NCBI RefSeq assembly: GCF_003148385.1
Contig: NZ_CP029463.1
Span: 1,984,001-2,048,000, forward strand
From: Flavobacterium sediminis
Lineage (GTDB): Bacteria; Bacteroidota; Bacteroidia; Flavobacteriales; Flavobacteriaceae
DNA length: 64,000 nucleotides
Reading direction: 5' to 3'
Part shown: piece after piece, positions 1-64,000 of the stretch
Layout: every line of letters begins with the position of its first letter
Numbering within the stretch: the first letter of the stretch is position 1
Made by a program: the position numbers and the translations under genes
Notes under the pieces: model-generated
What the model saw: only the letters and a program-made list of their open reading frames with translations
What the model was told of the DNA's origin: nothing
Databases searched by the model: none

Positions 1-223
1 TTTTGTTAGATAAAATAACATATTTATTCATAAAAAAAGAAGTTCCTATTTCAGATAACTCAGAGTTGATTCCGGTGTCACTTAAAACATAACGGTTCCC
101 TTTGGTTGAAGTGTTTAGGATGTCAACGATTGAATCCAGTCCTTCAACTCGCTGAGGTTCTTGAGAAAATATTTTTAGTTGTGTGAAAAGGGCAATCACT
201 GAAAGAACGATTAGTTTTTTCAT
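1..223 (-). CDS. Secreted protein, N-terminal fragment (window edge)
   Basis: The first 74 codons of a gene that continues beyond the left edge. It starts at the ATG complementary to 221-223. The N-terminus has a Lys pair, a hydrophobic stretch (LIVLSVIALF) and then FSQ, which fits a Sec signal peptide cut near residue 21. The mature part contains NRYVLSDTGINSELSEIGTS followed by FFMNKYVIL. This resembles the start of flavobacterial periplasmic PD40/OmpA-type proteins, where a phrase about a matching state precedes the propeller, but the fragment is too short to decide. The family is a guess; secretion is reasonably supported. Confidence 0.5.
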   Translation of the reverse strand, partial: MKKLIVLSVIALFTQLKIFSQEPQRVEGLDSIVDILNTSTKGNRYVLSDTGINSELSEIGTSFFMNKYVILSNK

Positions 224-342
224 AAGAAAGTAATTGTTTAATTTTTAGTTAGCTTTTAGTTAAGAAACGAGTGCAAAAATATAAGTTTCACATGATTTTT
301 ATCATATAATAAAAAAAAGTTAGTCTTAAAATCGATTAAATA

Positions 343-373
343 CAAAAAAAAACGACCTAATACAATTAGGTCG
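343..373 (-). terminator. Rho-independent terminator after the small lipoprotein gene
   Basis: A perfect 9-bp stem (353-361 with 365-373) closes a 3-nt loop. On the minus strand it is followed by a run of T (the A-run at 344-352). It lies 29 bases past the stop of the 57-aa lipoprotein gene and ends the GH3 - lipoprotein transcript. Confidence 0.85.
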
Positions 374-401
374 CGTTATAGGTTGAAAAGGCAAAACTTT
401 T

Positions 402-575
402 TTAGCAATTAGCCTTGTTTTCTTTTGTAAGTATCAGAATAGGTGTGTTTTCCGACTTCTGTTCTTTTACTTCACATTTTCTGTAAGGTCCGCATTTGTA
501 TCGTCTCGGTCCGCAGGAGACCAAAGTCATACCGATTATCATCACCAAGCTTACAATTTTAATACAATGTTTCAT
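402..575 (-). CDS. Small Cys-rich lipoprotein, 57 aa
   Basis: A short ORF with an ATG start and a TAA stop. The N-terminus is a textbook lipoprotein signal: Lys and His, a hydrophobic core, then LVSC with the lipidated Cys at residue 21. The mature peptide is only 37 residues, basic and cysteine-rich, with the paired pattern CGPRRYKCGPYRKC, and it ends in Cys. The gene starts 2 bases after the stop of the GH3-family gene and is followed by a strong terminator, so the two are probably co-transcribed. The function is unknown. The Cys spacing could suggest metal binding or disulfides, but that is inference. Confidence 0.6.
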   Translation of the reverse strand: MKHCIKIVSLVMIIGMTLVSCGPRRYKCGPYRKCEVKEQKSENTPILILTKENKANC

Positions 576-577
576 GT

Positions 578-2104
578 TTATTTCATTTGTAGGATTTGCA
601 TTTTTAATAATTCATCCAAATAACTTCTATTGTTAGACAGTCTTGGAATTTTGTGCTGTCCGCCAAGTTTGTCTTTCTCTTTTAACCAGTCGTAAAACAA
701 ATGAGGACGTGCTATATTCAATTTTAACGCATTAAGCGTCATGTTATTATGTCTTTTGGCTTCGTAATCAGAATTAAGCTTTTGTAAATTCTCATCTAAA
801 AGTAAAGCAAAGTGTTCTGTGTTCATGGGATAGGTCTTAAACTCGATCAACCATTCGTGAGCCCCTTTTTCTTTTTCTTTCATAAAAATCGGAGCTACAG
901 TATAATCAATCACTTCACAACCTAATTCCTGACAAGTTTTGGCAAGTGCTTTATCTGTGTTTTCAATCATAAGCTCCTCGCCGAAAACATTGATGTGGTG
1001 CTTGGTTCTGCCGGTTACCATAATTCTGTAGGGATTGAGTGATGTAAAACGCACGGTATCACCGATTAAGTAACGCCATAATCCGGAATTGGTGCTGATG
1101 ACCAAAGCATAATTTTTATGCAATTCAACCTGATGTAAAGGAATTGTTCGCTGCTGCGGTGTGCCGAAAGTTTCCATTGGAATGAACTCGTAAAAAATTC
1201 CGTAGTCAAGCATTAATAATAACTCATTGGAGTTATTCTGGTCCTGAAGTGCAAAAAAGCCTTCAGATGCATTATAAATCTCATAGAAGTTGAAGTCTTT
1301 TTTCGGGAACAACTTCTGGTATTGCTCTCTGTAAGGTTCAAAGCTTACACCACCGTGAAAATAGACTTCTACATTAGGCCAGATATCCAGGATGCTTCCT
1401 CGTTTTGTGGTTTCTAATGTTTTATTAAGCAGAACCATCATCCAACTCGGAACGCCAGCCAGACTGGTAACGTTTTCTTGAACGGTTTCGTTAATGATAG
1501 CCGGAAGTTTGGTTTCCCAATCACCCATCAGCGACACTTTGTTGCTCGGAGTTGAACTGAATTCTGCCCAGATAGGCATATTGTCAATTAAGATGGCAGA
1601 AAGGTCTCCGAAAAAAGTATTGTTGTCTTCATATAATTGTTTACTACCTCCTAATCGCAAGCTTTTGCCAGTAAATAATTCTGAATCTTCATTGTTGTTC
1701 AGGTAGAGGCACAACAGGTCTTTACTGGCTTTGTAATGACAGTTTTCCAGTGCTTCCGTACTTACCGGAATGAATTTGCTTTTAGCATTAGTGGTTCCGC
1801 TCGATTTAGCAAACCACTTGATGGAAGTAGGCCAAAAAACATTTTGCTCGCCTCTGCGCGTTCGTTCAATCAAAGGTTCCAGATCTTCATAATTCGAGAT
1901 CGGGATTCGTTCGCAAAAAGTTTCGTAGCTTTTGATAGATCCAAAATCATATTTTTTACCTATAACAGTGTTTTCAGCTATTTTCAAAAGATTGAAAAGC
2001 AGTTCTTCCTGTACTTCATGGGGATATTTCAAAAACAATTCCATTTGATGGACTCGTTTTTTAAGAAGCCATGAAGCAATAGAATTAATTATAGGTAAAG
2101 GCAT
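578..2104 (-). CDS. GH3 auxin-responsive-promoter family protein (acyl-adenylate-forming)
   Basis: 508 aa, a full-length member of the GH3 family, whose plant members adenylate a carboxylic acid and join it to an amino acid. The ATP/AMP-binding motif SSGTT is at residues 101-105. A second motif, IYNASEGFFALQD, lies near 280, and WRYLIGDTVRFT lies near 345; these match the three adenylation motifs of GH3 enzymes. There is no signal peptide, so it should be cytoplasmic. Bacterial GH3 proteins are common in Bacteroidota, but their substrates are not established as far as I know. A TAnnTTTG box lies about 50 bases upstream, and the small lipoprotein gene follows 2 bases after the stop. The family call is firm; the substrate is unknown. 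Confidence 0.88.
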   Translation of the reverse strand: MPLPIINSIASWLLKKRVHQMELFLKYPHEVQEELLFNLLKIAENTVIGKKYDFGSIKSYETFCERIPISNYEDLEPLIERTRRGEQNVFWPTSIKWFAKSSGTTNAKSKFIPVSTEALENCHYKASKDLLCLYLNNNEDSELFTGKSLRLGGSKQLYEDNNTFFGDLSAILIDNMPIWAEFSSTPSNKVSLMGDWETKLPAIINETVQENVTSLAGVPSWMMVLLNKTLETTKRGSILDIWPNVEVYFHGGVSFEPYREQYQKLFPKKDFNFYEIYNASEGFFALQDQNNSNELLLMLDYGIFYEFIPMETFGTPQQRTIPLHQVELHKNYALVISTNSGLWRYLIGDTVRFTSLNPYRIMVTGRTKHHINVFGEELMIENTDKALAKTCQELGCEVIDYTVAPIFMKEKEKGAHEWLIEFKTYPMNTEHFALLLDENLQKLNSDYEAKRHNNMTLNALKLNIARPHLFYDWLKEKDKLGGQHKIPRLSNNRSYLDELLKMQILQMK

Positions 2105-2153
2105 TTTTTAAAAAGTATAATTATGAATTACAATTTATGAATTATAACTTTAC

Positions 2154-2161
2154 CAAAAATA
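2154..2161 (-). promoter_or_regulatory. Putative -7 box (TAnnTTTG) for the GH3 gene
   Basis: Exact TATTTTTG on the minus strand, about 50 bases before the GH3-family start codon. No clear -33 TTG was identified. Confidence 0.4.
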
Positions 2162-2205
2162 ATATTTTTTTTAAATTTTAAATCTAATTATTAAGCAAAA
2201 TAGTA

Positions 2206-2997
2206 ATGACATACCAAGGAGTTCTGCAAAAAATGCAAACAGAATTAACGGATCCTATAGATTATTATCTGGTTTTTGAAGATAGTTTTCTAAATCTTAA
2301 TCAGGTTTTAGGTAAAAATTTAGAAATTCAGTTTCAAGGCTATCAGTGCTTAAATTGCGGACAACCGAAAAAGATATTCCGACAAGGTTTTTGTTACGAT
2401 TGTTTTATGAAGAGCCCCGCAGTAGGCGACTGGATTATGAAACCGGAATTGAGTACAGCACATTTGGGGATTGAAGATCGTGATCTGGAATATGAAAAAA
2501 GAGTACAATTGCAACCGCATATTGTTTACCTTGCTTTGTCAAGTGAAGTGAAAGTAGGAGTTACAAGGAAAACTCAGGTTCCTACTCGTTGGATCGATCA
2601 GGGAGCGATTGAAGCAGTGCCGATAGTAGAAGTGCCTAACAGATATTTAGCCGGAATTACAGAAGTAGCATTAAAAGAACATTTTACGGATAAAACGAGT
2701 TGGCAGAAAATGCTAAAAAATGATGTGGTTCAGGCTGATCTGGTAAAGGAAAGAGAGAAAGTGCAGAATTGGTTACCTAAAGAAATTTTACCATATTATA
2801 CGGAATATGCTAAAATTTATGATTTGCATTATCCGGTTTTGCATTACCCTAAAAAAGTAAGTAGTCTAAATCTGGAAAAAGTACCTGATTACAAAGGGAC
2901 ATTAACCGGTATAAAAGGGCAATACCTGATGTTTGAAGATGGTACGGTCTTTAATGTACGGACGTATGAGGGATATGTTGTAAAACTATCATTATAA
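2206..2997 (+). CDS. DUF2797 domain protein
   Basis: 263 aa, matching the DUF2797 family as I recall it. Near residues 45-65 are two CxxC pairs (CLNCGQPKK and, 12 residues on, CYDC) that look like a zinc ribbon. The central part contains HIVYLALSSEVKVGVTRKTQ and RWIDQGAIEAVPI, a stretch that resembles GIY-YIG-like folds (YLALS...KVGVT), followed by a C-terminal half of unclear role. There is no signal peptide or membrane segment, so it should be cytoplasmic. A nucleic-acid role is plausible from the zinc ribbon and the GIY-YIG resemblance but unproven. The gene stands alone, and a strong hairpin follows its stop directly. Confidence 0.8.
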   Translation: MTYQGVLQKMQTELTDPIDYYLVFEDSFLNLNQVLGKNLEIQFQGYQCLNCGQPKKIFRQGFCYDCFMKSPAVGDWIMKPELSTAHLGIEDRDLEYEKRVQLQPHIVYLALSSEVKVGVTRKTQVPTRWIDQGAIEAVPIVEVPNRYLAGITEVALKEHFTDKTSWQKMLKNDVVQADLVKEREKVQNWLPKEILPYYTEYAKIYDLHYPVLHYPKKVSSLNLEKVPDYKGTLTGIKGQYLMFEDGTVFNVRTYEGYVVKLSL

Positions 2998-3027
2998 AAA
3001 AAGCCGATTTTTAAAAATCGGCTTTTT
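2996..3027. terminator. Bidirectional Rho-independent terminator
   Basis: A perfect hairpin flanked by A and T runs, between the convergent DUF2797 and AsmA-like genes. It can end transcription from both sides. Confidence 0.9.
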
Positions 3028-3041
3028 CATTTTATCATTGA

Positions 3042-5657
3042 TTATTCACTTTTCTTTTTCTTGAATAAACTATTAATCGCATCAGAAGCTTTTTCTTTAA
3101 CTGTAGTTTTTACGTCTTCTTTTGTTTCTGTTTTAGTAGAATCAGAAGTGGCTGAATTAGAAGAAGCATCTTTGTTACCTCCTAGTAAGTTGCTTAATGC
3201 ACCTGTTCCCTGATTAATTAATTTTTCTTTCTGCATTTGTACCAATTGCGAAGCTAAATTGGTCGTAGCTTGCTTTAAATCTGTTTTTACAGAAGGACTG
3301 GTAAAGCTTCCTGTAAGATTTGCTGTAACCGGAACACTTTCGATTTTCTGTTGGTCTGAAGCAGAAAGTTTTGAAATCAAATTGTTAACTTCAGTGCCTA
3401 AATATTTGGCAGGAACATCAAAAGTAACATTGTAATTCATGGACTGGTCAAAGCCATGTGTTCCGTCAACGGTCATGTTGATATCCTGATATTTTAAGTT
3501 CATTGGTTTTAGAGCAACTTTACCGTCTTTGAATGTTAAAGAGGCTTTTACATCGTCTAAGTTCAATTTGCTTACATCTATGAATTGAACGTTAGAGGCT
3601 AATGAAGACAATAACTTGGAGTTTTCAGTATTTACTGAGGTTGATAGTAATTGTCCGAATAGATCTCCGGAAATAGTTTTTAAATCGGGAGTCATGTCAT
3701 TAGTTAAATTACCGGATAATTTAATGGTGGAATTCAGTTTACCGTTAATCGTATTAGCGATAGGAGCAATGCTCTTTAACATGTCAACCTGAGTAAAGGA
3801 TTCGGCAATATTAACACTGTTCAATCCCAGATCCATATTGAATTTCGGTGTGTTCTCTTTAGTAGAAACTGTTCCCGTTAAACCGATATTTCCTCCGAAG
3901 ATATCCATTTTGAGGTTGCTCAAAGTAATGGCTTCATCTTTAATGGCTAAATTACCGGAAACATTTTTCAGGTTTAAATTATCGTAAACCACAGTGTTGG
4001 CTTTAGCAGATAAGGTACAATCCAGAAAAGCCGGTATTTTAACAGCTTCAGTAGTGGTTGTTCCGGTAGTTTCGTCAGTAGTGGTCGTAGGAGCCATAAA
4101 ATCAGAAACGATCAATTTGTTAGAAGCCAGATCAAAATTTCCTTTTAAAGTTTGATTCTTGAACAAGAATCCGTAGAAATTATCCAATCCGCCACTTACC
4201 TTAATATCACTTGATCCGGTAACAGCATCAAAATCATTTAATTTAATCTGGTTAGGGTTAAAAGTGATGGAAGTATTATTGATTTTGAACGGTTTTGCTA
4301 ATTCAGGTCCTTCGTAGTTGAATCCTGTTAAGCTTATATTACCCGAGTTTTGTATGTTTTGATATTGGCTGTTTTCAACAGACTTCATGTCAAATTTTGT
4401 AGCTACATCGGCTTTTAAAACTCCTGAAAGAGGTTGGTCTAACTGTACCGGATACGCTTTAGTAACATTGGCTAAGTTGATCACGCCGTTTAATTTTGCA
4501 TCTACAAGAGCGTTTTCTGTTAAGTTTTTAATATTAGCCTTAGCATTGAATACATCCTGGTCAATGGCAAATGACAACTGGTTCAGATCTACATAGATAT
4601 CTTTCATGTTACCGGTTTCGTTCACAATATGTGTGTCAATTACGATATTTTTAACCGATTTTGGAAGGTCAGGATATTGGAATGAAGCATTTTTAGAGGC
4701 TAATTCAATGTTAAATTTAGGAATAGTTGTTTCCGTTAGTTTTCCGTCTACTTTACCCGAAACTTTAAATTCTCCGCTTGTTTTTACTTTACTGATATCT
4801 CCGGAATATGCCTCGGGAACTAAACCTAAAAAGTTTTTGAAATCTGAGTCCGGCGTACCGAAAGTAAGCTTGTACAATTGCCCGTCCTCTACCATTTGCA
4901 GAAATCCGTCGAATTCCAGAGGTAGCTGATTGATCAGGGCTTTATTGTCTTTGAATTCAAATTTCATATTGTCCAGATCAATTCCTAAAACAGCGTCTAA
5001 AGATAAAGCCACATTTCTCATGTAGTTTGTACCGTCCATATCAAAAGAGAGCTTGGTGTTGGTATGAGTGTCCAGATCCAGTTTTTGCTCGGCAAAATTA
5101 CCTGTTCCGTTATGGTTCAGGCTGTCTAATGCCAGTTTCATATTAGAACCTTCATCAAAATAGACCATTCTCAGATTGTTGATCTCATAGTTTTGAATGT
5201 TTAGGTTAAAAGGTTGGCTTTCGGAATCTTCTTTAGTGTCTTCTTCATTTGTTTTTAAAGCAATGTCATAATTACCTATTCCGTCTTTGTTGATGATCAG
5301 ATTTACTAAAGCATTTGAAGAAGAGAAGCTTTCTAAGTTCATGGCTTCGTTTTCGCCTTTAAAAAGCTCTTTAATGCTCATTTTTACATTAAGGTCTCCG
5401 GCATAAAACAAAGTGTCTCCTTTAAAAGGAGCTTTGTTGATGATGCTCAGATCGGCTATGTTTACGCTGGCATTGGGAAAATTTCGCAGTAAACTAAGAT
5501 CTACGTCGGCAAACGACACTTCCGCATCTACATTTTCGTTAATGGATTTTAAAACAAGTGCTTTGATCTTGTCTTTAAAAATAAATGGAGCAGCAGCTAA
5601 GGCAATAATGGATATCAATAAGAAAATCCCAACGCCTTTAAGTATCTTTTTTAGCAT
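3042..5657 (-). CDS. AsmA family protein
   Basis: 871 aa with one N-terminal membrane anchor (GVGIFLLISIIALAAAPFIF, residues about 9-28) and a large periplasmic part rich in beta-strand repeats such as KVDGKLTETTIPKFNIELAS. This is the AsmA/YhdP-like build, in which a long repeating beta-groove bridges the envelope and is thought to carry lipids between membranes. The AsmA-like C-terminal domain is visible around residues 600-790 (SGNLTNDMTPDLKTISGDLF). The last 50 residues are low-complexity Ser/Thr/Lys. It is a single-gene unit with a TAnnTTTG box upstream and a shared terminator downstream. The family is secure; the exact lipid role is inferred from the family. Confidence 0.85.
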   Translation of the reverse strand: MLKKILKGVGIFLLISIIALAAAPFIFKDKIKALVLKSINENVDAEVSFADVDLSLLRNFPNASVNIADLSIINKAPFKGDTLFYAGDLNVKMSIKELFKGENEAMNLESFSSSNALVNLIINKDGIGNYDIALKTNEEDTKEDSESQPFNLNIQNYEINNLRMVYFDEGSNMKLALDSLNHNGTGNFAEQKLDLDTHTNTKLSFDMDGTNYMRNVALSLDAVLGIDLDNMKFEFKDNKALINQLPLEFDGFLQMVEDGQLYKLTFGTPDSDFKNFLGLVPEAYSGDISKVKTSGEFKVSGKVDGKLTETTIPKFNIELASKNASFQYPDLPKSVKNIVIDTHIVNETGNMKDIYVDLNQLSFAIDQDVFNAKANIKNLTENALVDAKLNGVINLANVTKAYPVQLDQPLSGVLKADVATKFDMKSVENSQYQNIQNSGNISLTGFNYEGPELAKPFKINNTSITFNPNQIKLNDFDAVTGSSDIKVSGGLDNFYGFLFKNQTLKGNFDLASNKLIVSDFMAPTTTTDETTGTTTTEAVKIPAFLDCTLSAKANTVVYDNLNLKNVSGNLAIKDEAITLSNLKMDIFGGNIGLTGTVSTKENTPKFNMDLGLNSVNIAESFTQVDMLKSIAPIANTINGKLNSTIKLSGNLTNDMTPDLKTISGDLFGQLLSTSVNTENSKLLSSLASNVQFIDVSKLNLDDVKASLTFKDGKVALKPMNLKYQDINMTVDGTHGFDQSMNYNVTFDVPAKYLGTEVNNLISKLSASDQQKIESVPVTANLTGSFTSPSVKTDLKQATTNLASQLVQMQKEKLINQGTGALSNLLGGNKDASSNSATSDSTKTETKEDVKTTVKEKASDAINSLFKKKKSE

Positions 5658-5701
5658 AACGTATTGAGGTTTTTAGTGTTAAAAATGAACTAAGTAAGTT
5701 A

Positions 5702-5709
5702 CAAAAATA
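5702..5709 (-). promoter_or_regulatory. Putative -7 box for the AsmA-like gene
   Basis: Exact TATTTTTG on the minus strand, 44 bases before the start codon. The -33 element is unclear. Confidence 0.4.
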
Positions 5710-5756
5710 AAAGCTATTGATTTAAAAATATTTAATATTACGTTAAAAAAATGAAG

Positions 5757-6464
5757 CTAATCAATGAATAATTCTTCATTAACATTCAGTTTGAACTTTT
5801 TGCGGAATAAATATACGGCTAAATACATAAAAGGAGTGTCCAGTAAAGCAATAAAAACTTTAAATGCAAAACCGCTTACAAATAATTTTCCGAAGAGTTC
5901 CCAAGGCAGGATTTTAAAAGCACAAAGTAAGAATAACACAGAGAACGTGTCAACGGCCTGTGAGGTCATGGTTGAGAAATTGTTGCGAACCCAAAGCATT
6001 TTACCTTTTGTAATTCTTTTCCAAAAATGATAAACCTGAATGTCAATATACTGAGCGGCTAAATAGGCGATCATAGAAGCCAGTACGGCTAAAGCTGTTT
6101 GTCCGAAAACTTTAGTAAAAAGTTCGTCGTTTACCGGAGAGTTCTCTATAGCAGGAGCTAGATTAGCAGTATAGATTATTCCCAGGGAAAAAACAGAAGC
6201 AAAGATTCCTGTGGTAACGACCTGATTAGCCTTTTTCTTTCCGTAGATCTCAGAAATGATATCTGTTACTAAAAAAGTTATCGGGTATGGAATGATACCT
6301 ACTGATATTTCAAAAAGTTTAGTGCCGAAAATTTCAATATCTCCGAATGGATACCAATAGAAGAACTTTTGAAAAATCAGATTGGAAACAACCAGAGAAC
6401 ATATAAACAGGGCACTTAGTGTAAAATAGATGCGTTGGGCTAAAAATTTATCTGTACTACTCAT
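5757..6464 (-). CDS. Queuosine precursor transporter (YhhQ/DUF165 family)
   Basis: 235 aa and strongly hydrophobic, with about six membrane segments. It carries the family hallmarks KFFYWYPFGDIEI and PYPITFLVTDIISEIYGKKK near the N-terminus, then AYLAAQYIDIQVYHFWK and SQAVDTFSVLFLLCAF. The family imports queuosine precursors (queuine or preQ1) across the inner membrane for tRNA wobble-base modification. The length is typical. A TAnnTTTG box lies 16 bases upstream of the start. No queuosine biosynthesis gene lies nearby, so the role rests on family membership only. Confidence 0.85.
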   Translation of the reverse strand: MSSTDKFLAQRIYFTLSALFICSLVVSNLIFQKFFYWYPFGDIEIFGTKLFEISVGIIPYPITFLVTDIISEIYGKKKANQVVTTGIFASVFSLGIIYTANLAPAIENSPVNDELFTKVFGQTALAVLASMIAYLAAQYIDIQVYHFWKRITKGKMLWVRNNFSTMTSQAVDTFSVLFLLCAFKILPWELFGKLFVSGFAFKVFIALLDTPFMYLAVYLFRKKFKLNVNEELFID

Positions 6465-6480
6465 TCTGTTTAAAATTACA

Positions 6481-6488
6481 CAAAGATA
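6481..6488 (-). promoter_or_regulatory. Putative -7 box for the queuosine transporter gene
   Basis: Exact TATCTTTG on the minus strand, 16 bases before the start codon, which implies a very short leader. Confidence 0.45.
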
Positions 6489-6501
6489 CTTAAACGTGCA
6501 T

Positions 6502-6532
6502 AAAAAAAGCCACTCCTGAAGAATGGCTTTTT
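6502..6532 (-). terminator. Rho-independent terminator after sppA
   Basis: A 9-bp perfect stem (6504-6512 with 6524-6532) that includes its own A/T tract. It lies just past the sppA stop and next to the transporter promoter. Confidence 0.8.
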
Positions 6533-6553
6533 GCTTTTTATTTTTTTGAAATA

Positions 6554-8320
6554 CTATTCAATTTTAATTTCATAAGGCATAATAGCTTGAATGCCTTTGC
6601 GGTTTTGAACACGTCTTAGTTGTTCTAAAACCTGATAATTAGCTTCCCCGATCTCTTCTTTGATCATTTGTTCGCGTGTTTTAAACATAGCTAGTCCGGT
6701 ATAATTGGCTAACAGATCTTGGAAATTTTTCTCATATTCAGGGAAATTCTTTGTTTTGTAAGAATCGGTTTTAGCCACTTTTGCAGCATAAGCAATAGCG
6801 TCGTCTAATCCTCCTAATTCATCTACCAGACCAATTCTAAGAGCGTCAGCTCCTGTCCAAACTCTTCCCTGTGCTATGGCATCAACGGCTTGAGGAGACA
6901 TTTTTCGGCCGTCTGCAACCCTTTTTACAAAAGTATCGTATACATTTTCAATACTTTCCAGTGTAAAGTTTTTGAAGTTTTCATCTAAGGGTTCAAAGAT
7001 GCTGTATCCACCGGCGTTTTCATGAGTTTTTACTTGTTCTGCATTAATCCCGATGTTTTTAGCCAATTGGTTCATATTAGGCAGCATACCGAAAACTCCG
7101 ATCGATCCGGTAATAGTACTAGGCTCGGCAAAGATCTTATTGGCATTACACGAAATATAATAACCACCGGAAGCGGCATAATTTCCCATAGAAACAATAA
7201 CCGGTTTTACTTTCTTGGTAAGTTCGATTTCTCTCCAGATCAGATCAGAGGTCAAAGCGCTTCCTCCCGGACTGTTAACACGTAATACGACAGCTTTAAT
7301 ATTTTTGTTTTTACGGGCTTCTTCTAATGATTTGCGGATAGCACCTTCGCCAATAACATTGATGTCTCCTTCACCGCCGGCAATTTCGCCTTGTGCGTAG
7401 ATAATGGCAATGATATCTTCTTTGTCGAAATCTTTTGCGGTCGTTGCTACTTTTTTAGCATAATCTAAGATTTCAATCTTGTTGTAATCATCAGAAGGTT
7501 TCACTTTCAGAGCAGTTTTAATAGCTTCGTGGTAAACGTCTTCATAAGCTATTTTATCGACTAAGTTTTTAGCTAAAGCTAATTCCGGAGTACGGCCGCC
7601 TAATGAATTAGCAATACTGTTTAAACTATCTACAGAAATGTTTCGGCTGATAGAAATGTCATCGACAATGGTTTTCCAAGCCGATTCTAATAAAACAGTC
7701 ATCTGTTCACGGTTTTCAGGACTCATTTCCTGTGAAAGGAATGGTTCTACTGCACTTTTGTATTTTCCGTGACGTATAACTTCCATTTTGATACCGGTTT
7801 TTTCCTGAAGCTCTTTCATGTACAGGATCTCAGAGCTTAAACCTTTAAAATCAAGTTCGCCAACAGGGTTTAAATACAGAGTATCGGCAACCGAGTTCAG
7901 GTAATAGTCTTTTTGCGTCATGTAATTAGAATAAGCAACTATGAATTTCCCCGATTTTTTAAAATCTTCTAATTTGTCGCGAAGGGCTTTACTTTGAGCT
8001 AATCCCAATTCTGAAAAGTTATTCAGGATAGAGATTCCTTTGATGTTTTCGTCTGTTTTAGCATAATCAATAGCATTTAAAACATCAATCAGACCGTTAT
8101 GGTTGGTCTCAATATAATTAAAGTCTTTAAAATTTACTTTTCCTGCATAATCAAGGTTTACATTCGATAAATCCAGTTCAATAACCGAATTATCTTTTAG
8201 TGTAATTTTATCGCCATCTCCGCCTGCTATTACACTGATAAAAAGCAGTCCGAAGAAGAATAACATACAAAAAATAAAGATTCCCACAACTGTGGCTAAT
8301 ACATTTCCTAAAAATTTCAT
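6554..8320 (-). CDS. sppA: Signal peptide peptidase SppA, 67-kDa type
   Basis: 588 aa with an N-terminal membrane anchor (residues about 5-32) and two tandem SppA/ClpP-like repeats, the long form also found in E. coli. The catalytic dyad is visible: Lys188 in GKYKSAVEPF in the N-terminal repeat, and Ser384 in NYAASGGYYIS in the C-terminal repeat. The oxyanion region VNSPGGSALTSD is at about 348-359. The enzyme cuts remnant signal peptides in the inner membrane after Sec export. Its length matches the family. The gene is a single transcription unit with a terminator right after it. Confidence 0.93.
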   Translation of the reverse strand: MKFLGNVLATVVGIFIFCMLFFFGLLFISVIAGGDGDKITLKDNSVIELDLSNVNLDYAGKVNFKDFNYIETNHNGLIDVLNAIDYAKTDENIKGISILNNFSELGLAQSKALRDKLEDFKKSGKFIVAYSNYMTQKDYYLNSVADTLYLNPVGELDFKGLSSEILYMKELQEKTGIKMEVIRHGKYKSAVEPFLSQEMSPENREQMTVLLESAWKTIVDDISISRNISVDSLNSIANSLGGRTPELALAKNLVDKIAYEDVYHEAIKTALKVKPSDDYNKIEILDYAKKVATTAKDFDKEDIIAIIYAQGEIAGGEGDINVIGEGAIRKSLEEARKNKNIKAVVLRVNSPGGSALTSDLIWREIELTKKVKPVIVSMGNYAASGGYYISCNANKIFAEPSTITGSIGVFGMLPNMNQLAKNIGINAEQVKTHENAGGYSIFEPLDENFKNFTLESIENVYDTFVKRVADGRKMSPQAVDAIAQGRVWTGADALRIGLVDELGGLDDAIAYAAKVAKTDSYKTKNFPEYEKNFQDLLANYTGLAMFKTREQMIKEEIGEANYQVLEQLRRVQNRKGIQAIMPYEIKIE

Positions 8321-8391
8321 TTTCGTTTGATTAAATAATCTGGACTAATATGTCTGTTAAAATGTTAAAATGTTACATGTTCATAAAAAAA

Positions 8392-8399
8392 TAAATTTG
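8392..8399 (+). promoter_or_regulatory. Putative -7 box for the folK-kinase fusion gene
   Basis: Exact TAAATTTG, 41 bases before the ATG at 8441. Two near matches (TAnTTTG) lie closer to the start, so the true start point is uncertain. Confidence 0.35.
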
Positions 8400-8440
8400 T
8401 TCGGTTTTAAGTGTAAAATAGTTTGTTATTTTGCCCTTGT

Positions 8441-9583
8441 ATGAAAAACCAAAATCAAATAATTATTTCCATAGGCAGTAATACAGGAGATAGACGTAAT
8501 TATGCAAAACAGTCAATTCGTCTTATTCATGAAAGAGTTGCAACGGTCGTAAAAGTGTCTAAAGTATATGAAACACCGGCTTGGGGATTTGAAAGCGAAG
8601 CTTTCTTAAATTTAGCGATTTTGGTTCATACCACTAAGAGTCCTGCTAAAGTTTTAAAAGAACTATTGAAAATAGAAAAAGAGTTAGGCAGGGTAAGACA
8701 AGAAGGAGCAGGGTATCAGGCAAGAACGATAGACCTGGATATTATAGCGGCTAATGAAGATATTATAACAACCCATGATCTGACTGTTCCACATCCGCAA
8801 ATGCAGAACCGAAAGTTTGTGTTGCTCCCATTTAGGGATATTGATAGCCAATGGAAACATCCGGTTTTAAAGAAAACAGCGGGAGAGTTGTTACAGGAAA
8901 CTCAGGATGATTCCGACTGTGCGGTTTTTCCGGAACGATTGGGATCACCATTAGCAACTTTGGGAATAGAACAGTATAATTATATTGCTATTGAAGGGAA
9001 TATAGGAGCCGGGAAAACAACATTAGCAACCAAACTGTCAGAAGATTGCAATGCTAAACTGGTTTTAGAACGTTTTGCTGATAATCCTTTTTTACCGAAG
9101 TTTTATAAAGACCAAAATCGCTATGCTTTTCCTCTGGAAATGTCTTTTCTGGCAGATCGTTACCAACAGTTAACGGATGATCTGGCGCAGTTTGATTTAT
9201 TTAAAGATTTTATTGTAGCAGATTATCATATTTTTAAGTCGTTGATTTTTGCTAAAGTAACACTTCAGGAAGACGAATACCGCTTGTATAAAACAATGTT
9301 TGATATTATTCACAAGGAAATGCCTAAGCCTGACCTGTATGTGTATTTGTATCAAAATACCGATCGCCTTTTAGGAAACATTAAAAAACGAGGCAGAAGT
9401 TATGAGCAGGAAATTCCTTCAGAGTATCTGGAAAACATCAATCGAGGCTATTTGGATTACATCAAGATACAAACTGACTTGAACGTTTTGATTTTAGACG
9501 TTACGGACCTCGATTTTGTGAAAAAGCAGGAAGATTATGTTTTTATTTTAGATCAAATCCATAAAAAGACAAAGGAAGGTTAG
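8441..9583 (+). CDS. folK: FolK - deoxynucleoside kinase fusion
   Basis: 380 aa from the ATG at 8441; the upstream in-frame TTG at 8423 is less likely. Residues 1-135 are HPPK (FolK), with SIGSNTGDR, the signature RTIDLDII (95-102) and PHPQMQNRKFVLLP. HPPK pyrophosphorylates 6-hydroxymethyl-dihydropterin in folate synthesis. Residues 178-380 are a deoxynucleoside kinase with a P-loop GNIGAGKT (186-193), the DERF-like stretch LERFADNPFLPKFY, and a lid region KKRGRSYEQEI, which phosphorylates deoxynucleosides in salvage. Both domains look complete, so both activities are expected. The 3' end overlaps the convergent TrmH-family gene by 4 bases. Confidence 0.9.
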   Translation: MKNQNQIIISIGSNTGDRRNYAKQSIRLIHERVATVVKVSKVYETPAWGFESEAFLNLAILVHTTKSPAKVLKELLKIEKELGRVRQEGAGYQARTIDLDIIAANEDIITTHDLTVPHPQMQNRKFVLLPFRDIDSQWKHPVLKKTAGELLQETQDDSDCAVFPERLGSPLATLGIEQYNYIAIEGNIGAGKTTLATKLSEDCNAKLVLERFADNPFLPKFYKDQNRYAFPLEMSFLADRYQQLTDDLAQFDLFKDFIVADYHIFKSLIFAKVTLQEDEYRLYKTMFDIIHKEMPKPDLYVYLYQNTDRLLGNIKKRGRSYEQEIPSEYLENINRGYLDYIKIQTDLNVLILDVTDLDFVKKQEDYVFILDQIHKKTKEG

Positions 9584-10122
9584 TTCTCAGCCTTAAATCC
9601 AAGTTTTTGAAACAGATCCCAGATAACGATTCCTGCACTAACAGAGATATTCAGAGAATGTTTACTTCCTAATTGCGGGATTTCAATGACACCATCACTT
9701 AGATCAATTGCTTTTTGGGAAACACCTTTTACTTCATTTCCGAAAACTAAAGCATATTTTTCATTGACCTGAACCTGAAAATCATTCAGCATAATTGAAT
9801 TTTCAGTCTGTTCTACAGAAAAGATATTGATCTTTTCTTCTTTTAGTTTTTGAATAACTTCCAAAACATCTTTGGTATATTCCCAAGTTACCGTTTCCGT
9901 AGCACCTAAAGCCGTTTTGTGTATCTCTTTGTTAGGAGGTGTAGCCGTAATGCCGCATAAATATATTTTTTCCAGTAAAAAAGCATCACTTGTTCTAAAA
10001 ACAGAACCGATATTATGTAAACTCCTGATATCATCTAAAATTACAATAATAGGTGTCTTTTCAGCAGTTTTAAATTCTTCTTTGCTAATACGGTTTAACT
10101 CTTCGTTGGCTAATTTTCTCAT
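9580..10122 (-). CDS. TrmH-family (SPOUT) RNA 2'-O-methyltransferase
   Basis: 180 aa from the Met at 10122 (MRKLANEEL); an upstream in-frame extension is possible but overlaps the promoter. The SpoU/TrmH motifs are present in order: ILDDIRSLHNIGSVFRTSDA (motif 1, N and R conserved), LVFGNEVKGVSQKAI (motif 2) and IPQLGSKHSLNISVSAGIVIWD (motif 3), forming the SAM-binding knot. There is no N-terminal substrate-recognition domain, so it is a minimal form. The target RNA is unknown. The gene is divergent from mutS, and its 3' end overlaps the folK fusion. Confidence 0.88.
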   Translation of the reverse strand: MRKLANEELNRISKEEFKTAEKTPIIVILDDIRSLHNIGSVFRTSDAFLLEKIYLCGITATPPNKEIHKTALGATETVTWEYTKDVLEVIQKLKEEKINIFSVEQTENSIMLNDFQVQVNEKYALVFGNEVKGVSQKAIDLSDGVIEIPQLGSKHSLNISVSAGIVIWDLFQKLGFKAEN

Positions 10123-10150
10123 TTGATACAGTGGATAAGTCACAAAGTTG

Positions 10151-10158
10151 CAAAGATA
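10151..10158 (-). promoter_or_regulatory. Putative -7 box for the TrmH-family gene
   Basis: Exact TATCTTTG on the minus strand, 28 bases before the chosen ATG. This position supports the shorter start. Confidence 0.45.
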
Positions 10159-10208
10159 CAAAGTTTGATAGTTTTATAAACGGAGTTAATTGTAATTGAA
10201 TTTTGATC

Positions 10209-10238
10209 TTGCAATTGTGCATGAATTTCTTACCTTCG
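10209..10238 (+). promoter_or_regulatory. mutS promoter
   Basis: TTG at 10209-10211, a spacer of 19, then TACCTTCG (one mismatch to TAnnTTTG). It lies just before the GTG start at 10260 and makes the in-frame ATG at 10221 unlikely, because that codon would sit upstream of the -7 box. Confidence 0.5.
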
Positions 10239-10259
10239 CAAGGACTAAAATTAAAGATT

Positions 10260-12883
10260 GTGGCAAAAAAGGAAGCGTCTAAAACGAAAGAAAAAGCAAA
10301 AAAAGAAACCCCGTTAATGCAGCAGTATAACACTATCAAGGCAAAATATCCTGATGCTTGTTTGTTGTTTAGAGTAGGAGATTTTTATGAGACTTTCGGT
10401 GAAGATGCGGTGCGTACAGCAAATATACTTGGAATTGTATTGACCAATCGAAATAACGGAGGAGAAAATTCAGCACTCGCAGGATTTCCGCACCATTCTC
10501 TGAACACGTATTTACCTAAGTTAGTTAAAGCAGGACTTCGCGTAGCGATCTGTGATCAGCTGGAAGATCCTAAAATGACCAAAACCATTGTAAAACGCGG
10601 AGTAACGGAACTGGTAACGCCGGGAGTGGCAATGAACGATGAGGTGCTGCACGCAAAATCCAATAATTTCTTAGCATCTGTTCATTTTGGGAAGAAACTT
10701 TTAGGAGTCACTTTTTTAGATGTGTCAACCGGAGAATTTTTAACAGCTCAGGGCAATGAAGAATATGTAGATAAATTGCTGCAAAACTTTAATCCGAGTG
10801 AGATTTTAGTGTCCAAACAATTCAAAAATAGATTTAAAGAAACCTTCGGGGAAGATTTTCATACTTTTTATTTGGAAGATTGGATATACAAAGAAGATTA
10901 TGCTTTAGAAAACCTGACCAAGCATTTTCAGACCAATTCGTTAAAAGGTTTCGGGATCGAAGAATTACCGGAGGGAATCATTGCCTCAGGAGCAGTGTTG
11001 TATTACCTTTCGGAAACGCAACATAATAAGATACAACATATTACTAATATTCAGCGTATCGCTGAAGATGCATATGTGTGGATGGATCGTTTTACCATTC
11101 GCAATCTGGAATTGTATCATTCAGCGAATGTAAATGCTGTAACGCTTTTGGATGTTATCGATAAGACTTTGTCCCCATGGGAGGAAGGCTGTTAAAACGA
11201 TGGCTGGCTTTGCCGTTGAAAGATGTTTCCCGAATTAAAAGCCGACATGAAGTGGTTGCTTATTTAAAAGAACATTCAGAAATTCTGACGCAAATTCAGT
11301 ATCAGATCCGGCAAATTTCCGATCTGGAGCGTTTGATCTCTAAAGTAGCAGCCGGAAAAGTGTCGCCGAGAGAAGTTATTTACCTTAAGGACTCACTGGA
11401 TGCTATTATTCCCATTAAAACATTGGCTTTACAAAGCGAGAATGAAGCATTAAAAGCGATCGGTGATAGTCTGCATGCCTGTGAACTGTTACGGGAAAAG
11501 ATAGGAACTACAGTTCATCCGGAAGCACCGGTTAATATTAATAAAGGAAATGCCATCGCAGTAGGAGTGAATCCGGAACTGGACGAATTGCGTAATATTT
11601 CTGCAAACGGGAAATCGTATTTAGAAGAACTGGAACAACGAGAAAGTGAGCGAACCGGTATCCCGTCTTTGAAGGTGGCTTTTAATAATGTTTTTGGATA
11701 TTATATTGAAGTTCGGAATGCTCATAAAGATAAAGTTCCTTCGGAATGGATCCGTAAACAGACATTAGTCAATGCAGAGCGTTATATTACGGAAGAACTA
11801 AAAGAATATGAAGCTAAGATTTTAGGCGCGGAAGAGAAGATTCAAACACTGGAAAGCCAGATATTTGAACAGTTGATCAACTGGATGGCCACGTATATAA
11901 AACCGGTTCAACATAATGCGAATCTGGTAGCCCAACTTGATTGTTTGCAGTCATTCACACAGTTGGCCATTGAAAATAAGTATATCCAACCGGAACTGGA
12001 CGATTCGTTTGATCTGGATATTAAAGAAGGAAGGCATCCGGTTATTGAAAAACAATTACCGATAGGCGTACCTTATATTTCTAACGATGTTTTCTTAAAT
12101 AGAGAAACGCAACAGCTTATCATGATCACCGGGCCTAATATGTCGGGTAAATCCGCTATTCTGAGACAAACGGCTTTGATTGTATTGTTAGCACAAATGG
12201 GAAGTTTTGTACCGGCCGAAAGCGTGCGAATGGGAGTTGTTGATAAGATCTTTACTCGGGTAGGAGCGAGTGATAATATTTCGATGGGAGAATCTACGTT
12301 TATGGTCGAAATGAATGAAACGGCTTCTATCTTGAACAATGTTTCTGAAAGAAGTTTGGTGTTGTTGGATGAGATCGGACGTGGAACTTCTACATATGAC
12401 GGAATTTCGATTGCCTGGGCAATTTCAGAGTATTTGCACGAACACCCTCATAAACCCAAAACATTGTTTGCGACCCATTACCACGAATTGAACGAAATGG
12501 AAGGACTCTTTGAACGTGTTCAAAACTTCAATGTTTCGGTAAAAGAGTTGAAAGATACCGTATTGTTTATTCGTAAGTTGGTTAAAGGCGGAAGTGCACA
12601 TAGTTTCGGTATTCATGTAGCCAAAATGGCCGGAATGCCGCAAACGGTAATCCAAAAAGCGCAAAAGATGTTGAAAAAGTTAGAGAAAGAACATTCCGGA
12701 GCCGAATTGAGCGGACTGAAAGATGCCGCAGAAGAAGAAATGCAATTGAGCTTTTTTAATTTAGACGATCCGCTTTTAGAAGAAATCCGGGAAGAGATTG
12801 TCAATATTGACATTAATACATTAACGCCTGTTGAGGCCTTGATGAAGCTGAATGAGATAAAGCGAATGTTGGCTAAAAAATAA
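10260..12883 (+). pseudogene. mutS: DNA mismatch repair protein MutS, frameshifted
   Basis: MutS split by a -1 frameshift at the CCCC run 11173-11176. The first part (from GTG 10260) has the N-terminal mismatch-binding domain, with the Phe-x-Glu motif in [15 protein letters not shown], and ends at residue about 312 after DVIDKTLSP. Reading resumes at 11177 with [16 protein letters not shown], which directly continues the same conserved helix. The second part carries the core, the clamp and the ATPase, with Walker [14 protein letters not shown] and Walker [15 protein letters not shown]. Adding one C restores a protein of about 874 aa, normal for MutS. The gene is otherwise intact, so this is either a consensus error or a recent real loss; it is recorded as broken because the given sequence does not encode one protein. 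Confidence 0.9.
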
Positions 12884-12948
12884 TTTAAAAATAAGCTATT
12901 CGTTATCAAAACATTAGAAAAAAGTTTATTTTTTTCTTTTAAAAGTAC

Positions 12949-12978
12949 TTGTAGAAATAAAAATATGTTCTATATTTG
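12949..12978 (+). promoter_or_regulatory. tRNA-Gly/tRNA-Leu promoter
   Basis: TTG at 12949-12951, a 19-base spacer and an exact TATATTTG at 12971-12978. This is the best consensus promoter in the window and drives the two-tRNA transcript. Confidence 0.75.
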
Positions 12979-13020
12979 CACTCGCAATACGGAACAAGTA
13001 TGGCGAAGTTCTTTAAAAAC

Positions 13021-13093
13021 GCGAAAATAGCTCAGTTGGTAGAGCGCAACCTTGCCAAGGTTGAGGTCGCGGGTTCGAACCCCGTTTTTCGCT
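13021..13093 (+). tRNA. tRNA-Gly (anticodon GCC)
   Basis: A 73-nt cloverleaf. The 7-bp acceptor (13021-13027 with 13086-13092) pairs fully. The D arm has GCTCAGTTGGTAGAGC, the anticodon loop is TTGCCAA with GCC, and the T arm has GGTTCGAACCC. CCA is not encoded. Confidence 0.97.
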
Positions 13094-13116
13094 CAACTAC
13101 CAAGATAAAGATATTA

Positions 13117-13202
13117 GCTCGAGTGGTGGAATTGGTAGACACGCTGGACTTAAAATCCAGTGGACAGTAATGTCCGTGCGGGTTCAAGTCCCGCCTTGAG
13201 TA
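13117..13202 (+). tRNA. tRNA-Leu (anticodon TAA)
   Basis: An 86-nt class II tRNA with a long variable arm. The anticodon loop CTTAAAA gives TAA, and the T arm has GGTTCAAGTCCC. The acceptor has two G-U pairs (1-72 and 5-68). CCA is not encoded. It follows the tRNA-Gly by 23 bases and shares its promoter. Confidence 0.96.
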
Positions 13203-13203
13203 C

Positions 13204-13247
13204 AAAAGCCTTGATTAATCTAAGATTGTCAAGGCTTTTTTGTTTTT
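13204..13247 (+). terminator. Terminator after the tRNA-Gly/tRNA-Leu unit
   Basis: An 11-bp stem (13204-13214 with 13229-13239) followed by a T-rich tract, 2 bases after tRNA-Leu. Confidence 0.85.
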
Positions 13248-13337
13248 TACTATTACATAATTTTTATCATTCTTGTTTAAAATTTTCTTATTTAAGTGTA
13301 AATTCACATATTAAATTTAAGGTATGGGGAATTTATT

Positions 13338-13496
13338 TTGAACAGAATTAAAAAAGTTGCTCCTTATGCTGTATTTTTTTGGGGAGCCAGTGTGTATTTT
13401 TACTTTACTAAAGATTATGATTTAGCTTTTTATTTTCTCGTAGCCGCCGGTATTGTTCTTGCTGTTTCATATATAATAATTAAGCTGAAAGCTTAA
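13338..13496 (+). CDS. Small membrane protein, 52 aa (TTG start)
   Basis: A short ORF that needs a TTG start at 13338, since no ATG is in frame. It encodes NRIKKVAPYAVFFWGASVYF and then YFTKDYDLAFYFLVAAG, ending in LKA. Two hydrophobic segments (about 8-22 and 30-47) are joined by a short charged turn, which suggests a two-helix membrane hairpin. It sits between the tRNA terminator and another small membrane protein. I do not recognise a family. The composition looks coding (charged turn, Trp/Tyr at membrane borders), but the start codon is uncertain. Confidence 0.45.
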   Translation: MNRIKKVAPYAVFFWGASVYFYFTKDYDLAFYFLVAAGIVLAVSYIIIKLKA

Positions 13497-13570
13497 GAGT
13501 AAGAAAAGTATTTAGTAAGGAATAGTATATTTAATCCGTGTGTTTTTTGTTGTAACTAAAAAATAAAATT

Positions 13571-13801
13571 ATGGAATTGATTATTTATTTAGGTATAATT
13601 AATCCGTCAGATATTGTGGTGGGTTCGATCGTTTATTTACTGATCACTATTACAGCTTTAGTATTAGTGCTAAAAAATGAAAAATCAATGGTTATTTTCT
13701 TATGGATACTGTTGCTCCTGTTCTTACCTTTTTTAGGAAGTGTTTTCTATATTCTGAAATACTTTATCAATAAAAAGGTGTTGCAAAATAAACCTTCTTA
13801 A
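13571..13801 (+). CDS. Small membrane protein, PLDc_N-like
   Basis: 76 aa with two membrane helices, at residues about 14-34 and 40-62. The second helix carries LWILLLLFLPFLGSVFYIL, which closely resembles the phospholipase-D N-terminal (PLDc_N) domain found in many small Bacteroidota membrane proteins. A basic tail (NKKVLQNK) should lie in the cytoplasm. There is no enzymatic domain, so the name describes only the fold. It is a single gene followed by a hairpin terminator. The role is unknown. Confidence 0.65.
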   Translation: MELIIYLGIINPSDIVVGSIVYLLITITALVLVLKNEKSMVIFLWILLLLFLPFLGSVFYILKYFINKKVLQNKPS

Positions 13802-13813
13802 AAAGATGTCAGA

Positions 13814-13840
13814 TCCAAATTTAATATTTGGCTTTTTTGT
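13814..13840 (+). terminator. Terminator after the PLDc_N-like gene
   Basis: A 6-bp stem (13816-13821 with 13827-13832) and a T tract. Weaker than the others in the window. Confidence 0.6.
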
Positions 13841-13914
13841 TTTATACTTTTTTGAGTACTTTTAAAGCAGAACTCAATTTTTAAACATAACGTTTTAGCA
13901 ATTACAAAACTTTT

Positions 13915-14280
13915 ATGGCAACTTTTATAATCACAAAAAGACCAAGTGGTTTCTACAAGTACGAATTAACATCCAGAAAAGGGAAAACAATTTTCACCAG
14001 TAATCCGTTTGAATTGCGTTTTGAGTGTGAAGAAGAAATAGAACACATTAAACAACATATTGATCGGATCTTTTTTATGAACTTTCGTTCCGGTAGTGGT
14101 AAATATTTTTTTAAATTGATTCTGGATGAGAAAGAAATTGCTATCAGTAGGAAGTATACTACTCAGCTTTTAATGGAAAAAGGAGTCAATGAAATAAAAA
14201 AGTATATGGAGACAGCAGAGATCTTAGATTTTTCTGCTTCGATAGATATATTCGGAGCTATAGAAGAAGAAAAGAAATGA
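13915..14280 (+). CDS. DUF1508 (YegP-like) domain protein
   Basis: 121 aa. The N-terminal half reads FIITKRPSGFYKYELTSRKG followed by KTIFTSN, the pattern of DUF1508 units, in which an aromatic residue, a strand and a turn precede a fragment like 'ILTS'. A second half-unit, SGKYFFKLILDEKEIAISRKYT, suggests the usual tandem pair in which the second repeat has diverged. There is no signal peptide, so it should be cytoplasmic. The family is widespread and its function unknown. A very strong terminator follows the stop, shared with the convergent lipoprotein gene. Confidence 0.65.
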   Translation: MATFIITKRPSGFYKYELTSRKGKTIFTSNPFELRFECEEEIEHIKQHIDRIFFMNFRSGSGKYFFKLILDEKEIAISRKYTTQLLMEKGVNEIKKYMETAEILDFSASIDIFGAIEEEKK

Positions 14281-14284
14281 AAAT

Positions 14285-14317
14285 AAAAAAGCCCTGCAAT
14301 TTTGCAGGGCTTTTTTT
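14285..14317. terminator. Bidirectional terminator
   Basis: A perfect long stem with A and T runs, between the convergent DUF1508 gene and the Ala-rich lipoprotein gene. Confidence 0.92.
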
Positions 14318-14334
14318 GTACTGTTTGCTTAATA

Positions 14335-14559
14335 TTAGTGAGCAGCTTCTTCAACAGCAGCAGCAGTGCTATCAACAGCAGCTTCAACAGCAGCAGCTGT
14401 AGTGTCAGCAGCAGCTTCAACAGCTTCTGTAGCCTCAGTAGCAGTAGCTTCAACAGCTTCTGTAGCCTCAGTAGCAGCAGCTTCAGTATTTTCAGCAGCT
14501 TCTTTACAAGATACGAACATCATAGCAACTAATGCTAAGCTTAAAACAACTTTTTTCAT
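14335..14559 (-). CDS. Ala-rich 11-residue-repeat lipoprotein, 74 aa
   Basis: Signal peptide (MKKVVLSLALVAMMFVS), lipidated Cys18, then exactly five 11-residue units and a final His: KEAAENTEAAA, TEATEAVEATA, TEATEAVEAAA, DTTAAAVEAAV, DSTAAAVEEAA. The second and third units correspond to a 33-bp tandem DNA repeat (14449-14481 and 14416-14448, one mismatch). Undecad repeats rich in Ala, Thr and Glu form amphipathic or right-handed coiled helices, as in group-3 LEA proteins. A promoter with TATCTTTG lies upstream. It should be anchored in the envelope. The function is unknown; a second lipoprotein with the same plan lies at 20544-20783. Confidence 0.8.
   Translation of the reverse strand: MKKVVLSLALVAMMFVSCKEAAENTEAAATEATEAVEATATEATEAVEAAADTTAAAVEAAVDSTAAAVEEAAH
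14416..14481. repeat. 33-bp tandem repeat, two copies
   Basis: Copies 14416-14448 and 14449-14481 differ at one base. They encode one 11-residue unit each inside the Ala-rich lipoprotein. Confidence 0.85.
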
Positions 14560-14596
14560 CTTACTAAATTATAAAAGGTTAATTATTAATTCATAG

Positions 14597-14624
14597 CAAA
14601 GATATAAATTTTTTGACTTGTCAA
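14597..14624 (-). promoter_or_regulatory. Promoter of the Ala-rich lipoprotein gene
   Basis: Minus strand: TTG (14622-14624), a 17-base spacer, and an exact TATCTTTG (14597-14604). Confidence 0.6.
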
Positions 14625-14715
14625 AATATTTTTAGATTTTTTTTTGTGAAAAAATATTTTTTTTTCGAACCCCTTGATTTATAAGGGGTATTATTAAAAA
14701 ATACCTATATATTTC

Positions 14716-16860
14716 TTATTTTTTTGTCGATTTTTTAGGGTGTACCATTTGCATTTCGTCTATTAAATTCTCAGCTCCTGCATATTTGTCGATGATAAAT
14801 AGTACATAACGAATGTCAACCATGATGTTTCGGCATATTTCAGGGTCATAGTGGATATCACTCATAGTGCCTTCCCAAACACGGTCAAAGTTCAAACCTA
14901 TCAAATTTCCGTTGGCATCAAGAGCAGGGCTTCCTGAATTCCCTCCGGTTGTGTGGTTGGTAGCAATAAAACAAACCGGTATTTTACCGTTTTCTGCATA
15001 CGGACCGTAGTTTTTAGTTTTATAGAGTTCGATCAGTTTAGCAGGAACATCAAATTCATAATCACCCGGAATGTATTTCTCCATAACGCCTTCTAAATGA
15101 GTGGAAGTTTCATAGTATACGGCATCACTGGGGTGATATCCTTTTACTTGTCCGTAGGTAATACGCAATGTGCTGTTTGCATCAGGGAAAAAGCGTCCAT
15201 CGGGAAAAAGCTCCAGTTGAGCTTTCATATAGTCTCTTTGTAATCCTCCGATTTCTAAATCAATTGCATCATATTTAGGTGAAATGTTTTCATAGAAATT
15301 ATCGGCTAATTTTTTAACCAATTGATACCCTTTGTCTTTGTGTAATGCCTTGATGACTTTTGATGCTTCTCCGCTTAAAAGAGATTGCAGGTTTTTGTAA
15401 GAAGTCAATTTAGATTTACTATAGATTTCATCGGTAGTTTTACCATAATCCATAGTTTTAAATTCGGTCGGGATCAATGGCGATTTCTGACCGTACAGAG
15501 CAATTAACTTCTCAAAGACTTGTTTGTCTACATTTACATTGAAATCTTTGTAGAAATTTTCAAGAGATTTAACGGTATTTTCTTTTCTGTCGTTGAAAGC
15601 TTGTTCTCCCTTGGTTTTGTAAATTTGTTCCAATTGATACAAGCGGAAGCCAACATTCAATAGTTCGGTATTGCGGTAAACGACTTCTATAAAATAATCT
15701 CTGGCCAGTGCATAATCGTTGATTGCTTTATAGTTTTTCTCAAAATCGCTTAAAAGATTACCATAAGTGTCTTGTTTTCCTTGGGCAACAACTCTTTTTT
15801 GAAACTCGGTTTCAAAGTCTTTCTTCAATTGAACGGCATCTGATTTCTTTAGCCCTTGACTTTCTCCGATCCATTTTTTCCAATAATTTGCAATTCGGGC
15901 ATATTTTGAAGCGTATTGAATTTTTATTGCTTTGTCTTTACGCATAAAACCATCCTGAACTTTTAAAGCAGCGTCGCGGATCTCTATTTTAGCCGGATTT
16001 AATGTATTTATGATTTGTTCTACGGCAAATGAAGGTAAATATTCCTGAGTTCTACCCGGAAAACCGAAAACCATAGTGAAGTCTCCTTCACTGATCCCGT
16101 CCAATGAAATGGGCAGGAAATGTTTCGGAGTATACGGAACATTGTCTTTTGAATATTCGGCTGGTTTATTGTTTTTGTCGGCATAAATTCTGAAGATGGA
16201 AAAATCCCCTGTGTGGCGGGGCCAAACCCAATTATCGGTATCAGAACCGAATTTACCGATCGAACTTGGCGGTGCTCCCACTAAACGGATGTCTTTGAAT
16301 GTTTCGGTAACGAATAATAAATATTGGTTTCCTTCATAAAAGGTTTTGATCTTGTTTTCCTGCCAGGATTCTTTCGGAAAGCTCTTCTGGATACGGTTAC
16401 TGTTTTCCTGAATCTTTTTTTGCTTCTCAGCTTCTGAAGTTAACTGACTAACGCCTTCCAGAACGGTATTGGTTACGTCATGTATGCTTACAATCAGGGT
16501 AGCTACCATTTTAGGGTTCGGCAACTCCTCATTTTGAGATTTTGCCCAAAAACCATCTTGTAAATAATCATGTTCTATGCTTGAATGGTTTTGGATCGCA
16601 TCATAACCGCAATGGTGATTGGTTAGTAATAAACCTTTAGGAGAAATGATTTCAGCGGTACAACCACCGTCAAAATGCACAATTGCATCTTTCAAGCTAG
16701 ATGTATTAGTGTCATAAATATCTTCTGCTGTCATTTTCATTCCCAACTGTTGCATTTCACTTTCGTTCATGCCTTCTAGCATGCTGGGAACCCACATACC
16801 TCCCTGCTGGGCTAAAATAGGGAAGCTAAGAAAAAGAATAAATAATTTTAAAAGTTTCAT
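14716..16860 (-). CDS. S46 family dipeptidyl-peptidase, DPP11-like
   Basis: 714 aa from the ATG at 16860; an upstream in-frame ATG would precede the signal peptide. Signal peptide about 1-18 (cut after LAQ). The chymotrypsin-like triad elements are visible: His83 in TNHHCGYDA, Asp in the region SDTDNWVWPRHTGDFS, and Ser in GGNSGSPALD near the C-terminus. S46 enzymes release dipeptides from peptides in the periplasm. Eighteen residues after the catalytic Ser is Arg (GLNFDRVWEG). From what I recall, the equivalent position is Arg in DPP11 (prefers Asp/Glu at P1) and Gly in DPP7, so acidic specificity is inferred. It follows waaA by 33 bases on the same strand. Confidence 0.88.
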   Translation of the reverse strand: MKLLKLFILFLSFPILAQQGGMWVPSMLEGMNESEMQQLGMKMTAEDIYDTNTSSLKDAIVHFDGGCTAEIISPKGLLLTNHHCGYDAIQNHSSIEHDYLQDGFWAKSQNEELPNPKMVATLIVSIHDVTNTVLEGVSQLTSEAEKQKKIQENSNRIQKSFPKESWQENKIKTFYEGNQYLLFVTETFKDIRLVGAPPSSIGKFGSDTDNWVWPRHTGDFSIFRIYADKNNKPAEYSKDNVPYTPKHFLPISLDGISEGDFTMVFGFPGRTQEYLPSFAVEQIINTLNPAKIEIRDAALKVQDGFMRKDKAIKIQYASKYARIANYWKKWIGESQGLKKSDAVQLKKDFETEFQKRVVAQGKQDTYGNLLSDFEKNYKAINDYALARDYFIEVVYRNTELLNVGFRLYQLEQIYKTKGEQAFNDRKENTVKSLENFYKDFNVNVDKQVFEKLIALYGQKSPLIPTEFKTMDYGKTTDEIYSKSKLTSYKNLQSLLSGEASKVIKALHKDKGYQLVKKLADNFYENISPKYDAIDLEIGGLQRDYMKAQLELFPDGRFFPDANSTLRITYGQVKGYHPSDAVYYETSTHLEGVMEKYIPGDYEFDVPAKLIELYKTKNYGPYAENGKIPVCFIATNHTTGGNSGSPALDANGNLIGLNFDRVWEGTMSDIHYDPEICRNIMVDIRYVLFIIDKYAGAENLIDEMQMVHPKKSTKK

Positions 16861-16893
16861 TTTGTATTGGTTTTTGGTTTGCAATTTACGTTT

Positions 16894-18155
16894 TTAAGAA
16901 TTAGCCGTGCACTGCTTAGTTGTTAAAATATAATTCAAAATGGTTTGGGTTGCTCCTTTATTCATTTGAACAAAGGTCTCACAAATATGTCCTTTTTCCT
17001 TCCTTTCGTCTATGTTTTGGACTAATAGATTAAAACTGTGAGTTAGTTCGCTTTGGTTTTTTACAGAAATGCAACCTTCAGATTGTACCAGAGCTGTAGC
17101 TTCTGCAAAATGAGAATAATTCGGTCCGATAACGATCGGAACACCAAATGTTGCCGGTTCTAAAATGTTGTGAACCCCTGGATTTCCGAAACCACCGCCT
17201 ACATACGCAATATCCGCATAGCTATATATTTTAGTCAAAATTCCTATAGTATCTATGATAAAAACCGTGTGATCAGAAAGTTGCTTGCCTTCTTTTTCAG
17301 AGAATAAAACTGTTTTTTTAGTGATCAACGATCTTAAAGTAGCAATTTGTTCTTTTTTAATGTTGTGCGGAGCAATAATAAATTTTATAGAATCGGGGCT
17401 TTGATTGATATAATTAGCTACAAGCTCTTCGTCCTTTGGCCAGGAACTGCCGATCACTATGGTTGTGCGATTTTCATCAAGTATAAAATCTTCGATAAAA
17501 TCCAGAGAATTATCGCGCTCTAAAATGGCTGTAACACGGTCAAAGCGAGTATCTCCTGAAACAGTTACATTCGTAAAACCTATAGATCGGATCAATTGCT
17601 TAGAGGAATCGTTCTGTACAAAAAAATGTTCAAAAGTTTGCAGTGCCTTTTTATAAAATCCTCCGTACCATTTAAAAAATGCCTGCTCTTTCCTGAAAAT
17701 ACCGGAAATAAGATAAGTGGGGATTTGTCTTTTTTTGAGTTCGTTCAAATAATTAGGCCAGAATTCATATTTGATAAAAAAGACCATTTCGGGGTGTACA
17801 AGGTCTAAAAACGATACGGCATTGGGTTGAGTGTCTAATGGTAGATAAACTGTAGCGTCGGCAATCGTATTGTTTTTCCGAACTTCATAACCGGAGGAGA
17901 AAAGAATGTTAAAACGATCTTATGTTCTGGAAATTCTTTTTTGATTTTTTCCATGACCGGAAGCCCTTGTTCGTATTCGCCTAAAGAAGCAGCATGAAAC
18001 CAAATAACCCTATCCTGAGCTTGTATTTTATTTTTTAAGATCGAAAAGACATCTTTTCGTCCGTTGACAAAAAGCTTCATTTTAGGATTGAAAAAAGCGG
18101 TCAATTTCACGATCTGCGAAATCAAAAGAGTTGCGATATTGTACAGAAAAAACAT
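16894..18155 (-). pseudogene. waaA: 3-deoxy-D-manno-octulosonic acid (Kdo) transferase, frameshifted
   Basis: A WaaA/KdtA gene broken by a -1 frameshift near 17895. The N-terminal part (from 18155) has the membrane anchor and IWFHAASLGEYEQGLPVME, the family signature for the glycosyltransferase-30 domain, and reads correctly to IVLTFFSP. The other frame then continues SGYEVRKNNTIADATVYLPL and, 17 codons later, the downstream part with FIKYEFWPNYLNEL, IGSSWPKDEELV and AYVGGGFGNPGVHNILEPAT. One added base restores about 420 aa, the usual length. The enzyme attaches Kdo to lipid A at the inner membrane and is normally essential for LPS, so an artefact is more likely than a true null. Confidence 0.88.
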
Positions 18156-18243
18156 TCACTTGAATTTGAGTGGCTAAAATAAACAAAAAATTGCTAATAA
18201 GGTTCTTTACAGAGCAATGGAAGGCGGTAAAATGTACAAGTAA

Positions 18244-18260
18244 AAATGGTAGAACCATTT
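18244..18260. promoter_or_regulatory. Short perfect inverted repeat upstream of the DegT gene
   Basis: AAATGGT, 3 bases, ACCATTT. It sits where the -33 element should be, 23 bases before a TACTTTTG box, and has no T tract, so an operator is more likely than a terminator. Role not proven. Confidence 0.35.
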
Positions 18261-18282
18261 AGTGCTAATCATAATTAATTCT

Positions 18283-18290
18283 TACTTTTG
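18283..18290 (+). promoter_or_regulatory. Putative -7 box for the DegT aminotransferase gene
   Basis: Exact TACTTTTG, 24 bases before the chosen ATG at 18315. It argues against the more upstream in-frame TTG start (18288), which would overlap the box. Confidence 0.45.
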
Positions 18291-18314
18291 CTATACAAAA
18301 TATTCGTTTTACAA

Positions 18315-19442
18315 ATGAGAAAACTACAAATGGTTGACTTGAAAAGTCAATATGAAAAAATAAAAGAAGACGTAAATGCTTCCATTCAGGAAGTGTTGGA
18401 TACTACTACCTATGTGAACGGTCCTTTAGTGCATCAGTTTCAGGCAGATTTAGAAAAATATTTAGGAGCAAAACATGTTATTCCTTGTGCTAACGGTACA
18501 GACGCTTTACAGATTGCCATGATGGGACTAGGTTTGAAACCGGGTGATGAGGTGATTACGGCCGATTTTACTTTTGCAGCAACGGTTGAGGTTATTGCTT
18601 TGTTACAATTGACTCCGGTATTGGTAGATGTAGATTTGGATACCATGAACATTTCAATCGAAGCTATTAAAAATGCAATTACGCCTAAAACAAAAGCAAT
18701 TGTTCCGGTACATTTATTCGGTCGTGCGGCTAATATGGATGCAATCATGGAAATTGCCAAAGAACACAATTTATTTGTAATTGAAGATAATGCACAGGCA
18801 ATCGGGGCTAACTATACATGGAATGACGGTGCTAAACAAAAAGTAGGAACTATCGGAAATGTAGGTGCGACTTCTTTCTTCCCGTCAAAAAATTTAGGTT
18901 GCTACGGTGATGGAGGTGCTATTTTTACGAATGATGATGAATTGGCACATACGCTGAGAGGAATCGTAAATCACGGGATGTATGTTCGTTACCACCACGA
19001 TGTAGTTGGCGTTAATTCCAGATTAGATAGTATTCAGGCCGGTGTTCTGAAAGCGAAATTACCGCATTTGGACGAGTATAACCAAGCCAGAAGAACAGCC
19101 GCAAAAAAATACAATGACATTTTATCGCAAAATGAAAATATTGTTGTTCCGCAATTTGACTGGAATGGAGACGATCATGTTTTTCACCAGTATGTGATCC
19201 GAATCACGAACGGAAAAAGAGACGATTTATTGGCTCATTTACAGGAAAAAGGAATTCCTTGTGCTATTTACTATCCTATTCCGCTTCATGAGCAAAAAGC
19301 TTATGTAGATTCCCGTTATAACGAAGCTGATTTTAACGTAACGAATCAGTTGTGTAAAGAAGTGATCGCTTTGCCGATGCATACGGAATTAGATGATGAA
19401 CAGATACAATTTATTACGGATGCTGTTTTAGAGTTTGTTTAA
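18315..19442 (+). CDS. DegT/DnrJ/EryC1/StrS family aminotransferase
   Basis: 375 aa from the ATG at 18315 (MRKLQMVDLKSQY). It is a PLP-dependent sugar aminotransferase of the DegT family. Lys192 in SFFPSKNLGCYGDGG is the PLP-binding lysine; CANGTDALQIAM (58-69) holds the phosphate, and VIEDNAQAIGA (155-165) supplies the Asp that contacts the pyridine nitrogen. These enzymes add an amino group to a keto-sugar nucleotide for surface polysaccharide. It is followed by galE, 41 bases on, which fits a nucleotide-sugar role. The sugar is unknown. Confidence 0.88.
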   Translation: MRKLQMVDLKSQYEKIKEDVNASIQEVLDTTTYVNGPLVHQFQADLEKYLGAKHVIPCANGTDALQIAMMGLGLKPGDEVITADFTFAATVEVIALLQLTPVLVDVDLDTMNISIEAIKNAITPKTKAIVPVHLFGRAANMDAIMEIAKEHNLFVIEDNAQAIGANYTWNDGAKQKVGTIGNVGATSFFPSKNLGCYGDGGAIFTNDDELAHTLRGIVNHGMYVRYHHDVVGVNSRLDSIQAGVLKAKLPHLDEYNQARRTAAKKYNDILSQNENIVVPQFDWNGDDHVFHQYVIRITNGKRDDLLAHLQEKGIPCAIYYPIPLHEQKAYVDSRYNEADFNVTNQLCKEVIALPMHTELDDEQIQFITDAVLEFV

Positions 19443-19483
19443 TAATTTGTTTCTTTACGTCCCCGAATCAACAAATTAATCTT

Positions 19484-20503
19484 ATGAAAATACTTGTCAC
19501 AGGAGGTCTTGGTTTTATAGGTTCACATACTGTTGTGGAGTTGCAAAATGAAGGTTTTGAAGTAGTGATCGTCGATAATCTGTCCAATTCATCAAAAGAT
19601 GTTTTGGGAGGAATAGAATGTATTACCAAGAGAAAGCCCCTTTTTGAGAATATTGACTTACGCGATAAAAAGGCTGTACAGGAACTTTTTGCGACGTATA
19701 GTGATATAGCAGGCGTCATTCATTTTGCGGCAAGTAAAGCCGTAGGAGAAAGCGTGGAAAATCCGTTGTTGTATTATGAGAACAATATAAACACATTGGT
19801 ATACCTTTTACAGGAATTGCAGTCAAAACCTAAAGCAAATATTATTTTCAGCTCTTCCTGTACTGTTTATGGACAGGCTGAGGAAATGCCAATTACCGAA
19901 AATGCGCCGGTTCAGCAGGCGATGTCTCCTTATGGCAATACCAAACAAATGGGAGAGGAGATCATTACGGATGTGGTTAAAGTATCTGATATAAATGCTG
20001 TTTTATTACGTTATTTTAACCCTATCGGTTCACATCCGTCAGCAGAAATAGGAGAGCTGCCTTTAGGCGTGCCGCAAAATTTAGTTCCCTTTATTACACA
20101 AACTGCTATGGGAATCCGGAAGGAACTTTCAGTTTACGGAGATGACTATCCTACCGCAGACGGTACGGCTGTTCGCGATTATATTCATGTCGTAGATCTG
20201 GCTAAGGCTCATGTTGTGGCTTTACAAAGACTGCTGCAAAACAAGAATGAGGCAAAGGTAGAAACCTTTAATATAGGAACCGGAACCGGAAGCTCTGTTT
20301 TAGAGGTCATCCATGCTTTTGAGAAAGTATCCGGACAAAAATTACCGTATAAAATTGTAGGCAGGAGAGAAGGAGATATTACGGAAGCATATGCCAATAC
20401 AGATAAGGCCAATACCGTTTTGGGTTGGCAAGCGAAATCTACTTTAGAAGAAGCTTTGGCCAGTGCTTGGAAATGGGAACAAAAGATCAGAGAAAAGAAG
20501 TAA
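19484..20503 (+). CDS. galE: UDP-glucose 4-epimerase
   Basis: 339 aa, an extended short-chain dehydrogenase. The NAD-binding GxxGxxG is at residues 7-13 (GGLGFIGSH). The catalytic Ser is in FSSSCTVYG and the Tyr-x-x-x-Lys pair in SPYGNTKQ. The GalE family features VVIVDNLSNSS and RYFNPIGSHPSAEIGE are present, and the latter specifically marks UDP-galactose 4-epimerases. It interconverts UDP-glucose and UDP-galactose in the cytoplasm. It probably forms an operon with the DegT gene upstream, and a perfect terminator follows. Confidence 0.93.
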   Translation: MKILVTGGLGFIGSHTVVELQNEGFEVVIVDNLSNSSKDVLGGIECITKRKPLFENIDLRDKKAVQELFATYSDIAGVIHFAASKAVGESVENPLLYYENNINTLVYLLQELQSKPKANIIFSSSCTVYGQAEEMPITENAPVQQAMSPYGNTKQMGEEIITDVVKVSDINAVLLRYFNPIGSHPSAEIGELPLGVPQNLVPFITQTAMGIRKELSVYGDDYPTADGTAVRDYIHVVDLAKAHVVALQRLLQNKNEAKVETFNIGTGTGSSVLEVIHAFEKVSGQKLPYKIVGRREGDITEAYANTDKANTVLGWQAKSTLEEALASAWKWEQKIREKK

Positions 20504-20511
20504 AAAATAAT

Positions 20512-20540
20512 AAAAACCGAAGTATTGCTTCGGTTTTTTT
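20512..20540 (+). terminator. Terminator after galE
   Basis: An 11-bp perfect stem (20512-20522 with 20528-20538). Its flanking A run may also serve the convergent lipoprotein gene. Confidence 0.9.
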
Positions 20541-20543
20541 ATG

Positions 20544-20783
20544 CTATTTTTTTATTTCTTCTGCCGCCTCATTTAATTTTTCAGCACCTTTTTCTAAAGC
20601 TTCTCCTGTCTTTACTTTTAGAGTATCAACATGAGCTTCCATCTTAGCTGCAGTAGTATCTATTTTTTCTTTGACTTCCGTTTTTACAGCATCAGCTGCA
20701 TCATCAATTTTTTCTTTGGTTTCTTCTTTACAAGAAACAGTTAATATAGCGATAAAGACCAACGCTAAAGCTGTTTTTTTCAT
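20544..20783 (-). CDS. LEA-like 11-residue-repeat lipoprotein, 79 aa
   Basis: The same plan as the 74-aa lipoprotein at 14335-14559: signal MKKTALALVFIAILTVS, lipidated Cys18, then 11-residue units rich in Lys, Glu, Ala and Thr (KEETKEKIDDA, ADAVKTEVKEK, IDTTAAKMEAH, VDTLKVKTGEA, LEKGAEKLNEA) and a short tail. The charged Lys/Glu pattern is close to group-3 LEA and YtxH-like proteins, which form amphipathic helices. The function is unknown; roles in desiccation, osmotic or envelope stress are guesses from the LEA resemblance. A single gene, convergent with galE and sharing its terminator. Confidence 0.75.
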   Translation of the reverse strand: MKKTALALVFIAILTVSCKEETKEKIDDAADAVKTEVKEKIDTTAAKMEAHVDTLKVKTGEALEKGAEKLNEAAEEIKK

Positions 20784-20826
20784 ATTAAATCGTTTTGAAG
20801 TTACGGTTGTACTAATTTAGTAAAAA

Positions 20827-21210
20827 TTACAGTACCAATTCCGTATATAATCGGTCAAAAGTTTTATCTAAATTCTCGCTAAAACCGGAATGCGGTCGGG
20901 AAGTCTGAATACTGGAGCTTTTTACGGCGGTAAGCCATCTGAAACGTTCGGCTAATTCAAATTCGCCAATAGGTCCGCCCTCTTTTTTTCCGGAACAGAT
21001 TTTGGTAAACGCTTCGATATTGATCTGTAGCTGTTCTATATCAAAATCCGGACAAAATGATAAGATCTTTTCTTTCGGGATGTGATATTGAATGCGCAGG
21101 TATCTCTGGCGTTTACAAAAAAGCATTAAGCCGATATTGATGAATTCTTCGCGTTCCACTCTCGGTACAACACGAATCACTGCATAATCATATAAGTGTT
21201 TTTCGTGCAT
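20827..21210 (-). CDS. DUF3037 protein
   Basis: 127 aa. It has the DUF3037 pattern: YDYAVIRVVPRVEREEFINI and GLMLFCKRQRYLRIQYHI near the N-terminus, FCPDFDIEQLQ in the middle, and the end motif GGPIGEFELAERFRWLTAVK. The last part includes SSSIQTSRPHSGFSENLDKT, which ends with a pattern seen in this family. No membrane or signal segment. Its start overlaps the HipA-like kinase gene by 23 bases, so translation is probably coupled. The function is unknown; DUF3037 genes often travel with HipA-like genes, as far as I recall. Confidence 0.8.
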   Translation of the reverse strand: MHEKHLYDYAVIRVVPRVEREEFINIGLMLFCKRQRYLRIQYHIPKEKILSFCPDFDIEQLQINIEAFTKICSGKKEGGPIGEFELAERFRWLTAVKSSSIQTSRPHSGFSENLDKTFDRLYTELVL

Positions 21211-21976
21211 CCTGAGCTTGTTTTAAAAAGATTGAAGCATTCTTCAACCGTATTGCTAAAAATTGAAAGTAAACCGATTTGATTTCTTCAGGACTTAATT
21301 CATTATCCTCCCACTGTAACCAATCTTCCGGAATTCGATCTACAATATTTTTTAGGATAGAATCGTTTAGTTTATTGGTAAATTCAGTATGAGCTTCTTC
21401 CAGTTTATCGGCTTTGGGCAGCAAAACATGGTCTTTGATCAGGGCAAATGGCGTAAGAGCGCTTTGTTCCCAATTTGTCCATGAGTGATGAAAATAGAAA
21501 GAAGCACCGTGGTCAATTAACCAGATCTCTTTTTTCCAGATCAATAGATTAGTATTTTTAAACGTACGGTCAACGTTAGTGATAAACGCATCGAGCCAGA
21601 CGATTTTGGAAGCTAAAAGAGCGTCACAATTATTAACTGCAGCGTCATACGTAAGCGCACCGGATAAATAATGAAGGCCAAGGTTAAGCCCCTGACTGAA
21701 TTTCAACAGATCCTGAATTTCTTCATCGGCTTCTGTTCTGCCAAAAGCTTCGTCTAAGGTAGCAAAAACCAACTCCGGAACGGGTAAGCCTAAATAACCG
21801 GCAATTTGTCCGCCTAAATATTCAGCAATTAAAGCTTTGACACCATGACCGGCACCTCTGAACTTTAAGACATATTTAAAATCGTCATCGGCTTCTGCTA
21901 AAGCGGGTAGTGAGCCTCCTTCGCGAAGCGGGGTAATATAGCGAATGACATTTACGGTTCGTAAATCCAAATTCAT
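21188..21976 (-). CDS. HipA-like kinase, compact form
   Basis: 262 aa, shorter than typical HipA (about 430 aa). Visible kinase features: VLKFRGAGHGVKALIAEYLG (36-55), where Lys38 is the likely ATP-phosphate lysine; the catalytic loop WLDAFITNVDRTFKNTNLLI (127-146) with Asp136 and Asn141; and the metal-binding IDHG (154-157). The classical HipA N-terminal domain is missing, and there is no HipB-type HTH gene next to it. Instead the DUF3037 gene overlaps its 3' end. A promoter box TATCTTTG lies 19 bases upstream of the start. The family is fairly sure; the role, toxin or otherwise, is open. Confidence 0.75.
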   Translation of the reverse strand: MNLDLRTVNVIRYITPLREGGSLPALAEADDDFKYVLKFRGAGHGVKALIAEYLGGQIAGYLGLPVPELVFATLDEAFGRTEADEEIQDLLKFSQGLNLGLHYLSGALTYDAAVNNCDALLASKIVWLDAFITNVDRTFKNTNLLIWKKEIWLIDHGASFYFHHSWTNWEQSALTPFALIKDHVLLPKADKLEEAHTEFTNKLNDSILKNIVDRIPEDWLQWEDNELSPEEIKSVYFQFLAIRLKNASIFLKQAQDARKTLI

Positions 21977-21995
21977 AAACGGAAACTTCTTTTAA

Positions 21996-22003
21996 CAAAG
22001 ATA
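21996..22003 (-). promoter_or_regulatory. Putative -7 box for the HipA-like gene
   Basis: Exact TATCTTTG on the minus strand, 19 bases before the ATG, touching the fabD terminator. Confidence 0.45.
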
Positions 22004-22004
22004 A

Positions 22005-22034
22005 ATAAAAAACTCCGATGGTATTTCGGAGTTT
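22005..22034 (-). terminator. Terminator after fabD
   Basis: An imperfect long hairpin with 9-10 bp arms just past the fabD stop, followed on the minus strand by a T-rich run. Confidence 0.75.
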
Positions 22035-22042
22035 ATATTGTT

Positions 22043-22912
22043 TTAAGCAGAGATGGTTTCTACCTCATTGTTGATCTTTTTAACCAGTCCGACCAATACT
22101 TTTCCGGGGCCGACTTCGGTAAAGCTTGTTGCGCCGTCAGCGATCATCTGGTTAACGGATTGGGTCCATTTTACGGCTCCGGTTAGCTGAGCGATCAGGT
22201 TCTTTTTAATTTCTGCCGGATCACTAACAGCACTTGCCGTTACATTTTGATATACTGGGCATGACGGGATATTGAACGATGTTGCTTCAATAGCAGCCGC
22301 TAATTCTTCACGAGCCGGCTCCATCATAGGCGAGTGGAAAGCACCACCAACCGGTAAGATTAAAGCGCGTTTTGCTCCGGCAGCTTTTAATTTTTCGCAA
22401 GCTTCTTCTACAGCTTTCAATTCGCCAGAAATAACTAACTGCCCCGGACAGTTGTAATTTGCTGCAACGACTACGCCATCAATTTCCGCACAAATATCTT
22501 CTACTACTTTATCCTCTAAGTTTAAAACGGCAGCCATTGTTGAAGGAGCTATTTCACAAGCTTTTTGCATGGCCATGGCACGTTGGGAAACTAATTTCAG
22601 TCCGTCTTCAAAGCATAAGGCTCCGTTGGCTACTAAAGCGGAGAATTCACCTAATGAATGTCCGGCAACCATATCCGGTTGAGCATTTAAGGTTTTGAAT
22701 AAGATGACAGAGTGTAAAAAAACGGCAGGTTGTGTAACCTTCGTTTCTTTTAGTTCTTCGGCAGAGCCTTCAAACATAATATCAGTGATTCTGAAACCCA
22801 GAATTTCGTTGGCTTTTTCAAATAATTCTTTTGCTTCGGCAGAGTTCTCATATAGTTCTTTACCCATTCCGGTAAATTGCGCTCCTTGCCCTGGAAATAC
22901 GTATGCTTTCAT
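22043..22912 (-). CDS. fabD: Malonyl-CoA:ACP transacylase
   Basis: 289 aa, the usual length for FabD. The nucleophile elbow GHSLGEFSAL (84-93) has Ser86. The catalytic His lies in GGAFHSPMMEPA, and the oxyanion segment FPGQGAQFTGMG is at the N-terminus (6-17). The enzyme moves malonyl from CoA to acyl-carrier protein in fatty-acid synthesis in the cytoplasm. Here it stands alone rather than in a fab operon, with its own consensus promoter and a terminator downstream. Confidence 0.94.
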   Translation of the reverse strand: MKAYVFPGQGAQFTGMGKELYENSAEAKELFEKANEILGFRITDIMFEGSAEELKETKVTQPAVFLHSVILFKTLNAQPDMVAGHSLGEFSALVANGALCFEDGLKLVSQRAMAMQKACEIAPSTMAAVLNLEDKVVEDICAEIDGVVVAANYNCPGQLVISGELKAVEEACEKLKAAGAKRALILPVGGAFHSPMMEPAREELAAAIEATSFNIPSCPVYQNVTASAVSDPAEIKKNLIAQLTGAVKWTQSVNQMIADGATSFTEVGPGKVLVGLVKKINNEVETISA

Positions 22913-22962
22913 ATTTTTAATTTATGTTTAGTCTGTTTTTTATATTTAATTTCAAAAACAGG

Positions 22963-22991
22963 CAAAAATACGTTTTTTTAATGAGAAGCAA
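22963..22991 (-). promoter_or_regulatory. fabD promoter
   Basis: Minus strand: TTG (22989-22991), an 18-base spacer, and an exact TATTTTTG (22963-22970). Confidence 0.6.
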
Positions 22992-22998
22992 ATAGTTA

Positions 22999-23037
22999 CT
23001 GTTTTAAAAAGCACAAGCACCGCTTAGCAGTGCTTGT
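22999..23037 (-). terminator. Terminator after the YceI gene
   Basis: An 8-bp perfect stem (23013-23020 with 23030-23037) around a 9-base loop, then a T-rich stretch on the minus strand, 42 bases past the YceI stop. Confidence 0.7.
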
Positions 23038-23078
23038 ATGAATTAAGTAACCAAAAACTAATTATTATGAAAATAAAC

Positions 23079-23606
23079 TTATTGTTTAAGTAATTGTAAT
23101 TCGATTTCGAATTTGACTTCTTCTCCTACCAGAACACCACCGGTTTCAAGAGCTGCATTCCAGTTTAGTCCGAAATCTTTACGGTTAATTTTTCCATAGA
23201 CATTTAGTCCTGCTTTTGTATTTCCCCAAGGATCTTTCATCAATCCGCTGAATTCAGCCGGTAGGGTTACGGCTTTAGTAACATCTTTAATAGTCAGGTC
23301 TCCGGTTAGTTCGTAATCGTCACCTTTAGAAGCTAAAGAAGTTGCTTTAAAACTTAGTTTCGGGAATTTTTCGCCATCAAAAAAGTCAGCACTTTTTAAG
23401 TGATTGTCTCGGTCATCGTTGTTTGTATCAACAGAATTAATGTCTGCCGAAAAAGCAATAGCTGCTTTTGTAAAATCGTCTTCGTCTGTTTCAATTGTAG
23501 CATCATAAGTATTGAATTTACCGGAAACATTAGTAAACATCATGTGTTTTACTTTAAAACCTACTTTTGAGTGGGTTGTGTCGATTGTCCAATTTGTCTT
23601 AGCCAT
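23079..23606 (-). CDS. YceI family protein
   Basis: 175 aa. The YceI beta-barrel fold is seen from TIDTTHSKVGFKVKHMMFTN and the paired DNRDNHLKSADFFD. It continues with the central FPKLSFKATSLASKGDDYEL and TGDLTIKDVTKAVTLPAEF and ends with FGLNWNAALETGGVLVGEEV. The family binds polyprenoid-like lipids in a lipocalin-type pocket. This member has no signal peptide (it starts MAKTNW), unlike the E. coli protein, so it is probably cytoplasmic. It follows the pirin gene by 42 bases on the same strand, which with the Crp/Fnr gene makes a redox- or stress-flavoured cluster. Its ligand is unknown. Confidence 0.9.
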   Translation of the reverse strand: MAKTNWTIDTTHSKVGFKVKHMMFTNVSGKFNTYDATIETDEDDFTKAAIAFSADINSVDTNNDDRDNHLKSADFFDGEKFPKLSFKATSLASKGDDYELTGDLTIKDVTKAVTLPAEFSGLMKDPWGNTKAGLNVYGKINRKDFGLNWNAALETGGVLVGEEVKFEIELQLLKQ

Positions 23607-23648
23607 AGTGGTTGTTTTTAATGATTAATATTATATGATTTATATTCT

Positions 23649-24509
23649 TTAATACATGGGGACTTCCATTAAAAGGAATTCCGCATTTGAGTCGGCTTTT
23701 ATCGTTACAGTATCAAAATCCCAGATTCCGTAGCCATCCCTTGTTGTTAATTTCTGTTCTCCGACGGTTATTTCTCCTTTTAATACAAAAACATACAAAC
23801 CGTTTTTCGCATCATGTACTTTATATTCGGTTGTGGTATCTTTATCAAAATTTCCCATATTGAACCAAGCATTCTGATGGAGCCAAACCCCGGCATCATC
23901 AGGATTCGGAGATACGATTTGTTGTAATTTATTATGTCTGTCAGCTACATTTAATGTGATTTGATCGTAACGTGGAGCTACATTTCTTTGGTTTGGAAAA
24001 ACCCATATTTGAAGGAATTTAACCAAAGCGTCTTTGTTCTTATTGTATTCACTGTGCATTACTCCGGTTCCGGCGCTCATGACTTGTATGTCCCCGTGTT
24101 TAATTACCGTGGTATTGCCCATGCTGTCTTTGTGTTTCAGATCTCCTTCAAGCGGAATGGAAATGATCTCCATGTTTTCATGAGGATGTGTTCCGAATCC
24201 CATCCCCGGATCTACAGTGTCATCATTAAGAACTCTTAGAACACCAAAGTTGACGCGTTCCGGGTTGTAGTAATTAGCAAAGCTAAACGTGTGAAAGCTT
24301 TTAAGCCATCCATGGTTAGCATACCCTCTGCTATCGGCTTTATGTAAAACTGCATTTTTCATGACTTTTGATGTTGTGTTAGGGATATGATTGAAGCCTA
24401 AAGGTTTTTCTTGAGCAGTCGATTTTTCTGTTTCCTGACTTTTAAATAAATTACTGAACAGAAGTCCGGAGGCTAAAAATCCTTTTCGTATAAAATCGGC
24501 TCGTTTCAT
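23649..24509 (-). CDS. Pirin family protein with N-terminal leader
   Basis: 286 aa, a bicupin of the pirin family. The metal ligands are present: His108 and His110 in THPHEN, His152 and Glu154 in GVMHSEYN, matching the human pirin set. Residues 1-48 are an extra leader (MKRADFIRKGFLASGLLFS, with KR and RK pairs), which could be an export signal, possibly Tat-like, because cupin cofactors often load before export. Pirins are linked to quercetinase activity or redox sensing. A promoter box and a 16-bp palindrome lie upstream, so control by the adjacent Crp/Fnr regulator is a reasonable idea. Confidence 0.87.
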   Translation of the reverse strand: MKRADFIRKGFLASGLLFSNLFKSQETEKSTAQEKPLGFNHIPNTTSKVMKNAVLHKADSRGYANHGWLKSFHTFSFANYYNPERVNFGVLRVLNDDTVDPGMGFGTHPHENMEIISIPLEGDLKHKDSMGNTTVIKHGDIQVMSAGTGVMHSEYNKNKDALVKFLQIWVFPNQRNVAPRYDQITLNVADRHNKLQQIVSPNPDDAGVWLHQNAWFNMGNFDKDTTTEYKVHDAKNGLYVFVLKGEITVGEQKLTTRDGYGIWDFDTVTIKADSNAEFLLMEVPMY

Positions 24510-24528
24510 ATCCTTTGTTTTTACATGA

Positions 24529-24555
24529 CAAAGTTACGATGAGGACAATACTCAA
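24529..24555 (-). promoter_or_regulatory. Putative promoter of the pirin gene
   Basis: Minus strand: TTG (24553-24555), a 16-base spacer, and an exact TAACTTTG (24529-24536). Confidence 0.5.
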
Positions 24556-24558
24556 TCA

Positions 24559-24574
24559 CTTAACCTAGGTTAAG
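24559..24574. promoter_or_regulatory. 16-bp perfect palindrome, candidate operator
   Basis: CTTAACCTAGGTTAAG reads the same on both strands. It lies directly upstream of the pirin promoter, centred roughly 44 bases before the predicted transcription start, as a class II Crp/Fnr site would be, and the Crp/Fnr gene ends 39 bases further up. The binding protein is inferred, not shown. Confidence 0.5.
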
Positions 24575-24612
24575 AAAGCCGACAGGAAAATTGAAAATGA
24601 TGTTAAAAAATG

Positions 24613-25197
24613 TTAATGAGAGCTGTTTCTGAGTAGTTTAGCTTTCATTTTGCTGAAGAACTCAGGTGTTACACCAATATAAGAAGCAATGTGTTTTTGC
24701 GCAACAGAAGTAATTAAGCTAGGGTATTTTTGACAGAACTTTTCGTAGCGCTCTTCAGCAGTTAGCCCTAAATTATCCATTAAACGCTCTTGGTGGGCTA
24801 CCAATGAGTTTTCGACTAAGATTCTAAAGAAGCGTTCTAATTTCGGGATCTGATGGAATAGATCTTCCTGATCCTCACGGGAAAGTAAAACCAACTCGGC
24901 ATCTTCCAGAACTTCAATAAATAAATGGCCGGGTTTTCCGGAGATTAAGCTATACATGTCGCCCATCCACCAATCTTTACAGGCAAAGCTTAAAACGTGT
25001 TCCACTATATTGTCGGTTACATTGAAGCTTCTCAAAATACCTTGGTTTACAAAATAAGTATACCGGCTTTTTTCTCCGGCATTTAAAAGCATGGTCTTAG
25101 CTTTTGCATGAATGGTTTTTGTTTTAGATAAGAATAGTGCTTTTTCTTCCTCTGTCAAAGTGATATGTTTACTAATATTATCTAAAATTAAACTCAT
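24613..25197 (-). CDS. Crp/Fnr family transcriptional regulator
   Basis: 194 aa from the Met at 25197; the longer in-frame start looks artificial. The N-terminal cupin-like cNMP-binding domain spans about 10-130 (LLNAGEKSRYTYFVNQGILR, then HVLSFACKDWWMGDMYSLIS), with no CxxC-type Fe-S motif, so it is not a classical FNR. The C-terminal winged helix has IASYIGVTPEFFSKMKAKLL. The ligand is unknown. The next genes downstream on the same strand are pirin and YceI, and the 16-bp palindrome between this gene and pirin is a natural target. Confidence 0.88.
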   Translation of the reverse strand: MSLILDNISKHITLTEEEKALFLSKTKTIHAKAKTMLLNAGEKSRYTYFVNQGILRSFNVTDNIVEHVLSFACKDWWMGDMYSLISGKPGHLFIEVLEDAELVLLSREDQEDLFHQIPKLERFFRILVENSLVAHQERLMDNLGLTAEERYEKFCQKYPSLITSVAQKHIASYIGVTPEFFSKMKAKLLRNSSH

Positions 25198-25435
25198 AAA
25201 ATAAAAAATTGGTTTTGCTAAAGTAAGCATAAGTTTTGGTTAGTTAAAACAGGAATAGCTTTCCGTTTTTTTTTCTTTTGAAAAGTATCAATTTAAAAAA
25301 TGTTAGTATAAGAGTGACTGATGTTCAGTTTAATTGTCTTTTTGTTCATATTGAATATTGAGTAGGAAAAGCGTTTCCCGTTATTGATATTTTTAGTTGC
25401 TAAATGAAATGCTATTAACTAAATTTTGAAAAACA

Positions 25436-27496
25436 ATGAGAATAAAATTCTACTTTATTTTTTTTATGACTATGTTAGTCAAGGCTCAGGTTGGAATAAA
25501 TACAACTGTACCTAAAGCAGCATTAGATATTGTAGCTGTAGATGACGGAATTTTAATTCCGAGAGTAGCATTGGTAAATACGACTACAGCAACAGTAATA
25601 ACTCCCACCGAATCAGAATTAGTGTATAACACGACAACAACGGCTGATGTAACTCCCGGATATTATTATTGGGACGGTACAAAATGGATCCGATTCACAA
25701 CGAGTACAGATGGTGTGAGTTGGCTTGTTAACGGGAATACAGGGATTAATGATGCTAATTTTTTGGGAACGATTAATAACACAGCATTGAATTTTAAAGT
25801 GAATGCACAGAAAGCAGGACGGATCGGAATTGCCACTGACGGAAGTACTTTTTTAGGGTATCAGGCAGGTGCTAATGATGATCTGTCAGACAATAAAAAT
25901 ACTTTTTTAGGATATCAGTCCGGTTTTAACAACACAACAGGGATAAGAAATACCGGGGCAGGGTATCAGGCTTTATATAATAATACGACCGGAGTTTATA
26001 ACACGGCTAAAGGATTTCAGTCATTATATAGTAACACCACAGGATCATGGAATACAGCTTTAGGATATGGAGCTTTGTATTTTAATACCACCGGAGTATA
26101 TAATACCGCTGGAGGATACCAGTCGTTATATAGTAATAGTACAGGTTCTAATAATACAGCAAATGGTAATGGAGCCTTATTCAGTAATACAACTGGTGGA
26201 AGTAATACAGCGGAAGGGAGTTATGCTTTGTATAGTAACAGTACTGGTTCAAATAATACAGCAGCTGGGTATCAGGCTTTGAGAAGCAATTCAACAGGCT
26301 CAGAGAATACGGCCGCCGGGACACAAGCATTGAGGGGAAACACTACCGGATCATGGAATACAGCTTCAGGATATGGAGCATTATATAGTAATGATACAGG
26401 CTCTTGGAATATGGCTAGCGGAGTACAATCATTATTCAGCAATACTACAGGAGCTAATAATACGGCAAGTGGTTATTGGGCACTTTATAGTAATACGACC
26501 GGAGGAAATAATACAGCGACAGGAAGTCAGACATTGAGAAATAATACAACAGGGAATTGGAATACAGCCAATGGTAGTCAAGCTTTATATAATAATAATA
26601 TAGGATCCGGCAATACAGCGTTAGGCGATTCCGCTATGCGATGGAATACTTCTGGCGGAAGTAATACAGCAGTAGGGAATCAGGCATTATATGCCAATAC
26701 TATTGGAGGAGGTAATACAGCTAACGGTGTACAGGCTCTTAATAGCAATACTACAGGAGGGAATAATACAGGTGTCGGATATTGGGCATTATATGCTAAT
26801 ACTACAGGAGAATATAATACAGCCGCCGGAACACAATCGCTTAGAAGTAATGTATCAGGCTCCTTTAATGTTGCCGGAGGATATGGAGCATTATATAGAA
26901 ATGTAGATGGAATGTGGAACACAGCTCAAGGAACACAATCATTGTATAATAATGTTTCGGGAAGATATAATACAGCAATAGGCTATCAGGCATTGTCAAG
27001 TGTTACATCAGGCGGTAATAATATTGGTGTGGGCTACGATGCTCAAGTTCCTTCTGCAACAGCAGATAATCAGGTGCAAATTGGGAATACGAATATAACT
27101 TATGCAGGGATACAGGTAGGGTGGACAATTACTTCCGATAAAAGATGGAAAGAAAATATTCAACTTTCTGATTTGGGGTTAACTTTCATTAAGGATCTTA
27201 AGCCGGTCAAGTATACACGTAAGAATGATTTAAGTCATAAAACGGAGTATGGGTTTATAGCACAAGAGGTGGAAAAGAGTTTAATCAATTGTAATGTGCA
27301 AAATACAGGGATGATCACTATCGGAGACGATGGTATGTATGGAGTGCGTTACAATGACTTATTATCACCTTTGGTAAAAGCGGTTCAGGAGCAACAAGCA
27401 ATTATTGAAAAACAGGAGAGTGAGATAGACAATCTGAAACAAATAGTAGAGACTTTGTTAAAAGAAGTAAGCTCTTTGAAGAAAGAAAAATTGTGA
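25436..27496 (+). CDS. S74-type surface protein with 21 17-residue repeats
   Basis: 686 aa. Signal peptide about 1-17 (cut before QVGINTT, a start common in flavobacterial adhesin-like proteins). Residues 166-522 are 21 gap-free repeats of 17 residues with consensus NTTGxxNTAxGxxALxS, as would form a left-handed beta-helix, similar in spirit to YadA heads. Next comes the C-terminal intramolecular chaperone (endosialidase type, S74) with SDKRWKENI, then PVKYTRKNDLSHKTEYGF and a coiled-coil tail (EQQAIIEKQESEIDNLKQIV) that would trimerise it. It looks like an extracellular fibre or adhesin. No T9SS sorting domain is seen, so the export route is unknown. Confidence 0.83.
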   Translation: MRIKFYFIFFMTMLVKAQVGINTTVPKAALDIVAVDDGILIPRVALVNTTTATVITPTESELVYNTTTTADVTPGYYYWDGTKWIRFTTSTDGVSWLVNGNTGINDANFLGTINNTALNFKVNAQKAGRIGIATDGSTFLGYQAGANDDLSDNKNTFLGYQSGFNNTTGIRNTGAGYQALYNNTTGVYNTAKGFQSLYSNTTGSWNTALGYGALYFNTTGVYNTAGGYQSLYSNSTGSNNTANGNGALFSNTTGGSNTAEGSYALYSNSTGSNNTAAGYQALRSNSTGSENTAAGTQALRGNTTGSWNTASGYGALYSNDTGSWNMASGVQSLFSNTTGANNTASGYWALYSNTTGGNNTATGSQTLRNNTTGNWNTANGSQALYNNNIGSGNTALGDSAMRWNTSGGSNTAVGNQALYANTIGGGNTANGVQALNSNTTGGNNTGVGYWALYANTTGEYNTAAGTQSLRSNVSGSFNVAGGYGALYRNVDGMWNTAQGTQSLYNNVSGRYNTAIGYQALSSVTSGGNNIGVGYDAQVPSATADNQVQIGNTNITYAGIQVGWTITSDKRWKENIQLSDLGLTFIKDLKPVKYTRKNDLSHKTEYGFIAQEVEKSLINCNVQNTGMITIGDDGMYGVRYNDLLSPLVKAVQEQQAIIEKQESEIDNLKQIVETLLKEVSSLKKEKL
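25931..27001 (+). repeat. 51-bp tandem coding repeat, 21 copies
   Basis: 21 in-frame copies of a 51-bp unit (17 codons), degenerate at DNA level but without insertions, forming residues 166-522 of the S74-type protein. Confidence 0.9.
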
Positions 27497-27618
27497 GGTT
27501 GAGTATTTCAATGAGAAATAGATTCATTTTAAATCCTATTTTGGTTATTTCAGTAATTAAAAAAATATAGAAAATACATTCTTAGATAATTTCGTATACA
27601 GTCTTTAAAAAAACAATT

Positions 27619-29629
27619 ATGAAGAAGAAATACTTTTTGTTGCTTTTTTCGGTGAGTTTATTTTTTTCAAATGCTCAGGAGTCAATGGAAAAAAAGCCTA
27701 AATTTTTCGGAAAAGAAATAGCAGCCGATAAAATAAGTTCATCCGGATATATAAAATGTATAACAGATGAATATGAACAATATTTACAAGAGAGAAATTC
27801 CGGTAGATTAACTAACGATAAGTTTGAAGAATGGTTGGCTCCGCTCATTGAAAGATATAAAAATAGCAGACAGTTACTTAGCCCTACCCAAGTTATTTAT
27901 ATTCCGGTAGTAGTTCATGTTATTCATAACGGAGATCCTTACGGAACGGAAGAGAATATTACAGACGAGCAGGTAGAATCTCAAATTACAGTAATGAATC
28001 AGGATTTTAGAAAGATGACAGGTACTCCGGGCTATAATTCAAATCCTGTAGGTGCAGATATAATGGTAGAATTTGTCTTAGCAAAAGTAGATCCGAACGG
28101 AAATCCTACAAACGGAATTGATCGCGTTAATATGTGTCAGGAGTCATGGTCTACATCAGCTATCGACGATTACGTTAAGCCAAATACTATTTGGGATCCG
28201 AATCTGTATATGAATATGTGGTCTGTTAATTTTTCAAGTGGTAGCCTTTTAGGATATGCAACTTTTCCTTCGGGTCAGGACTTGACGGTTTAACTAGTGG
28301 ATATGGAACAGATACAACTGATGGAGTAGTGTCTGGGTATAGATTTTTCGGCAGCTCTGATCTTACTTCGGGTAATTTCTATCCGCCTTATGATAAAGGA
28401 AGAACAATGACTCATGAGGTTGGTCATTTTTTGGGATTACGCCATATTTGGGGCGACGGTAATTGTTCGGTAGATGATTTCTGTTTGGATACTCCGAATG
28501 CCGCCGCCGCTAATTACGGTTGCAATACGACCGATTCCTGTCCGGATGGACAAGGAAACGATATGATTGAAAACTATATGGATTATACAGATGATTTATG
28601 CATGAACATTTTTACAAATGATCAGAAATTAAGGATCTTGGCAGTCATGGATAATTCGCCCAGAAGAGTTTCTTTAAAAACATCCCCTACCAGTGCTCCG
28701 ATACCTTTATTCGCTAATGATGCTGAGGTGAAAATTGAAAACTATTGTACCGGAGGGCTTGTAACCCAACACATAAAATACTCCTTTACAATAGAGGAAC
28801 TTCTGATCTTACTGCAGCAACCTTAACATATAATGTTGACGGTGGAGGAAATTATAATTACAGTTGGTCAGGTATTATAGAGCCTGATAAATACGAGTTA
28901 ATAACGATCTATACTACAGAAACGACTGGGGTATTAAATATTTCTCTTGCTTCAGTAAACGGAGGAGTTGATGAGCGTTCTTCAAATAATAACAGTAGTA
29001 AGGTATTTGATTTTGGGCAATTACCGACTGATTATCCGTTTGAAAATTTTGTGTTTAATCTGGTAGGAGATCGTTGGGGTAGTGAAACAACATGGGATTT
29101 AAAGGATTCAAACGGAGTAGTGCTTTATTCCGGAGGACCTTATACAAACAAGCTACTTAACGGTACCCAGAACCTTGTCACAAATATGGTGTGGAACTTA
29201 CCGTATGACGGGTGTTATAATTTTACAATTAATGATTCTTACGGAGATGGTATTTGTTGTACAAGTGGTGCAGGTAATTGGAGTATAACAACTGATTCAG
29301 GTGCCATTACAGTAGGAAGTGGTGGTAGTTTCAGTTTTGCAGAATACCTGTCGTTTAGTACAACTGTTTTAAGCAATGATGCCTTTGAAACAAATGATTT
29401 TACACTTTACCCGAATCCGGCTGAAAATATTCTCAATGTTTCAATACCATTAGAAATAACGGATGATCTAACGTATGAGATTTATAATAATTTAGGACAA
29501 ATTTTGAAAGTTGGCAAAGTGACTCAAAAAGAGTTCATACTTACTATCGGAGATTGGCATGAAGGAGTATATTTTATTAAATTAAGATCAGAAAACTCAA
29601 GTTCGACTTTAAGATTTGTCAAAAACTAA
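27619..29629 (+). pseudogene. M43 (cytophagalysin-like) zinc metalloprotease with T9SS sorting domain, two frameshifts
   Basis: Signal peptide about 1-19. The protease domain has HEVGHFLGLRHIWGD, the HExxHxxGxxH zinc site, and the Met-turn ENYMDYTDD. These are features of the pappalysin/cytophagalysin family (M43). The C-terminus ends with a type A T9SS sorting domain (TLYPNPAENILNVSIP, EGVYFIKLRSENSSSTLRFV), so the mature enzyme should be secreted through T9SS and attached or released. The reading frame breaks at 28272-28274 (GGG) and at 28765-28767 (CCC); adding one base at each joins three ORFs into about 670 aa. Both lesions fall at short G/C runs, like others here. Confidence 0.85.
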
Positions 29630-29650
29630 ATACTTGAATATATGCAAAGA

Positions 29651-29683
29651 GCAACATCGGATTTTTACCGGTGTTGTTTTTTT
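29651..29683 (+). terminator. Terminator after the M43 gene
   Basis: A 9-bp stem with one T-G wobble (29652-29660 with 29668-29676) and a T tract. Confidence 0.75.
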
Positions 29684-29698
29684 GTATATTGTTTTAAA

Positions 29699-30868
29699 TT
29701 AAGCTTTAACCGTAACTAAGGAAGCTGCTGCTTTTGCTTTTTCCACGATTTCTTCTACCGGAGTGTCTAAGGTATCGTGTGTTAAAGCAATCCCCATTCT
29801 TCTGTAAGGGCGGGTTGTAGGCTTGCCGAAAATTCTGAAATCCGTTTTAGGCAGAGCAGCTATTTTTTCTAAACCTTCATATCGAGGGTTCTCTGAAAAA
29901 TCAGAAGCAAGAATAACGGCACTAGCTCCGGCTTTTTCTAAGGTGATCTCAGCAATAGGCAAGCTTAAGATTGTTCGCAGATGCAATTCAAATTCACTGA
30001 AGTTTTGAGTTCCTGCTAAAGTTACCATTCCGGTATCGTGCGGACGAGGAGATAATTCGGAGAAATAAACACCTTCATCAGTTAAAAAGAATTCCACACC
30101 AAAAATACCGGCTCCTCCTAGAGCTTCCGTAACTTTTTTAGCCATATTCTGTGCTTCGGCAATATCCTGATCGGAGACTCTTGCCGGTTGCCAGCTTTCC
30201 TGATAATCGCCACGTTCTTGTCGGTGGCCGATCGGAGCACAAAATAATGTGGGTAATCCATTGTTTTGAGTTACCGTTAATAAGGTAATTTCGGAATGAA
30301 AATTAACAAAAGCTTCTACAATTACTTCAACAAGGTCACCTCGAGAACCTTCTACGGCATATTTCCAGGCTTTTTCAATATCAGCTTCCGTTTTGATCGT
30401 TGATTGACCTTTTCCTGATGAGCTCATTAATGGTTTTACTACACAAGGAATACCAACTTCAGCAACTGCTTTTTCTAGTCCGTCCTGAGAAGTTGCATAC
30501 TTATAATTAGCTGTACGAAGTCCTAAATCTTTAGCTGCTAAATCGCGAATTGCTTTACGGTTCATGGTAAAGTTAGCGGCTTTAGCAGAAGGGACTACTG
30601 TGATGCCTTGTTTTTCATAATCATAAAAACGCTCGGTGCGGATCGCTTCAATTTCCGGAACTATAAAATCAGGTTGGTGTTTGGCTACTATTCGGTCAAG
30701 TTCGGCGCCATCTAACATGTTAATCACTTCAAATTCATGAGCCACTTGCATTGCAGGAGCATTGGAATAACTATCAACTGCAATTACATATTGCCCTAAT
30801 CGTTGTGCTGCAATTACAAATTCTTTTCCTAATTCGCCGGAACCTAATAAAATTATTTTTTTACGCAT
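29699..30868 (-). CDS. purT: Phosphoribosylglycinamide formyltransferase 2
   Basis: 389 aa, an ATP-grasp enzyme of the PurT type. The N-terminus has [18 protein letters not shown]. The ATP-grasp core shows [16 protein letters not shown] and [20 protein letters not shown], and the C-terminus has [20 protein letters not shown]. It formylates glycinamide ribonucleotide with formate and ATP in purine synthesis, as an alternative to PurN. It is a single gene in the cytoplasm, with a hairpin from the neighbouring gene lying just before its start. Confidence 0.93.
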
Positions 30869-30888
30869 GGTTGTTGTGTTGATGGTTA

Positions 30889-30919
30889 TAAAAAAAGCCC
30901 CAAGTTCTCTCAGGGCATT
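30889..30919 (-). terminator. Terminator after the aspartate aminotransferase gene
   Basis: A GCCC/GGGC stem with an extended loop and a T run on the minus strand, of a shape common in flavobacteria. Confidence 0.65.
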
Positions 30920-30937
30920 TATTTAAAGGTTTTATAG

Positions 30938-32128
30938 TTAAGCCAAAGCTTCTTTAATTCTTTTTATCGCTTCACGCAATAGTTCTTCGCTGGTAGCATA
31001 CGATAAACGTATACAGTTCGGATTGCCAAAAGCATCACCCGTTACTGTAGCTACATTGGCTTCAGCCAATAAGAACATGGCAAAGTCATTAGCGTTTTGA
31101 ATTTCTTTTCCTTTGATAGTTTTTCCGAAATATTCAGAAACGTCAGGGAAGAAATAGAAAGCACCTTCCGGTTGGTTTACCTTAAAGCCGGGGATTTCAG
31201 AAAGTAATTGGTAAACAATTTCTTTTCGGTTTTTGAAAGCGTCAACCATATACTGAATCGCTGAAGGTTCGGCAGAAACAGCAGCTATAGTAGCTCTCTG
31301 AGCAATAGAGTTGGCACCACTGGTTACTTGTCCTTGAATTTTAGTACATGCTTTAGCGATAAATTCAGGAGCACCTATGTACCCGATTCTCCAGCCTGTC
31401 ATGGCAAAAGCTTTTGCAACGCCGTTTACAGTGATCGTTCTGTCTTCCATTCCGGGAATGGAACCGATACTGCAATATGAATCAGTAGTATAATTGATAT
31501 GTTCGTAAATCTCGTCAGAAACAACATAGATTTGCGGATGTTTTTTTAATACTTCAACTAAAGCCTCCAGTTCTGCTTTACTGTAAACAGATCCTGACGG
31601 GTTGCAGGGCGAACTGAACCACATCATTTTAGTCTTAGGTGTAATGGCAGCTTCAAGTTGTTCGGCTGTCATTTTAAAATTACTGTCAATAGCGGTAGGA
31701 ACTTCAACGGGAACACCTCCCGAAAGTTTTACGATTTCAAAATAGCTAACCCAGTAAGGAGCCGGCAAGATAACTTCGTCGCCATTGTTCAGCATAACCT
31801 GTGCTACATTGTATAAGGATTGTTTAGCACCGGTTGAAACTACAATTTGAGTAGGAGTATAATGTAAATTATTATCGCGTTTGAATTTGTGACAAATAGC
31901 CTCTTTCAAATCAACATAACCATCTACCGGAGGATAAGCGCTCCAGTTGTCGTCAATAGCTTTTTTTGCCGCTTCTTTAATAAAATCGGGAGTGTTAAAA
32001 TCAGGTTCTCCCAAACTTAAACTGATGATGTCTTTTCCTTGAGCTTTTAATTCGCGTGCTAAAGCAGCCATGGCTAAAGTTTGCGAAACAGCCAAATTGT
32101 TGATACGATCAGATAATACGTGATTCAT
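30938..32128 (-). CDS. Aspartate aminotransferase (class I PLP enzyme)
   Basis: 396 aa of the fold-I aspartate aminotransferase type. The substrate-binding N-terminus includes LSLGEPDFNTPDF. The PLP site is visible: Asp205 and Tyr208 in VVSDEIYEH, and Lys239 in VNGVAKAFAMTGWRIGY, with the Arg of GWRIGY one turn on. This layout matches subgroup Iγ enzymes of Bacteroidota that move the amino group between Asp and 2-oxoglutarate. It follows the desaturase gene by 30 bases on the same strand. Precise specificity is not visible. Confidence 0.9.
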   Translation of the reverse strand: MNHVLSDRINNLAVSQTLAMAALARELKAQGKDIISLSLGEPDFNTPDFIKEAAKKAIDDNWSAYPPVDGYVDLKEAICHKFKRDNNLHYTPTQIVVSTGAKQSLYNVAQVMLNNGDEVILPAPYWVSYFEIVKLSGGVPVEVPTAIDSNFKMTAEQLEAAITPKTKMMWFSSPCNPSGSVYSKAELEALVEVLKKHPQIYVVSDEIYEHINYTTDSYCSIGSIPGMEDRTITVNGVAKAFAMTGWRIGYIGAPEFIAKACTKIQGQVTSGANSIAQRATIAAVSAEPSAIQYMVDAFKNRKEIVYQLLSEIPGFKVNQPEGAFYFFPDVSEYFGKTIKGKEIQNANDFAMFLLAEANVATVTGDAFGNPNCIRLSYATSEELLREAIKRIKEALA

Positions 32129-32158
32129 ATTAGATTTATTATTGTTGTGTTACTTTTA

Positions 32159-33253
32159 CTAGGTAAATTGTGGTTTTCTTCCTAATTCTTTTAAATGTTT
32201 AAAATGCGAATAAATAGCCTGACGGGTTGTTTTGAATTCGTAATACGGTAAATTAAACTCGTGAGCCGTTTCTTTTACGATCTTAGATATTTTTTTATAA
32301 TGAATATGGCTGATATTCGGAAAAATGTGATGCTCAATCTGATGGTTTAAGCCACCGGTAAAATAATTGACCAACCAGTTTTTAGGCGCAAAATTAGCAG
32401 TAGTAAACAATTGGTGCGCTGCCCAAGTGTGCTCCATTTCACCTTCTTCGTTTGGTTCCGGATTAGTAGTGTCTTCCACCACATGTGCTAATTGGAATAC
32501 AACACTTAAAATTAAACCGGCAGTATAGTGCATTGCAATAAAGCCAATGAGTACTTTCCACCAAACAATTCCCAAGATCATCGGGATAACCAACCAAACG
32601 GAAAAGTAAATGGCTTTAGTGATGATTAATGTAGTCCACTGAAAAGCAGGTTTTTTAAATGCACCGTAAGATAATTGACGTTTTAAATAACGTTTCATTT
32701 GAAGGAAATCAGTAGTGATAGCCCAGTTGAAAGTTAATAAGCCGTATAAGAAAATAGAGTAATAGTGCTGAAATTTATGGAATTTGTGCCATTTTGCTTT
32801 TTCGGTAAAACGAATGATCTTTCCGGCGTCTAAATCTTCATCATGTCCGTGAATATTGGTGTATGTATGGTGTAGTACATTGTGCTGAACTTGCCAGTTA
32901 TAAACATTTCCGGCCAAAATATAGATACTGCTACCCATTATTTTGTTAACCCAGTTTTTTGTAGAATAAGACCCATGGTTGCCATCGTGCATGACATTCA
33001 TTCCTACTCCGGCCATTCCGATTCCTATTACAATGCTCAGAAGTAAGTATACCCAAAAAGGCATATCCATTGCAATTAAAAAGAAATAAGGAGCCAGAAA
33101 TAAGCTAAACATAATAATGGTTTTCAGGTGAAGTCTCCAGTTTCCTGTTTTCTTTAAGTTATTTTCCTTGAAGTATGTGTTTACTCTTTTATTTAACGTT
33201 CTGAAAAAAGCAGCGTTATTGGTTTTTGAAAAAATAGGGGTTTTATTTTGCAT
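32159..33253 (-). CDS. Membrane fatty-acid desaturase
   Basis: 364 aa with four or so membrane segments and the three histidine boxes of the acyl-lipid/acyl-CoA desaturase family: HDGNH (89-93), HNVLHH (124-129), and NHQIEHHIFP near residue 310. These hold the di-iron centre that inserts a double bond into fatty acids in the inner membrane. The N-terminus is basic and lacks a cytochrome b5 domain. The box order fits front-end or Δ9-type desaturases; the regiospecificity cannot be read by eye. Confidence 0.9.
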   Translation of the reverse strand: MQNKTPIFSKTNNAAFFRTLNKRVNTYFKENNLKKTGNWRLHLKTIIMFSLFLAPYFFLIAMDMPFWVYLLLSIVIGIGMAGVGMNVMHDGNHGSYSTKNWVNKIMGSSIYILAGNVYNWQVQHNVLHHTYTNIHGHDEDLDAGKIIRFTEKAKWHKFHKFQHYYSIFLYGLLTFNWAITTDFLQMKRYLKRQLSYGAFKKPAFQWTTLIITKAIYFSVWLVIPMILGIVWWKVLIGFIAMHYTAGLILSVVFQLAHVVEDTTNPEPNEEGEMEHTWAAHQLFTTANFAPKNWLVNYFTGGLNHQIEHHIFPNISHIHYKKISKIVKETAHEFNLPYYEFKTTRQAIYSHFKHLKELGRKPQFT

Positions 33254-33277
33254 AATTCATTAATTCATTGATGGTTT

Positions 33278-33285
33278 CAAAGGTA
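33278..33285 (-). promoter_or_regulatory. Putative -7 box for the desaturase gene
   Basis: Exact TACCTTTG on the minus strand, 24 bases before the ATG. Confidence 0.5.
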
Positions 33286-33340
33286 CTAATATTCTTTTGC
33301 GAAATGCGACTTAAAAAAAATATTTCTTAACGAAAAGATG

Positions 33341-33348
33341 TATTTTTG
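33341..33348 (+). promoter_or_regulatory. Putative -7 box for rsmG
   Basis: Exact TATTTTTG, 15 bases before the ATG at 33364. This favours that start over the in-frame upstream TTG inside the box. Confidence 0.5.
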
Positions 33349-33363
33349 TTGAAAATTTATGAG

Positions 33364-33999
33364 ATGGATAAAATTTTGCAATACTTTCCTGATTTGTCTG
33401 AAAAACAGATAGAACAGTTCAAAATGTTACAAAGCTTGTATAACGAGTGGAACGCTAAAATAAATGTAATTTCGCGTAAGGATATTGACGAGTTGTATAC
33501 CCGTCATGTATTGCATTCTTTAGGTATTGCCAAAGTTATTTCGTTTAAAGACGGAGCAAAGGTCATGGATGTGGGGACCGGAGGTGGGTTTCCGGGAATT
33601 CCACTGGCTATTTTGTTTCCGAATGTAGATTTTTATTTGATCGACGTTATCGCTAAAAAGATTAAAGTGGTTACGGAAGTGGCGAATGCCTTAGGTTTGA
33701 AAAATGTTAAAGCAGAACAAAAACGTGCCGAATTGGTCAAAGAAGAATTTGATTTTATTGTAAGTCGTGCCGTAACGAATATGCCCGATTTTGTAAAATG
33801 GATAAAAGGAAGAGTGGCTAAAGACTCTGTACATGAAATGAAAAACGGAATTTTATATTTAAAAGGAGGTGATCTGGCTGAAGAATTAGCAGTATATCAG
33901 AATGTACAACTTTTTGATCTGGCGGATATTTTTGAGGGTGAATTTTTTGAAACCAAAAAGGTGGTTTACCTGCCTATGAAGTATAATAAGAAAAACTAA
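33364..33999 (+). CDS. rsmG: 16S rRNA m7G527 methyltransferase RsmG
   Basis: 211 aa from the ATG at 33364 (MDKILQYFPDL). The SAM-binding motif VMDVGTGGGFPGIPLAI is the RsmG signature. Upstream is WNAKINVISRKDIDELYTRH, typical of the family, and downstream is DFIVSRAVTNMPDFVKWIKG. The enzyme methylates G527 of 16S rRNA in the decoding region; its loss gives low-level streptomycin resistance in other bacteria. It is cytoplasmic, a single gene, and is followed by a strong hairpin. Confidence 0.95.
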   Translation: MDKILQYFPDLSEKQIEQFKMLQSLYNEWNAKINVISRKDIDELYTRHVLHSLGIAKVISFKDGAKVMDVGTGGGFPGIPLAILFPNVDFYLIDVIAKKIKVVTEVANALGLKNVKAEQKRAELVKEEFDFIVSRAVTNMPDFVKWIKGRVAKDSVHEMKNGILYLKGGDLAEELAVYQNVQLFDLADIFEGEFFETKKVVYLPMKYNKKN

Positions 34000-34000
34000 A

Positions 34001-34025
34001 AAATCCCGCAATTGCGGGACTTTTT
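34001..34025. terminator. Bidirectional terminator
   Basis: A 7-bp perfect stem (34004-34010 with 34013-34019) with flanking A and T runs, between the convergent rsmG and pruA. Confidence 0.85.
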
Positions 34026-34035
34026 ATATGTTGAA

Positions 34036-35660
34036 TTATCCTAAGAATGGATATCTGTAATCTTCCGGAACAATAAGTGTTTCTTTAATTGTTCTTGGAG
34101 AAACCCAACGCAATAGGTTCAGGATTGAACCGGCTTTGTCATTAGTTCCTGATGCTCTTGCGCCGCCAAACGGTTGGTTTCCTACAACAGCACCTGTCGG
34201 TTTGTCGTTAATGTAGAAATTTCCGGCAGCATTTTGTAAAGCAAGGGTTGCTTCTTCAATAGCATAACGATCCTGACTGAAAATAGCACCTGTTAAAGCA
34301 TATTCAGAAGTGGTATCAACTAATTCTAAAGTTTTAGCCCATTTTTCGTCTTCATATACATAAATCGTAACTACAGGTCCGAAAAGTTCCGTTTCCATAG
34401 TTTTGTATTTCGGATTAGTTGTTAAGATAACCGTTGGTTCCACAAACCATCCTTTTGATTTGTCATAACCGCCACCTAAAATAATTTCGGCATCGCTATC
34501 TTGTTTCGCTTGTTCGATATATGAAACTAATTTGTTGAATGATCCTTCGTGAATAACCGCTGTGAAGAAGTTCGATAAATCTTCAGGCGACCCCATTTTA
34601 ATGGATTGAACGTCTGTCGTTAATTGTTCTTTTACAGCCGGCCATAAACTTTGTGGGATGTATACTCTTGAAGCAGCACTACATTTTTGTCCTTGGAACT
34701 CAAAAGCACCGCGAACAATTCCTGTTACTACTTGTTTTACATTAGCAGACGGGTGAGCTAAGATAAAATCTTTACCACCGGTTTCACCTACAATTCTCGG
34801 ATATGTTTTATAGTTATGAATGTTGGCGCCAACTTTAGCCCATAAGTCTTTAAATACATGCGTTGATCCTGTAAAGTGAATACCTGCAAAATCCGGACTT
34901 GCTAATAGCGTGTCGGTTACCATTACAGGGTCTCCGTAAACTACATTGATCACACCGTCAGGAACACCGGCTTCTTTGAAAATGTCTACAATAATTTTAG
35001 CTGAGAAAATTTGGCTGTCACTAGGTTTCCAAACGACAACATTCCCATCATGGCAGCACTTGAAGGCAAGTTAGCAGCAATGGCAGTAAAGTTAAACGGC
35101 GTAATCGCATAAACAAAACCTTCTAACGGACGGTGTTCTACACGATTCCAAACAGAAGAATCTGAAATAGGTTGTTCTTTATAGATCTGCGTCATGTATT
35201 CCACGTTGAAACGCAAGAAATCGGTTAATTCACAAGCAGCATCTATTTCTGCCTGATGAACCGTTTTAGATTGCGCAATCATGGTTGCGGCATTGATTTT
35301 AGCACGGTAAGGTCCGGCAACCAATTCAGCAGCTTTTAGGAAAATAGCAGCTCTTGATTCCCAAGAAGTATTTGCCCATTTTTTACGTGCTTCTAAAGCT
35401 GTTGCAATAGCTTTTTCTACGTGCTCTTGTTCTGCTAAGTGATACGTGCCTACAACGTGTTGGTGATCGTGTGGTGCTGTTAAGTTTCTTGTGTTTCCGG
35501 TTCTTATTTCTTCTTTACCGATATATAACGGAACATCAACAGTTTCATTCCACATTTTTTTATAAGCAGCTAAAACCTGCTCTCTTTCGGGAGTTCCGGG
35601 TGCATACGATTTTACAGGTTCGTTTACAGCCTTAGGAACATTGAAAAATCCTTTTGACAT
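34036..35660 (-). pseudogene. pruA: 1-pyrroline-5-carboxylate dehydrogenase, frameshifted
   Basis: An ALDH-superfamily P5C dehydrogenase split by a -1 frameshift at 35042-35046 (forward TTCCC). The upstream part reads to SAAMMG, and the restored frame continues NVVVWKPSDSQIFSAKIIVD before joining the downstream part at GVINVVYGDPVM. The downstream part holds the catalytic Glu region GETGGKDFILAHPSA and Cys in GAFEFQGQKCSAASRVYIP. Repaired length is about 541 aa, typical of Bacteroidota P5CDH. The enzyme oxidises P5C/glutamate semialdehyde to glutamate in proline breakdown; no proline dehydrogenase gene is present here. Confidence 0.9.
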
Positions 35661-35697
35661 GATATTGTTATTTAGGAATTATTAAATTTTTGGTACG

Positions 35698-35705
35698 CAA
35701 ATTTA
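35698..35705 (-). promoter_or_regulatory. Putative -7 box for pruA
   Basis: Exact TAAATTTG on the minus strand, 37 bases before the start codon. Confidence 0.5.
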
Positions 35706-35762
35706 CTAAAAAATAAACATCTTTCAGTAATAAAAGTAGTTGACAAATGCGTTAATAAAAAC

Positions 35763-36149
35763 TTAATTCAATGCAAAAGGTGCACTGAATTTAAAAGTAG
35801 GAATGTAAACTTTAAAACTTTTAGTAGTAGTAAAGTTGATCATGTTAAAATAGCCTTTCATAGCCCCGATGGGAGAAGAAAGGAGGCAGCCTGAAGTATA
35901 GGTGTGTTTTTCGCCGGGTTTCAGAACCGGTTTTTTACCTACAACCCCTTCGCCGTCGACTAATTCTTTGTTGTTCAAAGCGTCTAAGATTTCCCAGTGT
36001 CTTGAGTTTAACTGAACGGAATCTTTACTTTGATTTTCAATAGTGATCTGGTAACTGAAAGCAAAGTGAATCCTGTAGTTTTTGAAATAAGTACCTTCAA
36101 AACTAGTTAATACAGAGATTTTTATGCCTTTTGTAATTTGGGTTACCAT
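35763..36149 (-). CDS. apaG: ApaG protein
   Basis: 128 aa, a complete ApaG fold of the fibronectin-III type. The signature is seen at NYRIHFAFSYQITIENQSKD, SRHWEIL and GEGVVGKKPVLKPGEKHTY, ending in GAMKGYFNMI. The family was linked to Co2+/Mg2+ resistance in E. coli and is widely conserved, but its molecular role is unclear. It directly abuts the DUF3667 gene and is the last gene of the plug - DUF3667 - apaG operon. Confidence 0.92.
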   Translation of the reverse strand: MVTQITKGIKISVLTSFEGTYFKNYRIHFAFSYQITIENQSKDSVQLNSRHWEILDALNNKELVDGEGVVGKKPVLKPGEKHTYTSGCLLSSPIGAMKGYFNMINFTTTKSFKVYIPTFKFSAPFALN

Positions 36150-37199
36150 CTATTTTAATATTATTCCAAAAATAAACGTAATAAATATTACGAATATGAA
36201 TGCGATCATGAATAATGGATGTAAAAGTACTAATTTTAAAATTGTTTTCCAACGACTCAATTGATAAAAATTTCTTAAAGAGCGGTATAGATAGTAAGGA
36301 AATATTAAAAGAGAACAGACCGATGAGACAAAATTTTGAAAGGGCGGGCTGAAAAGGTTAATTAAATTGAAAAGAATGAAACAAATAAAAATAAAGGTAT
36401 AGAAAGTGTATACGAATATAAGGTGTTCCGTGTAGTTGATATCTCGGTTGTAAAAAACCAACCAAAAAATGACAGTGATAAAAGGGATTGAAAGAAATAT
36501 TAGGAACGGAAGTTTTTGGTAGAAATAATCTTTTATCTCTTCTTCAATATCGTTTGTTTTGAAAGTTTTGGCTTTACTGGCTAAAAAATGATTCAGGGTA
36601 TTATTTTCAAAGCCCAGATCTTGTAACATGAAGCTGATCTCTTTATCGGGGTGTTCAATGTGGTAATTTCTGAATGTAGTTAAGGTGTATTTTAATTTTT
36701 TATAACTATTGTCAGAACTTTTATGTAGTGTTTCTTGGCTGTAAATAGAATCAACGCTGAAGTTTTTATAGGTTACTGTTTCTTTTTTGCCGGAAATAGT
36801 TGCAGAAGCTATTATACTGTCGTTGTCGTTTTTAAGATCAAGAAAGTCGGAAGATTTAGGCATGGTTCTGTCGTTGCCCTCAATTAAAGAAAAGGTTAAA
36901 AAAAGCAAGATCGAGACACTTAGAAATAATCGGAACGGATTAGCATACGTAAATCGCTGTCCGTTATTATATCGCTTAGCTAAAACTCCCGGTTTAGAAA
37001 AGATAGAAATAATGGAATTTCTTAGTTTCGAATCGTAAGCATAAAAGTTAGAAAAGAATTCCTCTATAAAATCGGAGATAGTTATTTTTTTTGTGGAGTT
37101 CAACTGGCCGCAATAATGGCAATAACGTTCGCTTATATCTAAAGGAGTATTACAGTTTAAACATTTGTCACTTCTGTATTTAGCGTCTTTTCTTCCCAT
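36150..37199 (-). CDS. DUF3667 membrane protein
   Basis: 349 aa. An N-terminal zinc ribbon (CLNCNTPLD and CHYCGQ, residues about 14-33) is followed by ISDFIEEFFSNFYAYDSKL and RYNNGQRFTYANPFRLFLSV, a pattern that marks DUF3667. Then about four membrane helices follow, one around 85-100 and three in the C-terminal third. There is no signal peptide. The role is unknown. It starts 3 bases after the plug gene and abuts apaG, so the three genes are likely one operon. Confidence 0.85.
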   Translation of the reverse strand: MGRKDAKYRSDKCLNCNTPLDISERYCHYCGQLNSTKKITISDFIEEFFSNFYAYDSKLRNSIISIFSKPGVLAKRYNNGQRFTYANPFRLFLSVSILLFLTFSLIEGNDRTMPKSSDFLDLKNDNDSIIASATISGKKETVTYKNFSVDSIYSQETLHKSSDNSYKKLKYTLTTFRNYHIEHPDKEISFMLQDLGFENNTLNHFLASKAKTFKTNDIEEEIKDYFYQKLPFLIFLSIPFITVIFWLVFYNRDINYTEHLIFVYTFYTFIFICFILFNLINLFSPPFQNFVSSVCSLLIFPYYLYRSLRNFYQLSRWKTILKLVLLHPLFMIAFIFVIFITFIFGIILK

Positions 37200-37202
37200 A
37201 TA

Positions 37203-38459
37203 TTAGTTTCGGATGTTTTCACTGTTAATCGTAGCAATGCCTATTACACGATCGTACCTGTCGGTATTGTTTCGGTAATACACTAAAATAGTATAGCTGT
37301 TTTCGGTTAAGTAAAAATTACCATCTATTGCATCTGCAAAGTTTATTTTCTTAGTGGCATCTGCTATAACGTACTGATAATTAACATACCCCTGTTTTAA
37401 GTAAAGCGCTTTTTCATAGCGGTTCGTTTTAGGATTAAAATCCATCTTGTTCTCATCATCCAGTTCGTAATTATTAAACATTCCGTTAATATAAATGGCT
37501 TCGTTAGAGAAAAGTTCCGGTTGGTCCAGAGAAAAATAAACCCAGGAATAATCAGACTCAATAGTGTTATCATCAACAGCGGAAGCGTTTTTGATATAGA
37601 AGTTTCCGTTAAAATCAGGGAAATAAGTATACACATTGTTTCTTCTCGGAACAGCTGTATATAAGATAGAATTATAAATATTGTCTCCGGAGGTAACCCG
37701 TGCCACACTGTTATTTGTTATTCTGATATTAGAGGTATCAAATGTGTAAAATTCATTTCCTCCCCAGAACTGCGTTTCTTTATTGTATTTGTAAATAAGT
37801 TGTGTGCCTAAAGTATATTGCGGTTTAATGTTTGAGATCATGGTACTCCAATTCGCATTCTGGAAAATGCAGATCCTGACATTCTGAATAGGATTTTGTA
37901 AAATTTGCTCGCCGTAATCAATGGCTATTTCAATGTTTTGTTTACTGTTCATGCCTTCAAAATCGCGTGCACGCCGCACTTCACCGATTACTGAAGTTTT
38001 GTCTTCATAGATCACAAATTTTCTCGAAAAAACTAACTCTTCTTCGTCGTTGAAAATTTTAAGGATATAATTTCCGGTTTTAGTGATCTGATTGTAACGG
38101 TTAGGAAATACCTGAGTATAATGAGAGTAGGATTGTAAAGTGTTGTATGAGTTAAGGTAAGTCATTATTCTCTGGTTGTCCAAGCCTTGTAAGTATTCGG
38201 CTTTTACCAAGTTGCTTGGCGTCCAGTCGTAATTATATTGTGTAATGGTATAATAGTAATCCGCTTCATTAGCATACAGATCGTCAAATTGTAACTCGAA
38301 ACTTTCTCCTAATTTAAAAAAAGGAACACTGACAGCATTGTTTTTGACAAAGCAAACGGTTTTAATGTTAAACGGAGGTGCTTTTTCCGTTTCTTTCTGA
38401 GCAAAAAGAAAGCCGGATATCAAATAAAAGAATAATAAAAAAGTATTTTTTGAAAACAT
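37203..38459 (-). CDS. Type IX secretion system plug protein (DUF5103)
   Basis: 418 aa with a signal peptide (about 1-20, cut after LFAQ). The mature part is beta-rich, with FELQFDDLYANEADYYYTIT, the phrase SPYxYDWTPS-like QYNYDWTPSNL, and the late motif NYQYVIADA. This matches the DUF5103 family, which I recall as the T9SS plug protein that seals the SprA/Sov outer-membrane translocon. It is the first gene of an operon with DUF3667 and apaG and is divergent from nqr. The family call is good; the plug function is family knowledge. Confidence 0.82.
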   Translation of the reverse strand: MFSKNTFLLFFYLISGFLFAQKETEKAPPFNIKTVCFVKNNAVSVPFFKLGESFELQFDDLYANEADYYYTITQYNYDWTPSNLVKAEYLQGLDNQRIMTYLNSYNTLQSYSHYTQVFPNRYNQITKTGNYILKIFNDEEELVFSRKFVIYEDKTSVIGEVRRARDFEGMNSKQNIEIAIDYGEQILQNPIQNVRICIFQNANWSTMISNIKPQYTLGTQLIYKYNKETQFWGGNEFYTFDTSNIRITNNSVARVTSGDNIYNSILYTAVPRRNNVYTYFPDFNGNFYIKNASAVDDNTIESDYSWVYFSLDQPELFSNEAIYINGMFNNYELDDENKMDFNPKTNRYEKALYLKQGYVNYQYVIADATKKINFADAIDGNFYLTENSYTILVYYRNNTDRYDRVIGIATINSENIRN

Positions 38460-38580
38460 ATTTTAAGCTGTTTTGTTGTAAAAATAATCAAACTATTTTT
38501 ACTATTACAAATTAAATACCGTAATATTCTTAAGTCTTAATTTAGAATGAGTATAAATAAATAAAAAGCCTTGTCTAATT

Positions 38581-38613
38581 TTTGGTAGCGAAATGGGTAA
38601 TTAACTAAATTTG
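38581..38613 (+). promoter_or_regulatory. nqr operon promoter
   Basis: TTTG at 38581-38584, a 21-base spacer, and an exact TAAATTTG at 38606-38613, 43 bases before the nqrA ATG. Confidence 0.65.
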
Positions 38614-38656
38614 CCTGTTTTATAAAAATATAGTACTAACCATATCTTCAATAAAC

Positions 38657-40003
38657 ATGTCAAAAGACATTCGAATTAAAAAAGGTTTAGACCTTAAGTT
38701 GAAGGGTGAAGCTGAAAAAAACGTTACAGCAAGTACCCGCTCGAAAGTCTATGCAATCAAACCTTCTGATTTCCATGGTGTAATACCTAAAATGGTGGTA
38801 AAAGAAGGAGCTAAGGTGAAAGCAGGTGAAGTTATTTTTTATTCAAAAAGTGATGAAGCTGTAAAATTTGTATCACCGGTTAGCGGAACTATTCAGGAGA
38901 TTGTTCGAGGCGAAAAAAGAGTAATTTTAGCGATTAAAATTGCTGCCGAATCTCAGGATACTTTTGTTGAGCATAGCAAGAAAAATCCTAAAGATTTAGA
39001 TGGAAAACAAGTAAAAGAAATGTTGTTAGCTTCTGGTTGCTGGCCATTTATTAAGCAACGTCCGTATGACGTAATTGCTAATTCGGCTGAAACACCAAAA
39101 GCTATTTTTGTTTCTGGACTAAATTCTGCTCCGTTAGCCGGAGATTTGAATTTTATGCTTGCCGATAAAAAAGAGATGCTTGCTGCCGGTTTTGCTGCTT
39201 TAACCAAATTAACATCAGGGAAAGTTCACTTGACCGTGGCTTCAGATGCAGATTTTATTCCTACTGTGGAAGGTTTAGAAGTTCATAAAGGTTCCGGTAA
39301 ACATCCTGTAGGATTGGTTTCTACCCAAATTGCCGCTATAGATCCTATTAACAAAGGGGAGCGTGTTTGGGTTGTTCAAATTGAAGATGTAGCTATCATA
39401 GGTGAGCTATTCATGACCGGAAAAGCAAACTTTGAAAGAACAGTTGCCTTAACAGGTGCCGGTTTTGAAAATCCTTCTTATGTGAAAGCGTTTGTAGGAT
39501 CCCAAATTGCCGATGTTGTTGCCGGAAATTTAAAAGAAGGGAACTATCGTGTGATCAGTGGTGATGTGTTAACCGGTGATAAAAAGTCAAAAGAAGACTT
39601 TTTAGGATTCTATCATAATCAGGTTACAGCAATTCCGGAAGGAGACGATTACGATTTCTTCGGTTGGAATTTGCCGAGACCAAATAAATTCAGTGTGTAC
39701 CGTGCAGGGTTGTTTTCGTTCTTAACACCGAATAAGAAATACGACTTAAATACAAACACTAACGGAGAACACAGAGGTTTTGTGTTAACTGGAGAGTATG
39801 AAAAAGTTTGTCCTTTAGATATCTATCCAATGCAATTGTTAAAATCAATCTTGGTAAAAGATATTGATCAAATGGAAGCTTTAGGGATCTACGAAGTAGC
39901 CCCTGAAGATTTCGCTTTAACAGAATTTGTGGATGTGTCAAAACAAGATCATCAGCGAATAGTGAGACAAGGATTAGACTTAATGATTAAGGAAGTAGGA
40001 TAA
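38657..40003 (+). CDS. nqrA: Na+-translocating NADH-quinone reductase subunit A
   Basis: 448 aa, full-length NqrA. The N-terminus shows KGLDLKLKGEAEKNV. SPVSGTIQEIVRGEKR forms a lipoyl-like hammerhead, and GCWPFIKQRPYDVIA with TPKAIFVSGLNSAPLAGD is the family core. It is the soluble cytoplasmic subunit that binds quinone near NqrB. It starts the nqrABCDEF operon (gaps 28, 3, 5, 3 and 2 bases), which pumps Na+ out while moving electrons from NADH to quinone. Confidence 0.95.
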   Translation: MSKDIRIKKGLDLKLKGEAEKNVTASTRSKVYAIKPSDFHGVIPKMVVKEGAKVKAGEVIFYSKSDEAVKFVSPVSGTIQEIVRGEKRVILAIKIAAESQDTFVEHSKKNPKDLDGKQVKEMLLASGCWPFIKQRPYDVIANSAETPKAIFVSGLNSAPLAGDLNFMLADKKEMLAAGFAALTKLTSGKVHLTVASDADFIPTVEGLEVHKGSGKHPVGLVSTQIAAIDPINKGERVWVVQIEDVAIIGELFMTGKANFERTVALTGAGFENPSYVKAFVGSQIADVVAGNLKEGNYRVISGDVLTGDKKSKEDFLGFYHNQVTAIPEGDDYDFFGWNLPRPNKFSVYRAGLFSFLTPNKKYDLNTNTNGEHRGFVLTGEYEKVCPLDIYPMQLLKSILVKDIDQMEALGIYEVAPEDFALTEFVDVSKQDHQRIVRQGLDLMIKEVG

Positions 40004-40031
40004 TTTCTAAAGGGATTTAAAAACACAAAAC

Positions 40032-41228
40032 ATGAGTTTAAAACAAAATTTACATAATTTAAAGCTCAAGTATCAAGGCACAAAAATGGAACAAACGTTC
40101 AATGCTTTGCATACTTTTCTTTATATGCCTAACAATACTACGCATTCAGGTGCGCATGTTAGGGATGCTGCCGATTTGAAGCGTGTGATGAACACGGTTA
40201 TTATGGCAATGGTTCCGGCATTGATCTTCGGTATGTTTAACGCCGGTTACCAATACAACGGACAAATCAACGGGTTTGAGAATCTGGCTTTTTTAAGTTG
40301 GGATAACTTAGTTGTAGGTTTAGAAAAAATACTTCCGTTACTAATCGTCTCTTACGGAGTCGGTTTAGGGATCGAATTTATTTTCGCTACCGTTAAAAAA
40401 CACGAAGTAGAGGAAGGATACTTAGTAACAGGTATGTTAGTACCTTTAATAGTTCCTGTAGATTTACCTTTATGGATGTTAGCGGTTGCAGTTGCATTCG
40501 GAGTAATCATTGGTAAAGAATTATTCGGAGGAACCGGTATGAATGTATTGAATCCGGCTTTGACCATTCGTGCTTTCTTATTCTTTAACTGGGCAGCGTT
40601 CATGTCCGGAGATAAGATTTGGGTTCACGGAGTTGTGGATGGCATCAAAAAAGCTAATGGTGTAGATGCAATTTCCGGAGAAACAATATTAGGTACTTTG
40701 GCAGCAAACAAACACGTAGGCTATTCAGCTTATGAGATGTTCATGGGATTCATTCCGGGTTCTGTGGGAGAAACGTCTACTTTCCTGATCTTAGTGGGGG
40801 CAGCTTGGTTGTTGTTCACAGGGATCGGAAGTGCCCGTATCATGATTTCTGCTGTAATCGGAGCATTAGTGATGGGATTGATATTTAATGGAGTGGTTGA
40901 TAGTGGTGTTATTACTGAAAGCAGTAAATTCTACAGTTTAATGCACTTCCCGTTCTGGCAACATTTATTGATCGGAGGTATAGCTTTCGGTATTGTATTC
41001 ATGGCAACCGATCCGGTAACGGCTTCACAGACAAATATCGGAAAAATTATTTACGGTTTCCTAATCGGGTTATTCAGTATTTTGATTCGTGTATTCAATC
41101 CGGCTTATCCGGAAGGTGTAATGATGGCGATCTTATTGATGAACGTATTTGCACCGACAATTGATCACTATGTGGTTCAGGCTAATGTGAAGAGAAGAAT
41201 GAAACGTTTAAAACTTAAAACTGCTTAA
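40032..41228 (+). CDS. nqrB: Na+-translocating NADH-quinone reductase subunit B
   Basis: 398 aa, a polytopic membrane subunit (about 10 helices). LNPALTIRAFLFFNWAAFMS and FMATDPVTASQTNIGKIIYG are family hallmarks. FMN is bound covalently to a Thr; here the motif is DAISGETIL with Thr218, a small departure from the usual S-G-A-T. It also carries riboflavin and forms part of the Na+ path. Its flavinylation should be done by ApbE, encoded at the end of the same gene cluster. Confidence 0.95.
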   Translation: MSLKQNLHNLKLKYQGTKMEQTFNALHTFLYMPNNTTHSGAHVRDAADLKRVMNTVIMAMVPALIFGMFNAGYQYNGQINGFENLAFLSWDNLVVGLEKILPLLIVSYGVGLGIEFIFATVKKHEVEEGYLVTGMLVPLIVPVDLPLWMLAVAVAFGVIIGKELFGGTGMNVLNPALTIRAFLFFNWAAFMSGDKIWVHGVVDGIKKANGVDAISGETILGTLAANKHVGYSAYEMFMGFIPGSVGETSTFLILVGAAWLLFTGIGSARIMISAVIGALVMGLIFNGVVDSGVITESSKFYSLMHFPFWQHLLIGGIAFGIVFMATDPVTASQTNIGKIIYGFLIGLFSILIRVFNPAYPEGVMMAILLMNVFAPTIDHYVVQANVKRRMKRLKLKTA

Positions 41229-41231
41229 TTT

Positions 41232-41957
41232 ATGTCAACAAAACGTACAGATTCAAACGTATATACTATTGTATTCGCTGTAATACTGGTAGTAGTGGTA
41301 GGTTCGTTGTTGGCATTCTTTGCAAACGCAACGAAGGAAATGCGTGATAACAATGATAAGGTTAAAACGCAGATCGATATATTGAGTTCAATGGGAGTGG
41401 AAGCAACCAGAACTAATGCAACAGAAATGTTCGGTCAGTACATCAAAAAGCAATATGTGGTTGAAGGAACTACGGCGACTGAAAACGCTGAAGCTTATTT
41501 GATAGATGTGAAAAAAGAACAAGATGCGGCTAAAGCCGGAAAAGTACAAAGATTACCTTTGTTTATAGGGGAGAAAGACGGAAAAACAATCTATATCTTT
41601 CCGGTAAGAGGTAATGGTTTGTGGGATGCTATCTGGGGCTATGTAGCCTTGAACGATGATCTAAAAAGTATCTACGGAGTATTCTTTGATCACAAAGGAG
41701 AAACACCGGGATTAGGAGCAAACATCACTGAAAGTTTCTTCAAAGACGATTTTAAAGGAGAAATGATCTATGATAAAGACGGGAATTACAAATCTGTAAC
41801 TACTTCTAAGTCAAATGCCGATCCGAATAACGTAGATAAAACAGATAATGAGGTTGATGCTATTTCGGGAGCTACTATTACAAGTAATGGTGTAAGTGCT
41901 ATGTTGAAAAAAGGCATCAGTTTATACTTGCCTTATTTTGAAACTCTAAAAAAATAA
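41232..41957 (+). CDS. nqrC: Na+-translocating NADH-quinone reductase subunit C
   Basis: 241 aa with one N-terminal membrane helix (about 11-30) and a periplasmic FMN-binding domain. The flavinylation motif DAISGATITS is clear, with Thr215 as the covalent FMN site. GLWDAIWGYVALNDDLKSIY and HKGETPGLGA complete the FMN-binding fold. It passes electrons between NqrB and NqrD/E. It begins 3 bases after nqrB. Confidence 0.95.
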   Translation: MSTKRTDSNVYTIVFAVILVVVVGSLLAFFANATKEMRDNNDKVKTQIDILSSMGVEATRTNATEMFGQYIKKQYVVEGTTATENAEAYLIDVKKEQDAAKAGKVQRLPLFIGEKDGKTIYIFPVRGNGLWDAIWGYVALNDDLKSIYGVFFDHKGETPGLGANITESFFKDDFKGEMIYDKDGNYKSVTTSKSNADPNNVDKTDNEVDAISGATITSNGVSAMLKKGISLYLPYFETLKK

Positions 41958-41962
41958 AAACT

Positions 41963-42667
41963 ATGGCAGACAATAAAACAAAAGAAAAAGAGCCATTGTT
42001 CTCCAAAAAGAATCTTGGACTTATTAAAGATCCGTTAGCAGACAACAACCCTATTACAGTTCAGGTATTGGGAATTTGTTCTGCACTGGCAATTACAGCA
42101 GAATTAAAAGCTTCTGTAATTATGGCTTTATCGGTAATTTTCGTAACAGCTATGGGTAACGTAGTAATCTCATTAATGCGTAATATTATACCTAATTCCA
42201 TTCGTATCATTACACAATTAGTAGTTGCTGCAACATTAGTAATCTTAGTAGATTTAACTTTGAAAGCTTTTGTGCCGGACTTGGCTAAAAAATTATCCGT
42301 ATTCGTTGGGTTAATTATTACGAACTGTATCATCATGGGGCGTTTCGAAGCATTTGCTTTGGGTAACACACCTTGGAAATCGTTCTTAGATGGAGTTGGT
42401 AACGGATTAGGATATGGAGTTATTTTAGTAATCGTTGGTTTTTTCCGTGAATTATTTGGTTCTGGTGATTTATTCGGTATTGGGAAAACTTATTTAGGAC
42501 ATCCGTTATTAGGAAATCCAATTAAAGGTGAACTTTCTGGATTATATGCATTAGGATATGAAAACAATGGTTTCATGTTGTTGGCTCCAATGGCGTTAAT
42601 TACTCTTGGTTTAATCATCGGTTTCCAACGCTCTAGAAATAAAAGTTTAATCGAAGAAACACACTAA
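41963..42667 (+). CDS. nqrD: Na+-translocating NADH-quinone reductase subunit D
   Basis: 234 aa, about six membrane helices. Cys35 in GICSALAIT sits in the first helix; with the matching Cys of NqrE it holds the Fe-S centre in the middle of the membrane. NCIIMGRFEAFALGNTP is the family signature in the second half. The N-terminus is extended by a charged lead (KTKEKEPLFSKKN). Sequence order and length agree with NqrD/RnfE-type proteins, and the operon context settles which. Confidence 0.94.
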   Translation: MADNKTKEKEPLFSKKNLGLIKDPLADNNPITVQVLGICSALAITAELKASVIMALSVIFVTAMGNVVISLMRNIIPNSIRIITQLVVAATLVILVDLTLKAFVPDLAKKLSVFVGLIITNCIIMGRFEAFALGNTPWKSFLDGVGNGLGYGVILVIVGFFRELFGSGDLFGIGKTYLGHPLLGNPIKGELSGLYALGYENNGFMLLAPMALITLGLIIGFQRSRNKSLIEETH

Positions 42668-42670
42668 GAA

Positions 42671-43420
42671 ATGGAATTATTACAATTATTTTTAAAGTCA
42701 ATTTTTATTGATAATATGGTATTCGCTACATTCTTAGGAATGTGTTCTTACCTTGCGGTTTCTAAAAAAGTATCTACAGCTGTAGGTCTTGGTGCTGCGG
42801 TAATCTTCGTAATGTTTGTAACGGTACCGGTTAACTACTTGTTAGATCAATATTTACTTCGCCCGGGAGCTTTGGCTTGGTTAGGAGAAGAATATGCAGA
42901 ATATGATTTAAGTTTTCTTACCTTCATTTTATTCATTGCTACAATTGCTACTATGGTACAGTTGGTGGAAATGATCGTTGAGAAATTTGCTCCGGCATTA
43001 TATAACTCATTAGGGATCTTTTTACCCTTGATCGCGGTAAACTGTGCGATCTTAGGAGGTTCGTTGTTCATGCAACAAAAAGAATTTGCTAATATTACTG
43101 AAGCAACAGTTTATGGAGTAGGTTCAGGTATAGGATGGTTCTTGGCTATTTTAGCAATTGGTGCTATTCGTGAAAAGATCAGATATTCAAACGTTCCGCC
43201 GGCTTTCAGAGGTTTAGGTATTACCTTTATTTTAACCGGTTTAATGGCTATCGGATTCATGTCATTCGGTGGTATGTTAACAGGTGGTGATGAAGCTCCT
43301 AAAAAAGAAGTGGTAGAAAACATCGCTCCGGCACAAGAAGAAATTCCTGTAGAAGTAGTGCCTGATTCTACTGTTGTGGAAACTGTAAAAGATTCATTAA
43401 CCGAAATAGCACAAAATTAA
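42671..43420 (+). CDS. nqrE: Na+-translocating NADH-quinone reductase subunit E
   Basis: 249 aa. Residues 1-205 form the usual six-helix NqrE with Cys25 in [11 protein letters not shown] and [12 protein letters not shown]. The protein then carries an extra tail of about 40 residues, rich in Glu, Val and Pro ([20 protein letters not shown]), which most NqrE proteins (about 200 aa) lack. The tail is acidic and looks unstructured. It is not a frameshift, because the reading frame runs smoothly to nqrF. Confidence 0.94.
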
Positions 43421-43422
43421 TT

Positions 43423-44799
43423 ATGATAGCATTAGAAGTAAGCACTACGGGATTAATAACAACAACCGTAATCGCATTTTTAGTTTTATTATTGGTTTTG
43501 GTTGCTATTATTTTGTTTGCTAAAGCAAAATTAGTTCCTTCAGGACCGGTAAAAATTACAATCAATAAAGAAAATGAAATTGAAGTAGGTTCAGGATCAT
43601 CACTATTGTCTACTTTAGGTGGTGCTAAGATTTTTCTACCATCAGCATGTGGTGGAGGTGGAACTTGTATCCAATGTAAATGTAAAGTTCTATCCGGAGG
43701 AGGAGAAGCATTGCCTACAGAAACGCCGCATTTTAACAGAAGAGAATTAGCAGAAGGTTGGCGTTTAGGATGTCAGGTTAAAGTAAAAGGAGACATGGTT
43801 ATCGAGGTACCGGAAGAAATTTTCGGGATCAAAAAATTCGAAGCTAAAGTGTACTCTAACTATAACGTAGCATCATTTATTAAAGAATTTGTGGTAGAAT
43901 TACCCGAAGATATGCACTATGAGCCGGGAGGTTATATTCAGATTGAAATCCCACCATGTGAGATCAATTATAGAGATATAGACATCTCTGCCCATCCTGT
44001 TGAGCATCCGGGAGCACCGGATAAATTCCAATTAGAATGGGATAAATTCAACTTGTGGCCTTTAGTCATGAAAAATACGGAAACGGTAGAAAGAGCTTAT
44101 TCCATGGCTTCTTACCCTGCTGAAGGACGTAAGATTATGTTGAATGTTCGTGTTGCTACTCCGCCATGGGACAGAGCTGCCAATGGTTGGATGAAAGTAA
44201 ATCCGGGTATTGCATCGTCTTATATTTTCTCAAGAAAACAGGGAGATCCTGTAACCGTATCAGGACCTTATGGTGAATTCTTCATCAACGAGTCTGATGC
44301 TGAGATGGTTTACATCGGTGGAGGTGCAGGTATGGCGCCAATGCGTTCGCATTTGTACCACTTGTTTCGTACCGTAAAAACAGGAAGAAAAGTTTCGTAT
44401 TGGTACGGTGGACGTTCTAAACGTGAGTTGTTCTATGTAGATCACTTTAGAGCTTTAGAAAAAGACTTCCCTAATTTCCGTTTCTATATCGCTCTTTCTG
44501 AGCCGTTAGAAGAAGATAATTGGAAAGTAAAAGAGAATGTTGATGCACCGGGTGACGGTTTCGTAGGATTCATTCACAATGTAGTAATTGACAATCATTT
44601 GAAAAACCATGAAGCACCGGAAGATATCGAATTCTATTTCTGTGGACCACCAATGATGAATAATGCAGTTGTAAAAATGTGTGACGATTGGGAGTACCGA
44701 AAGAGAATGTTCGTTTTGACGACTTCGGAGGCTAATCCGATTAAGAATATAAAAACTAAAAAACCGATTCTTTTTGAATCGGTTTTTTTATTACCCTAA
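43423..44799 (+). CDS. nqrF: Na+-translocating NADH-quinone reductase subunit F, shifted C-terminus
   Basis: The 2Fe-2S domain has [12 protein letters not shown] and a distal Cys (RLGCQV). The FAD domain has [15 protein letters not shown], and the NADH domain has [12 protein letters not shown]. It receives electrons from NADH and anchors through one N-terminal helix. The last residues are wrong: at GGG 44690-44692 one G is missing. In the other frame the sequence reads [15 protein letters not shown] and stops at 44733-44735, the standard NqrF end. As written, the ORF runs on to 44799 and translates the operon terminator. Intended gene about 43423-44735. Confidence 0.92.
44759..44789 (+). terminator. 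Terminator after nqrF
   Basis: A 10-bp perfect stem (44761-44770 with 44776-44785) and a T run, 24 bases past the true nqrF stop. Confidence 0.88.
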
Positions 44800-44809
44800 G
44801 GCAAATCCG

Positions 44810-44817
44810 TATTTTTG
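44810..44817 (+). promoter_or_regulatory. Putative -7 box for the 120-aa gene
   Basis: Exact TATTTTTG ending only 4 bases before the ATG at 44822. The mRNA would be leaderless or nearly so. Confidence 0.5.
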
Positions 44818-44821
44818 TACT

Positions 44822-45184
44822 ATGGAAGAACTAAGCTTGCAAGAATTGCATCAAATAGCAATGAATCACGTGGGGAAAGATTTAGAATCTAAAGATTTTG
44901 AATTCATCGCCATAAACAGTCAGTTGCGAAAACATCCGCAGTTTATTTGTGTCGATAAAGCCAATACATTGCACTTTGTTATGGTACAGGTTGTTTTATA
45001 TCCTGAGAATCCTAATGAATACGATGTGGTCTTTATGGAAACTTTTTTAAAGCATGCTAAAGAGAAAAAAGCTAAGGTGCTGTTTGCCGGTGTAGGAATA
45101 GCAAATGCCACTGATTTTGAATTACCGATTTACAGAACGTCAGATTATATTATCAATTATGATGGATTTAAAGTTTTATTATAG
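44822..45184 (+). CDS. Conserved small protein between nqrF and apbE
   Basis: 120 aa from the ATG at 44822; the ORF's upstream extension lies inside the terminator and promoter and is unlikely. The sequence (DFEFIAINSQLRKHPQFICV, HFVMVQVVLYPENPNEYDVV, KVLFAGVGIANATDFELPIY) has a compact alpha/beta look and no membrane segment. I do not recognise a characterised family. Its position between nqrF and apbE, and the 26-base overlap of apbE with its 3' end, link it to the Nqr/flavinylation cluster. A role in Nqr assembly is possible but unsupported beyond position. Confidence 0.75.
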   Translation: MEELSLQELHQIAMNHVGKDLESKDFEFIAINSQLRKHPQFICVDKANTLHFVMVQVVLYPENPNEYDVVFMETFLKHAKEKKAKVLFAGVGIANATDFELPIYRTSDYIINYDGFKVLL

Positions 45185-46175
45185 CCTGATATTAGGGCTG
45201 CTTTTATGGAGCTGTCAACAACCTGAAGAAGAGACGTTTTTCGTCATTCAAGGACAAGCTCAGGGAAGTACATACAGTATAAAATATATTGCTAAAGAAG
45301 AATTAGTAAGCAAAATTGAGATTGATTCTTTATTGGAAGCTTTTGATAATTCTCTTTCCACCTATAAATCAACATCAAAGATTGCAAAAGTTAATTCAGG
45401 TGATACAACAATAGTTGTTGATAAATGGTTTACTGATACTTTTAATGCGTCTCAAAAGATATATAAGGAAACGAACGGTTTGTTTGATCCTACTATCGGA
45501 GTTTTGGTCAATGCTTATGGATTTGGTCCGGGACATCAGCACCATAACCTGAGTCCGTATCAAATTGATAGTTTGCTACAATATGTCGGTTTTTCCAAAG
45601 TGAAGATCAGTCCAAGCCAAACTATTCATAAAGATTTTCCGCAAACGTATTTTGATTTCAATGCTATAGCGCAAGGTTATTCAGTAGATGTAACGGTTGA
45701 TTTTTTGAAATCAAAAGGGATTCAGGACGCTATTGTCGAAATCGGAGGAGAGTTGTTTGCTATAGGAAAAAATACGATTCAAGATAAAAACTGGATAGTC
45801 GGAATAGATGATCCGCTGCAAACACCCGAAGAAAGAAAATTGATCGCAACGATAGCAGTTGAAAATTTAGGGATGGCTACATCCGGAAATTACAGAAAAG
45901 TAATAACTGATTCGATAACCGGAGAAAAATTTGTGCATACTATTAATCCGAAAACCGGAAAGCCACAAAAAAGTAATGTGCTTAGCGCAACGGTTTTGGC
46001 TTCCACATGTATGATGGCTGATGGTTATGCGACAGCCTTTATGGTAATGTCTTTAGAGCAAGGGAAAGAATTCTTGAAAAAGCATCCTGAATTGTATGTA
46101 ATGATTATGTATGCAGATGAAAATAATAAATTACAACAACTACAAACAGAAAATTTTAAATTACTTTTAAAATAA
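45159..46175 (+). CDS. apbE: FAD:protein FMN transferase (ApbE), lipoprotein
   Basis: 338 aa from the ATG at 45159 (the next codon is also ATG). Lipoprotein signal MMDLKFYYSLILGLLLWSC, so it faces the periplasm. ApbE features: AQGSTYSIKY near the N-terminus, the flavin-binding FDFNAIAQGYSVDVTVDFLK and VEIGGELFAIGK, and the end region TSGNYRKVI with HTINPKTGKP. It transfers FMN from FAD to Thr of NqrB and NqrC. The start overlaps the upstream small gene, so translation is likely coupled. Confidence 0.94.
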   Translation: MMDLKFYYSLILGLLLWSCQQPEEETFFVIQGQAQGSTYSIKYIAKEELVSKIEIDSLLEAFDNSLSTYKSTSKIAKVNSGDTTIVVDKWFTDTFNASQKIYKETNGLFDPTIGVLVNAYGFGPGHQHHNLSPYQIDSLLQYVGFSKVKISPSQTIHKDFPQTYFDFNAIAQGYSVDVTVDFLKSKGIQDAIVEIGGELFAIGKNTIQDKNWIVGIDDPLQTPEERKLIATIAVENLGMATSGNYRKVITDSITGEKFVHTINPKTGKPQKSNVLSATVLASTCMMADGYATAFMVMSLEQGKEFLKKHPELYVMIMYADENNKLQQLQTENFKLLLK

Positions 46176-46177
46176 TT

Positions 46178-46205
46178 GCCACTTCGAGTGGAGTCGAGAA
46201 GTCAC
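46178..46205. repeat. Dispersed TTCGAG-type palindromic repeat
   Basis: An imperfect palindromic element of the shape CACTTCGAGTGGAGTCGAGA followed by AGTCACA, just after the apbE stop. Similar short elements are widely scattered in Flavobacteriaceae intergenic DNA, from what I recall. Only one copy is seen in this window. Confidence 0.5.
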
Positions 46206-46246
46206 ACAATCGGAAAGATTATTATTTTTTAAACTGTTTTAGAAAA

Positions 46247-47017
46247 CTATTTAAAAACGACCGGAATGATTTCGCCTTTGGCTAAACAATAGCGATCTAC
46301 TTGTTCCGGTGATAGTTTTGCGGTATAGTCTACTTCGTTTACTTTGAAGCCGATGCTTCGCAGTTTGTCAAAATAATCCCTCCCGTAAACGCGTACATGG
46401 TCGTACTGTCCGAAAATTTTAGCGCGCTCTTTAGGATCCGTAATACTGTCATCCGTAAACGTAACAGCACGGTTTAAGTCTTGTGGGATCTGGAAGATTC
46501 CCCAACCTCCCGGTTTCATTACCCGATATAATTCCTGCATTGCTTTTGTGTCATCAGGAATGTGCTCTAACACATGGTTGCAAAAAACAATGTCATAGCT
46601 GTTGTTTTTAAAAGGCAAATTACAGATATCGGCTTTTACATCGGCTAATGGTGATAACAGGTCGGTTGTGGTGTATTCTAAATTGGCTTGTTTTTTAAAA
46701 CGCTTGTAAAATTCCTGTTCCGGAGCAAAATGCAGAACCTTTAGCTTCTTTTCAGAGCTGAAAAAATCAGTTTCATTTTGCAGGTACAACCACAATAAAC
46801 GATGTCTTTCTAAAGAAAGTGTACTGGGTGAGAGTACATTATTGCGTTGGTTTCCGTAGCCATAAGGTAAGAACATACGGAAGCTTTTGCCGTCAATAGG
46901 ATCCGTATAGCGATTTCCTTTCAACAGAAAAGCCAGAACAGGTCGTACCACTATACTCAAACGGATTAAGATAGGACGGGGAATAGTATTTAAAACAAGC
47001 TTGAATAATTTCTTCAT
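46247..47017 (-). CDS. Class I SAM-dependent methyltransferase
   Basis: 256 aa with an N-terminal hydrophobic patch (about 10-35). The SAM-binding Rossmann core follows: LKVLHFAPEQEFYKRF (motif I, with no strict GxGxG), TTDLLSPLADVKADICNLPF, then YDIVFCNHVLEHIPDDTKAM with MKPGGWGIFQIPQ. The last pieces are typical of methyltransferase-11/25 enzymes. The substrate is not visible. The first base of its ATG overlaps the last base of map upstream (47017), so they share a transcript. Confidence 0.85.
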   Translation of the reverse strand: MKKLFKLVLNTIPRPILIRLSIVVRPVLAFLLKGNRYTDPIDGKSFRMFLPYGYGNQRNNVLSPSTLSLERHRLLWLYLQNETDFFSSEKKLKVLHFAPEQEFYKRFKKQANLEYTTTDLLSPLADVKADICNLPFKNNSYDIVFCNHVLEHIPDDTKAMQELYRVMKPGGWGIFQIPQDLNRAVTFTDDSITDPKERAKIFGQYDHVRVYGRDYFDKLRSIGFKVNEVDYTAKLSPEQVDRYCLAKGEIIPVVFK

Positions 47018-47835
47018 TATAACACTAAAGGAACTTGTCTCAGACCATCTTCTTCATTACTGGTAATGCCTAACGCTTCGTAGATGTAAGCAAATGTTGA
47101 AAGCAACTCAGGTTTACCGTCAATAATAGCAACATCATGTTCAAAGTGAGCACTTGGTTTACCGTCAGCAGTTGTAATTGTCCAACCGTCTTTATGCTGA
47201 CGAATGTTTTTAGTCCCCAGATTGATCATTGGTTCTATAGCCAGAACCATTCCGTTCACTAATTTTTTACCGCGACCTCTTTTACCATAGTTCGGTACTT
47301 CAGGGTCTTCGTGCATTTTTCGACCTAAACCATGTCCGCACAATTCACGGACAACACCATAACCGTGTTTTTCACAATATTGCTGAATTGCATAACCAAT
47401 GTCTTCCACACGATTTCCTGCTCTGGTTTCACGAATTCCTACGTATAATGATTCTTTTGTTATTTTTAAAAGCTCTTTAGTTTCGGGAGCTATTTCACCT
47501 ACTTCAAAAGTATAAGCGTGATCTCCGTAAAAGCCATTTTTTAAAGCACCACAATCCACAGAGATGATGTTGCCTTCCTGTAACGGAGTATTATTCGGAA
47601 TACCATGTACAACTTGAGCATTAGGACTCATACAAAGTGAGTTCGGAAAGCCATACATTCCTAAAAAGGCAGGTTCTGCTCCGTAGTCTCTGATGAATTC
47701 TTCTGCTAATTTATCTAAATATAATGAGGTAACACCGGGTTTAACTTCTTTGGCAAGCATGCCTAATGTTTTAGAAACAATCAAAGCACTTTCGCGCATT
47801 AATTCGATTTCTTCTTTAGTTTTTAAAACAATCAT
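47017..47835 (-). CDS. map: Methionine aminopeptidase, type I
   Basis: 272 aa from the Met at 47835 (MIVLKTKEEIEL). Metal ligands: Asp in VDCGALKNGFYGDHAYTFEV (two Asp), His in CGHGLGRKMHEDP, Glu in VLAIEPMIN and Glu in AHFEHDVAIID. It removes initiator Met from new proteins. A TAnnTTTG box lies 19 bases upstream. It stands apart from the ribosomal-protein operon where map is sometimes found, and is paired with the methyltransferase gene. Confidence 0.94.
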   Translation of the reverse strand: MIVLKTKEEIELMRESALIVSKTLGMLAKEVKPGVTSLYLDKLAEEFIRDYGAEPAFLGMYGFPNSLCMSPNAQVVHGIPNNTPLQEGNIISVDCGALKNGFYGDHAYTFEVGEIAPETKELLKITKESLYVGIRETRAGNRVEDIGYAIQQYCEKHGYGVVRELCGHGLGRKMHEDPEVPNYGKRGRGKKLVNGMVLAIEPMINLGTKNIRQHKDGWTITTADGKPSAHFEHDVAIIDGKPELLSTFAYIYEALGITSNEEDGLRQVPLVL

Positions 47836-47854
47836 TCTTTGAAAAATTAAAGTG

Positions 47855-47862
47855 CAAAAGTA
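47855..47862 (-). promoter_or_regulatory. Putative -7 box for map
   Basis: Exact TACTTTTG on the minus strand, 19 bases before the ATG at 47835. It excludes the longer in-frame start. Confidence 0.5.
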
Positions 47863-47993
47863 CAACAATTAATCCTTTTTTGAAGTTCAGAGACAGACTT
47901 TTGAGGGAGCGGAGGCAATTTTGTCTGCGAAAAGTAGTAAATTGACCGTATAAAAGAGTGAGGAATATCATTTTTAGGTTGAAAACCTCAAGT

Positions 47994-48001
47994 TAACTTT
48001 G
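47994..48001 (+). promoter_or_regulatory. Putative -7 box for the CoA-transferase gene
   Basis: Exact TAACTTTG, 24 bases before the ATG at 48026. A small AGGTT/AACCT inverted repeat lies at 47976-47988, just upstream. Confidence 0.45.
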
Positions 48002-48025
48002 TTGAAAATAAATAAAAAACAAAAT

Positions 48026-49291
48026 ATGAGTAAGTATGTTTCGGCTGCAGATGCTTTAAAAGTAGTGCAGTCGGGTAATAGGGTTTATGTGCAGGCGGCT
48101 GCGGCTACACCAACAGCCCTGACAAAGGCTTTGGCAGACAGAGCCGGGGAACTTCGCAATGTAGAAGTTTGTCATTTGCACACAGAAGGAGAAGCTGCTT
48201 ATGCCAACCTAGATCTGGCTGAGAGTTTTCATGTGAATTCTTTTTTTATCGGGGCTAATGTTCGTCACACGCTGAAAGCAGGGAACGGATCTTATACTCC
48301 GGTTTTTTTGAGCGAACTACCTCATTTGTTTCGCAATAAGATCGTACATTTAGACGTAGCGCTTATTCACGTTTCACCACCTGATAGTCATGGCTATTGT
48401 TCTTTAGGGGTCTCCGTTGAGGCTACTGTGGCAGCTATTGAAAATGCTAAATACATTATCGCTCAGGTAAATCCGAATATGCCCAGAACTTTCGGAGACG
48501 GTGTGTTGCATGTAAGTGAGATCGATTATCTGGTTGAAGTCAATGAACCGATCTATGCTCATGAGGTAGCACCGTTTACCAAAGAAGAAGAAAAGATAGG
48601 GGAATATATAGCCTCATTGATAGAAGACAGAAGTACGTTGCAAATGGGGATCGGTTCTATTCCTAATGCGGCTTTAAGTAAACTGGTCCATCACAAAGAT
48701 CTGGGACTGCATACAGAAATGTTTTCAGACGGGGTAATAGACCTGATCGAAAAAGATGTGATCAATTGTAATTATAAAGGTGTTTTGAGAGGTAGAGCTC
48801 TGGCTACATTTTTAGTAGGTTCTAAACGGTTGTATGATTTTGTAGATGATAATCCGTTTTTAGTAATGAAAGAATCCTCTATGGTAAATGATACGGCTTT
48901 TATTCGTAAGAATCCTAAAATGGTAGCTATTAATTCGGCTATTGAAGTGGATTTGACCGGACAGGTTTGTGCAGATTCCATTGGGACAAGAATGTATTCA
49001 GGGGTTGGTGGCCAAATGGATTTTATAAGAGGGGCCTCTTTAAGTGAAGGCGGAAAAGCAATTATTGCTCTGCCATCTGTGACTAAGAGAGGAGAAAGCC
49101 GAATTGTTCCGTTCTTAAAAGAAGGAGCCGGAGTGGTTACAACGCGGGCACATGTTCATTATGTGATTACGGAAAACGGAATTGCTGATTTGTATGGAAA
49201 AACATTACAGCAGCGCCAAAAAGAATTAGTTAGAATTGCACATCCAGATCATCAGGAGGCAATAGAAAGGGCCTTTAGTACTATGAAATAG
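48026..49291 (+). CDS. Acetyl-CoA hydrolase/transferase family (CoA transferase)
   Basis: 421 aa from the ATG at 48026 (MSKYVSAADALKVV). Features of the family: VQAAAATPTALTKALADRAG, LQMGIGSIPNAALSKL, EMFSDGVIDL, and the C-terminal TRAHVHYVITENGIADLYGK. It transfers CoA between acyl groups, or hydrolyses acetyl-CoA; 4-hydroxybutyrate or acetate CoA transferase activities are known in the family. The exact acyl partner cannot be told. It is a single gene with a promoter box close to the start. Confidence 0.87.
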   Translation: MSKYVSAADALKVVQSGNRVYVQAAAATPTALTKALADRAGELRNVEVCHLHTEGEAAYANLDLAESFHVNSFFIGANVRHTLKAGNGSYTPVFLSELPHLFRNKIVHLDVALIHVSPPDSHGYCSLGVSVEATVAAIENAKYIIAQVNPNMPRTFGDGVLHVSEIDYLVEVNEPIYAHEVAPFTKEEEKIGEYIASLIEDRSTLQMGIGSIPNAALSKLVHHKDLGLHTEMFSDGVIDLIEKDVINCNYKGVLRGRALATFLVGSKRLYDFVDDNPFLVMKESSMVNDTAFIRKNPKMVAINSAIEVDLTGQVCADSIGTRMYSGVGGQMDFIRGASLSEGGKAIIALPSVTKRGESRIVPFLKEGAGVVTTRAHVHYVITENGIADLYGKTLQQRQKELVRIAHPDHQEAIERAFSTMK

Positions 49292-49383
49292 TTAAGAAAT
49301 TATAAATATTTGAAAATAAATTAAATAAAAGAGAAAAGGAGAGAGATAAAAGATTACCTTTACTCCCAATTAAAATTAATTCA

Positions 49384-49716
49384 ATGAACATTTTTGTAGG
49401 AAGCCTTCCTTATAACGTAGAGGAAGCAGATTTAAGAGAGTATTTTGAGGAATACGGTGAAGTAACTTCAGCTAAACTGATAACGGATAAATTTACCGGA
49501 AGAAGTAAAGGTTTTGGCTTCATTGAAATGCCTGATGATGAAGCGGCACAAAAAGCAATTGACGAGCTTAATGGTGCTAAGATTGACGGTCGTTCAATTG
49601 TGGTAAACAAATCAGAACCGAAACCGCAAGGAGAAAGAAAACCTTTCAATAGAAATGGTGGTGGAAACAGAGGAGGTTTTTCGAACTCAAGAGACAACAA
49701 TAGAGGACGTTACTAA
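49384..49716 (+). CDS. RRM RNA-binding protein
   Basis: 110 aa: one RNA-recognition motif with RNP2 IFVGSL (3-8) and RNP1 SKGFGFIE (41-48), then a short Gly/Asn/Arg-rich tail (GGGNRGGFSNSRDNNRGRY). This build is the small cold-inducible RNA-binding protein of Bacteroidota and cyanobacteria, which binds RNA in the cytoplasm. The 92-base upstream gap to the CoA-transferase is AT-rich, and a purine-rich GAGAAAAGGAGAGAG stretch precedes the start. A strong terminator follows. Confidence 0.93.
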   Translation: MNIFVGSLPYNVEEADLREYFEEYGEVTSAKLITDKFTGRSKGFGFIEMPDDEAAQKAIDELNGAKIDGRSIVVNKSEPKPQGERKPFNRNGGGNRGGFSNSRDNNRGRY

Positions 49717-49740
49717 TATTCTTTTGGATACAATAAAATA

Positions 49741-49767
49741 AAAATCCCGCATTTAGCGGGATTTTTT
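49741..49767. terminator. Bidirectional terminator
   Basis: A 7-bp GC-rich stem (49744-49750 with 49756-49762) with flanking A and T runs, between the convergent RRM gene and the tolC-like gene. Confidence 0.88.
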
Positions 49768-51145
49768 ATGGATTGGCTAAAGTTTTATATAAAGAGATCC
49801 CGGCGTTGAGATAGGAAATTTCTAAATTGATTTCAGATATTTTGGCGGAAACCAATGAGTTTTCTCTGGAATTGATCACAAATAAGGAGCTTTCGCCCAT
49901 TTCAAACAGGCGTTCTTCTCCGTCTAACATGTGTTGGTAATCGTTCACCAAAGAGGTATTTATTTCCATTTGATCTTGTAAGGATAAGATTTCTTGCTTT
50001 CCGGCTTCGATCTTATTGCTAATGTTCAGTTTTTCAAAATCTAAGGTGTATTGGTAATCCTGGAGCTTTATTTTTGCCAGTTTTAAATTAGCACGCTCTT
50101 TTCGCAAGAACAATGGAAAATAAAAATTAACGCCGAATTTATAATCTTCAAAGCGATAATTATCAAAAGCACTGGGCTCTGATAGGTAGTTATAGCTCAG
50201 ATTGATTTTGGGTAACAAGCTATTAGCGTTGAGATTTTTATCTATCTTTTGAATAGCAATTTTTTGTTGAAGGGCGTTTAATTTCGGATGATTTTCTGAA
50301 GAAAGATTGTTAAGATCGGCTAAATTCAGCGTTTGTAAGATCGTTGATTTCAGGTTCTCTTCGGGATATAGGTTATCGTTGATTTCCAACGGAATGTTGT
50401 CTTCAGACCATAAATAATTGGATAGTTCTAATTTGGCTTTATTAAGCTTTAATTTAGCTTTTTCCAGATTCAATCGTCTCGATTTGACTAAAATACCAGC
50501 TTCTACGCTGTCTATTTTTGATTTGTCGCCCAAGTGAACTGATTTTATAATACCTTCATGACGAATCAGAGCATTGTCCAGATAATTTTCATAGAGCTTT
50601 ACTTCACTATAGCTTCTTTTCCAGTTAAAATAACTTTTTGAAGCTGCAACGATTACTTCGGTAATCATTATTTTTCGTTCCGATTCGTTAACGCTTTGGT
50701 ATAACTTTGCTTTTTTCAGATCGGCCATTCGTTCATTGATCCATAAACCTTGCCCCGCCGGAACGCTAATTCCCAGTGAAGTTAATCCCTGATTAGGAAC
50801 GGTATTTTCAGGATTCAGATAAATTCCTTCGTTATTGTCAAAGGCAGCTTTGATCTCAATGCCATACCAGGTAGGAATTTTAAAACTTCCGTTGAAGAGC
50901 GAATAGTATTTTTTGTCGCTGTATTCTTTTTGGTTGAAATCGGATTCGATTTTAGGATCAAATGCACCACGGGCTTTTAGTAATTTAGCCTGAGCTTCTG
51001 TTATTTTCAGATCGGCTTGTTTGGTCAGAGGATGAAATTTTTTAACATAAGCTAAAAATTCTTCATAGGTAAATTCATCATTGATCTGTTGACTAAAGGA
51101 AGTCAAACTAAACAAACTGATTATAAGATAGGTTATATGCTTCAT
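49766..51145 (-). CDS. TolC family outer-membrane efflux protein
   Basis: 459 aa with a signal peptide (about 1-18, cut after SFS). It has two TolC repeats of long alpha-helical coiled coils (KLKITEAQAKLLKARGAFDP in the first; KLAKIKLQDYQYTLDFEKLN in the second), giving an outer-membrane barrel with a periplasmic tunnel. It is the last gene of the operon TetR - ABC - HlyD - TolC (gaps -4, 5 and 9 bases) and forms the outer channel for what the ABC protein moves. The substrate is unknown. Confidence 0.9.
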   Translation of the reverse strand: MKHITYLIISLFSLTSFSQQINDEFTYEEFLAYVKKFHPLTKQADLKITEAQAKLLKARGAFDPKIESDFNQKEYSDKKYYSLFNGSFKIPTWYGIEIKAAFDNNEGIYLNPENTVPNQGLTSLGISVPAGQGLWINERMADLKKAKLYQSVNESERKIMITEVIVAASKSYFNWKRSYSEVKLYENYLDNALIRHEGIIKSVHLGDKSKIDSVEAGILVKSRRLNLEKAKLKLNKAKLELSNYLWSEDNIPLEINDNLYPEENLKSTILQTLNLADLNNLSSENHPKLNALQQKIAIQKIDKNLNANSLLPKINLSYNYLSEPSAFDNYRFEDYKFGVNFYFPLFLRKERANLKLAKIKLQDYQYTLDFEKLNISNKIEAGKQEILSLQDQMEINTSLVNDYQHMLDGEERLFEMGESSLFVINSRENSLVSAKISEINLEISYLNAGISLYKTLANP

Positions 51146-51154
51146 ATAAGTTCC

Positions 51155-52507
51155 TTATTTTTTATCCGTTTTGCCTTTTGCAGCGTTAGGTTGGTAAAAA
51201 TTAGGCGGAAATCCGTTGAGTGTCCTCCAGATTTCAAACCAGATAGGAACGTCTTCTAATAGCGCTAAGGTTTGTGTTCCGGCTCCGATGCTCAATTCTT
51301 TCGGCCACGGCTTTTCGTTGGGATCAGGAGCAATTAAAACGCGGTATTTGCCGTTTTCACTGATGAAATTCTCTTTGGCAACAATGACACCGCCAAAGGT
51401 TCCGTAAGAAACTCCGGGCCATCCGCTGAAAACGATAGTTGGCCATCCGTCGAACCAAACGCGTACTTTTTCTCCTTTGTTGATTAGCGGAAAGTTCAGC
51501 GGGTCGACATAGGTTTCTACGGCGATTTCAAAATTAGACGGCATGATACTTACAATAGGTGTACCGTCTTTAATGGTTTCTCCGATACCTGATTGTAATG
51601 CGCGATTTACATAACCGTCCTGAGGGGCAGTAATATAGTATAACCCGTTTCGGATTTTGTAATTGGTGTACTGATTGCGCAACTTGTTCACTTGAGCTTC
51701 TGTGTCAAATTGTGCACTCAAAGCGGTTTGTTTGTCGCTACTGGCTTTGGCTCTTTTTTCTGTGTATTCTGCCATAATACGGTTAATTTCCATGGTGGCA
51801 TTTAAGACTTCATTTTGGCTTGCCAGATATTTATTTTCCTGTGTAATAATTTTGGCTTCCATGTCTTGAAGTTTTACCTTTTTTTCCTCTACATACGTCA
51901 TGGGTTTTAACCCTTCTTTGTTCAGGCTTACAGCACGGTTGTATTGTGTTTCTGCTATTTTAAGCTGTGTAATGACAGCTTGTAGGTCCATACTGTCGCT
52001 TTTAACCTTTAAATAGGATTGTTTAAGTTTGTTTTGTGCTTGTTTCAGTTTCAGACCTTTTTCGTTTTCAATGGCGTTCATCTGAAGGTTCAAAGCTTTA
52101 ACTTTTTCTTCATATGAATCAACGGCATTTTCTTTTGCCTTTACCTGATTTCCGGTGTTCTCCACTAGATCAGGATCTAGGTAATCTTCTTTGATCTCAG
52201 AGATAAAGAGGATCGTATCGCCTTTCTTAACAAAATCACCTTCCTGTACGTACCATTTTTCAATTCGGCCGGCAATAACAGTATGAATGGTTTGCGGACG
52301 TTGGTTAGGACGCAATGTAGTAACAAATCCGTTGCCGGAAATATTCTGTGTCCATGGTAAAAACAAGAATAAAATAATGACGATAACAATTCCCCATACA
52401 ATTTTTTTGATGACGTTGTAATGAGGGTTGTCGGCAAATATTTGCGTTGATTTGTATTTTTTTAAATCAATGTATTGGCTTATTTTATTGTCGGTTATAT
52501 TTAGCAT
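51155..52507 (-). CDS. HlyD family membrane-fusion protein
   Basis: 450 aa. One membrane helix near 32-50 (IVWGIVIVIILFLFLPW), then a lipoyl half-motif (AGRIEKWYVQEGDFVKKGDT), a long coiled-coil hairpin (about 115-260), and a second lipoyl half (YYITAPQDGYVNRALQSG) followed by a beta-barrel domain. It links the inner-membrane ABC protein to the TolC channel, as in type I export. The ABC gene lies 5 bases upstream, and its tolC-like partner starts 9 bases downstream. Confidence 0.92.
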   Translation of the reverse strand: MLNITDNKISQYIDLKKYKSTQIFADNPHYNVIKKIVWGIVIVIILFLFLPWTQNISGNGFVTTLRPNQRPQTIHTVIAGRIEKWYVQEGDFVKKGDTILFISEIKEDYLDPDLVENTGNQVKAKENAVDSYEEKVKALNLQMNAIENEKGLKLKQAQNKLKQSYLKVKSDSMDLQAVITQLKIAETQYNRAVSLNKEGLKPMTYVEEKKVKLQDMEAKIITQENKYLASQNEVLNATMEINRIMAEYTEKRAKASSDKQTALSAQFDTEAQVNKLRNQYTNYKIRNGLYYITAPQDGYVNRALQSGIGETIKDGTPIVSIMPSNFEIAVETYVDPLNFPLINKGEKVRVWFDGWPTIVFSGWPGVSYGTFGGVIVAKENFISENGKYRVLIAPDPNEKPWPKELSIGAGTQTLALLEDVPIWFEIWRTLNGFPPNFYQPNAAKGKTDKK

Positions 52508-52512
52508 CGTAC

Positions 52513-54168
52513 TTATTTTATGAGTTGAATTACACCGTTTTCAAGATTGTAATGTTTGTTGCATTTTTGTTTCCAATAGTCATTTTTAGAAACCACAACA
52601 ATAGTCCAGGTCTTATCTTCGGCAGTTAAGAAATCAATAATTTCTTTTGCCGATTGTGTGTCAACGTTTTCTAAAGGTTCTTCCAGATACAAAATTTTAG
52701 GAGTTGAAATAATACAACGGGCTAAGAGTATTTTTTGAATAATGGAAGAGTTCATCTTTTTTCCTTCGGAATGAACTTTTGTGTCCAGACCATCGGGTAA
52801 TGATTTGATGTATTTACTTAATTTCAGTTTTTCCATCAGTTCATTGATCTGGTTGATAGGGAAATCCGGGTTGTTACAACTGATGTTCTCTAAGATGGTT
52901 CCTTCAAATAATTTGTCGTTTACGGTAATAACTCCTATATGTGAGCGGTAATCGTCAATGGAATATTTGTTATAATTGTTGTTGTTGATAAATACAGTTC
53001 CGTTTGCAGGTTCCAGCAGCCGGCTTAGTAAACGAAGTAGCGTTGTTTTGCCGGAACCGTTTTCTCCGGTGATCAATATTTTGTCTTTAGGAGCAATGCG
53101 GATGTTGATGTTTTTAAGGACTTCAGTTTCTCCGTCAGGGAATTTATAACTTAAGTTCTCTGTTTCTAAGAAGATATCTTCATTTCCTATCTGGTAGTTT
53201 TTGTTCGTATCACAGGTTTCAATTTCCATGTCCACAACTTTTCCTATTTTTTCCAGAGAAGTCAGTACATCATAAAACAATTCTAAGCCGGAGAATAATT
53301 TTTCAACAGCAGTGATAATGGTTAAAATAATGATTTCAGCCGCAACAAATTGTCCGATGTTCATTTGTTGGTTCAGTACTAAGATCCCTCCTATGATTAA
53401 AAGACCGGCTGTGATCAAGACTTTAAAGCCTGTTAGCTGAATGAATTGTTTTCTGAGGATTTCAAAGTGACTTTCGCGGTGTGAGATGTACTCGTTTACT
53501 AACGCATCATTCTTATCTAATGAAAAATCAAATAAGCGTTCGTTTTTAAAACTCAAATGGTTTCGGGCAATTTCCTGTAGCCAATGAGCCACTTTGTATT
53601 TATAATTGGATTCTTCCAAACTGGTTTTTAAGCCTTGGTTGAAGTTTACTTTGAAAATAAAATAAAGTAAGATCAATAAAATAATCCCGAAGAAAATAAA
53701 GAAGGAATGGTATAAGGATAACAAAATGATCCCGAAAAAGATCTGTAAAGCAGCACCTGAGATGTCTAATAATAATTTCGAAAAACCTTTTTGTACCGTT
53801 AGTGTATCAAAGAATCGGTTGGCTAATTCAGGCGGAGAATAGTTATATAGTTTATTGAATTTAATTTTCGGAAAGCGATACGCAAATTCAAATGAGGAAC
53901 GCACGAATATTTTTTGTTGAAGGTCTTCAATGATGCGGTATTGCATAATGCGCAAAATACCTACCATGGCAACACCGATGACTACAATAGTAACTAAAAC
54001 AACCCAAGAAGTGCTGATCTTTCCGGCTTGCAGGAAGTTGACAATAGATTGAATACCTAAAGGCAGGGAAAGACTGATTACCCCTGCAAGGATAGAGTAG
54101 AGGATAATTTGGTAAATGTCTTTTTTGTCGATCTGTATTAGGTTCTTAAATCGTTGTATGGGTGTCAT
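52513..54168 (-). CDS. ABC transporter (permease-ATPase fusion) with degenerate ATPase motifs
   Basis: 551 aa from the ATG at 54168, overlapping the TetR stop by 4 bases (ATGA). Residues 15-290 form a six-helix ABC exporter membrane domain; there is no C39 peptidase. In the ATPase, Walker A GENGSGKT (368-375) and Glu497 are intact. However, the signature LSGGQ is MNSSI (472-476), the Q-loop Gln is Val416, the H-switch His is Lys528, and the Walker B Asp is Glu496 (LYLEEP). A homodimer would lack a normal site. No second ABC gene is present. The change looks subfamily-wide, not a recent decay. Confidence 0.88.
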   Translation of the reverse strand: MTPIQRFKNLIQIDKKDIYQIILYSILAGVISLSLPLGIQSIVNFLQAGKISTSWVVLVTIVVIGVAMVGILRIMQYRIIEDLQQKIFVRSSFEFAYRFPKIKFNKLYNYSPPELANRFFDTLTVQKGFSKLLLDISGAALQIFFGIILLSLYHSFFIFFGIILLILLYFIFKVNFNQGLKTSLEESNYKYKVAHWLQEIARNHLSFKNERLFDFSLDKNDALVNEYISHRESHFEILRKQFIQLTGFKVLITAGLLIIGGILVLNQQMNIGQFVAAEIIILTIITAVEKLFSGLELFYDVLTSLEKIGKVVDMEIETCDTNKNYQIGNEDIFLETENLSYKFPDGETEVLKNINIRIAPKDKILITGENGSGKTTLLRLLSRLLEPANGTVFINNNNYNKYSIDDYRSHIGVITVNDKLFEGTILENISCNNPDFPINQINELMEKLKLSKYIKSLPDGLDTKVHSEGKKMNSSIIQKILLARCIISTPKILYLEEPLENVDTQSAKEIIDFLTAEDKTWTIVVVSKNDYWKQKCNKHYNLENGVIQLIK

Positions 54169-54836
54169 AATAATACTTTTTTGATAAGATCTTTGTAAAA
54201 ATCGGTTAGGCAATTACTTTCAGAAAGACTGGTAATGCTTTGAAAGTGGTCTTTTAAGAAGTTTTGGTGCAAAGCTCCCTGTACAATAGATGAAGCTAAG
54301 CTTTTACTGTATTTGTATGTTGGGTTTACACTTTCGATCATCAGGTGAATCCGGTTAATGACCCTTTTGTAGACTACAAAAAAGCCATCTTCGTTTTCTT
54401 CGTCGACCTCTTTGGTTAAAAATGTTTTGGTGAATTCGGCAATAATGATTTTGTTTAAAATGTATTCATCAATGTGAGCGATCGAATCATCTTTTTGCAC
54501 ATTACGAGTAATGATCTCAAGAGCTTTATTGAGTTTTTTTTCAGGGTTTTCGATGTTGTTTGTTGCTAAGACCAGATTGTATTCAACCCAGGACCAGTAC
54601 CAGGAAGATAAATAAACCAGAAGCTTGTGTTTGTTCTCAAAATAGCGATAGATTGAACTTTCATTGGACTGGATTCGCTCTCCTAGTTTTTTAAAAGTAA
54701 ATGCATCAAAACCGATCTCATTAATCAGTAAAATACTTTGTCCTACTATCTTTCTCCCTAATTCAGAAGTTTCGGGATCTTTAAGATATAGTTTCTCGTT
54801 AATAGTAATTTTTACATTTTCTATAATAGAATGCAT
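54165..54836 (-). CDS. TetR family transcriptional regulator
   Basis: 223 aa. The N-terminal helix-turn-helix spans about 30-75 (INEIGFDAFTFKKLGERIQS followed by NESSIYRYFENKHKLLVYL), a clear TetR pattern. The C-terminal helical domain would bind the inducer; it is diverged and its ligand unknown. As first gene of the ABC - HlyD - TolC operon it probably controls its own promoter, where two perfect palindromes sit. Its stop overlaps the ABC gene's start by 4 bases, so translation is coupled. Confidence 0.88.
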   Translation of the reverse strand: MHSIIENVKITINEKLYLKDPETSELGRKIVGQSILLINEIGFDAFTFKKLGERIQSNESSIYRYFENKHKLLVYLSSWYWSWVEYNLVLATNNIENPEKKLNKALEIITRNVQKDDSIAHIDEYILNKIIIAEFTKTFLTKEVDEENEDGFFVVYKRVINRIHLMIESVNPTYKYSKSLASSIVQGALHQNFLKDHFQSITSLSESNCLTDFYKDLIKKVLL

Positions 54837-54863
54837 ATAGTATACTTATTTAGCATAGATATA

Positions 54864-54871
54864 CAAATATA
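54864..54871 (-). promoter_or_regulatory. Putative -7 box for the export operon
   Basis: Exact TATATTTG on the minus strand, 28 bases before the tetR-type start. Confidence 0.55.
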
Positions 54872-54909
54872 ATAGTAATACTATTAACTATTAAAAGTTT
54901 AACTTTTAA
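54871..54909. promoter_or_regulatory. Two palindromes over the export-operon promoter (candidate TetR operators)
   Basis: Palindrome A at 54871-54885 (7-1-7, AATAGTA arms, perfect) starts on the -7 box. Palindrome B at 54891-54909 (9-1-9, TTAAAAGTT arms, perfect) covers the -33 region. Their centres are 22 bp apart, about two helix turns, on the same face of DNA. This is a good layout for an autorepressor. Confidence 0.5.
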
Positions 54910-54928
54910 TTAATAAAAATATAAAAAT

Positions 54929-54951
54929 TAAAAAAGCGCCCTAAGGCGCTT
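54929..54951 (-). terminator. Terminator after gpmI
   Basis: A 7-bp GC-rich perfect stem (54934-54940 with 54945-54951) just past the gpmI stop, followed on the minus strand by T residues. Confidence 0.85.
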
Positions 54952-54954
54952 AAA

Positions 54955-56478
54955 TTATGAATGTAATAATGAATGTTGTGTCATGGCATCAGGCTTAGGA
55001 ATGCCCATTAGCTCCAGAATTGTAGGTGCTATATCACCCAGAACTCCGTTGTGAATTTCTTGTAACTCCGGATCAATTAAAATTAACGGAACCGGATTCG
55101 TTGTGTGTGCCGTATTAGGTGTACCATCCGGATTGATCATGGTTTCACAATTTCCGTGATCAGCGATTAAAAGAGTTGTGTAGCCATTAGCTAAAGCAGC
55201 TTCGATAACTTCTTTTACACATTGGTCAACAGCTTCGCAGGCTTTTATAGCGGCTTCCATTACACCGGTGTGTCCTACCATATCGCCATTGGCAAAATTT
55301 AAACAGACAAAATCAACTTCTCCTTTTTGTAATTCAGGAACCAAAGCGTCTTTCAGTTCGTAAGCACTCATTTCCGGTTTTAGATCATAAGTAGCCACTT
55401 TAGGTGAGTTTTTTAAAATACGGCTTTCTCCTTCAAAAGGTTCTTCTCGCCCTCCTGAAAAGAAAAAGGTTACATGCGGATACTTTTCAGTTTCTGCAAT
55501 ACGGATCTGTTTTTTACCGGCTTTAGAAACCACTTCTCCTAAAGTTTCTGTAATATTTTCTTTGTCGTAAATAACATGAACATTAACGAAAGTTTCATCA
55601 TAGTTGGTCATGGTCACATAGTACAAATTGAGTTTGTGCATGTTTTGCTCATGGAAATCCTTTTGCGATAAAGCTTCGGTTAATTCACGACCTCTGTCGG
55701 TTCTGAAGTTAAAAAAGATAACGACATCCCCTTCTTTGACGGTAGCAACAGGCTCGTTATTTTTATCCACCATGACGATTGGCTTAATGAATTCGTCGGT
55801 TACATTATTCAGGTAGCTTTCTGCTATACTTGCTACGGCATTTCTTGATTTTTCGCCTTCACCGTTTACAATCAGGTCATAAGCTAATTTAACTCTTTCC
55901 CAACGTTTGTCACGATCCATAGCATAGTAACGCCCGATGACGGAAGCTAATTTTGCATTGTTGTGTTGTGTGAAGTTTTCAAAACTTTCTACATATTGGA
56001 TTCCTGACTTAGGGTCAACATCTCTACCGTCTGTAAAAGCGTGAACAAACATTTTTTTAACACCTTTTGCCTGTGCGGCATCAATCAAGCCTCTCAAATG
56101 TGAAGTGTGTGAGTGAACACCTCCGTCCGAAAGTAATCCTAAAAAATGAATTGGTTTATCATGATTCAAAGCATATTCAATAGCATCGTTTAATGCTTTT
56201 TCATTTGCCATAGTTTGGTTTTGTACGGCTAAATTGATCTTAGCTAAATCCTGATATACGATCCTTCCGGCTCCTAAATTCATGTGACCCACTTCAGAAT
56301 TTCCCATCTGTCCTTCCGGCAATCCTACATTTAATCCGTCGGTTCTCAATTGGGCATTCGGGTATTGTGTGTAAAGGCTGTCAATAAAAGGGGTTTCAGC
56401 GTTGTCAATAGCAGAAACTTTCGGGTCGGGTGATTTTCCCCAACCGTCTAATATCATTAAAATAACTTTTTTGTTCAT
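54955..56478 (-). CDS. gpmI: Phosphoglycerate mutase, 2,3-BPG-independent
   Basis: 507 aa, the alkaline-phosphatase-like type. The catalytic Ser61 is in GQMGNSEVGHMNLGAGR. Metal ligands: Asp11 in ILDGWG at the N-terminus; HSHTSHLRGLIDAA and HAFTDGRDVDP in the middle; and IADHGNCETM near the end. It interconverts 3- and 2-phosphoglycerate in glycolysis with two Mn2+. A single gene with a promoter box close upstream. Confidence 0.95.
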   Translation of the reverse strand: MNKKVILMILDGWGKSPDPKVSAIDNAETPFIDSLYTQYPNAQLRTDGLNVGLPEGQMGNSEVGHMNLGAGRIVYQDLAKINLAVQNQTMANEKALNDAIEYALNHDKPIHFLGLLSDGGVHSHTSHLRGLIDAAQAKGVKKMFVHAFTDGRDVDPKSGIQYVESFENFTQHNNAKLASVIGRYYAMDRDKRWERVKLAYDLIVNGEGEKSRNAVASIAESYLNNVTDEFIKPIVMVDKNNEPVATVKEGDVVIFFNFRTDRGRELTEALSQKDFHEQNMHKLNLYYVTMTNYDETFVNVHVIYDKENITETLGEVVSKAGKKQIRIAETEKYPHVTFFFSGGREEPFEGESRILKNSPKVATYDLKPEMSAYELKDALVPELQKGEVDFVCLNFANGDMVGHTGVMEAAIKACEAVDQCVKEVIEAALANGYTTLLIADHGNCETMINPDGTPNTAHTTNPVPLILIDPELQEIHNGVLGDIAPTILELMGIPKPDAMTQHSLLHS

Positions 56479-56495
56479 GGATTCGGTAATTTATA

Positions 56496-56503
56496 CAAAG
56501 ATA
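56496..56503 (-). promoter_or_regulatory. Putative -7 box for gpmI
   Basis: Exact TATCTTTG on the minus strand, 17 bases before the ATG. Confidence 0.5.
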
Positions 56504-56564
56504 GCGAAATGTTGAGGATTGCTTAATTTTTAGTGCCAAAAAGTACGAAATCGTTATAGGAGAT

Positions 56565-58991
56565 TCAGGCTTTGCTGAACCAGTTTTTTGCCTGATTGTA
56601 ATCAATGTAATAACGAATGCTGATTGAAAAAATATGCTGTAAATTATCTTTTAGGATTCCGGATAGATTGTTGCCAAAATCTTTATCGATGTCTCTGCTG
56701 AAAGCATTGGCATTATTTCGGTAAAGTATGGAAAGCTGACTGCCGGGAGCAAACCACCAAGAATACGACAAATCCATATTCCATGTGCTGAAATTAGAGT
56801 TCTTATTTGCAGTGTAAGAACTATTTTCTGTTAGGGTTCCGTCTTCATTCAGGCTGTAGATATTTTTGTTTTCAGCATAGGACCAATAATGTCTTACGGA
56901 AAGTGCAAAATTCATATTGGGTTTAATGGAATATTTACTGGTGATGGAATTGGTATAGGTGTCCCGGTCTCTCTTGGCTAAATAAATAGCAGTTTCATCT
57001 GAATCTATATAACCTACATTTTTTTGTTGTTTGTAGATATCAAAAGAATAGATGAATGAAAATTTATCACTGAAACGATAGCGCGGACTGATGGTTATGC
57101 CGTATTCATTTCGGTTTTTTTCAGAAGTATTAGTGAAATAAGGATTGATATCAAGTGCAAATTTGTAATTATAGTTAGAAGAAAAATATACCCATGCGCC
57201 ATAACTGTCCGGCAAAACTAAATAACGACCGTCTGTTCTCGGTTCGTAGTAATCATAATTCTTAAAAGGATTGTAGTCGATACCTCCTCCAAAATAGTGA
57301 TTGTCTTTGTTTGTTGTACTTACATTGATATTAAAATTGTTTGATTGGATCTTTCCCGTCGTGTTGTTGTACTGCATATAAGAGTTGAGGTCAACCCGGA
57401 AAGTGTTAAATGTTTTATTTGGGTTTAAAATTCTGTAATTAGCATTGCCGGACCAGGAAGTGTAATTAGTCTGGAAGTTTATTCCTAGGTCATTGTTGTC
57501 GAAATCTTTTGAAACATAATTAATACCGGATGAAAAGCGTACTTTTCCGCTTGTTTCGCCTAAATATAATGAGGTGTTATAGCCGTTTGTGTTTTCAAGC
57601 TCATAAAGACTACTCATTTTAAGATCTCCGGAAAGATTGAATGTGTTCTTTTTTGTATTCAAGTCAAATAAAAGTCCCAGAACATTAGCATCTCTGAAAG
57701 AACCGTTACGCATAACATTTGTATTGATCAGGGTAACAGATGAATTTTTGTTGAAGCGTTGGTCTAAAACCGTAACATTATAATTGGTTAACGGGGCAAT
57801 TTCAACCTCTCGGGAGGTACCTGTTGTTTCATTATAAGCAGTAGCCATAGTTTTTTCGGTAACAGCATTCAGGAACCCGATGCCCAGGCCATTTTTATCC
57901 CGTCCGGAAATCTTAACGGCATTTAATAAATTCACTGAGGCCGGATATTGGTCAATTGTTTCGTTTTCGTCTAAGGTTATGCTAAGGTTAGGAACGGATC
58001 CGATTCTTCTGCTATAGAGTAAATTACCTTTACTGAATAGATCAGTACCTTCTGTGAAAAAAGGGCGATTTTCATTGAATTGCTGTTCAAACGGTCCTAG
58101 ATTTAGGACAACATTATCATATTTGGTTTGTCCGAAATCCGGGATCAGAATAGCATCAAGCGTGAAAGCATCATTGATTCCGTATTTGATATCTAATCCT
58201 CCTTTAAATTCAAAATCAGTATTTTCTTTATCGGTACTCAAGTAACCTGAGGTATAAGGGATAAAGAACAAACGGGTCGGTGTTTTTATATTAGAAATGC
58301 CTTTGAGTAGTCCGGCTTGTTGTATGACAGCTCCGATTTGCGAATTGACGAAGTTCCAAGTGTAGGTCTGGCGGTAACGTTTCAGTTCCCTCACAAAGTT
58401 GATTCCCCAAGTTTGTTTTTCTTCAGCTGAAAATCGCAAGGCAGCATACGGGATTTTCATCTCTACTGTCCATCCGGAATCGGTTATTTTAGCAGCACTT
58501 TCCCAGATTGCGTTCCAGGAATAGTCTTCTCCGTTTTGTTCTGTAGCTAAACAGTCAGCCTGTCCGCCGGCAGCGGTAACAAAAAAGCGAAAATCCTGCT
58601 GTCCGTCGTTATATCCGTTGATATAAACGCCAAAGGAATCAGAAGTTCCGAAATTATCCCGTTCCGTGATTTCTTTTAAAATTTTATCAGGTTCGTCATC
58701 GTGTAAAACAGCACCAATGTATATGGCGTTATTATCATAAAGGATCTTAACGATTGTTTTTTTAGTTTGATCTATGGGTTTTCCGTTATCAGGAGAGTAC
58801 ATTACAAAATTAGTAGCGGTTTCGGCATTTTCCCATTCTTTTTCGTTTAAATGGCCATCGATAGAAATGGAAGAACTGATCTTTCGGGTTTGAAGCGTTT
58901 TTTTTCTTATTTCTTCTGGATTATCTTGGGAAAGAGCAGAAAAAGAACATAGAAAATATAATAATATGTTGAATTTTAAGTTATTAAGCAT
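56565..58991 (-). CDS. DUF5916 outer-membrane protein with CBM9-like domain
   Basis: 808 aa. Signal peptide about 1-21 (cut after ALSQ). The N-terminal part (DGHLNEKEWENAETATNFVM, YDNNAIYIGAVLHDDEPDK) is a family-9 carbohydrate-binding-like domain. The rest has many beta-strands with aromatic ends, typical of an outer-membrane beta-barrel with DUF5916 features (RFFVTAAGGQADCLATE, NENRPFFTEGTDLF), and ends in SISIRYYIDYNQAKNW. The ligand is unknown; a role in glycan binding or uptake is inferred only from the CBM9-like domain. Confidence 0.85.
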   Translation of the reverse strand: MLNNLKFNILLYFLCSFSALSQDNPEEIRKKTLQTRKISSSISIDGHLNEKEWENAETATNFVMYSPDNGKPIDQTKKTIVKILYDNNAIYIGAVLHDDEPDKILKEITERDNFGTSDSFGVYINGYNDGQQDFRFFVTAAGGQADCLATEQNGEDYSWNAIWESAAKITDSGWTVEMKIPYAALRFSAEEKQTWGINFVRELKRYRQTYTWNFVNSQIGAVIQQAGLLKGISNIKTPTRLFFIPYTSGYLSTDKENTDFEFKGGLDIKYGINDAFTLDAILIPDFGQTKYDNVVLNLGPFEQQFNENRPFFTEGTDLFSKGNLLYSRRIGSVPNLSITLDENETIDQYPASVNLLNAVKISGRDKNGLGIGFLNAVTEKTMATAYNETTGTSREVEIAPLTNYNVTVLDQRFNKNSSVTLINTNVMRNGSFRDANVLGLLFDLNTKKNTFNLSGDLKMSSLYELENTNGYNTSLYLGETSGKVRFSSGINYVSKDFDNNDLGINFQTNYTSWSGNANYRILNPNKTFNTFRVDLNSYMQYNNTTGKIQSNNFNINVSTTNKDNHYFGGGIDYNPFKNYDYYEPRTDGRYLVLPDSYGAWVYFSSNYNYKFALDINPYFTNTSEKNRNEYGITISPRYRFSDKFSFIYSFDIYKQQKNVGYIDSDETAIYLAKRDRDTYTNSITSKYSIKPNMNFALSVRHYWSYAENKNIYSLNEDGTLTENSSYTANKNSNFSTWNMDLSYSWWFAPGSQLSILYRNNANAFSRDIDKDFGNNLSGILKDNLQHIFSISIRYYIDYNQAKNWFSKA

Positions 58992-59005
58992 GAAGTTTGT
59001 TTTTT

Positions 59006-59013
59006 CAAAAATA
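59006..59013 (-). promoter_or_regulatory. Putative -7 box for the DUF5916 gene
   Basis: Exact TATTTTTG on the minus strand, 14 bases before the ATG. Confidence 0.45.
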
Positions 59014-59111
59014 CGATAATGAAAAAATAAGTTGAAAAAATTATTAATTCTTTAACTTTTGTAGTAAATATCGATAAAAAGCAATTTTTTTCGATGAATA
59101 ACAAAAAAAAG

Positions 59112-59142
59112 TTGCAAGAGAGAAAATAAATAAATAGATTTG
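59112..59142 (+). promoter_or_regulatory. Promoter of the first L,D-transpeptidase-like gene
   Basis: TTG (59112-59114), a 20-base spacer, and an exact TAGATTTG (59135-59142). Confidence 0.6.
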
Positions 59143-59178
59143 GAAACATATTAATCGAAAATAACTGCTACGAATACA

Positions 59179-59934
59179 ATGACTTATAAATTTTTGCCCC
59201 TACTAGTTTTAAGCTTAATGTCGTTTGCTCCCGTTTTCAGAGAAAAAGGAGTTTTAGAGAATAGAGTTACAATTGTTGACGCTTCGGATAATGGTACTGA
59301 TCCCAAATTAGTAGCGGAAAATAAAAAAGCTTCTTTTGAGGCTAAATGTAAATCTTTTTACACTTCGATTGATAGTACTTCTTATGAGTTGCCACAATAC
59401 GAAAGCTTTACAAAAGCTTTTGAAGGTTATGAGCAATTGAAAAATCAAGGAAAAATAAAAAATGAATATTTGACTATCGTCGATTTTAGCCTATCGTCAA
59501 AAGAAGATAGAATGTGGGTTATTGATATGGTAAACAAAAAAGTGGTTTTACAAACGTTAGTGGCACATGGTAGAAATTCAGGAGAAGATATGGCAACTAA
59601 GTTTTCAAATCAATCAGAATCTTATCAAAGCAGTTTAGGTTTTTATATTACAGGGGAAACTTATCAGGGAAAACACGGTTTGTCATTGCGTTTGGACGGA
59701 GTAGAATACGGAATAAATGACAATGCCCGCGACAGAGCAGTAGTAATTCACGGAGCAGATTATGTTTCAGAGTCTTTTGTGAAGTCTTATGGAAGGTTAG
59801 GAAGAAGCCAAGGTTGTCCGGCGGTTTCTTATGAGGTGCACGATAAATTGATTGAATTGATCAAGGATAAATCGTGTTTGTTCATCTACCATCCTTCCAG
59901 AAATTATGTAGTAAAATCAAAATTAGTTTCGTAA
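59179..59934 (+). CDS. L,D-transpeptidase catalytic-domain protein (single-domain)
   Basis: 251 aa with a signal peptide (about 1-20). The murein L,D-transpeptidase catalytic-domain family is seen in HGRNSGEDMATKFSNQSESY, His191 in VVIHGADYVSESF, and Cys213 in GRSQGCPAVS, the His-x-Ser-x-Gly-Cys pattern. It probably acts on peptidoglycan in the periplasm, making 3-3 crosslinks or attaching proteins. Its 3' end overlaps by 12 bases the convergent second L,D-transpeptidase gene. It has its own strong promoter. Confidence 0.88.
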   Translation: MTYKFLPLLVLSLMSFAPVFREKGVLENRVTIVDASDNGTDPKLVAENKKASFEAKCKSFYTSIDSTSYELPQYESFTKAFEGYEQLKNQGKIKNEYLTIVDFSLSSKEDRMWVIDMVNKKVVLQTLVAHGRNSGEDMATKFSNQSESYQSSLGFYITGETYQGKHGLSLRLDGVEYGINDNARDRAVVIHGADYVSESFVKSYGRLGRSQGCPAVSYEVHDKLIELIKDKSCLFIYHPSRNYVVKSKLVS

Positions 59935-61515
59935 TAGTTCAAATAATTTTTTGTCGTAACCGTACATATCATTACAGAAATAAAGTTGATTGCTTTTTGA
60001 CCAATTTGTCCAGTACAGGAAAAACACATTAACAGTAGAATTTAAGTTGACAATTCTACTGTTTTTTTTGCTTAAAATAGAGTCGATCTCAGTCCTGTTC
60101 CATTTCTTAGCATCTTCTTTCTTTAAAATCATTTCAGCAAGATCCAAAGGTTTTTCAATTCGTACACACCCCGAACTCAAGGCCCTGGTCTCTCTTGAGA
60201 AATAATCCCTGTGATTGGTATCATGTAGATATACCAGATGGCGGTTGGGGAAATTAAATTTCACTAATCCTAAAGAATTGTTGTAACCGGATGTTTGTAC
60301 ATATCTAAAGGTTTTGGCTTTTTCAGGATTCCAGTCAGAAGGCGCTATAACTTCTCCGCTTTTATTAAAGATAGTAATCCTGTTTCGTTCAAAATATTCT
60401 CTATTTTTTGAGGCTGAAGGCGTCAGATCTTCTTTTATAATAGTCGGAGGAACCGTCCAAGTAGGGTTAAATACAAAGTTTGAAAGTTTAGAGGTTAAGA
60501 CCGGAGTTTTACGTGATGGTTTTCCGACTACAATATTGTGTACTGAGATTGTATCTTTGTTTACGATATAGTAGATCTTATATTCCGGTAAATTAGCGAT
60601 TAGATAATCACTGCCAAAATCATCAGGAAACCATTTCCAGCGTTCTAAATTAGCAAAAATCTGTTCTCTTCGTTCGCTTTTAGAATAGTTAAGAGCCTTA
60701 ATAGTGCCGTTGCCTATTACTCCGTCTGGAATTAGTCCGTGACGGTTTTGAAATTTTTTTACGGCTAAATAAGTAATTGAATCATAGACCGCAGTGATGA
60801 TGCTGTCTTTGGGTTTGTAGTCATTCCAATACGCCAATCTTTTTTTGATGTTGATCATAACGTCAATAGTATCGTTTAATTCAATTTTTTTAGCCAATTG
60901 AATCTTTTTAAAGTCAGTGTCAGGAAAAGCATTTAAAAGGACTAAGCTTTTTTTAATAGTACTGTAAACGTAATGTTGCGGTTTCAGAGAATCGAAAAGT
61001 TGAGAGACTTGTTTTTCCATAATAGCTTTCTCTAATCTTTTAGATAATGCAATTTTTTTCGGGTTCAGATCCCAGTCATCATATATTTTTTTCGGATTTA
61101 ATTTACCGCCATGTAAATGATGCGCTAATTTTTCAAACATTTCTGTGAGTAGAAAATCGTATGCGATACTCTCGTCATCATTCAGTTCAGAATGTTTTTT
61201 TTCTAATTCAGAAAGTTTTGCGAATTCATAATCTTTAGAAAACAAACCATCCTTGCCACAATTCTCAATTTCGGACAGCAATGCTTTTCTGTTAATGCTG
61301 TTATACCAGATCTCTTTGTTTCGGAATAAATGATAATACAATCGAATAGAGTCACTTTTGTGTTCTAAAAGTGTTTCAGGAATCGGTCTTGCAATCTCTT
61401 CCGTTTCTTGATCTTTCAGTAAAGCATCATCTTCTGAAGTTGCTAAAGTGTTATTCTTGTTACAACTCAGGACTATAAATACAGAAACGTATAAAAAGTA
61501 ATTTTTTAGCGGCAT
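59923..61515 (-). CDS. L,D-transpeptidase (YcbB/LdtD-like) lipoprotein
   Basis: 530 aa. Lipoprotein signal with Cys18 (SVFIVLSC). A helical N-terminal part follows, then a peptidoglycan-binding domain (VKKFQNRHGLIPDGVIGNGT, about 245-275), and a YkuD catalytic domain with VYLHDTNHRDYFSRETRA and SSGCVRIEKPLDLAEM (catalytic Cys). This is the layout of the large LdtD-type enzymes that form 3-3 crosslinks. It is convergent with the single-domain L,D-transpeptidase gene, which overlaps its end by 12 bases. Confidence 0.9.
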   Translation of the reverse strand: MPLKNYFLYVSVFIVLSCNKNNTLATSEDDALLKDQETEEIARPIPETLLEHKSDSIRLYYHLFRNKEIWYNSINRKALLSEIENCGKDGLFSKDYEFAKLSELEKKHSELNDDESIAYDFLLTEMFEKLAHHLHGGKLNPKKIYDDWDLNPKKIALSKRLEKAIMEKQVSQLFDSLKPQHYVYSTIKKSLVLLNAFPDTDFKKIQLAKKIELNDTIDVMINIKKRLAYWNDYKPKDSIITAVYDSITYLAVKKFQNRHGLIPDGVIGNGTIKALNYSKSERREQIFANLERWKWFPDDFGSDYLIANLPEYKIYYIVNKDTISVHNIVVGKPSRKTPVLTSKLSNFVFNPTWTVPPTIIKEDLTPSASKNREYFERNRITIFNKSGEVIAPSDWNPEKAKTFRYVQTSGYNNSLGLVKFNFPNRHLVYLHDTNHRDYFSRETRALSSGCVRIEKPLDLAEMILKKEDAKKWNRTEIDSILSKKNSRIVNLNSTVNVFFLYWTNWSKSNQLYFCNDMYGYDKKLFELLRN

Positions 61516-61614
61516 ATACTATTTTAGTTTTTTAAACATTGCGCAGAGAGCACCTATAATTCTTAATCTCAAAACACGTGCCCAAAATTACACAATTTAA
61601 TTTTTTGTAAAAAT

Positions 61615-61884
61615 CTACTGCGTTTTTTTGTACTGGATGAAATGAGGCAATATTAAACTCAGTCGATTTTTTACCCCTCCTTCTATTACTAAAGATTCTA
61701 AACCTTGTTTTTGGTTGCGTGATGAAATTCTATTTAGCACTTTATTTGTAAAGCGCTCTAGTCGAATAGTAGTAGGCTTGTTACCGTTTAAAAAATGACA
61801 AATACTGAAAGTTTTTCCTTTAATAAGAACTTCGTGGCGAATAGAGGATATCTCTTTTGTAGAAAAAACGTTTACTACAATCAT
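61615..61884 (-). CDS. Hypothetical protein, 89 aa
   Basis: A short basic protein: VVNVFSTKEISSIRHEVLIK, KTFSICHFLNGNKPTTIRLE, then RFTNKVLNRISSRNQKQGLE. It has no membrane segment or signal. I do not recognise a family. The ORF is clean, has normal base use and sits between the L,D-transpeptidase gene and the tRNA-Gly pair, with ordinary spacing. Small and basic, it could bind nucleic acid, but this is not supported by a motif. The two neighbours give no hint. Confidence 0.5.
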   Translation of the reverse strand: MIVVNVFSTKEISSIRHEVLIKGKTFSICHFLNGNKPTTIRLERFTNKVLNRISSRNQKQGLESLVIEGGVKNRLSLILPHFIQYKKTQ

Positions 61885-61977
61885 GATCTAAGGTGTTAAA
61901 AATTAAAATATTGGGTTTTGGAAGGGGTAAATTCGGAAAGGCTTTTTAAAGGTAATGTAAATTTTTTCAAAAAAAAA

Positions 61978-62010
61978 TTTGCAAATCAATTATCTTTTGA
62001 AGTATATTTG
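61978..62010 (+). promoter_or_regulatory. tRNA-Gly(TCC) promoter
   Basis: TTTG at 61978-61981, a 21-base spacer, and an exact TATATTTG at 62003-62010. Confidence 0.7.
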
Positions 62011-62021
62011 CAGCCACAAAT

Positions 62022-62094
62022 GCGGGAGTAGCTCAGTTGGTAGAGCGTCAGCCTTCCAAGCTGAATGTCGCGAGTTCGAACCTCGTCTCCCGCT
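62022..62094 (+). tRNA. tRNA-Gly (anticodon TCC), copy 1
   Basis: A 73-nt cloverleaf. The acceptor GCGGGAG pairs fully with CTCCCGC (62087-62093), the anticodon loop CTTCCAA gives TCC, and the T arm has GTTCGAAC. CCA is not encoded. Confidence 0.97.
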
Positions 62095-62123
62095 CTTAAG
62101 TTTTACTGAATTAATAATTTTTT

Positions 62124-62196
62124 GCGGGAGTAGCTCAGTTGGTAGAGCGTCAGCCTTCCAAGCTGAATGTCGCGAGTTCGAACCTCGTCTCCCGCT
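62124..62196 (+). tRNA. tRNA-Gly (anticodon TCC), copy 2
   Basis: Identical in sequence to copy 1, 102 bases downstream start to start. No separate promoter is seen, so it is probably co-transcribed with copy 1. Confidence 0.97.
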
Positions 62197-62201
62197 CAAA
62201 G

Positions 62202-62229
62202 AAAGCCCTTTTTTACAAGGGCTTTTTTT
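62202..62229. terminator. Bidirectional terminator after the tRNA pair
   Basis: A 9-bp perfect stem (62202-62210 with 62217-62225), a T run, and the mirror A run for the convergent pepE gene. Confidence 0.88.
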
Positions 62230-62938
62230 ATGTCAATAAAGTATTGATTTCAGTTTCAGGATCTACTTCAATTGCCGGACGATTGGTTGTAAACCAACGG
62301 GCTTTTAAATTTCCTTTTAAAATAATTTTGTCTCCTTTAACGTTTAGCCAGCTCCCTTCCCGTAGACCGATTACAGGTTGGGGATTAAACTGATGAAACT
62401 CATTGATGCGGGTTTCCCGGGTTTCGCCCATGTGGGTAGAATTTGTGTCCGGATCCAGATAATGTGGATTGATATTAAAAGGAACCATGCCTAATGTTCT
62501 GAAGCTTGGAGGATATACAATGGGCATGTCGTTAGTGGTTCCCATCGTTAAGCCACAAATGTTACTGCCGGCACTGGTACCTAAATAGGGTGTTCCGGTT
62601 TTTAGTTTTTCTTCTAATGCATCAATGACTTTAGTACGATACAGTTCACTTACTAATAAAAAAGTATTGCCGCCACCGGTAAAAATCCCTTCAGCTTTTT
62701 GAATGCCTTCAATCGGGTTGGTAAACTCGTGTAGTCCTATTATTTTCTTGCCTATTGTGTTAAAAGCTTGTCTTGCTTTTTCCGTATAGGCATCGTGTGA
62801 AATACCTCCCGGACGGGCGTAAGGAATAAAAACGATGGTTTCTGTCGAGGCAAAATGATTTTTGAGTTCAGGCAATAAATAGTCTAAATAATCTCCTTGA
62901 TGTAAAGTGGAGGTACTTGCTATGATTAGATTCCTCAT
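62228..62938 (-). CDS. pepE: Dipeptidase E (S51 family)
   Basis: 236 aa, PepE type. The nucleophile Ser122 is in GTPYLGTSAGSNICGLTMG, preceded by IFTGGGNTFLLVSEL and followed by HMGETRETRINEFH, which carries the His and Glu region. It cleaves Asp-Xaa dipeptides in the cytoplasm. It has no signal peptide. A TAnnTTTG box lies 14 bases upstream, and the stop is inside the tRNA terminator region, showing compact packing. Confidence 0.92.
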   Translation of the reverse strand: MRNLIIASTSTLHQGDYLDYLLPELKNHFASTETIVFIPYARPGGISHDAYTEKARQAFNTIGKKIIGLHEFTNPIEGIQKAEGIFTGGGNTFLLVSELYRTKVIDALEEKLKTGTPYLGTSAGSNICGLTMGTTNDMPIVYPPSFRTLGMVPFNINPHYLDPDTNSTHMGETRETRINEFHQFNPQPVIGLREGSWLNVKGDKIILKGNLKARWFTTNRPAIEVDPETEINTLLT

Positions 62939-62952
62939 TTTTTAATTTTTTT

Positions 62953-62960
62953 CAAAATTA
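62953..62960 (-). promoter_or_regulatory. Putative -7 box for pepE
   Basis: Exact TAATTTTG on the minus strand, 14 bases before the ATG. Confidence 0.45.
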
Positions 62961-63045
62961 CGATTTTGTTTAACATAAGTTTATCAAGTTCTTAGGAATT
63001 AATTGGCAGGGTGGCTTGGTATCTTTACCCTTGAAAAACAAATAA

Positions 63046-63786
63046 ATGAGACAAAAAATACTTTTACTTCTTTTTTTAGTCCAATTTTCTTTTGCGCAAC
63101 ACAATTTTATTCTGAAGGGAAAAATAGTGTCACAGTCCTATCAATTGGAAGGCATTAATGTTGTAAATCAGACTCAGGATATTGGTGTGGCTACCCAACG
63201 TGGCGGATATTTTACAATAGAAGCAAAAGTGAATGATACCATTATTTTCAGTGCAATTAATTTGAGAGGAACGATGCACGTCGTAACAGAAGAAGATCAA
63301 ACGAAAGAGTTGCTGTTTGTTCCGATGGAAGCGCTGGTTAATCAATTGAACGAAGTGGTGTTGACGGAATATAAGAGTATTACCACAGAATCTTTAGGGA
63401 TAATTCCGAAAGGAATGAGGTCGTATACGCCTGCTGAACGAAAATTGAAACAGGCAACAGGGGGAGATAACCAATACGGGCTTAATTCCAGTGTTTCATT
63501 TGATGCGATTTTAAACGGAATATCAGGGCGAACGAGGATGCTGAAGAAGGAGTTAGAGGTTGAGAAAAGAGAAATGCTGCTGGAAAATGTAAAGTTGGAT
63601 TACTCAGAAGAATATTTGACTAAAAACCTGAATATTCCGGGAGAACTGGTAGAGGGGTTCTTGTATTATCTGATAGAAGATAGGGAATTTGTAGCTGCTT
63701 ATCGTTCAGATAATAAGACTATGTGTGAGTTTGTTCTTAACAAAGTAGCATCTCGATTTTTGGAACTTCAAAAAATAAAAAAATGA
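63046..63786 (+). CDS. Carboxypeptidase-like regulatory domain protein, 246 aa
   Basis: Signal peptide about 1-17 (cut after SFAQ). The first 90 residues form one beta-sandwich of the carboxypeptidase-D regulatory type (LKGKIVSQSYQLEGINVVNQ, IGVATQRGGYFTIEAKVNDT, IIFSAINLRG). The rest has ALVNQLNEVVLTEYKSITTE and the helical C-terminus VASRFLELQK, without a TonB box or barrel. Such domains sit at the start of SusC-type receptors, but here the protein ends before any barrel. The stop overlaps the next, similar gene. Confidence 0.8.
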   Translation: MRQKILLLLFLVQFSFAQHNFILKGKIVSQSYQLEGINVVNQTQDIGVATQRGGYFTIEAKVNDTIIFSAINLRGTMHVVTEEDQTKELLFVPMEALVNQLNEVVLTEYKSITTESLGIIPKGMRSYTPAERKLKQATGGDNQYGLNSSVSFDAILNGISGRTRMLKKELEVEKREMLLENVKLDYSEEYLTKNLNIPGELVEGFLYYLIEDREFVAAYRSDNKTMCEFVLNKVASRFLELQKIKK

Positions 63787-64000
63787 TAAAACTACTACTC
63801 AAATTAACATTACTAATTTTTACATCTGTTTTTAGTTTACAAGCTCAGGAAAAAGAGCGAAAAGTCTTGAAAGGCAGAATTGTTTCTGATTCAACAGATG
63901 TTGAAAATGTTACGGTTATGAATAAGACAACAGGCTTAGCCGTTATGACCGATTTTGACGGGAAGTTTTCGATTAGAGCAAGAGAAAAAGATACGCTTTT
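63783..64000 (+). CDS. Carboxypeptidase-like regulatory domain protein, N-terminal fragment
   Basis: The gene runs past the right edge. It starts ATG at 63783 and overlaps the previous stop by 4 bases. Signal peptide (KLLLKLTLLIFTSVFSLQAQ), then VLKGRIVSDSTDVENVTVMN and GLAVMTDFDGKFSIRAREKD, the same domain type as the preceding gene. The two look like tandem paralogues made as a unit. What follows cannot be seen. Confidence 0.8.
   Translation, partial: MIKLLLKLTLLIFTSVFSLQAQEKERKVLKGRIVSDSTDVENVTVMNKTTGLAVMTDFDGKFSIRAREKDTL

Follow-up and report, generated by a model that had tools for sequence, protein, structure and literature searches.

Frame Breaks at G/C Runs in the Flavobacterium sediminis Assembly, Read as Residual Consensus Error

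The window analysed here, a 64,000-nucleotide stretch of the Flavobacterium sediminis assembly, contains five genes (mutS, waaA, an M43 protease gene with two breaks, pruA, and nqrF) whose reading frames are interrupted by six single-base shortfalls. These breaks, together with similar ones elsewhere in the genome, are almost certainly residual error in a long-read consensus that undercounts G/C homopolymers, and we infer that the living cell lacks them. The feature is an ordinary assembly artefact rather than biology. This reading follows from four properties of the breaks, namely that essential genes and rRNA are hit, that the sites are nearly always G/C runs, that only losses occur in the set of breaks kept, and that the frequency of loss rises with run length. 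Under such a process, the consensus would drop one base from runs of mostly four or five G or C, the loss would become more frequent the longer the G/C run, A/T runs would be largely spared, and errors would strike protein genes and rRNA without regard to function.

Frame breaks in the window

In a three-frame translation, one protein continues in another frame at each of six places. The five genes affected are listed below by window position.

10203..12883, plus strand: mutS (DNA mismatch repair), in two frames, with the change at CCCC 11173-11176
16894..18155, minus strand: waaA-like Kdo transferase gene, in two frames, with the change near 17895 at CCGGAGG, which holds no run of three
27619..29629, plus strand: M43 metalloprotease, secreted, with a Por secretion tail, in three frames, with changes at GGG 28272-28274 and GGAGGG 28752-28757
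34036..35660, minus strand: pruA (L-glutamate gamma-semialdehyde dehydrogenase), in two frames, with the change at CCC 35044-35046
43423..44735, plus strand: nqrF (Na+-translocating NADH:quinone reductase subunit F), with the frame change at GGG 44690-44692, near the C-terminus

Pfam and NCBIfam models name the pieces as MutS, Kdo transferase, peptidase M43 with Por secretion tail, L-glutamate gamma-semialdehyde dehydrogenase, and NqrF; the first piece of the M43 protease has no family match of its own in either collection. Matches to MutS are led, among the best 80, by Flavobacterium species and metagenome-assembled Flavobacteriaceae genomes, and the mutS gene was matched in 298 of 299 same-genus genomes drawn. 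The nearest relative among the genomes compared, designated G272, shares 87% DNA identity in mutS. Six segments, 84-90% identical, run collinearly in G272 and the window and together align 63,033 of the 64,000 bases.

Base-level alignment to G272 finds six uncompensated one-base shortfalls, at 11178, 17896, 28272, 28757, 35044, and 44690, and no uncompensated +1 over the 63,033 aligned window bases. The six -1 breaks in five genes reported by the first-pass annotation are therefore present in the deposited sequence. They belong to a set of 22 gaps in G272 open reading frames (ORFs) with lengths that are not multiples of three; as we read the rows, each of the remaining 16 has its frame restored close by, sits where a gene begins or ends, or belongs to a chance ORF that overlies a tRNA. 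In the M43 protease, the second break, first placed at CCC 28765-28767, has moved about 10 bases upstream to GGAGGG 28752-28757, since the residues of the relative match the new frame of the window from there on. Where a shortfall affects the third position of a codon, as it does at several sites, the protein cannot fix which base is missing.

The same alignment shows about 700 bases at 13210-13914, beside tRNA-Gly/Leu, without a counterpart in G272, and about 13.3 kb extra in G272 directly after nqrF (window 44789-44808); each may be a gain or a loss. Internal repeats of about 65% identity occupy 25925-27013, inside the ORF at 25436-27496.

Intact versions of these genes occur in relatives. 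Among 125 loci fetched, some of them overlapping within one genome, both pieces lie in one ORF in 96 of 97 loci holding both for mutS, in 24 of 24 for waaA, and in 2 of 2 for pruA. The comparison for nqrF and the M43 protease was with G272, where nqrF is unbroken at 437 aa. In the single mutS exception, from Algibacter (Algibacter miyuki CECT 8300, L031:650-3270, contig name tig..._pilon), the gene again changes frame, perhaps through the same kind of assembly error.

Breaks in a larger sample of the genome

The comparison was extended to four collinear blocks between this genome and G272, with 364 ORF pieces and 380,649 coding bases scanned. The scan gave 35 rows, 26 from the ORFs of G272 and 9 from this genome's own ORFs. 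Of the 26, 18 were kept as clean breaks, and all 18 are -1 in this genome. The eight rows dropped (genome positions 269768, 346792, 356627, 383535, 388019, 2341704, 2466963, and 2496098) either are diverged stretches with several gaps or are close to the end of an ORF; that at 383535 is a +1 no more than 41 aligned bases from an ORF start. Seven of the nine own-ORF rows duplicate kept sites, and the other two, 297356 and 2053154, are multi-base changes near ORF starts. The mirror test, which used this genome's own ORFs in the same alignments, found no clean break in G272, with one unclear +1 dropped.

Clean breaks number 18 per 380,649 bases of the coding DNA compared, or about one per 21 kb. 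The first proposal, about one per 10 kb, describes the window (6 breaks per 63,033 aligned bases). A hot spot in the window was considered and set aside: its six breaks compare with about 2.2 expected (P about 0.02), a value that assumes 58,000 coding bases in the window and is to be read with the window having been chosen for its breaks. Extrapolation from the larger sample, with 90% coding assumed, suggests roughly 150 false frame breaks genome-wide.

Seventeen of the 18 breaks occur at G/C runs with an observed length of 3 (n = 10) or 4 (n = 7). The exception is waaA, whose neighbourhood has no run of three or more, so that the first claim of a run at every window break extends less surely to it. 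Seventeen also lie within two bases of a G/C run of at least 3, compared with 6.6% of aligned positions (binomial P about 1e-19). The runs at the breaks seem short because this DNA has few long G/C runs: the 407,181 aligned bases hold 435 G/C runs of observed length 4, 43 of length 5, 3 of length 6, and none longer. If each shortened run is assumed to be one base longer than observed, about 10 of 445 runs are shortened at length 4 and 7 of 50 at length 5, or roughly 2% and 14%, which are approximate shares in that the 7 shortened length-4 runs are also counted among the 435. None of the 18 breaks falls inside or immediately next to an A/T run of at least 4 (the nearest is 2 bases away), while the same DNA holds 4,005 A/T runs of at least 5 (Fisher P about 4e-17). 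For these comparisons, G/C and A/T runs were counted in all aligned DNA and breaks in ORFs, and both the zero for shortened A/T runs and the assignment of breaks to G/C runs were entered by hand from the break listing.

A methylation or sequence motif behind the sites was considered and rejected. The string CCGGAG is present at two of the six window sites, and inspection of the 18 sites found no shared flank beyond the G/C run itself.

A second kind of lesion was sought in the same alignments. In 318 complete ORFs, 24 in-frame stops were aligned, 16 of them within 10% of an ORF end. Six of the 24 were inspected, comprising five of the eight mid-gene stops plus one near an end; 2467114, 2496424, and 2496484 were left out. 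One of the six, at 2344682, is a clear lesion of another kind, a true-looking mid-gene stop by substitution rather than a length error. This site lies outside the window. The other inspected stops are frame-compensated or diverged stretches, and nonsense decay was rejected for them.

Some breaks, those of the M43 protease for example, might be genuine pseudogene mutations among the artefacts. That gene has two breaks and is plausibly dispensable, and the stop at 2344682 shows one true-looking nonsense codon elsewhere, but both M43 sites share sign and GGG context with the other breaks, and two breaks per gene are also found in rpoC and gyrB. We regard this mixed origin as very unlikely, though less so than the other alternatives to consensus error.

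Breaks in rpoC and gyrB

The genes rpoC (RNA polymerase) and gyrB (DNA gyrase), both identified with NCBIfam and Pfam models, are ones that a cell cannot lose, and together they account for four of the 18 breaks: rpoC is cut at 2363274 and 2363553, and gyrB at 268308 and 268445. A broken rpoC or gyrB is lethal to a cell. A whole-genome search with the RpoC of G272 found three pieces of one copy only and no intact second rpoC. The corresponding search with GyrB found no intact second gyrB, returning the broken copy in pieces together with a paralogue of 38% identity that is presumably ParE.

Ribosomal RNA operons as an internal test

Three rRNA operons were found in the genome. Over about 5 kb from the 16S start, they present 3,647 runs in identical order with 0 substitutions, and 11 G/C runs differ by one base among the three while no A/T run does. 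Counted by the longest length at each site, the shortened G/C run copies number 1/255, 5/84, 7/27, 2/3, and 2/3 at lengths 3 to 7, so that the rate rises with run length in rRNA as an error process would have it. The totals for lengths 3-7 are 17 of 372 for G/C and 0 of 429 for A/T. Just upstream of 16S, an A run reads 10, 9, and 8 across the three operons, and may reflect error or true flank variation.

Five of the variable sites lie in 23S, and the gap seen here is absent at all five from five aligned copies of four other genomes; in G246, the first of these sites has one differing base. The partial 23S matches of G134 and G254 were left out of the controls. Within control genomes, the six 23S copies of G246 and the two of G134 show no variation. 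Between the two copies of G254 there are 2 differing sites; at one, a G7 run varies in length by one base, at the same place as one of the five variable sites here. The short-form copy stood outside the five-copy alignment, and the G254 assembly may carry one such error too. The three copies of G213 (L214, L219, and L222) differ at 52 sites in patches, mostly by substitution, and this is true, unusual within-genome heterogeneity. All three 23S copies of the present genome (L208, L209, and L210) are without two bases present in the five control copies, after ...GAGCCCTTT, which is either a species trait or an error common to all copies.

Weighing the readings

Residual homopolymer error in a long-read consensus, the explanation first offered for the window, gains support from the rpoC and gyrB breaks and from the G/C-run length differences among rRNA operons that otherwise agree in base order, and the operon comparison is the decisive one. 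The breaks are single-base and of one sign at homopolymers (18 of 18 are -1, and 17 of 18 are at G/C runs of at least 3), and they are blind to selection, striking rpoC and gyrB twice each and 11 rRNA operon sites. The points that sit less well with an artefact are waaA, the 1 of 18 that lies off runs of at least 3, the stop at 2344682, the 10/9/8 A run upstream of 16S, the short form in G254, and the listed completeness of the assembly (99.99%, for a single contig of 3.44 Mb with a GC content of about 36%), which could suggest few broken genes. Completeness estimates tolerate fragmented genes.

A true mutator, in which mutS is really broken and unrepaired slippage deletes bases at G/C runs throughout the genome, would place mutS among the broken genes and would make the per-run rate climb with run length, both as found. 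The expectation that a mutator favours longer runs had been proposed as grounds for setting it aside, but it has no discriminating power, since per run these breaks favour longer runs too. What counts against a mutator lies elsewhere. It should spare essential genes, whereas rpoC and gyrB carry two breaks each and the searches found no intact copy of either. According to the excerpted text of a study of mismatch-repair-deficient Pseudomonas fluorescens (PMC4316635), small indels made up 6.77% of mutations and showed an insertion bias. A mutator should, on that account, give more substitutions than indels, and insertions as well, and neither is seen here: among the rRNA operons, 17 run copies are shortened and there are 0 substitutions, a contrast subject to the caveat of gene conversion, and the coding DNA compared has 18 clean losses and not one clean gain, with the one unclear +1 row dropped. 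A/T runs are untouched in genes and rRNA in these counts. We consider a mutator extremely unlikely.

There is equally scant reason to suppose that the breaks are real but bridged, with ribosomal frameshifting or transcriptional slippage at G/C runs restoring the proteins. The common sign of all 18 breaks and the similar short runs at 17 of them could be served by one decoding rule, and the downstream parts remain gene-like relative to G272. A bridged break should be conserved, but relatives read straight through mutS, waaA, and pruA in all but one of the loci counted above, and G272 shows no clean break. Unbroken G/C runs of the same length far outnumber the breaks (435 of length 4 and 43 of length 5), and untranslated rRNA bears the same shortenings. 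The chance is likewise minute that the cell carries the breaks, those in rpoC, gyrB, and rRNA included, and reads through them by slipping quite generally at G/C runs about four or five bases long.

Implications for users of the assembly

Because the assembly is one contig and listed as 99.99% complete, users may believe its gene losses. Consensus error on the extrapolated scale would pass for pseudogenes, including a false loss of mutS from which a mutator might wrongly be deduced. Setting the rRNA operons of one genome side by side, with equal base order and unequal run lengths as the sign, is a quick test for such error that needs neither reads nor a reference. The value of the present observations lies in this caution and in a ready-made test for such assemblies.

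Comparison with published sequencing-error signatures

The pattern has a close counterpart in the PacBio consensus of Streptomyces leeuwenhoekii. The excerpted text of that report (PMC4487206) states that the majority of differences consisted of a C or G left out of a run of at least 3, causing frame shifts, and that 2,934 bases were inserted from Illumina data over 7.9 Mb, about one per 2.7 kb. Losses of C or G at runs of at least 3 shift frames here too. The two cases differ in that S. leeuwenhoekii is a high-GC genome corrected at about one base per 2.7 kb, whereas the present one has about 36% GC and, in coding DNA, a clean break about every 21 kb; PacBio is here a presumed platform. Nanopore assemblies offer a second parallel. 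As far as the portions consulted of PMC9262707 and PMC12007338 describe them, homopolymer indels in the consensus fragment genes, as they do here. The portion of PMC12007338 adds that deletions peak after four to five identical bases and that A/T stretches have about twice the errors of G/C stretches, unlike the present genome, in which A/T runs are spared. Because A/T runs are hit more in the nanopore data of PMC12007338, and because the G/C omissions match those described in PMC4487206, we lean toward PacBio continuous long reads as the somewhat better fit, with nanopore as the alternative.
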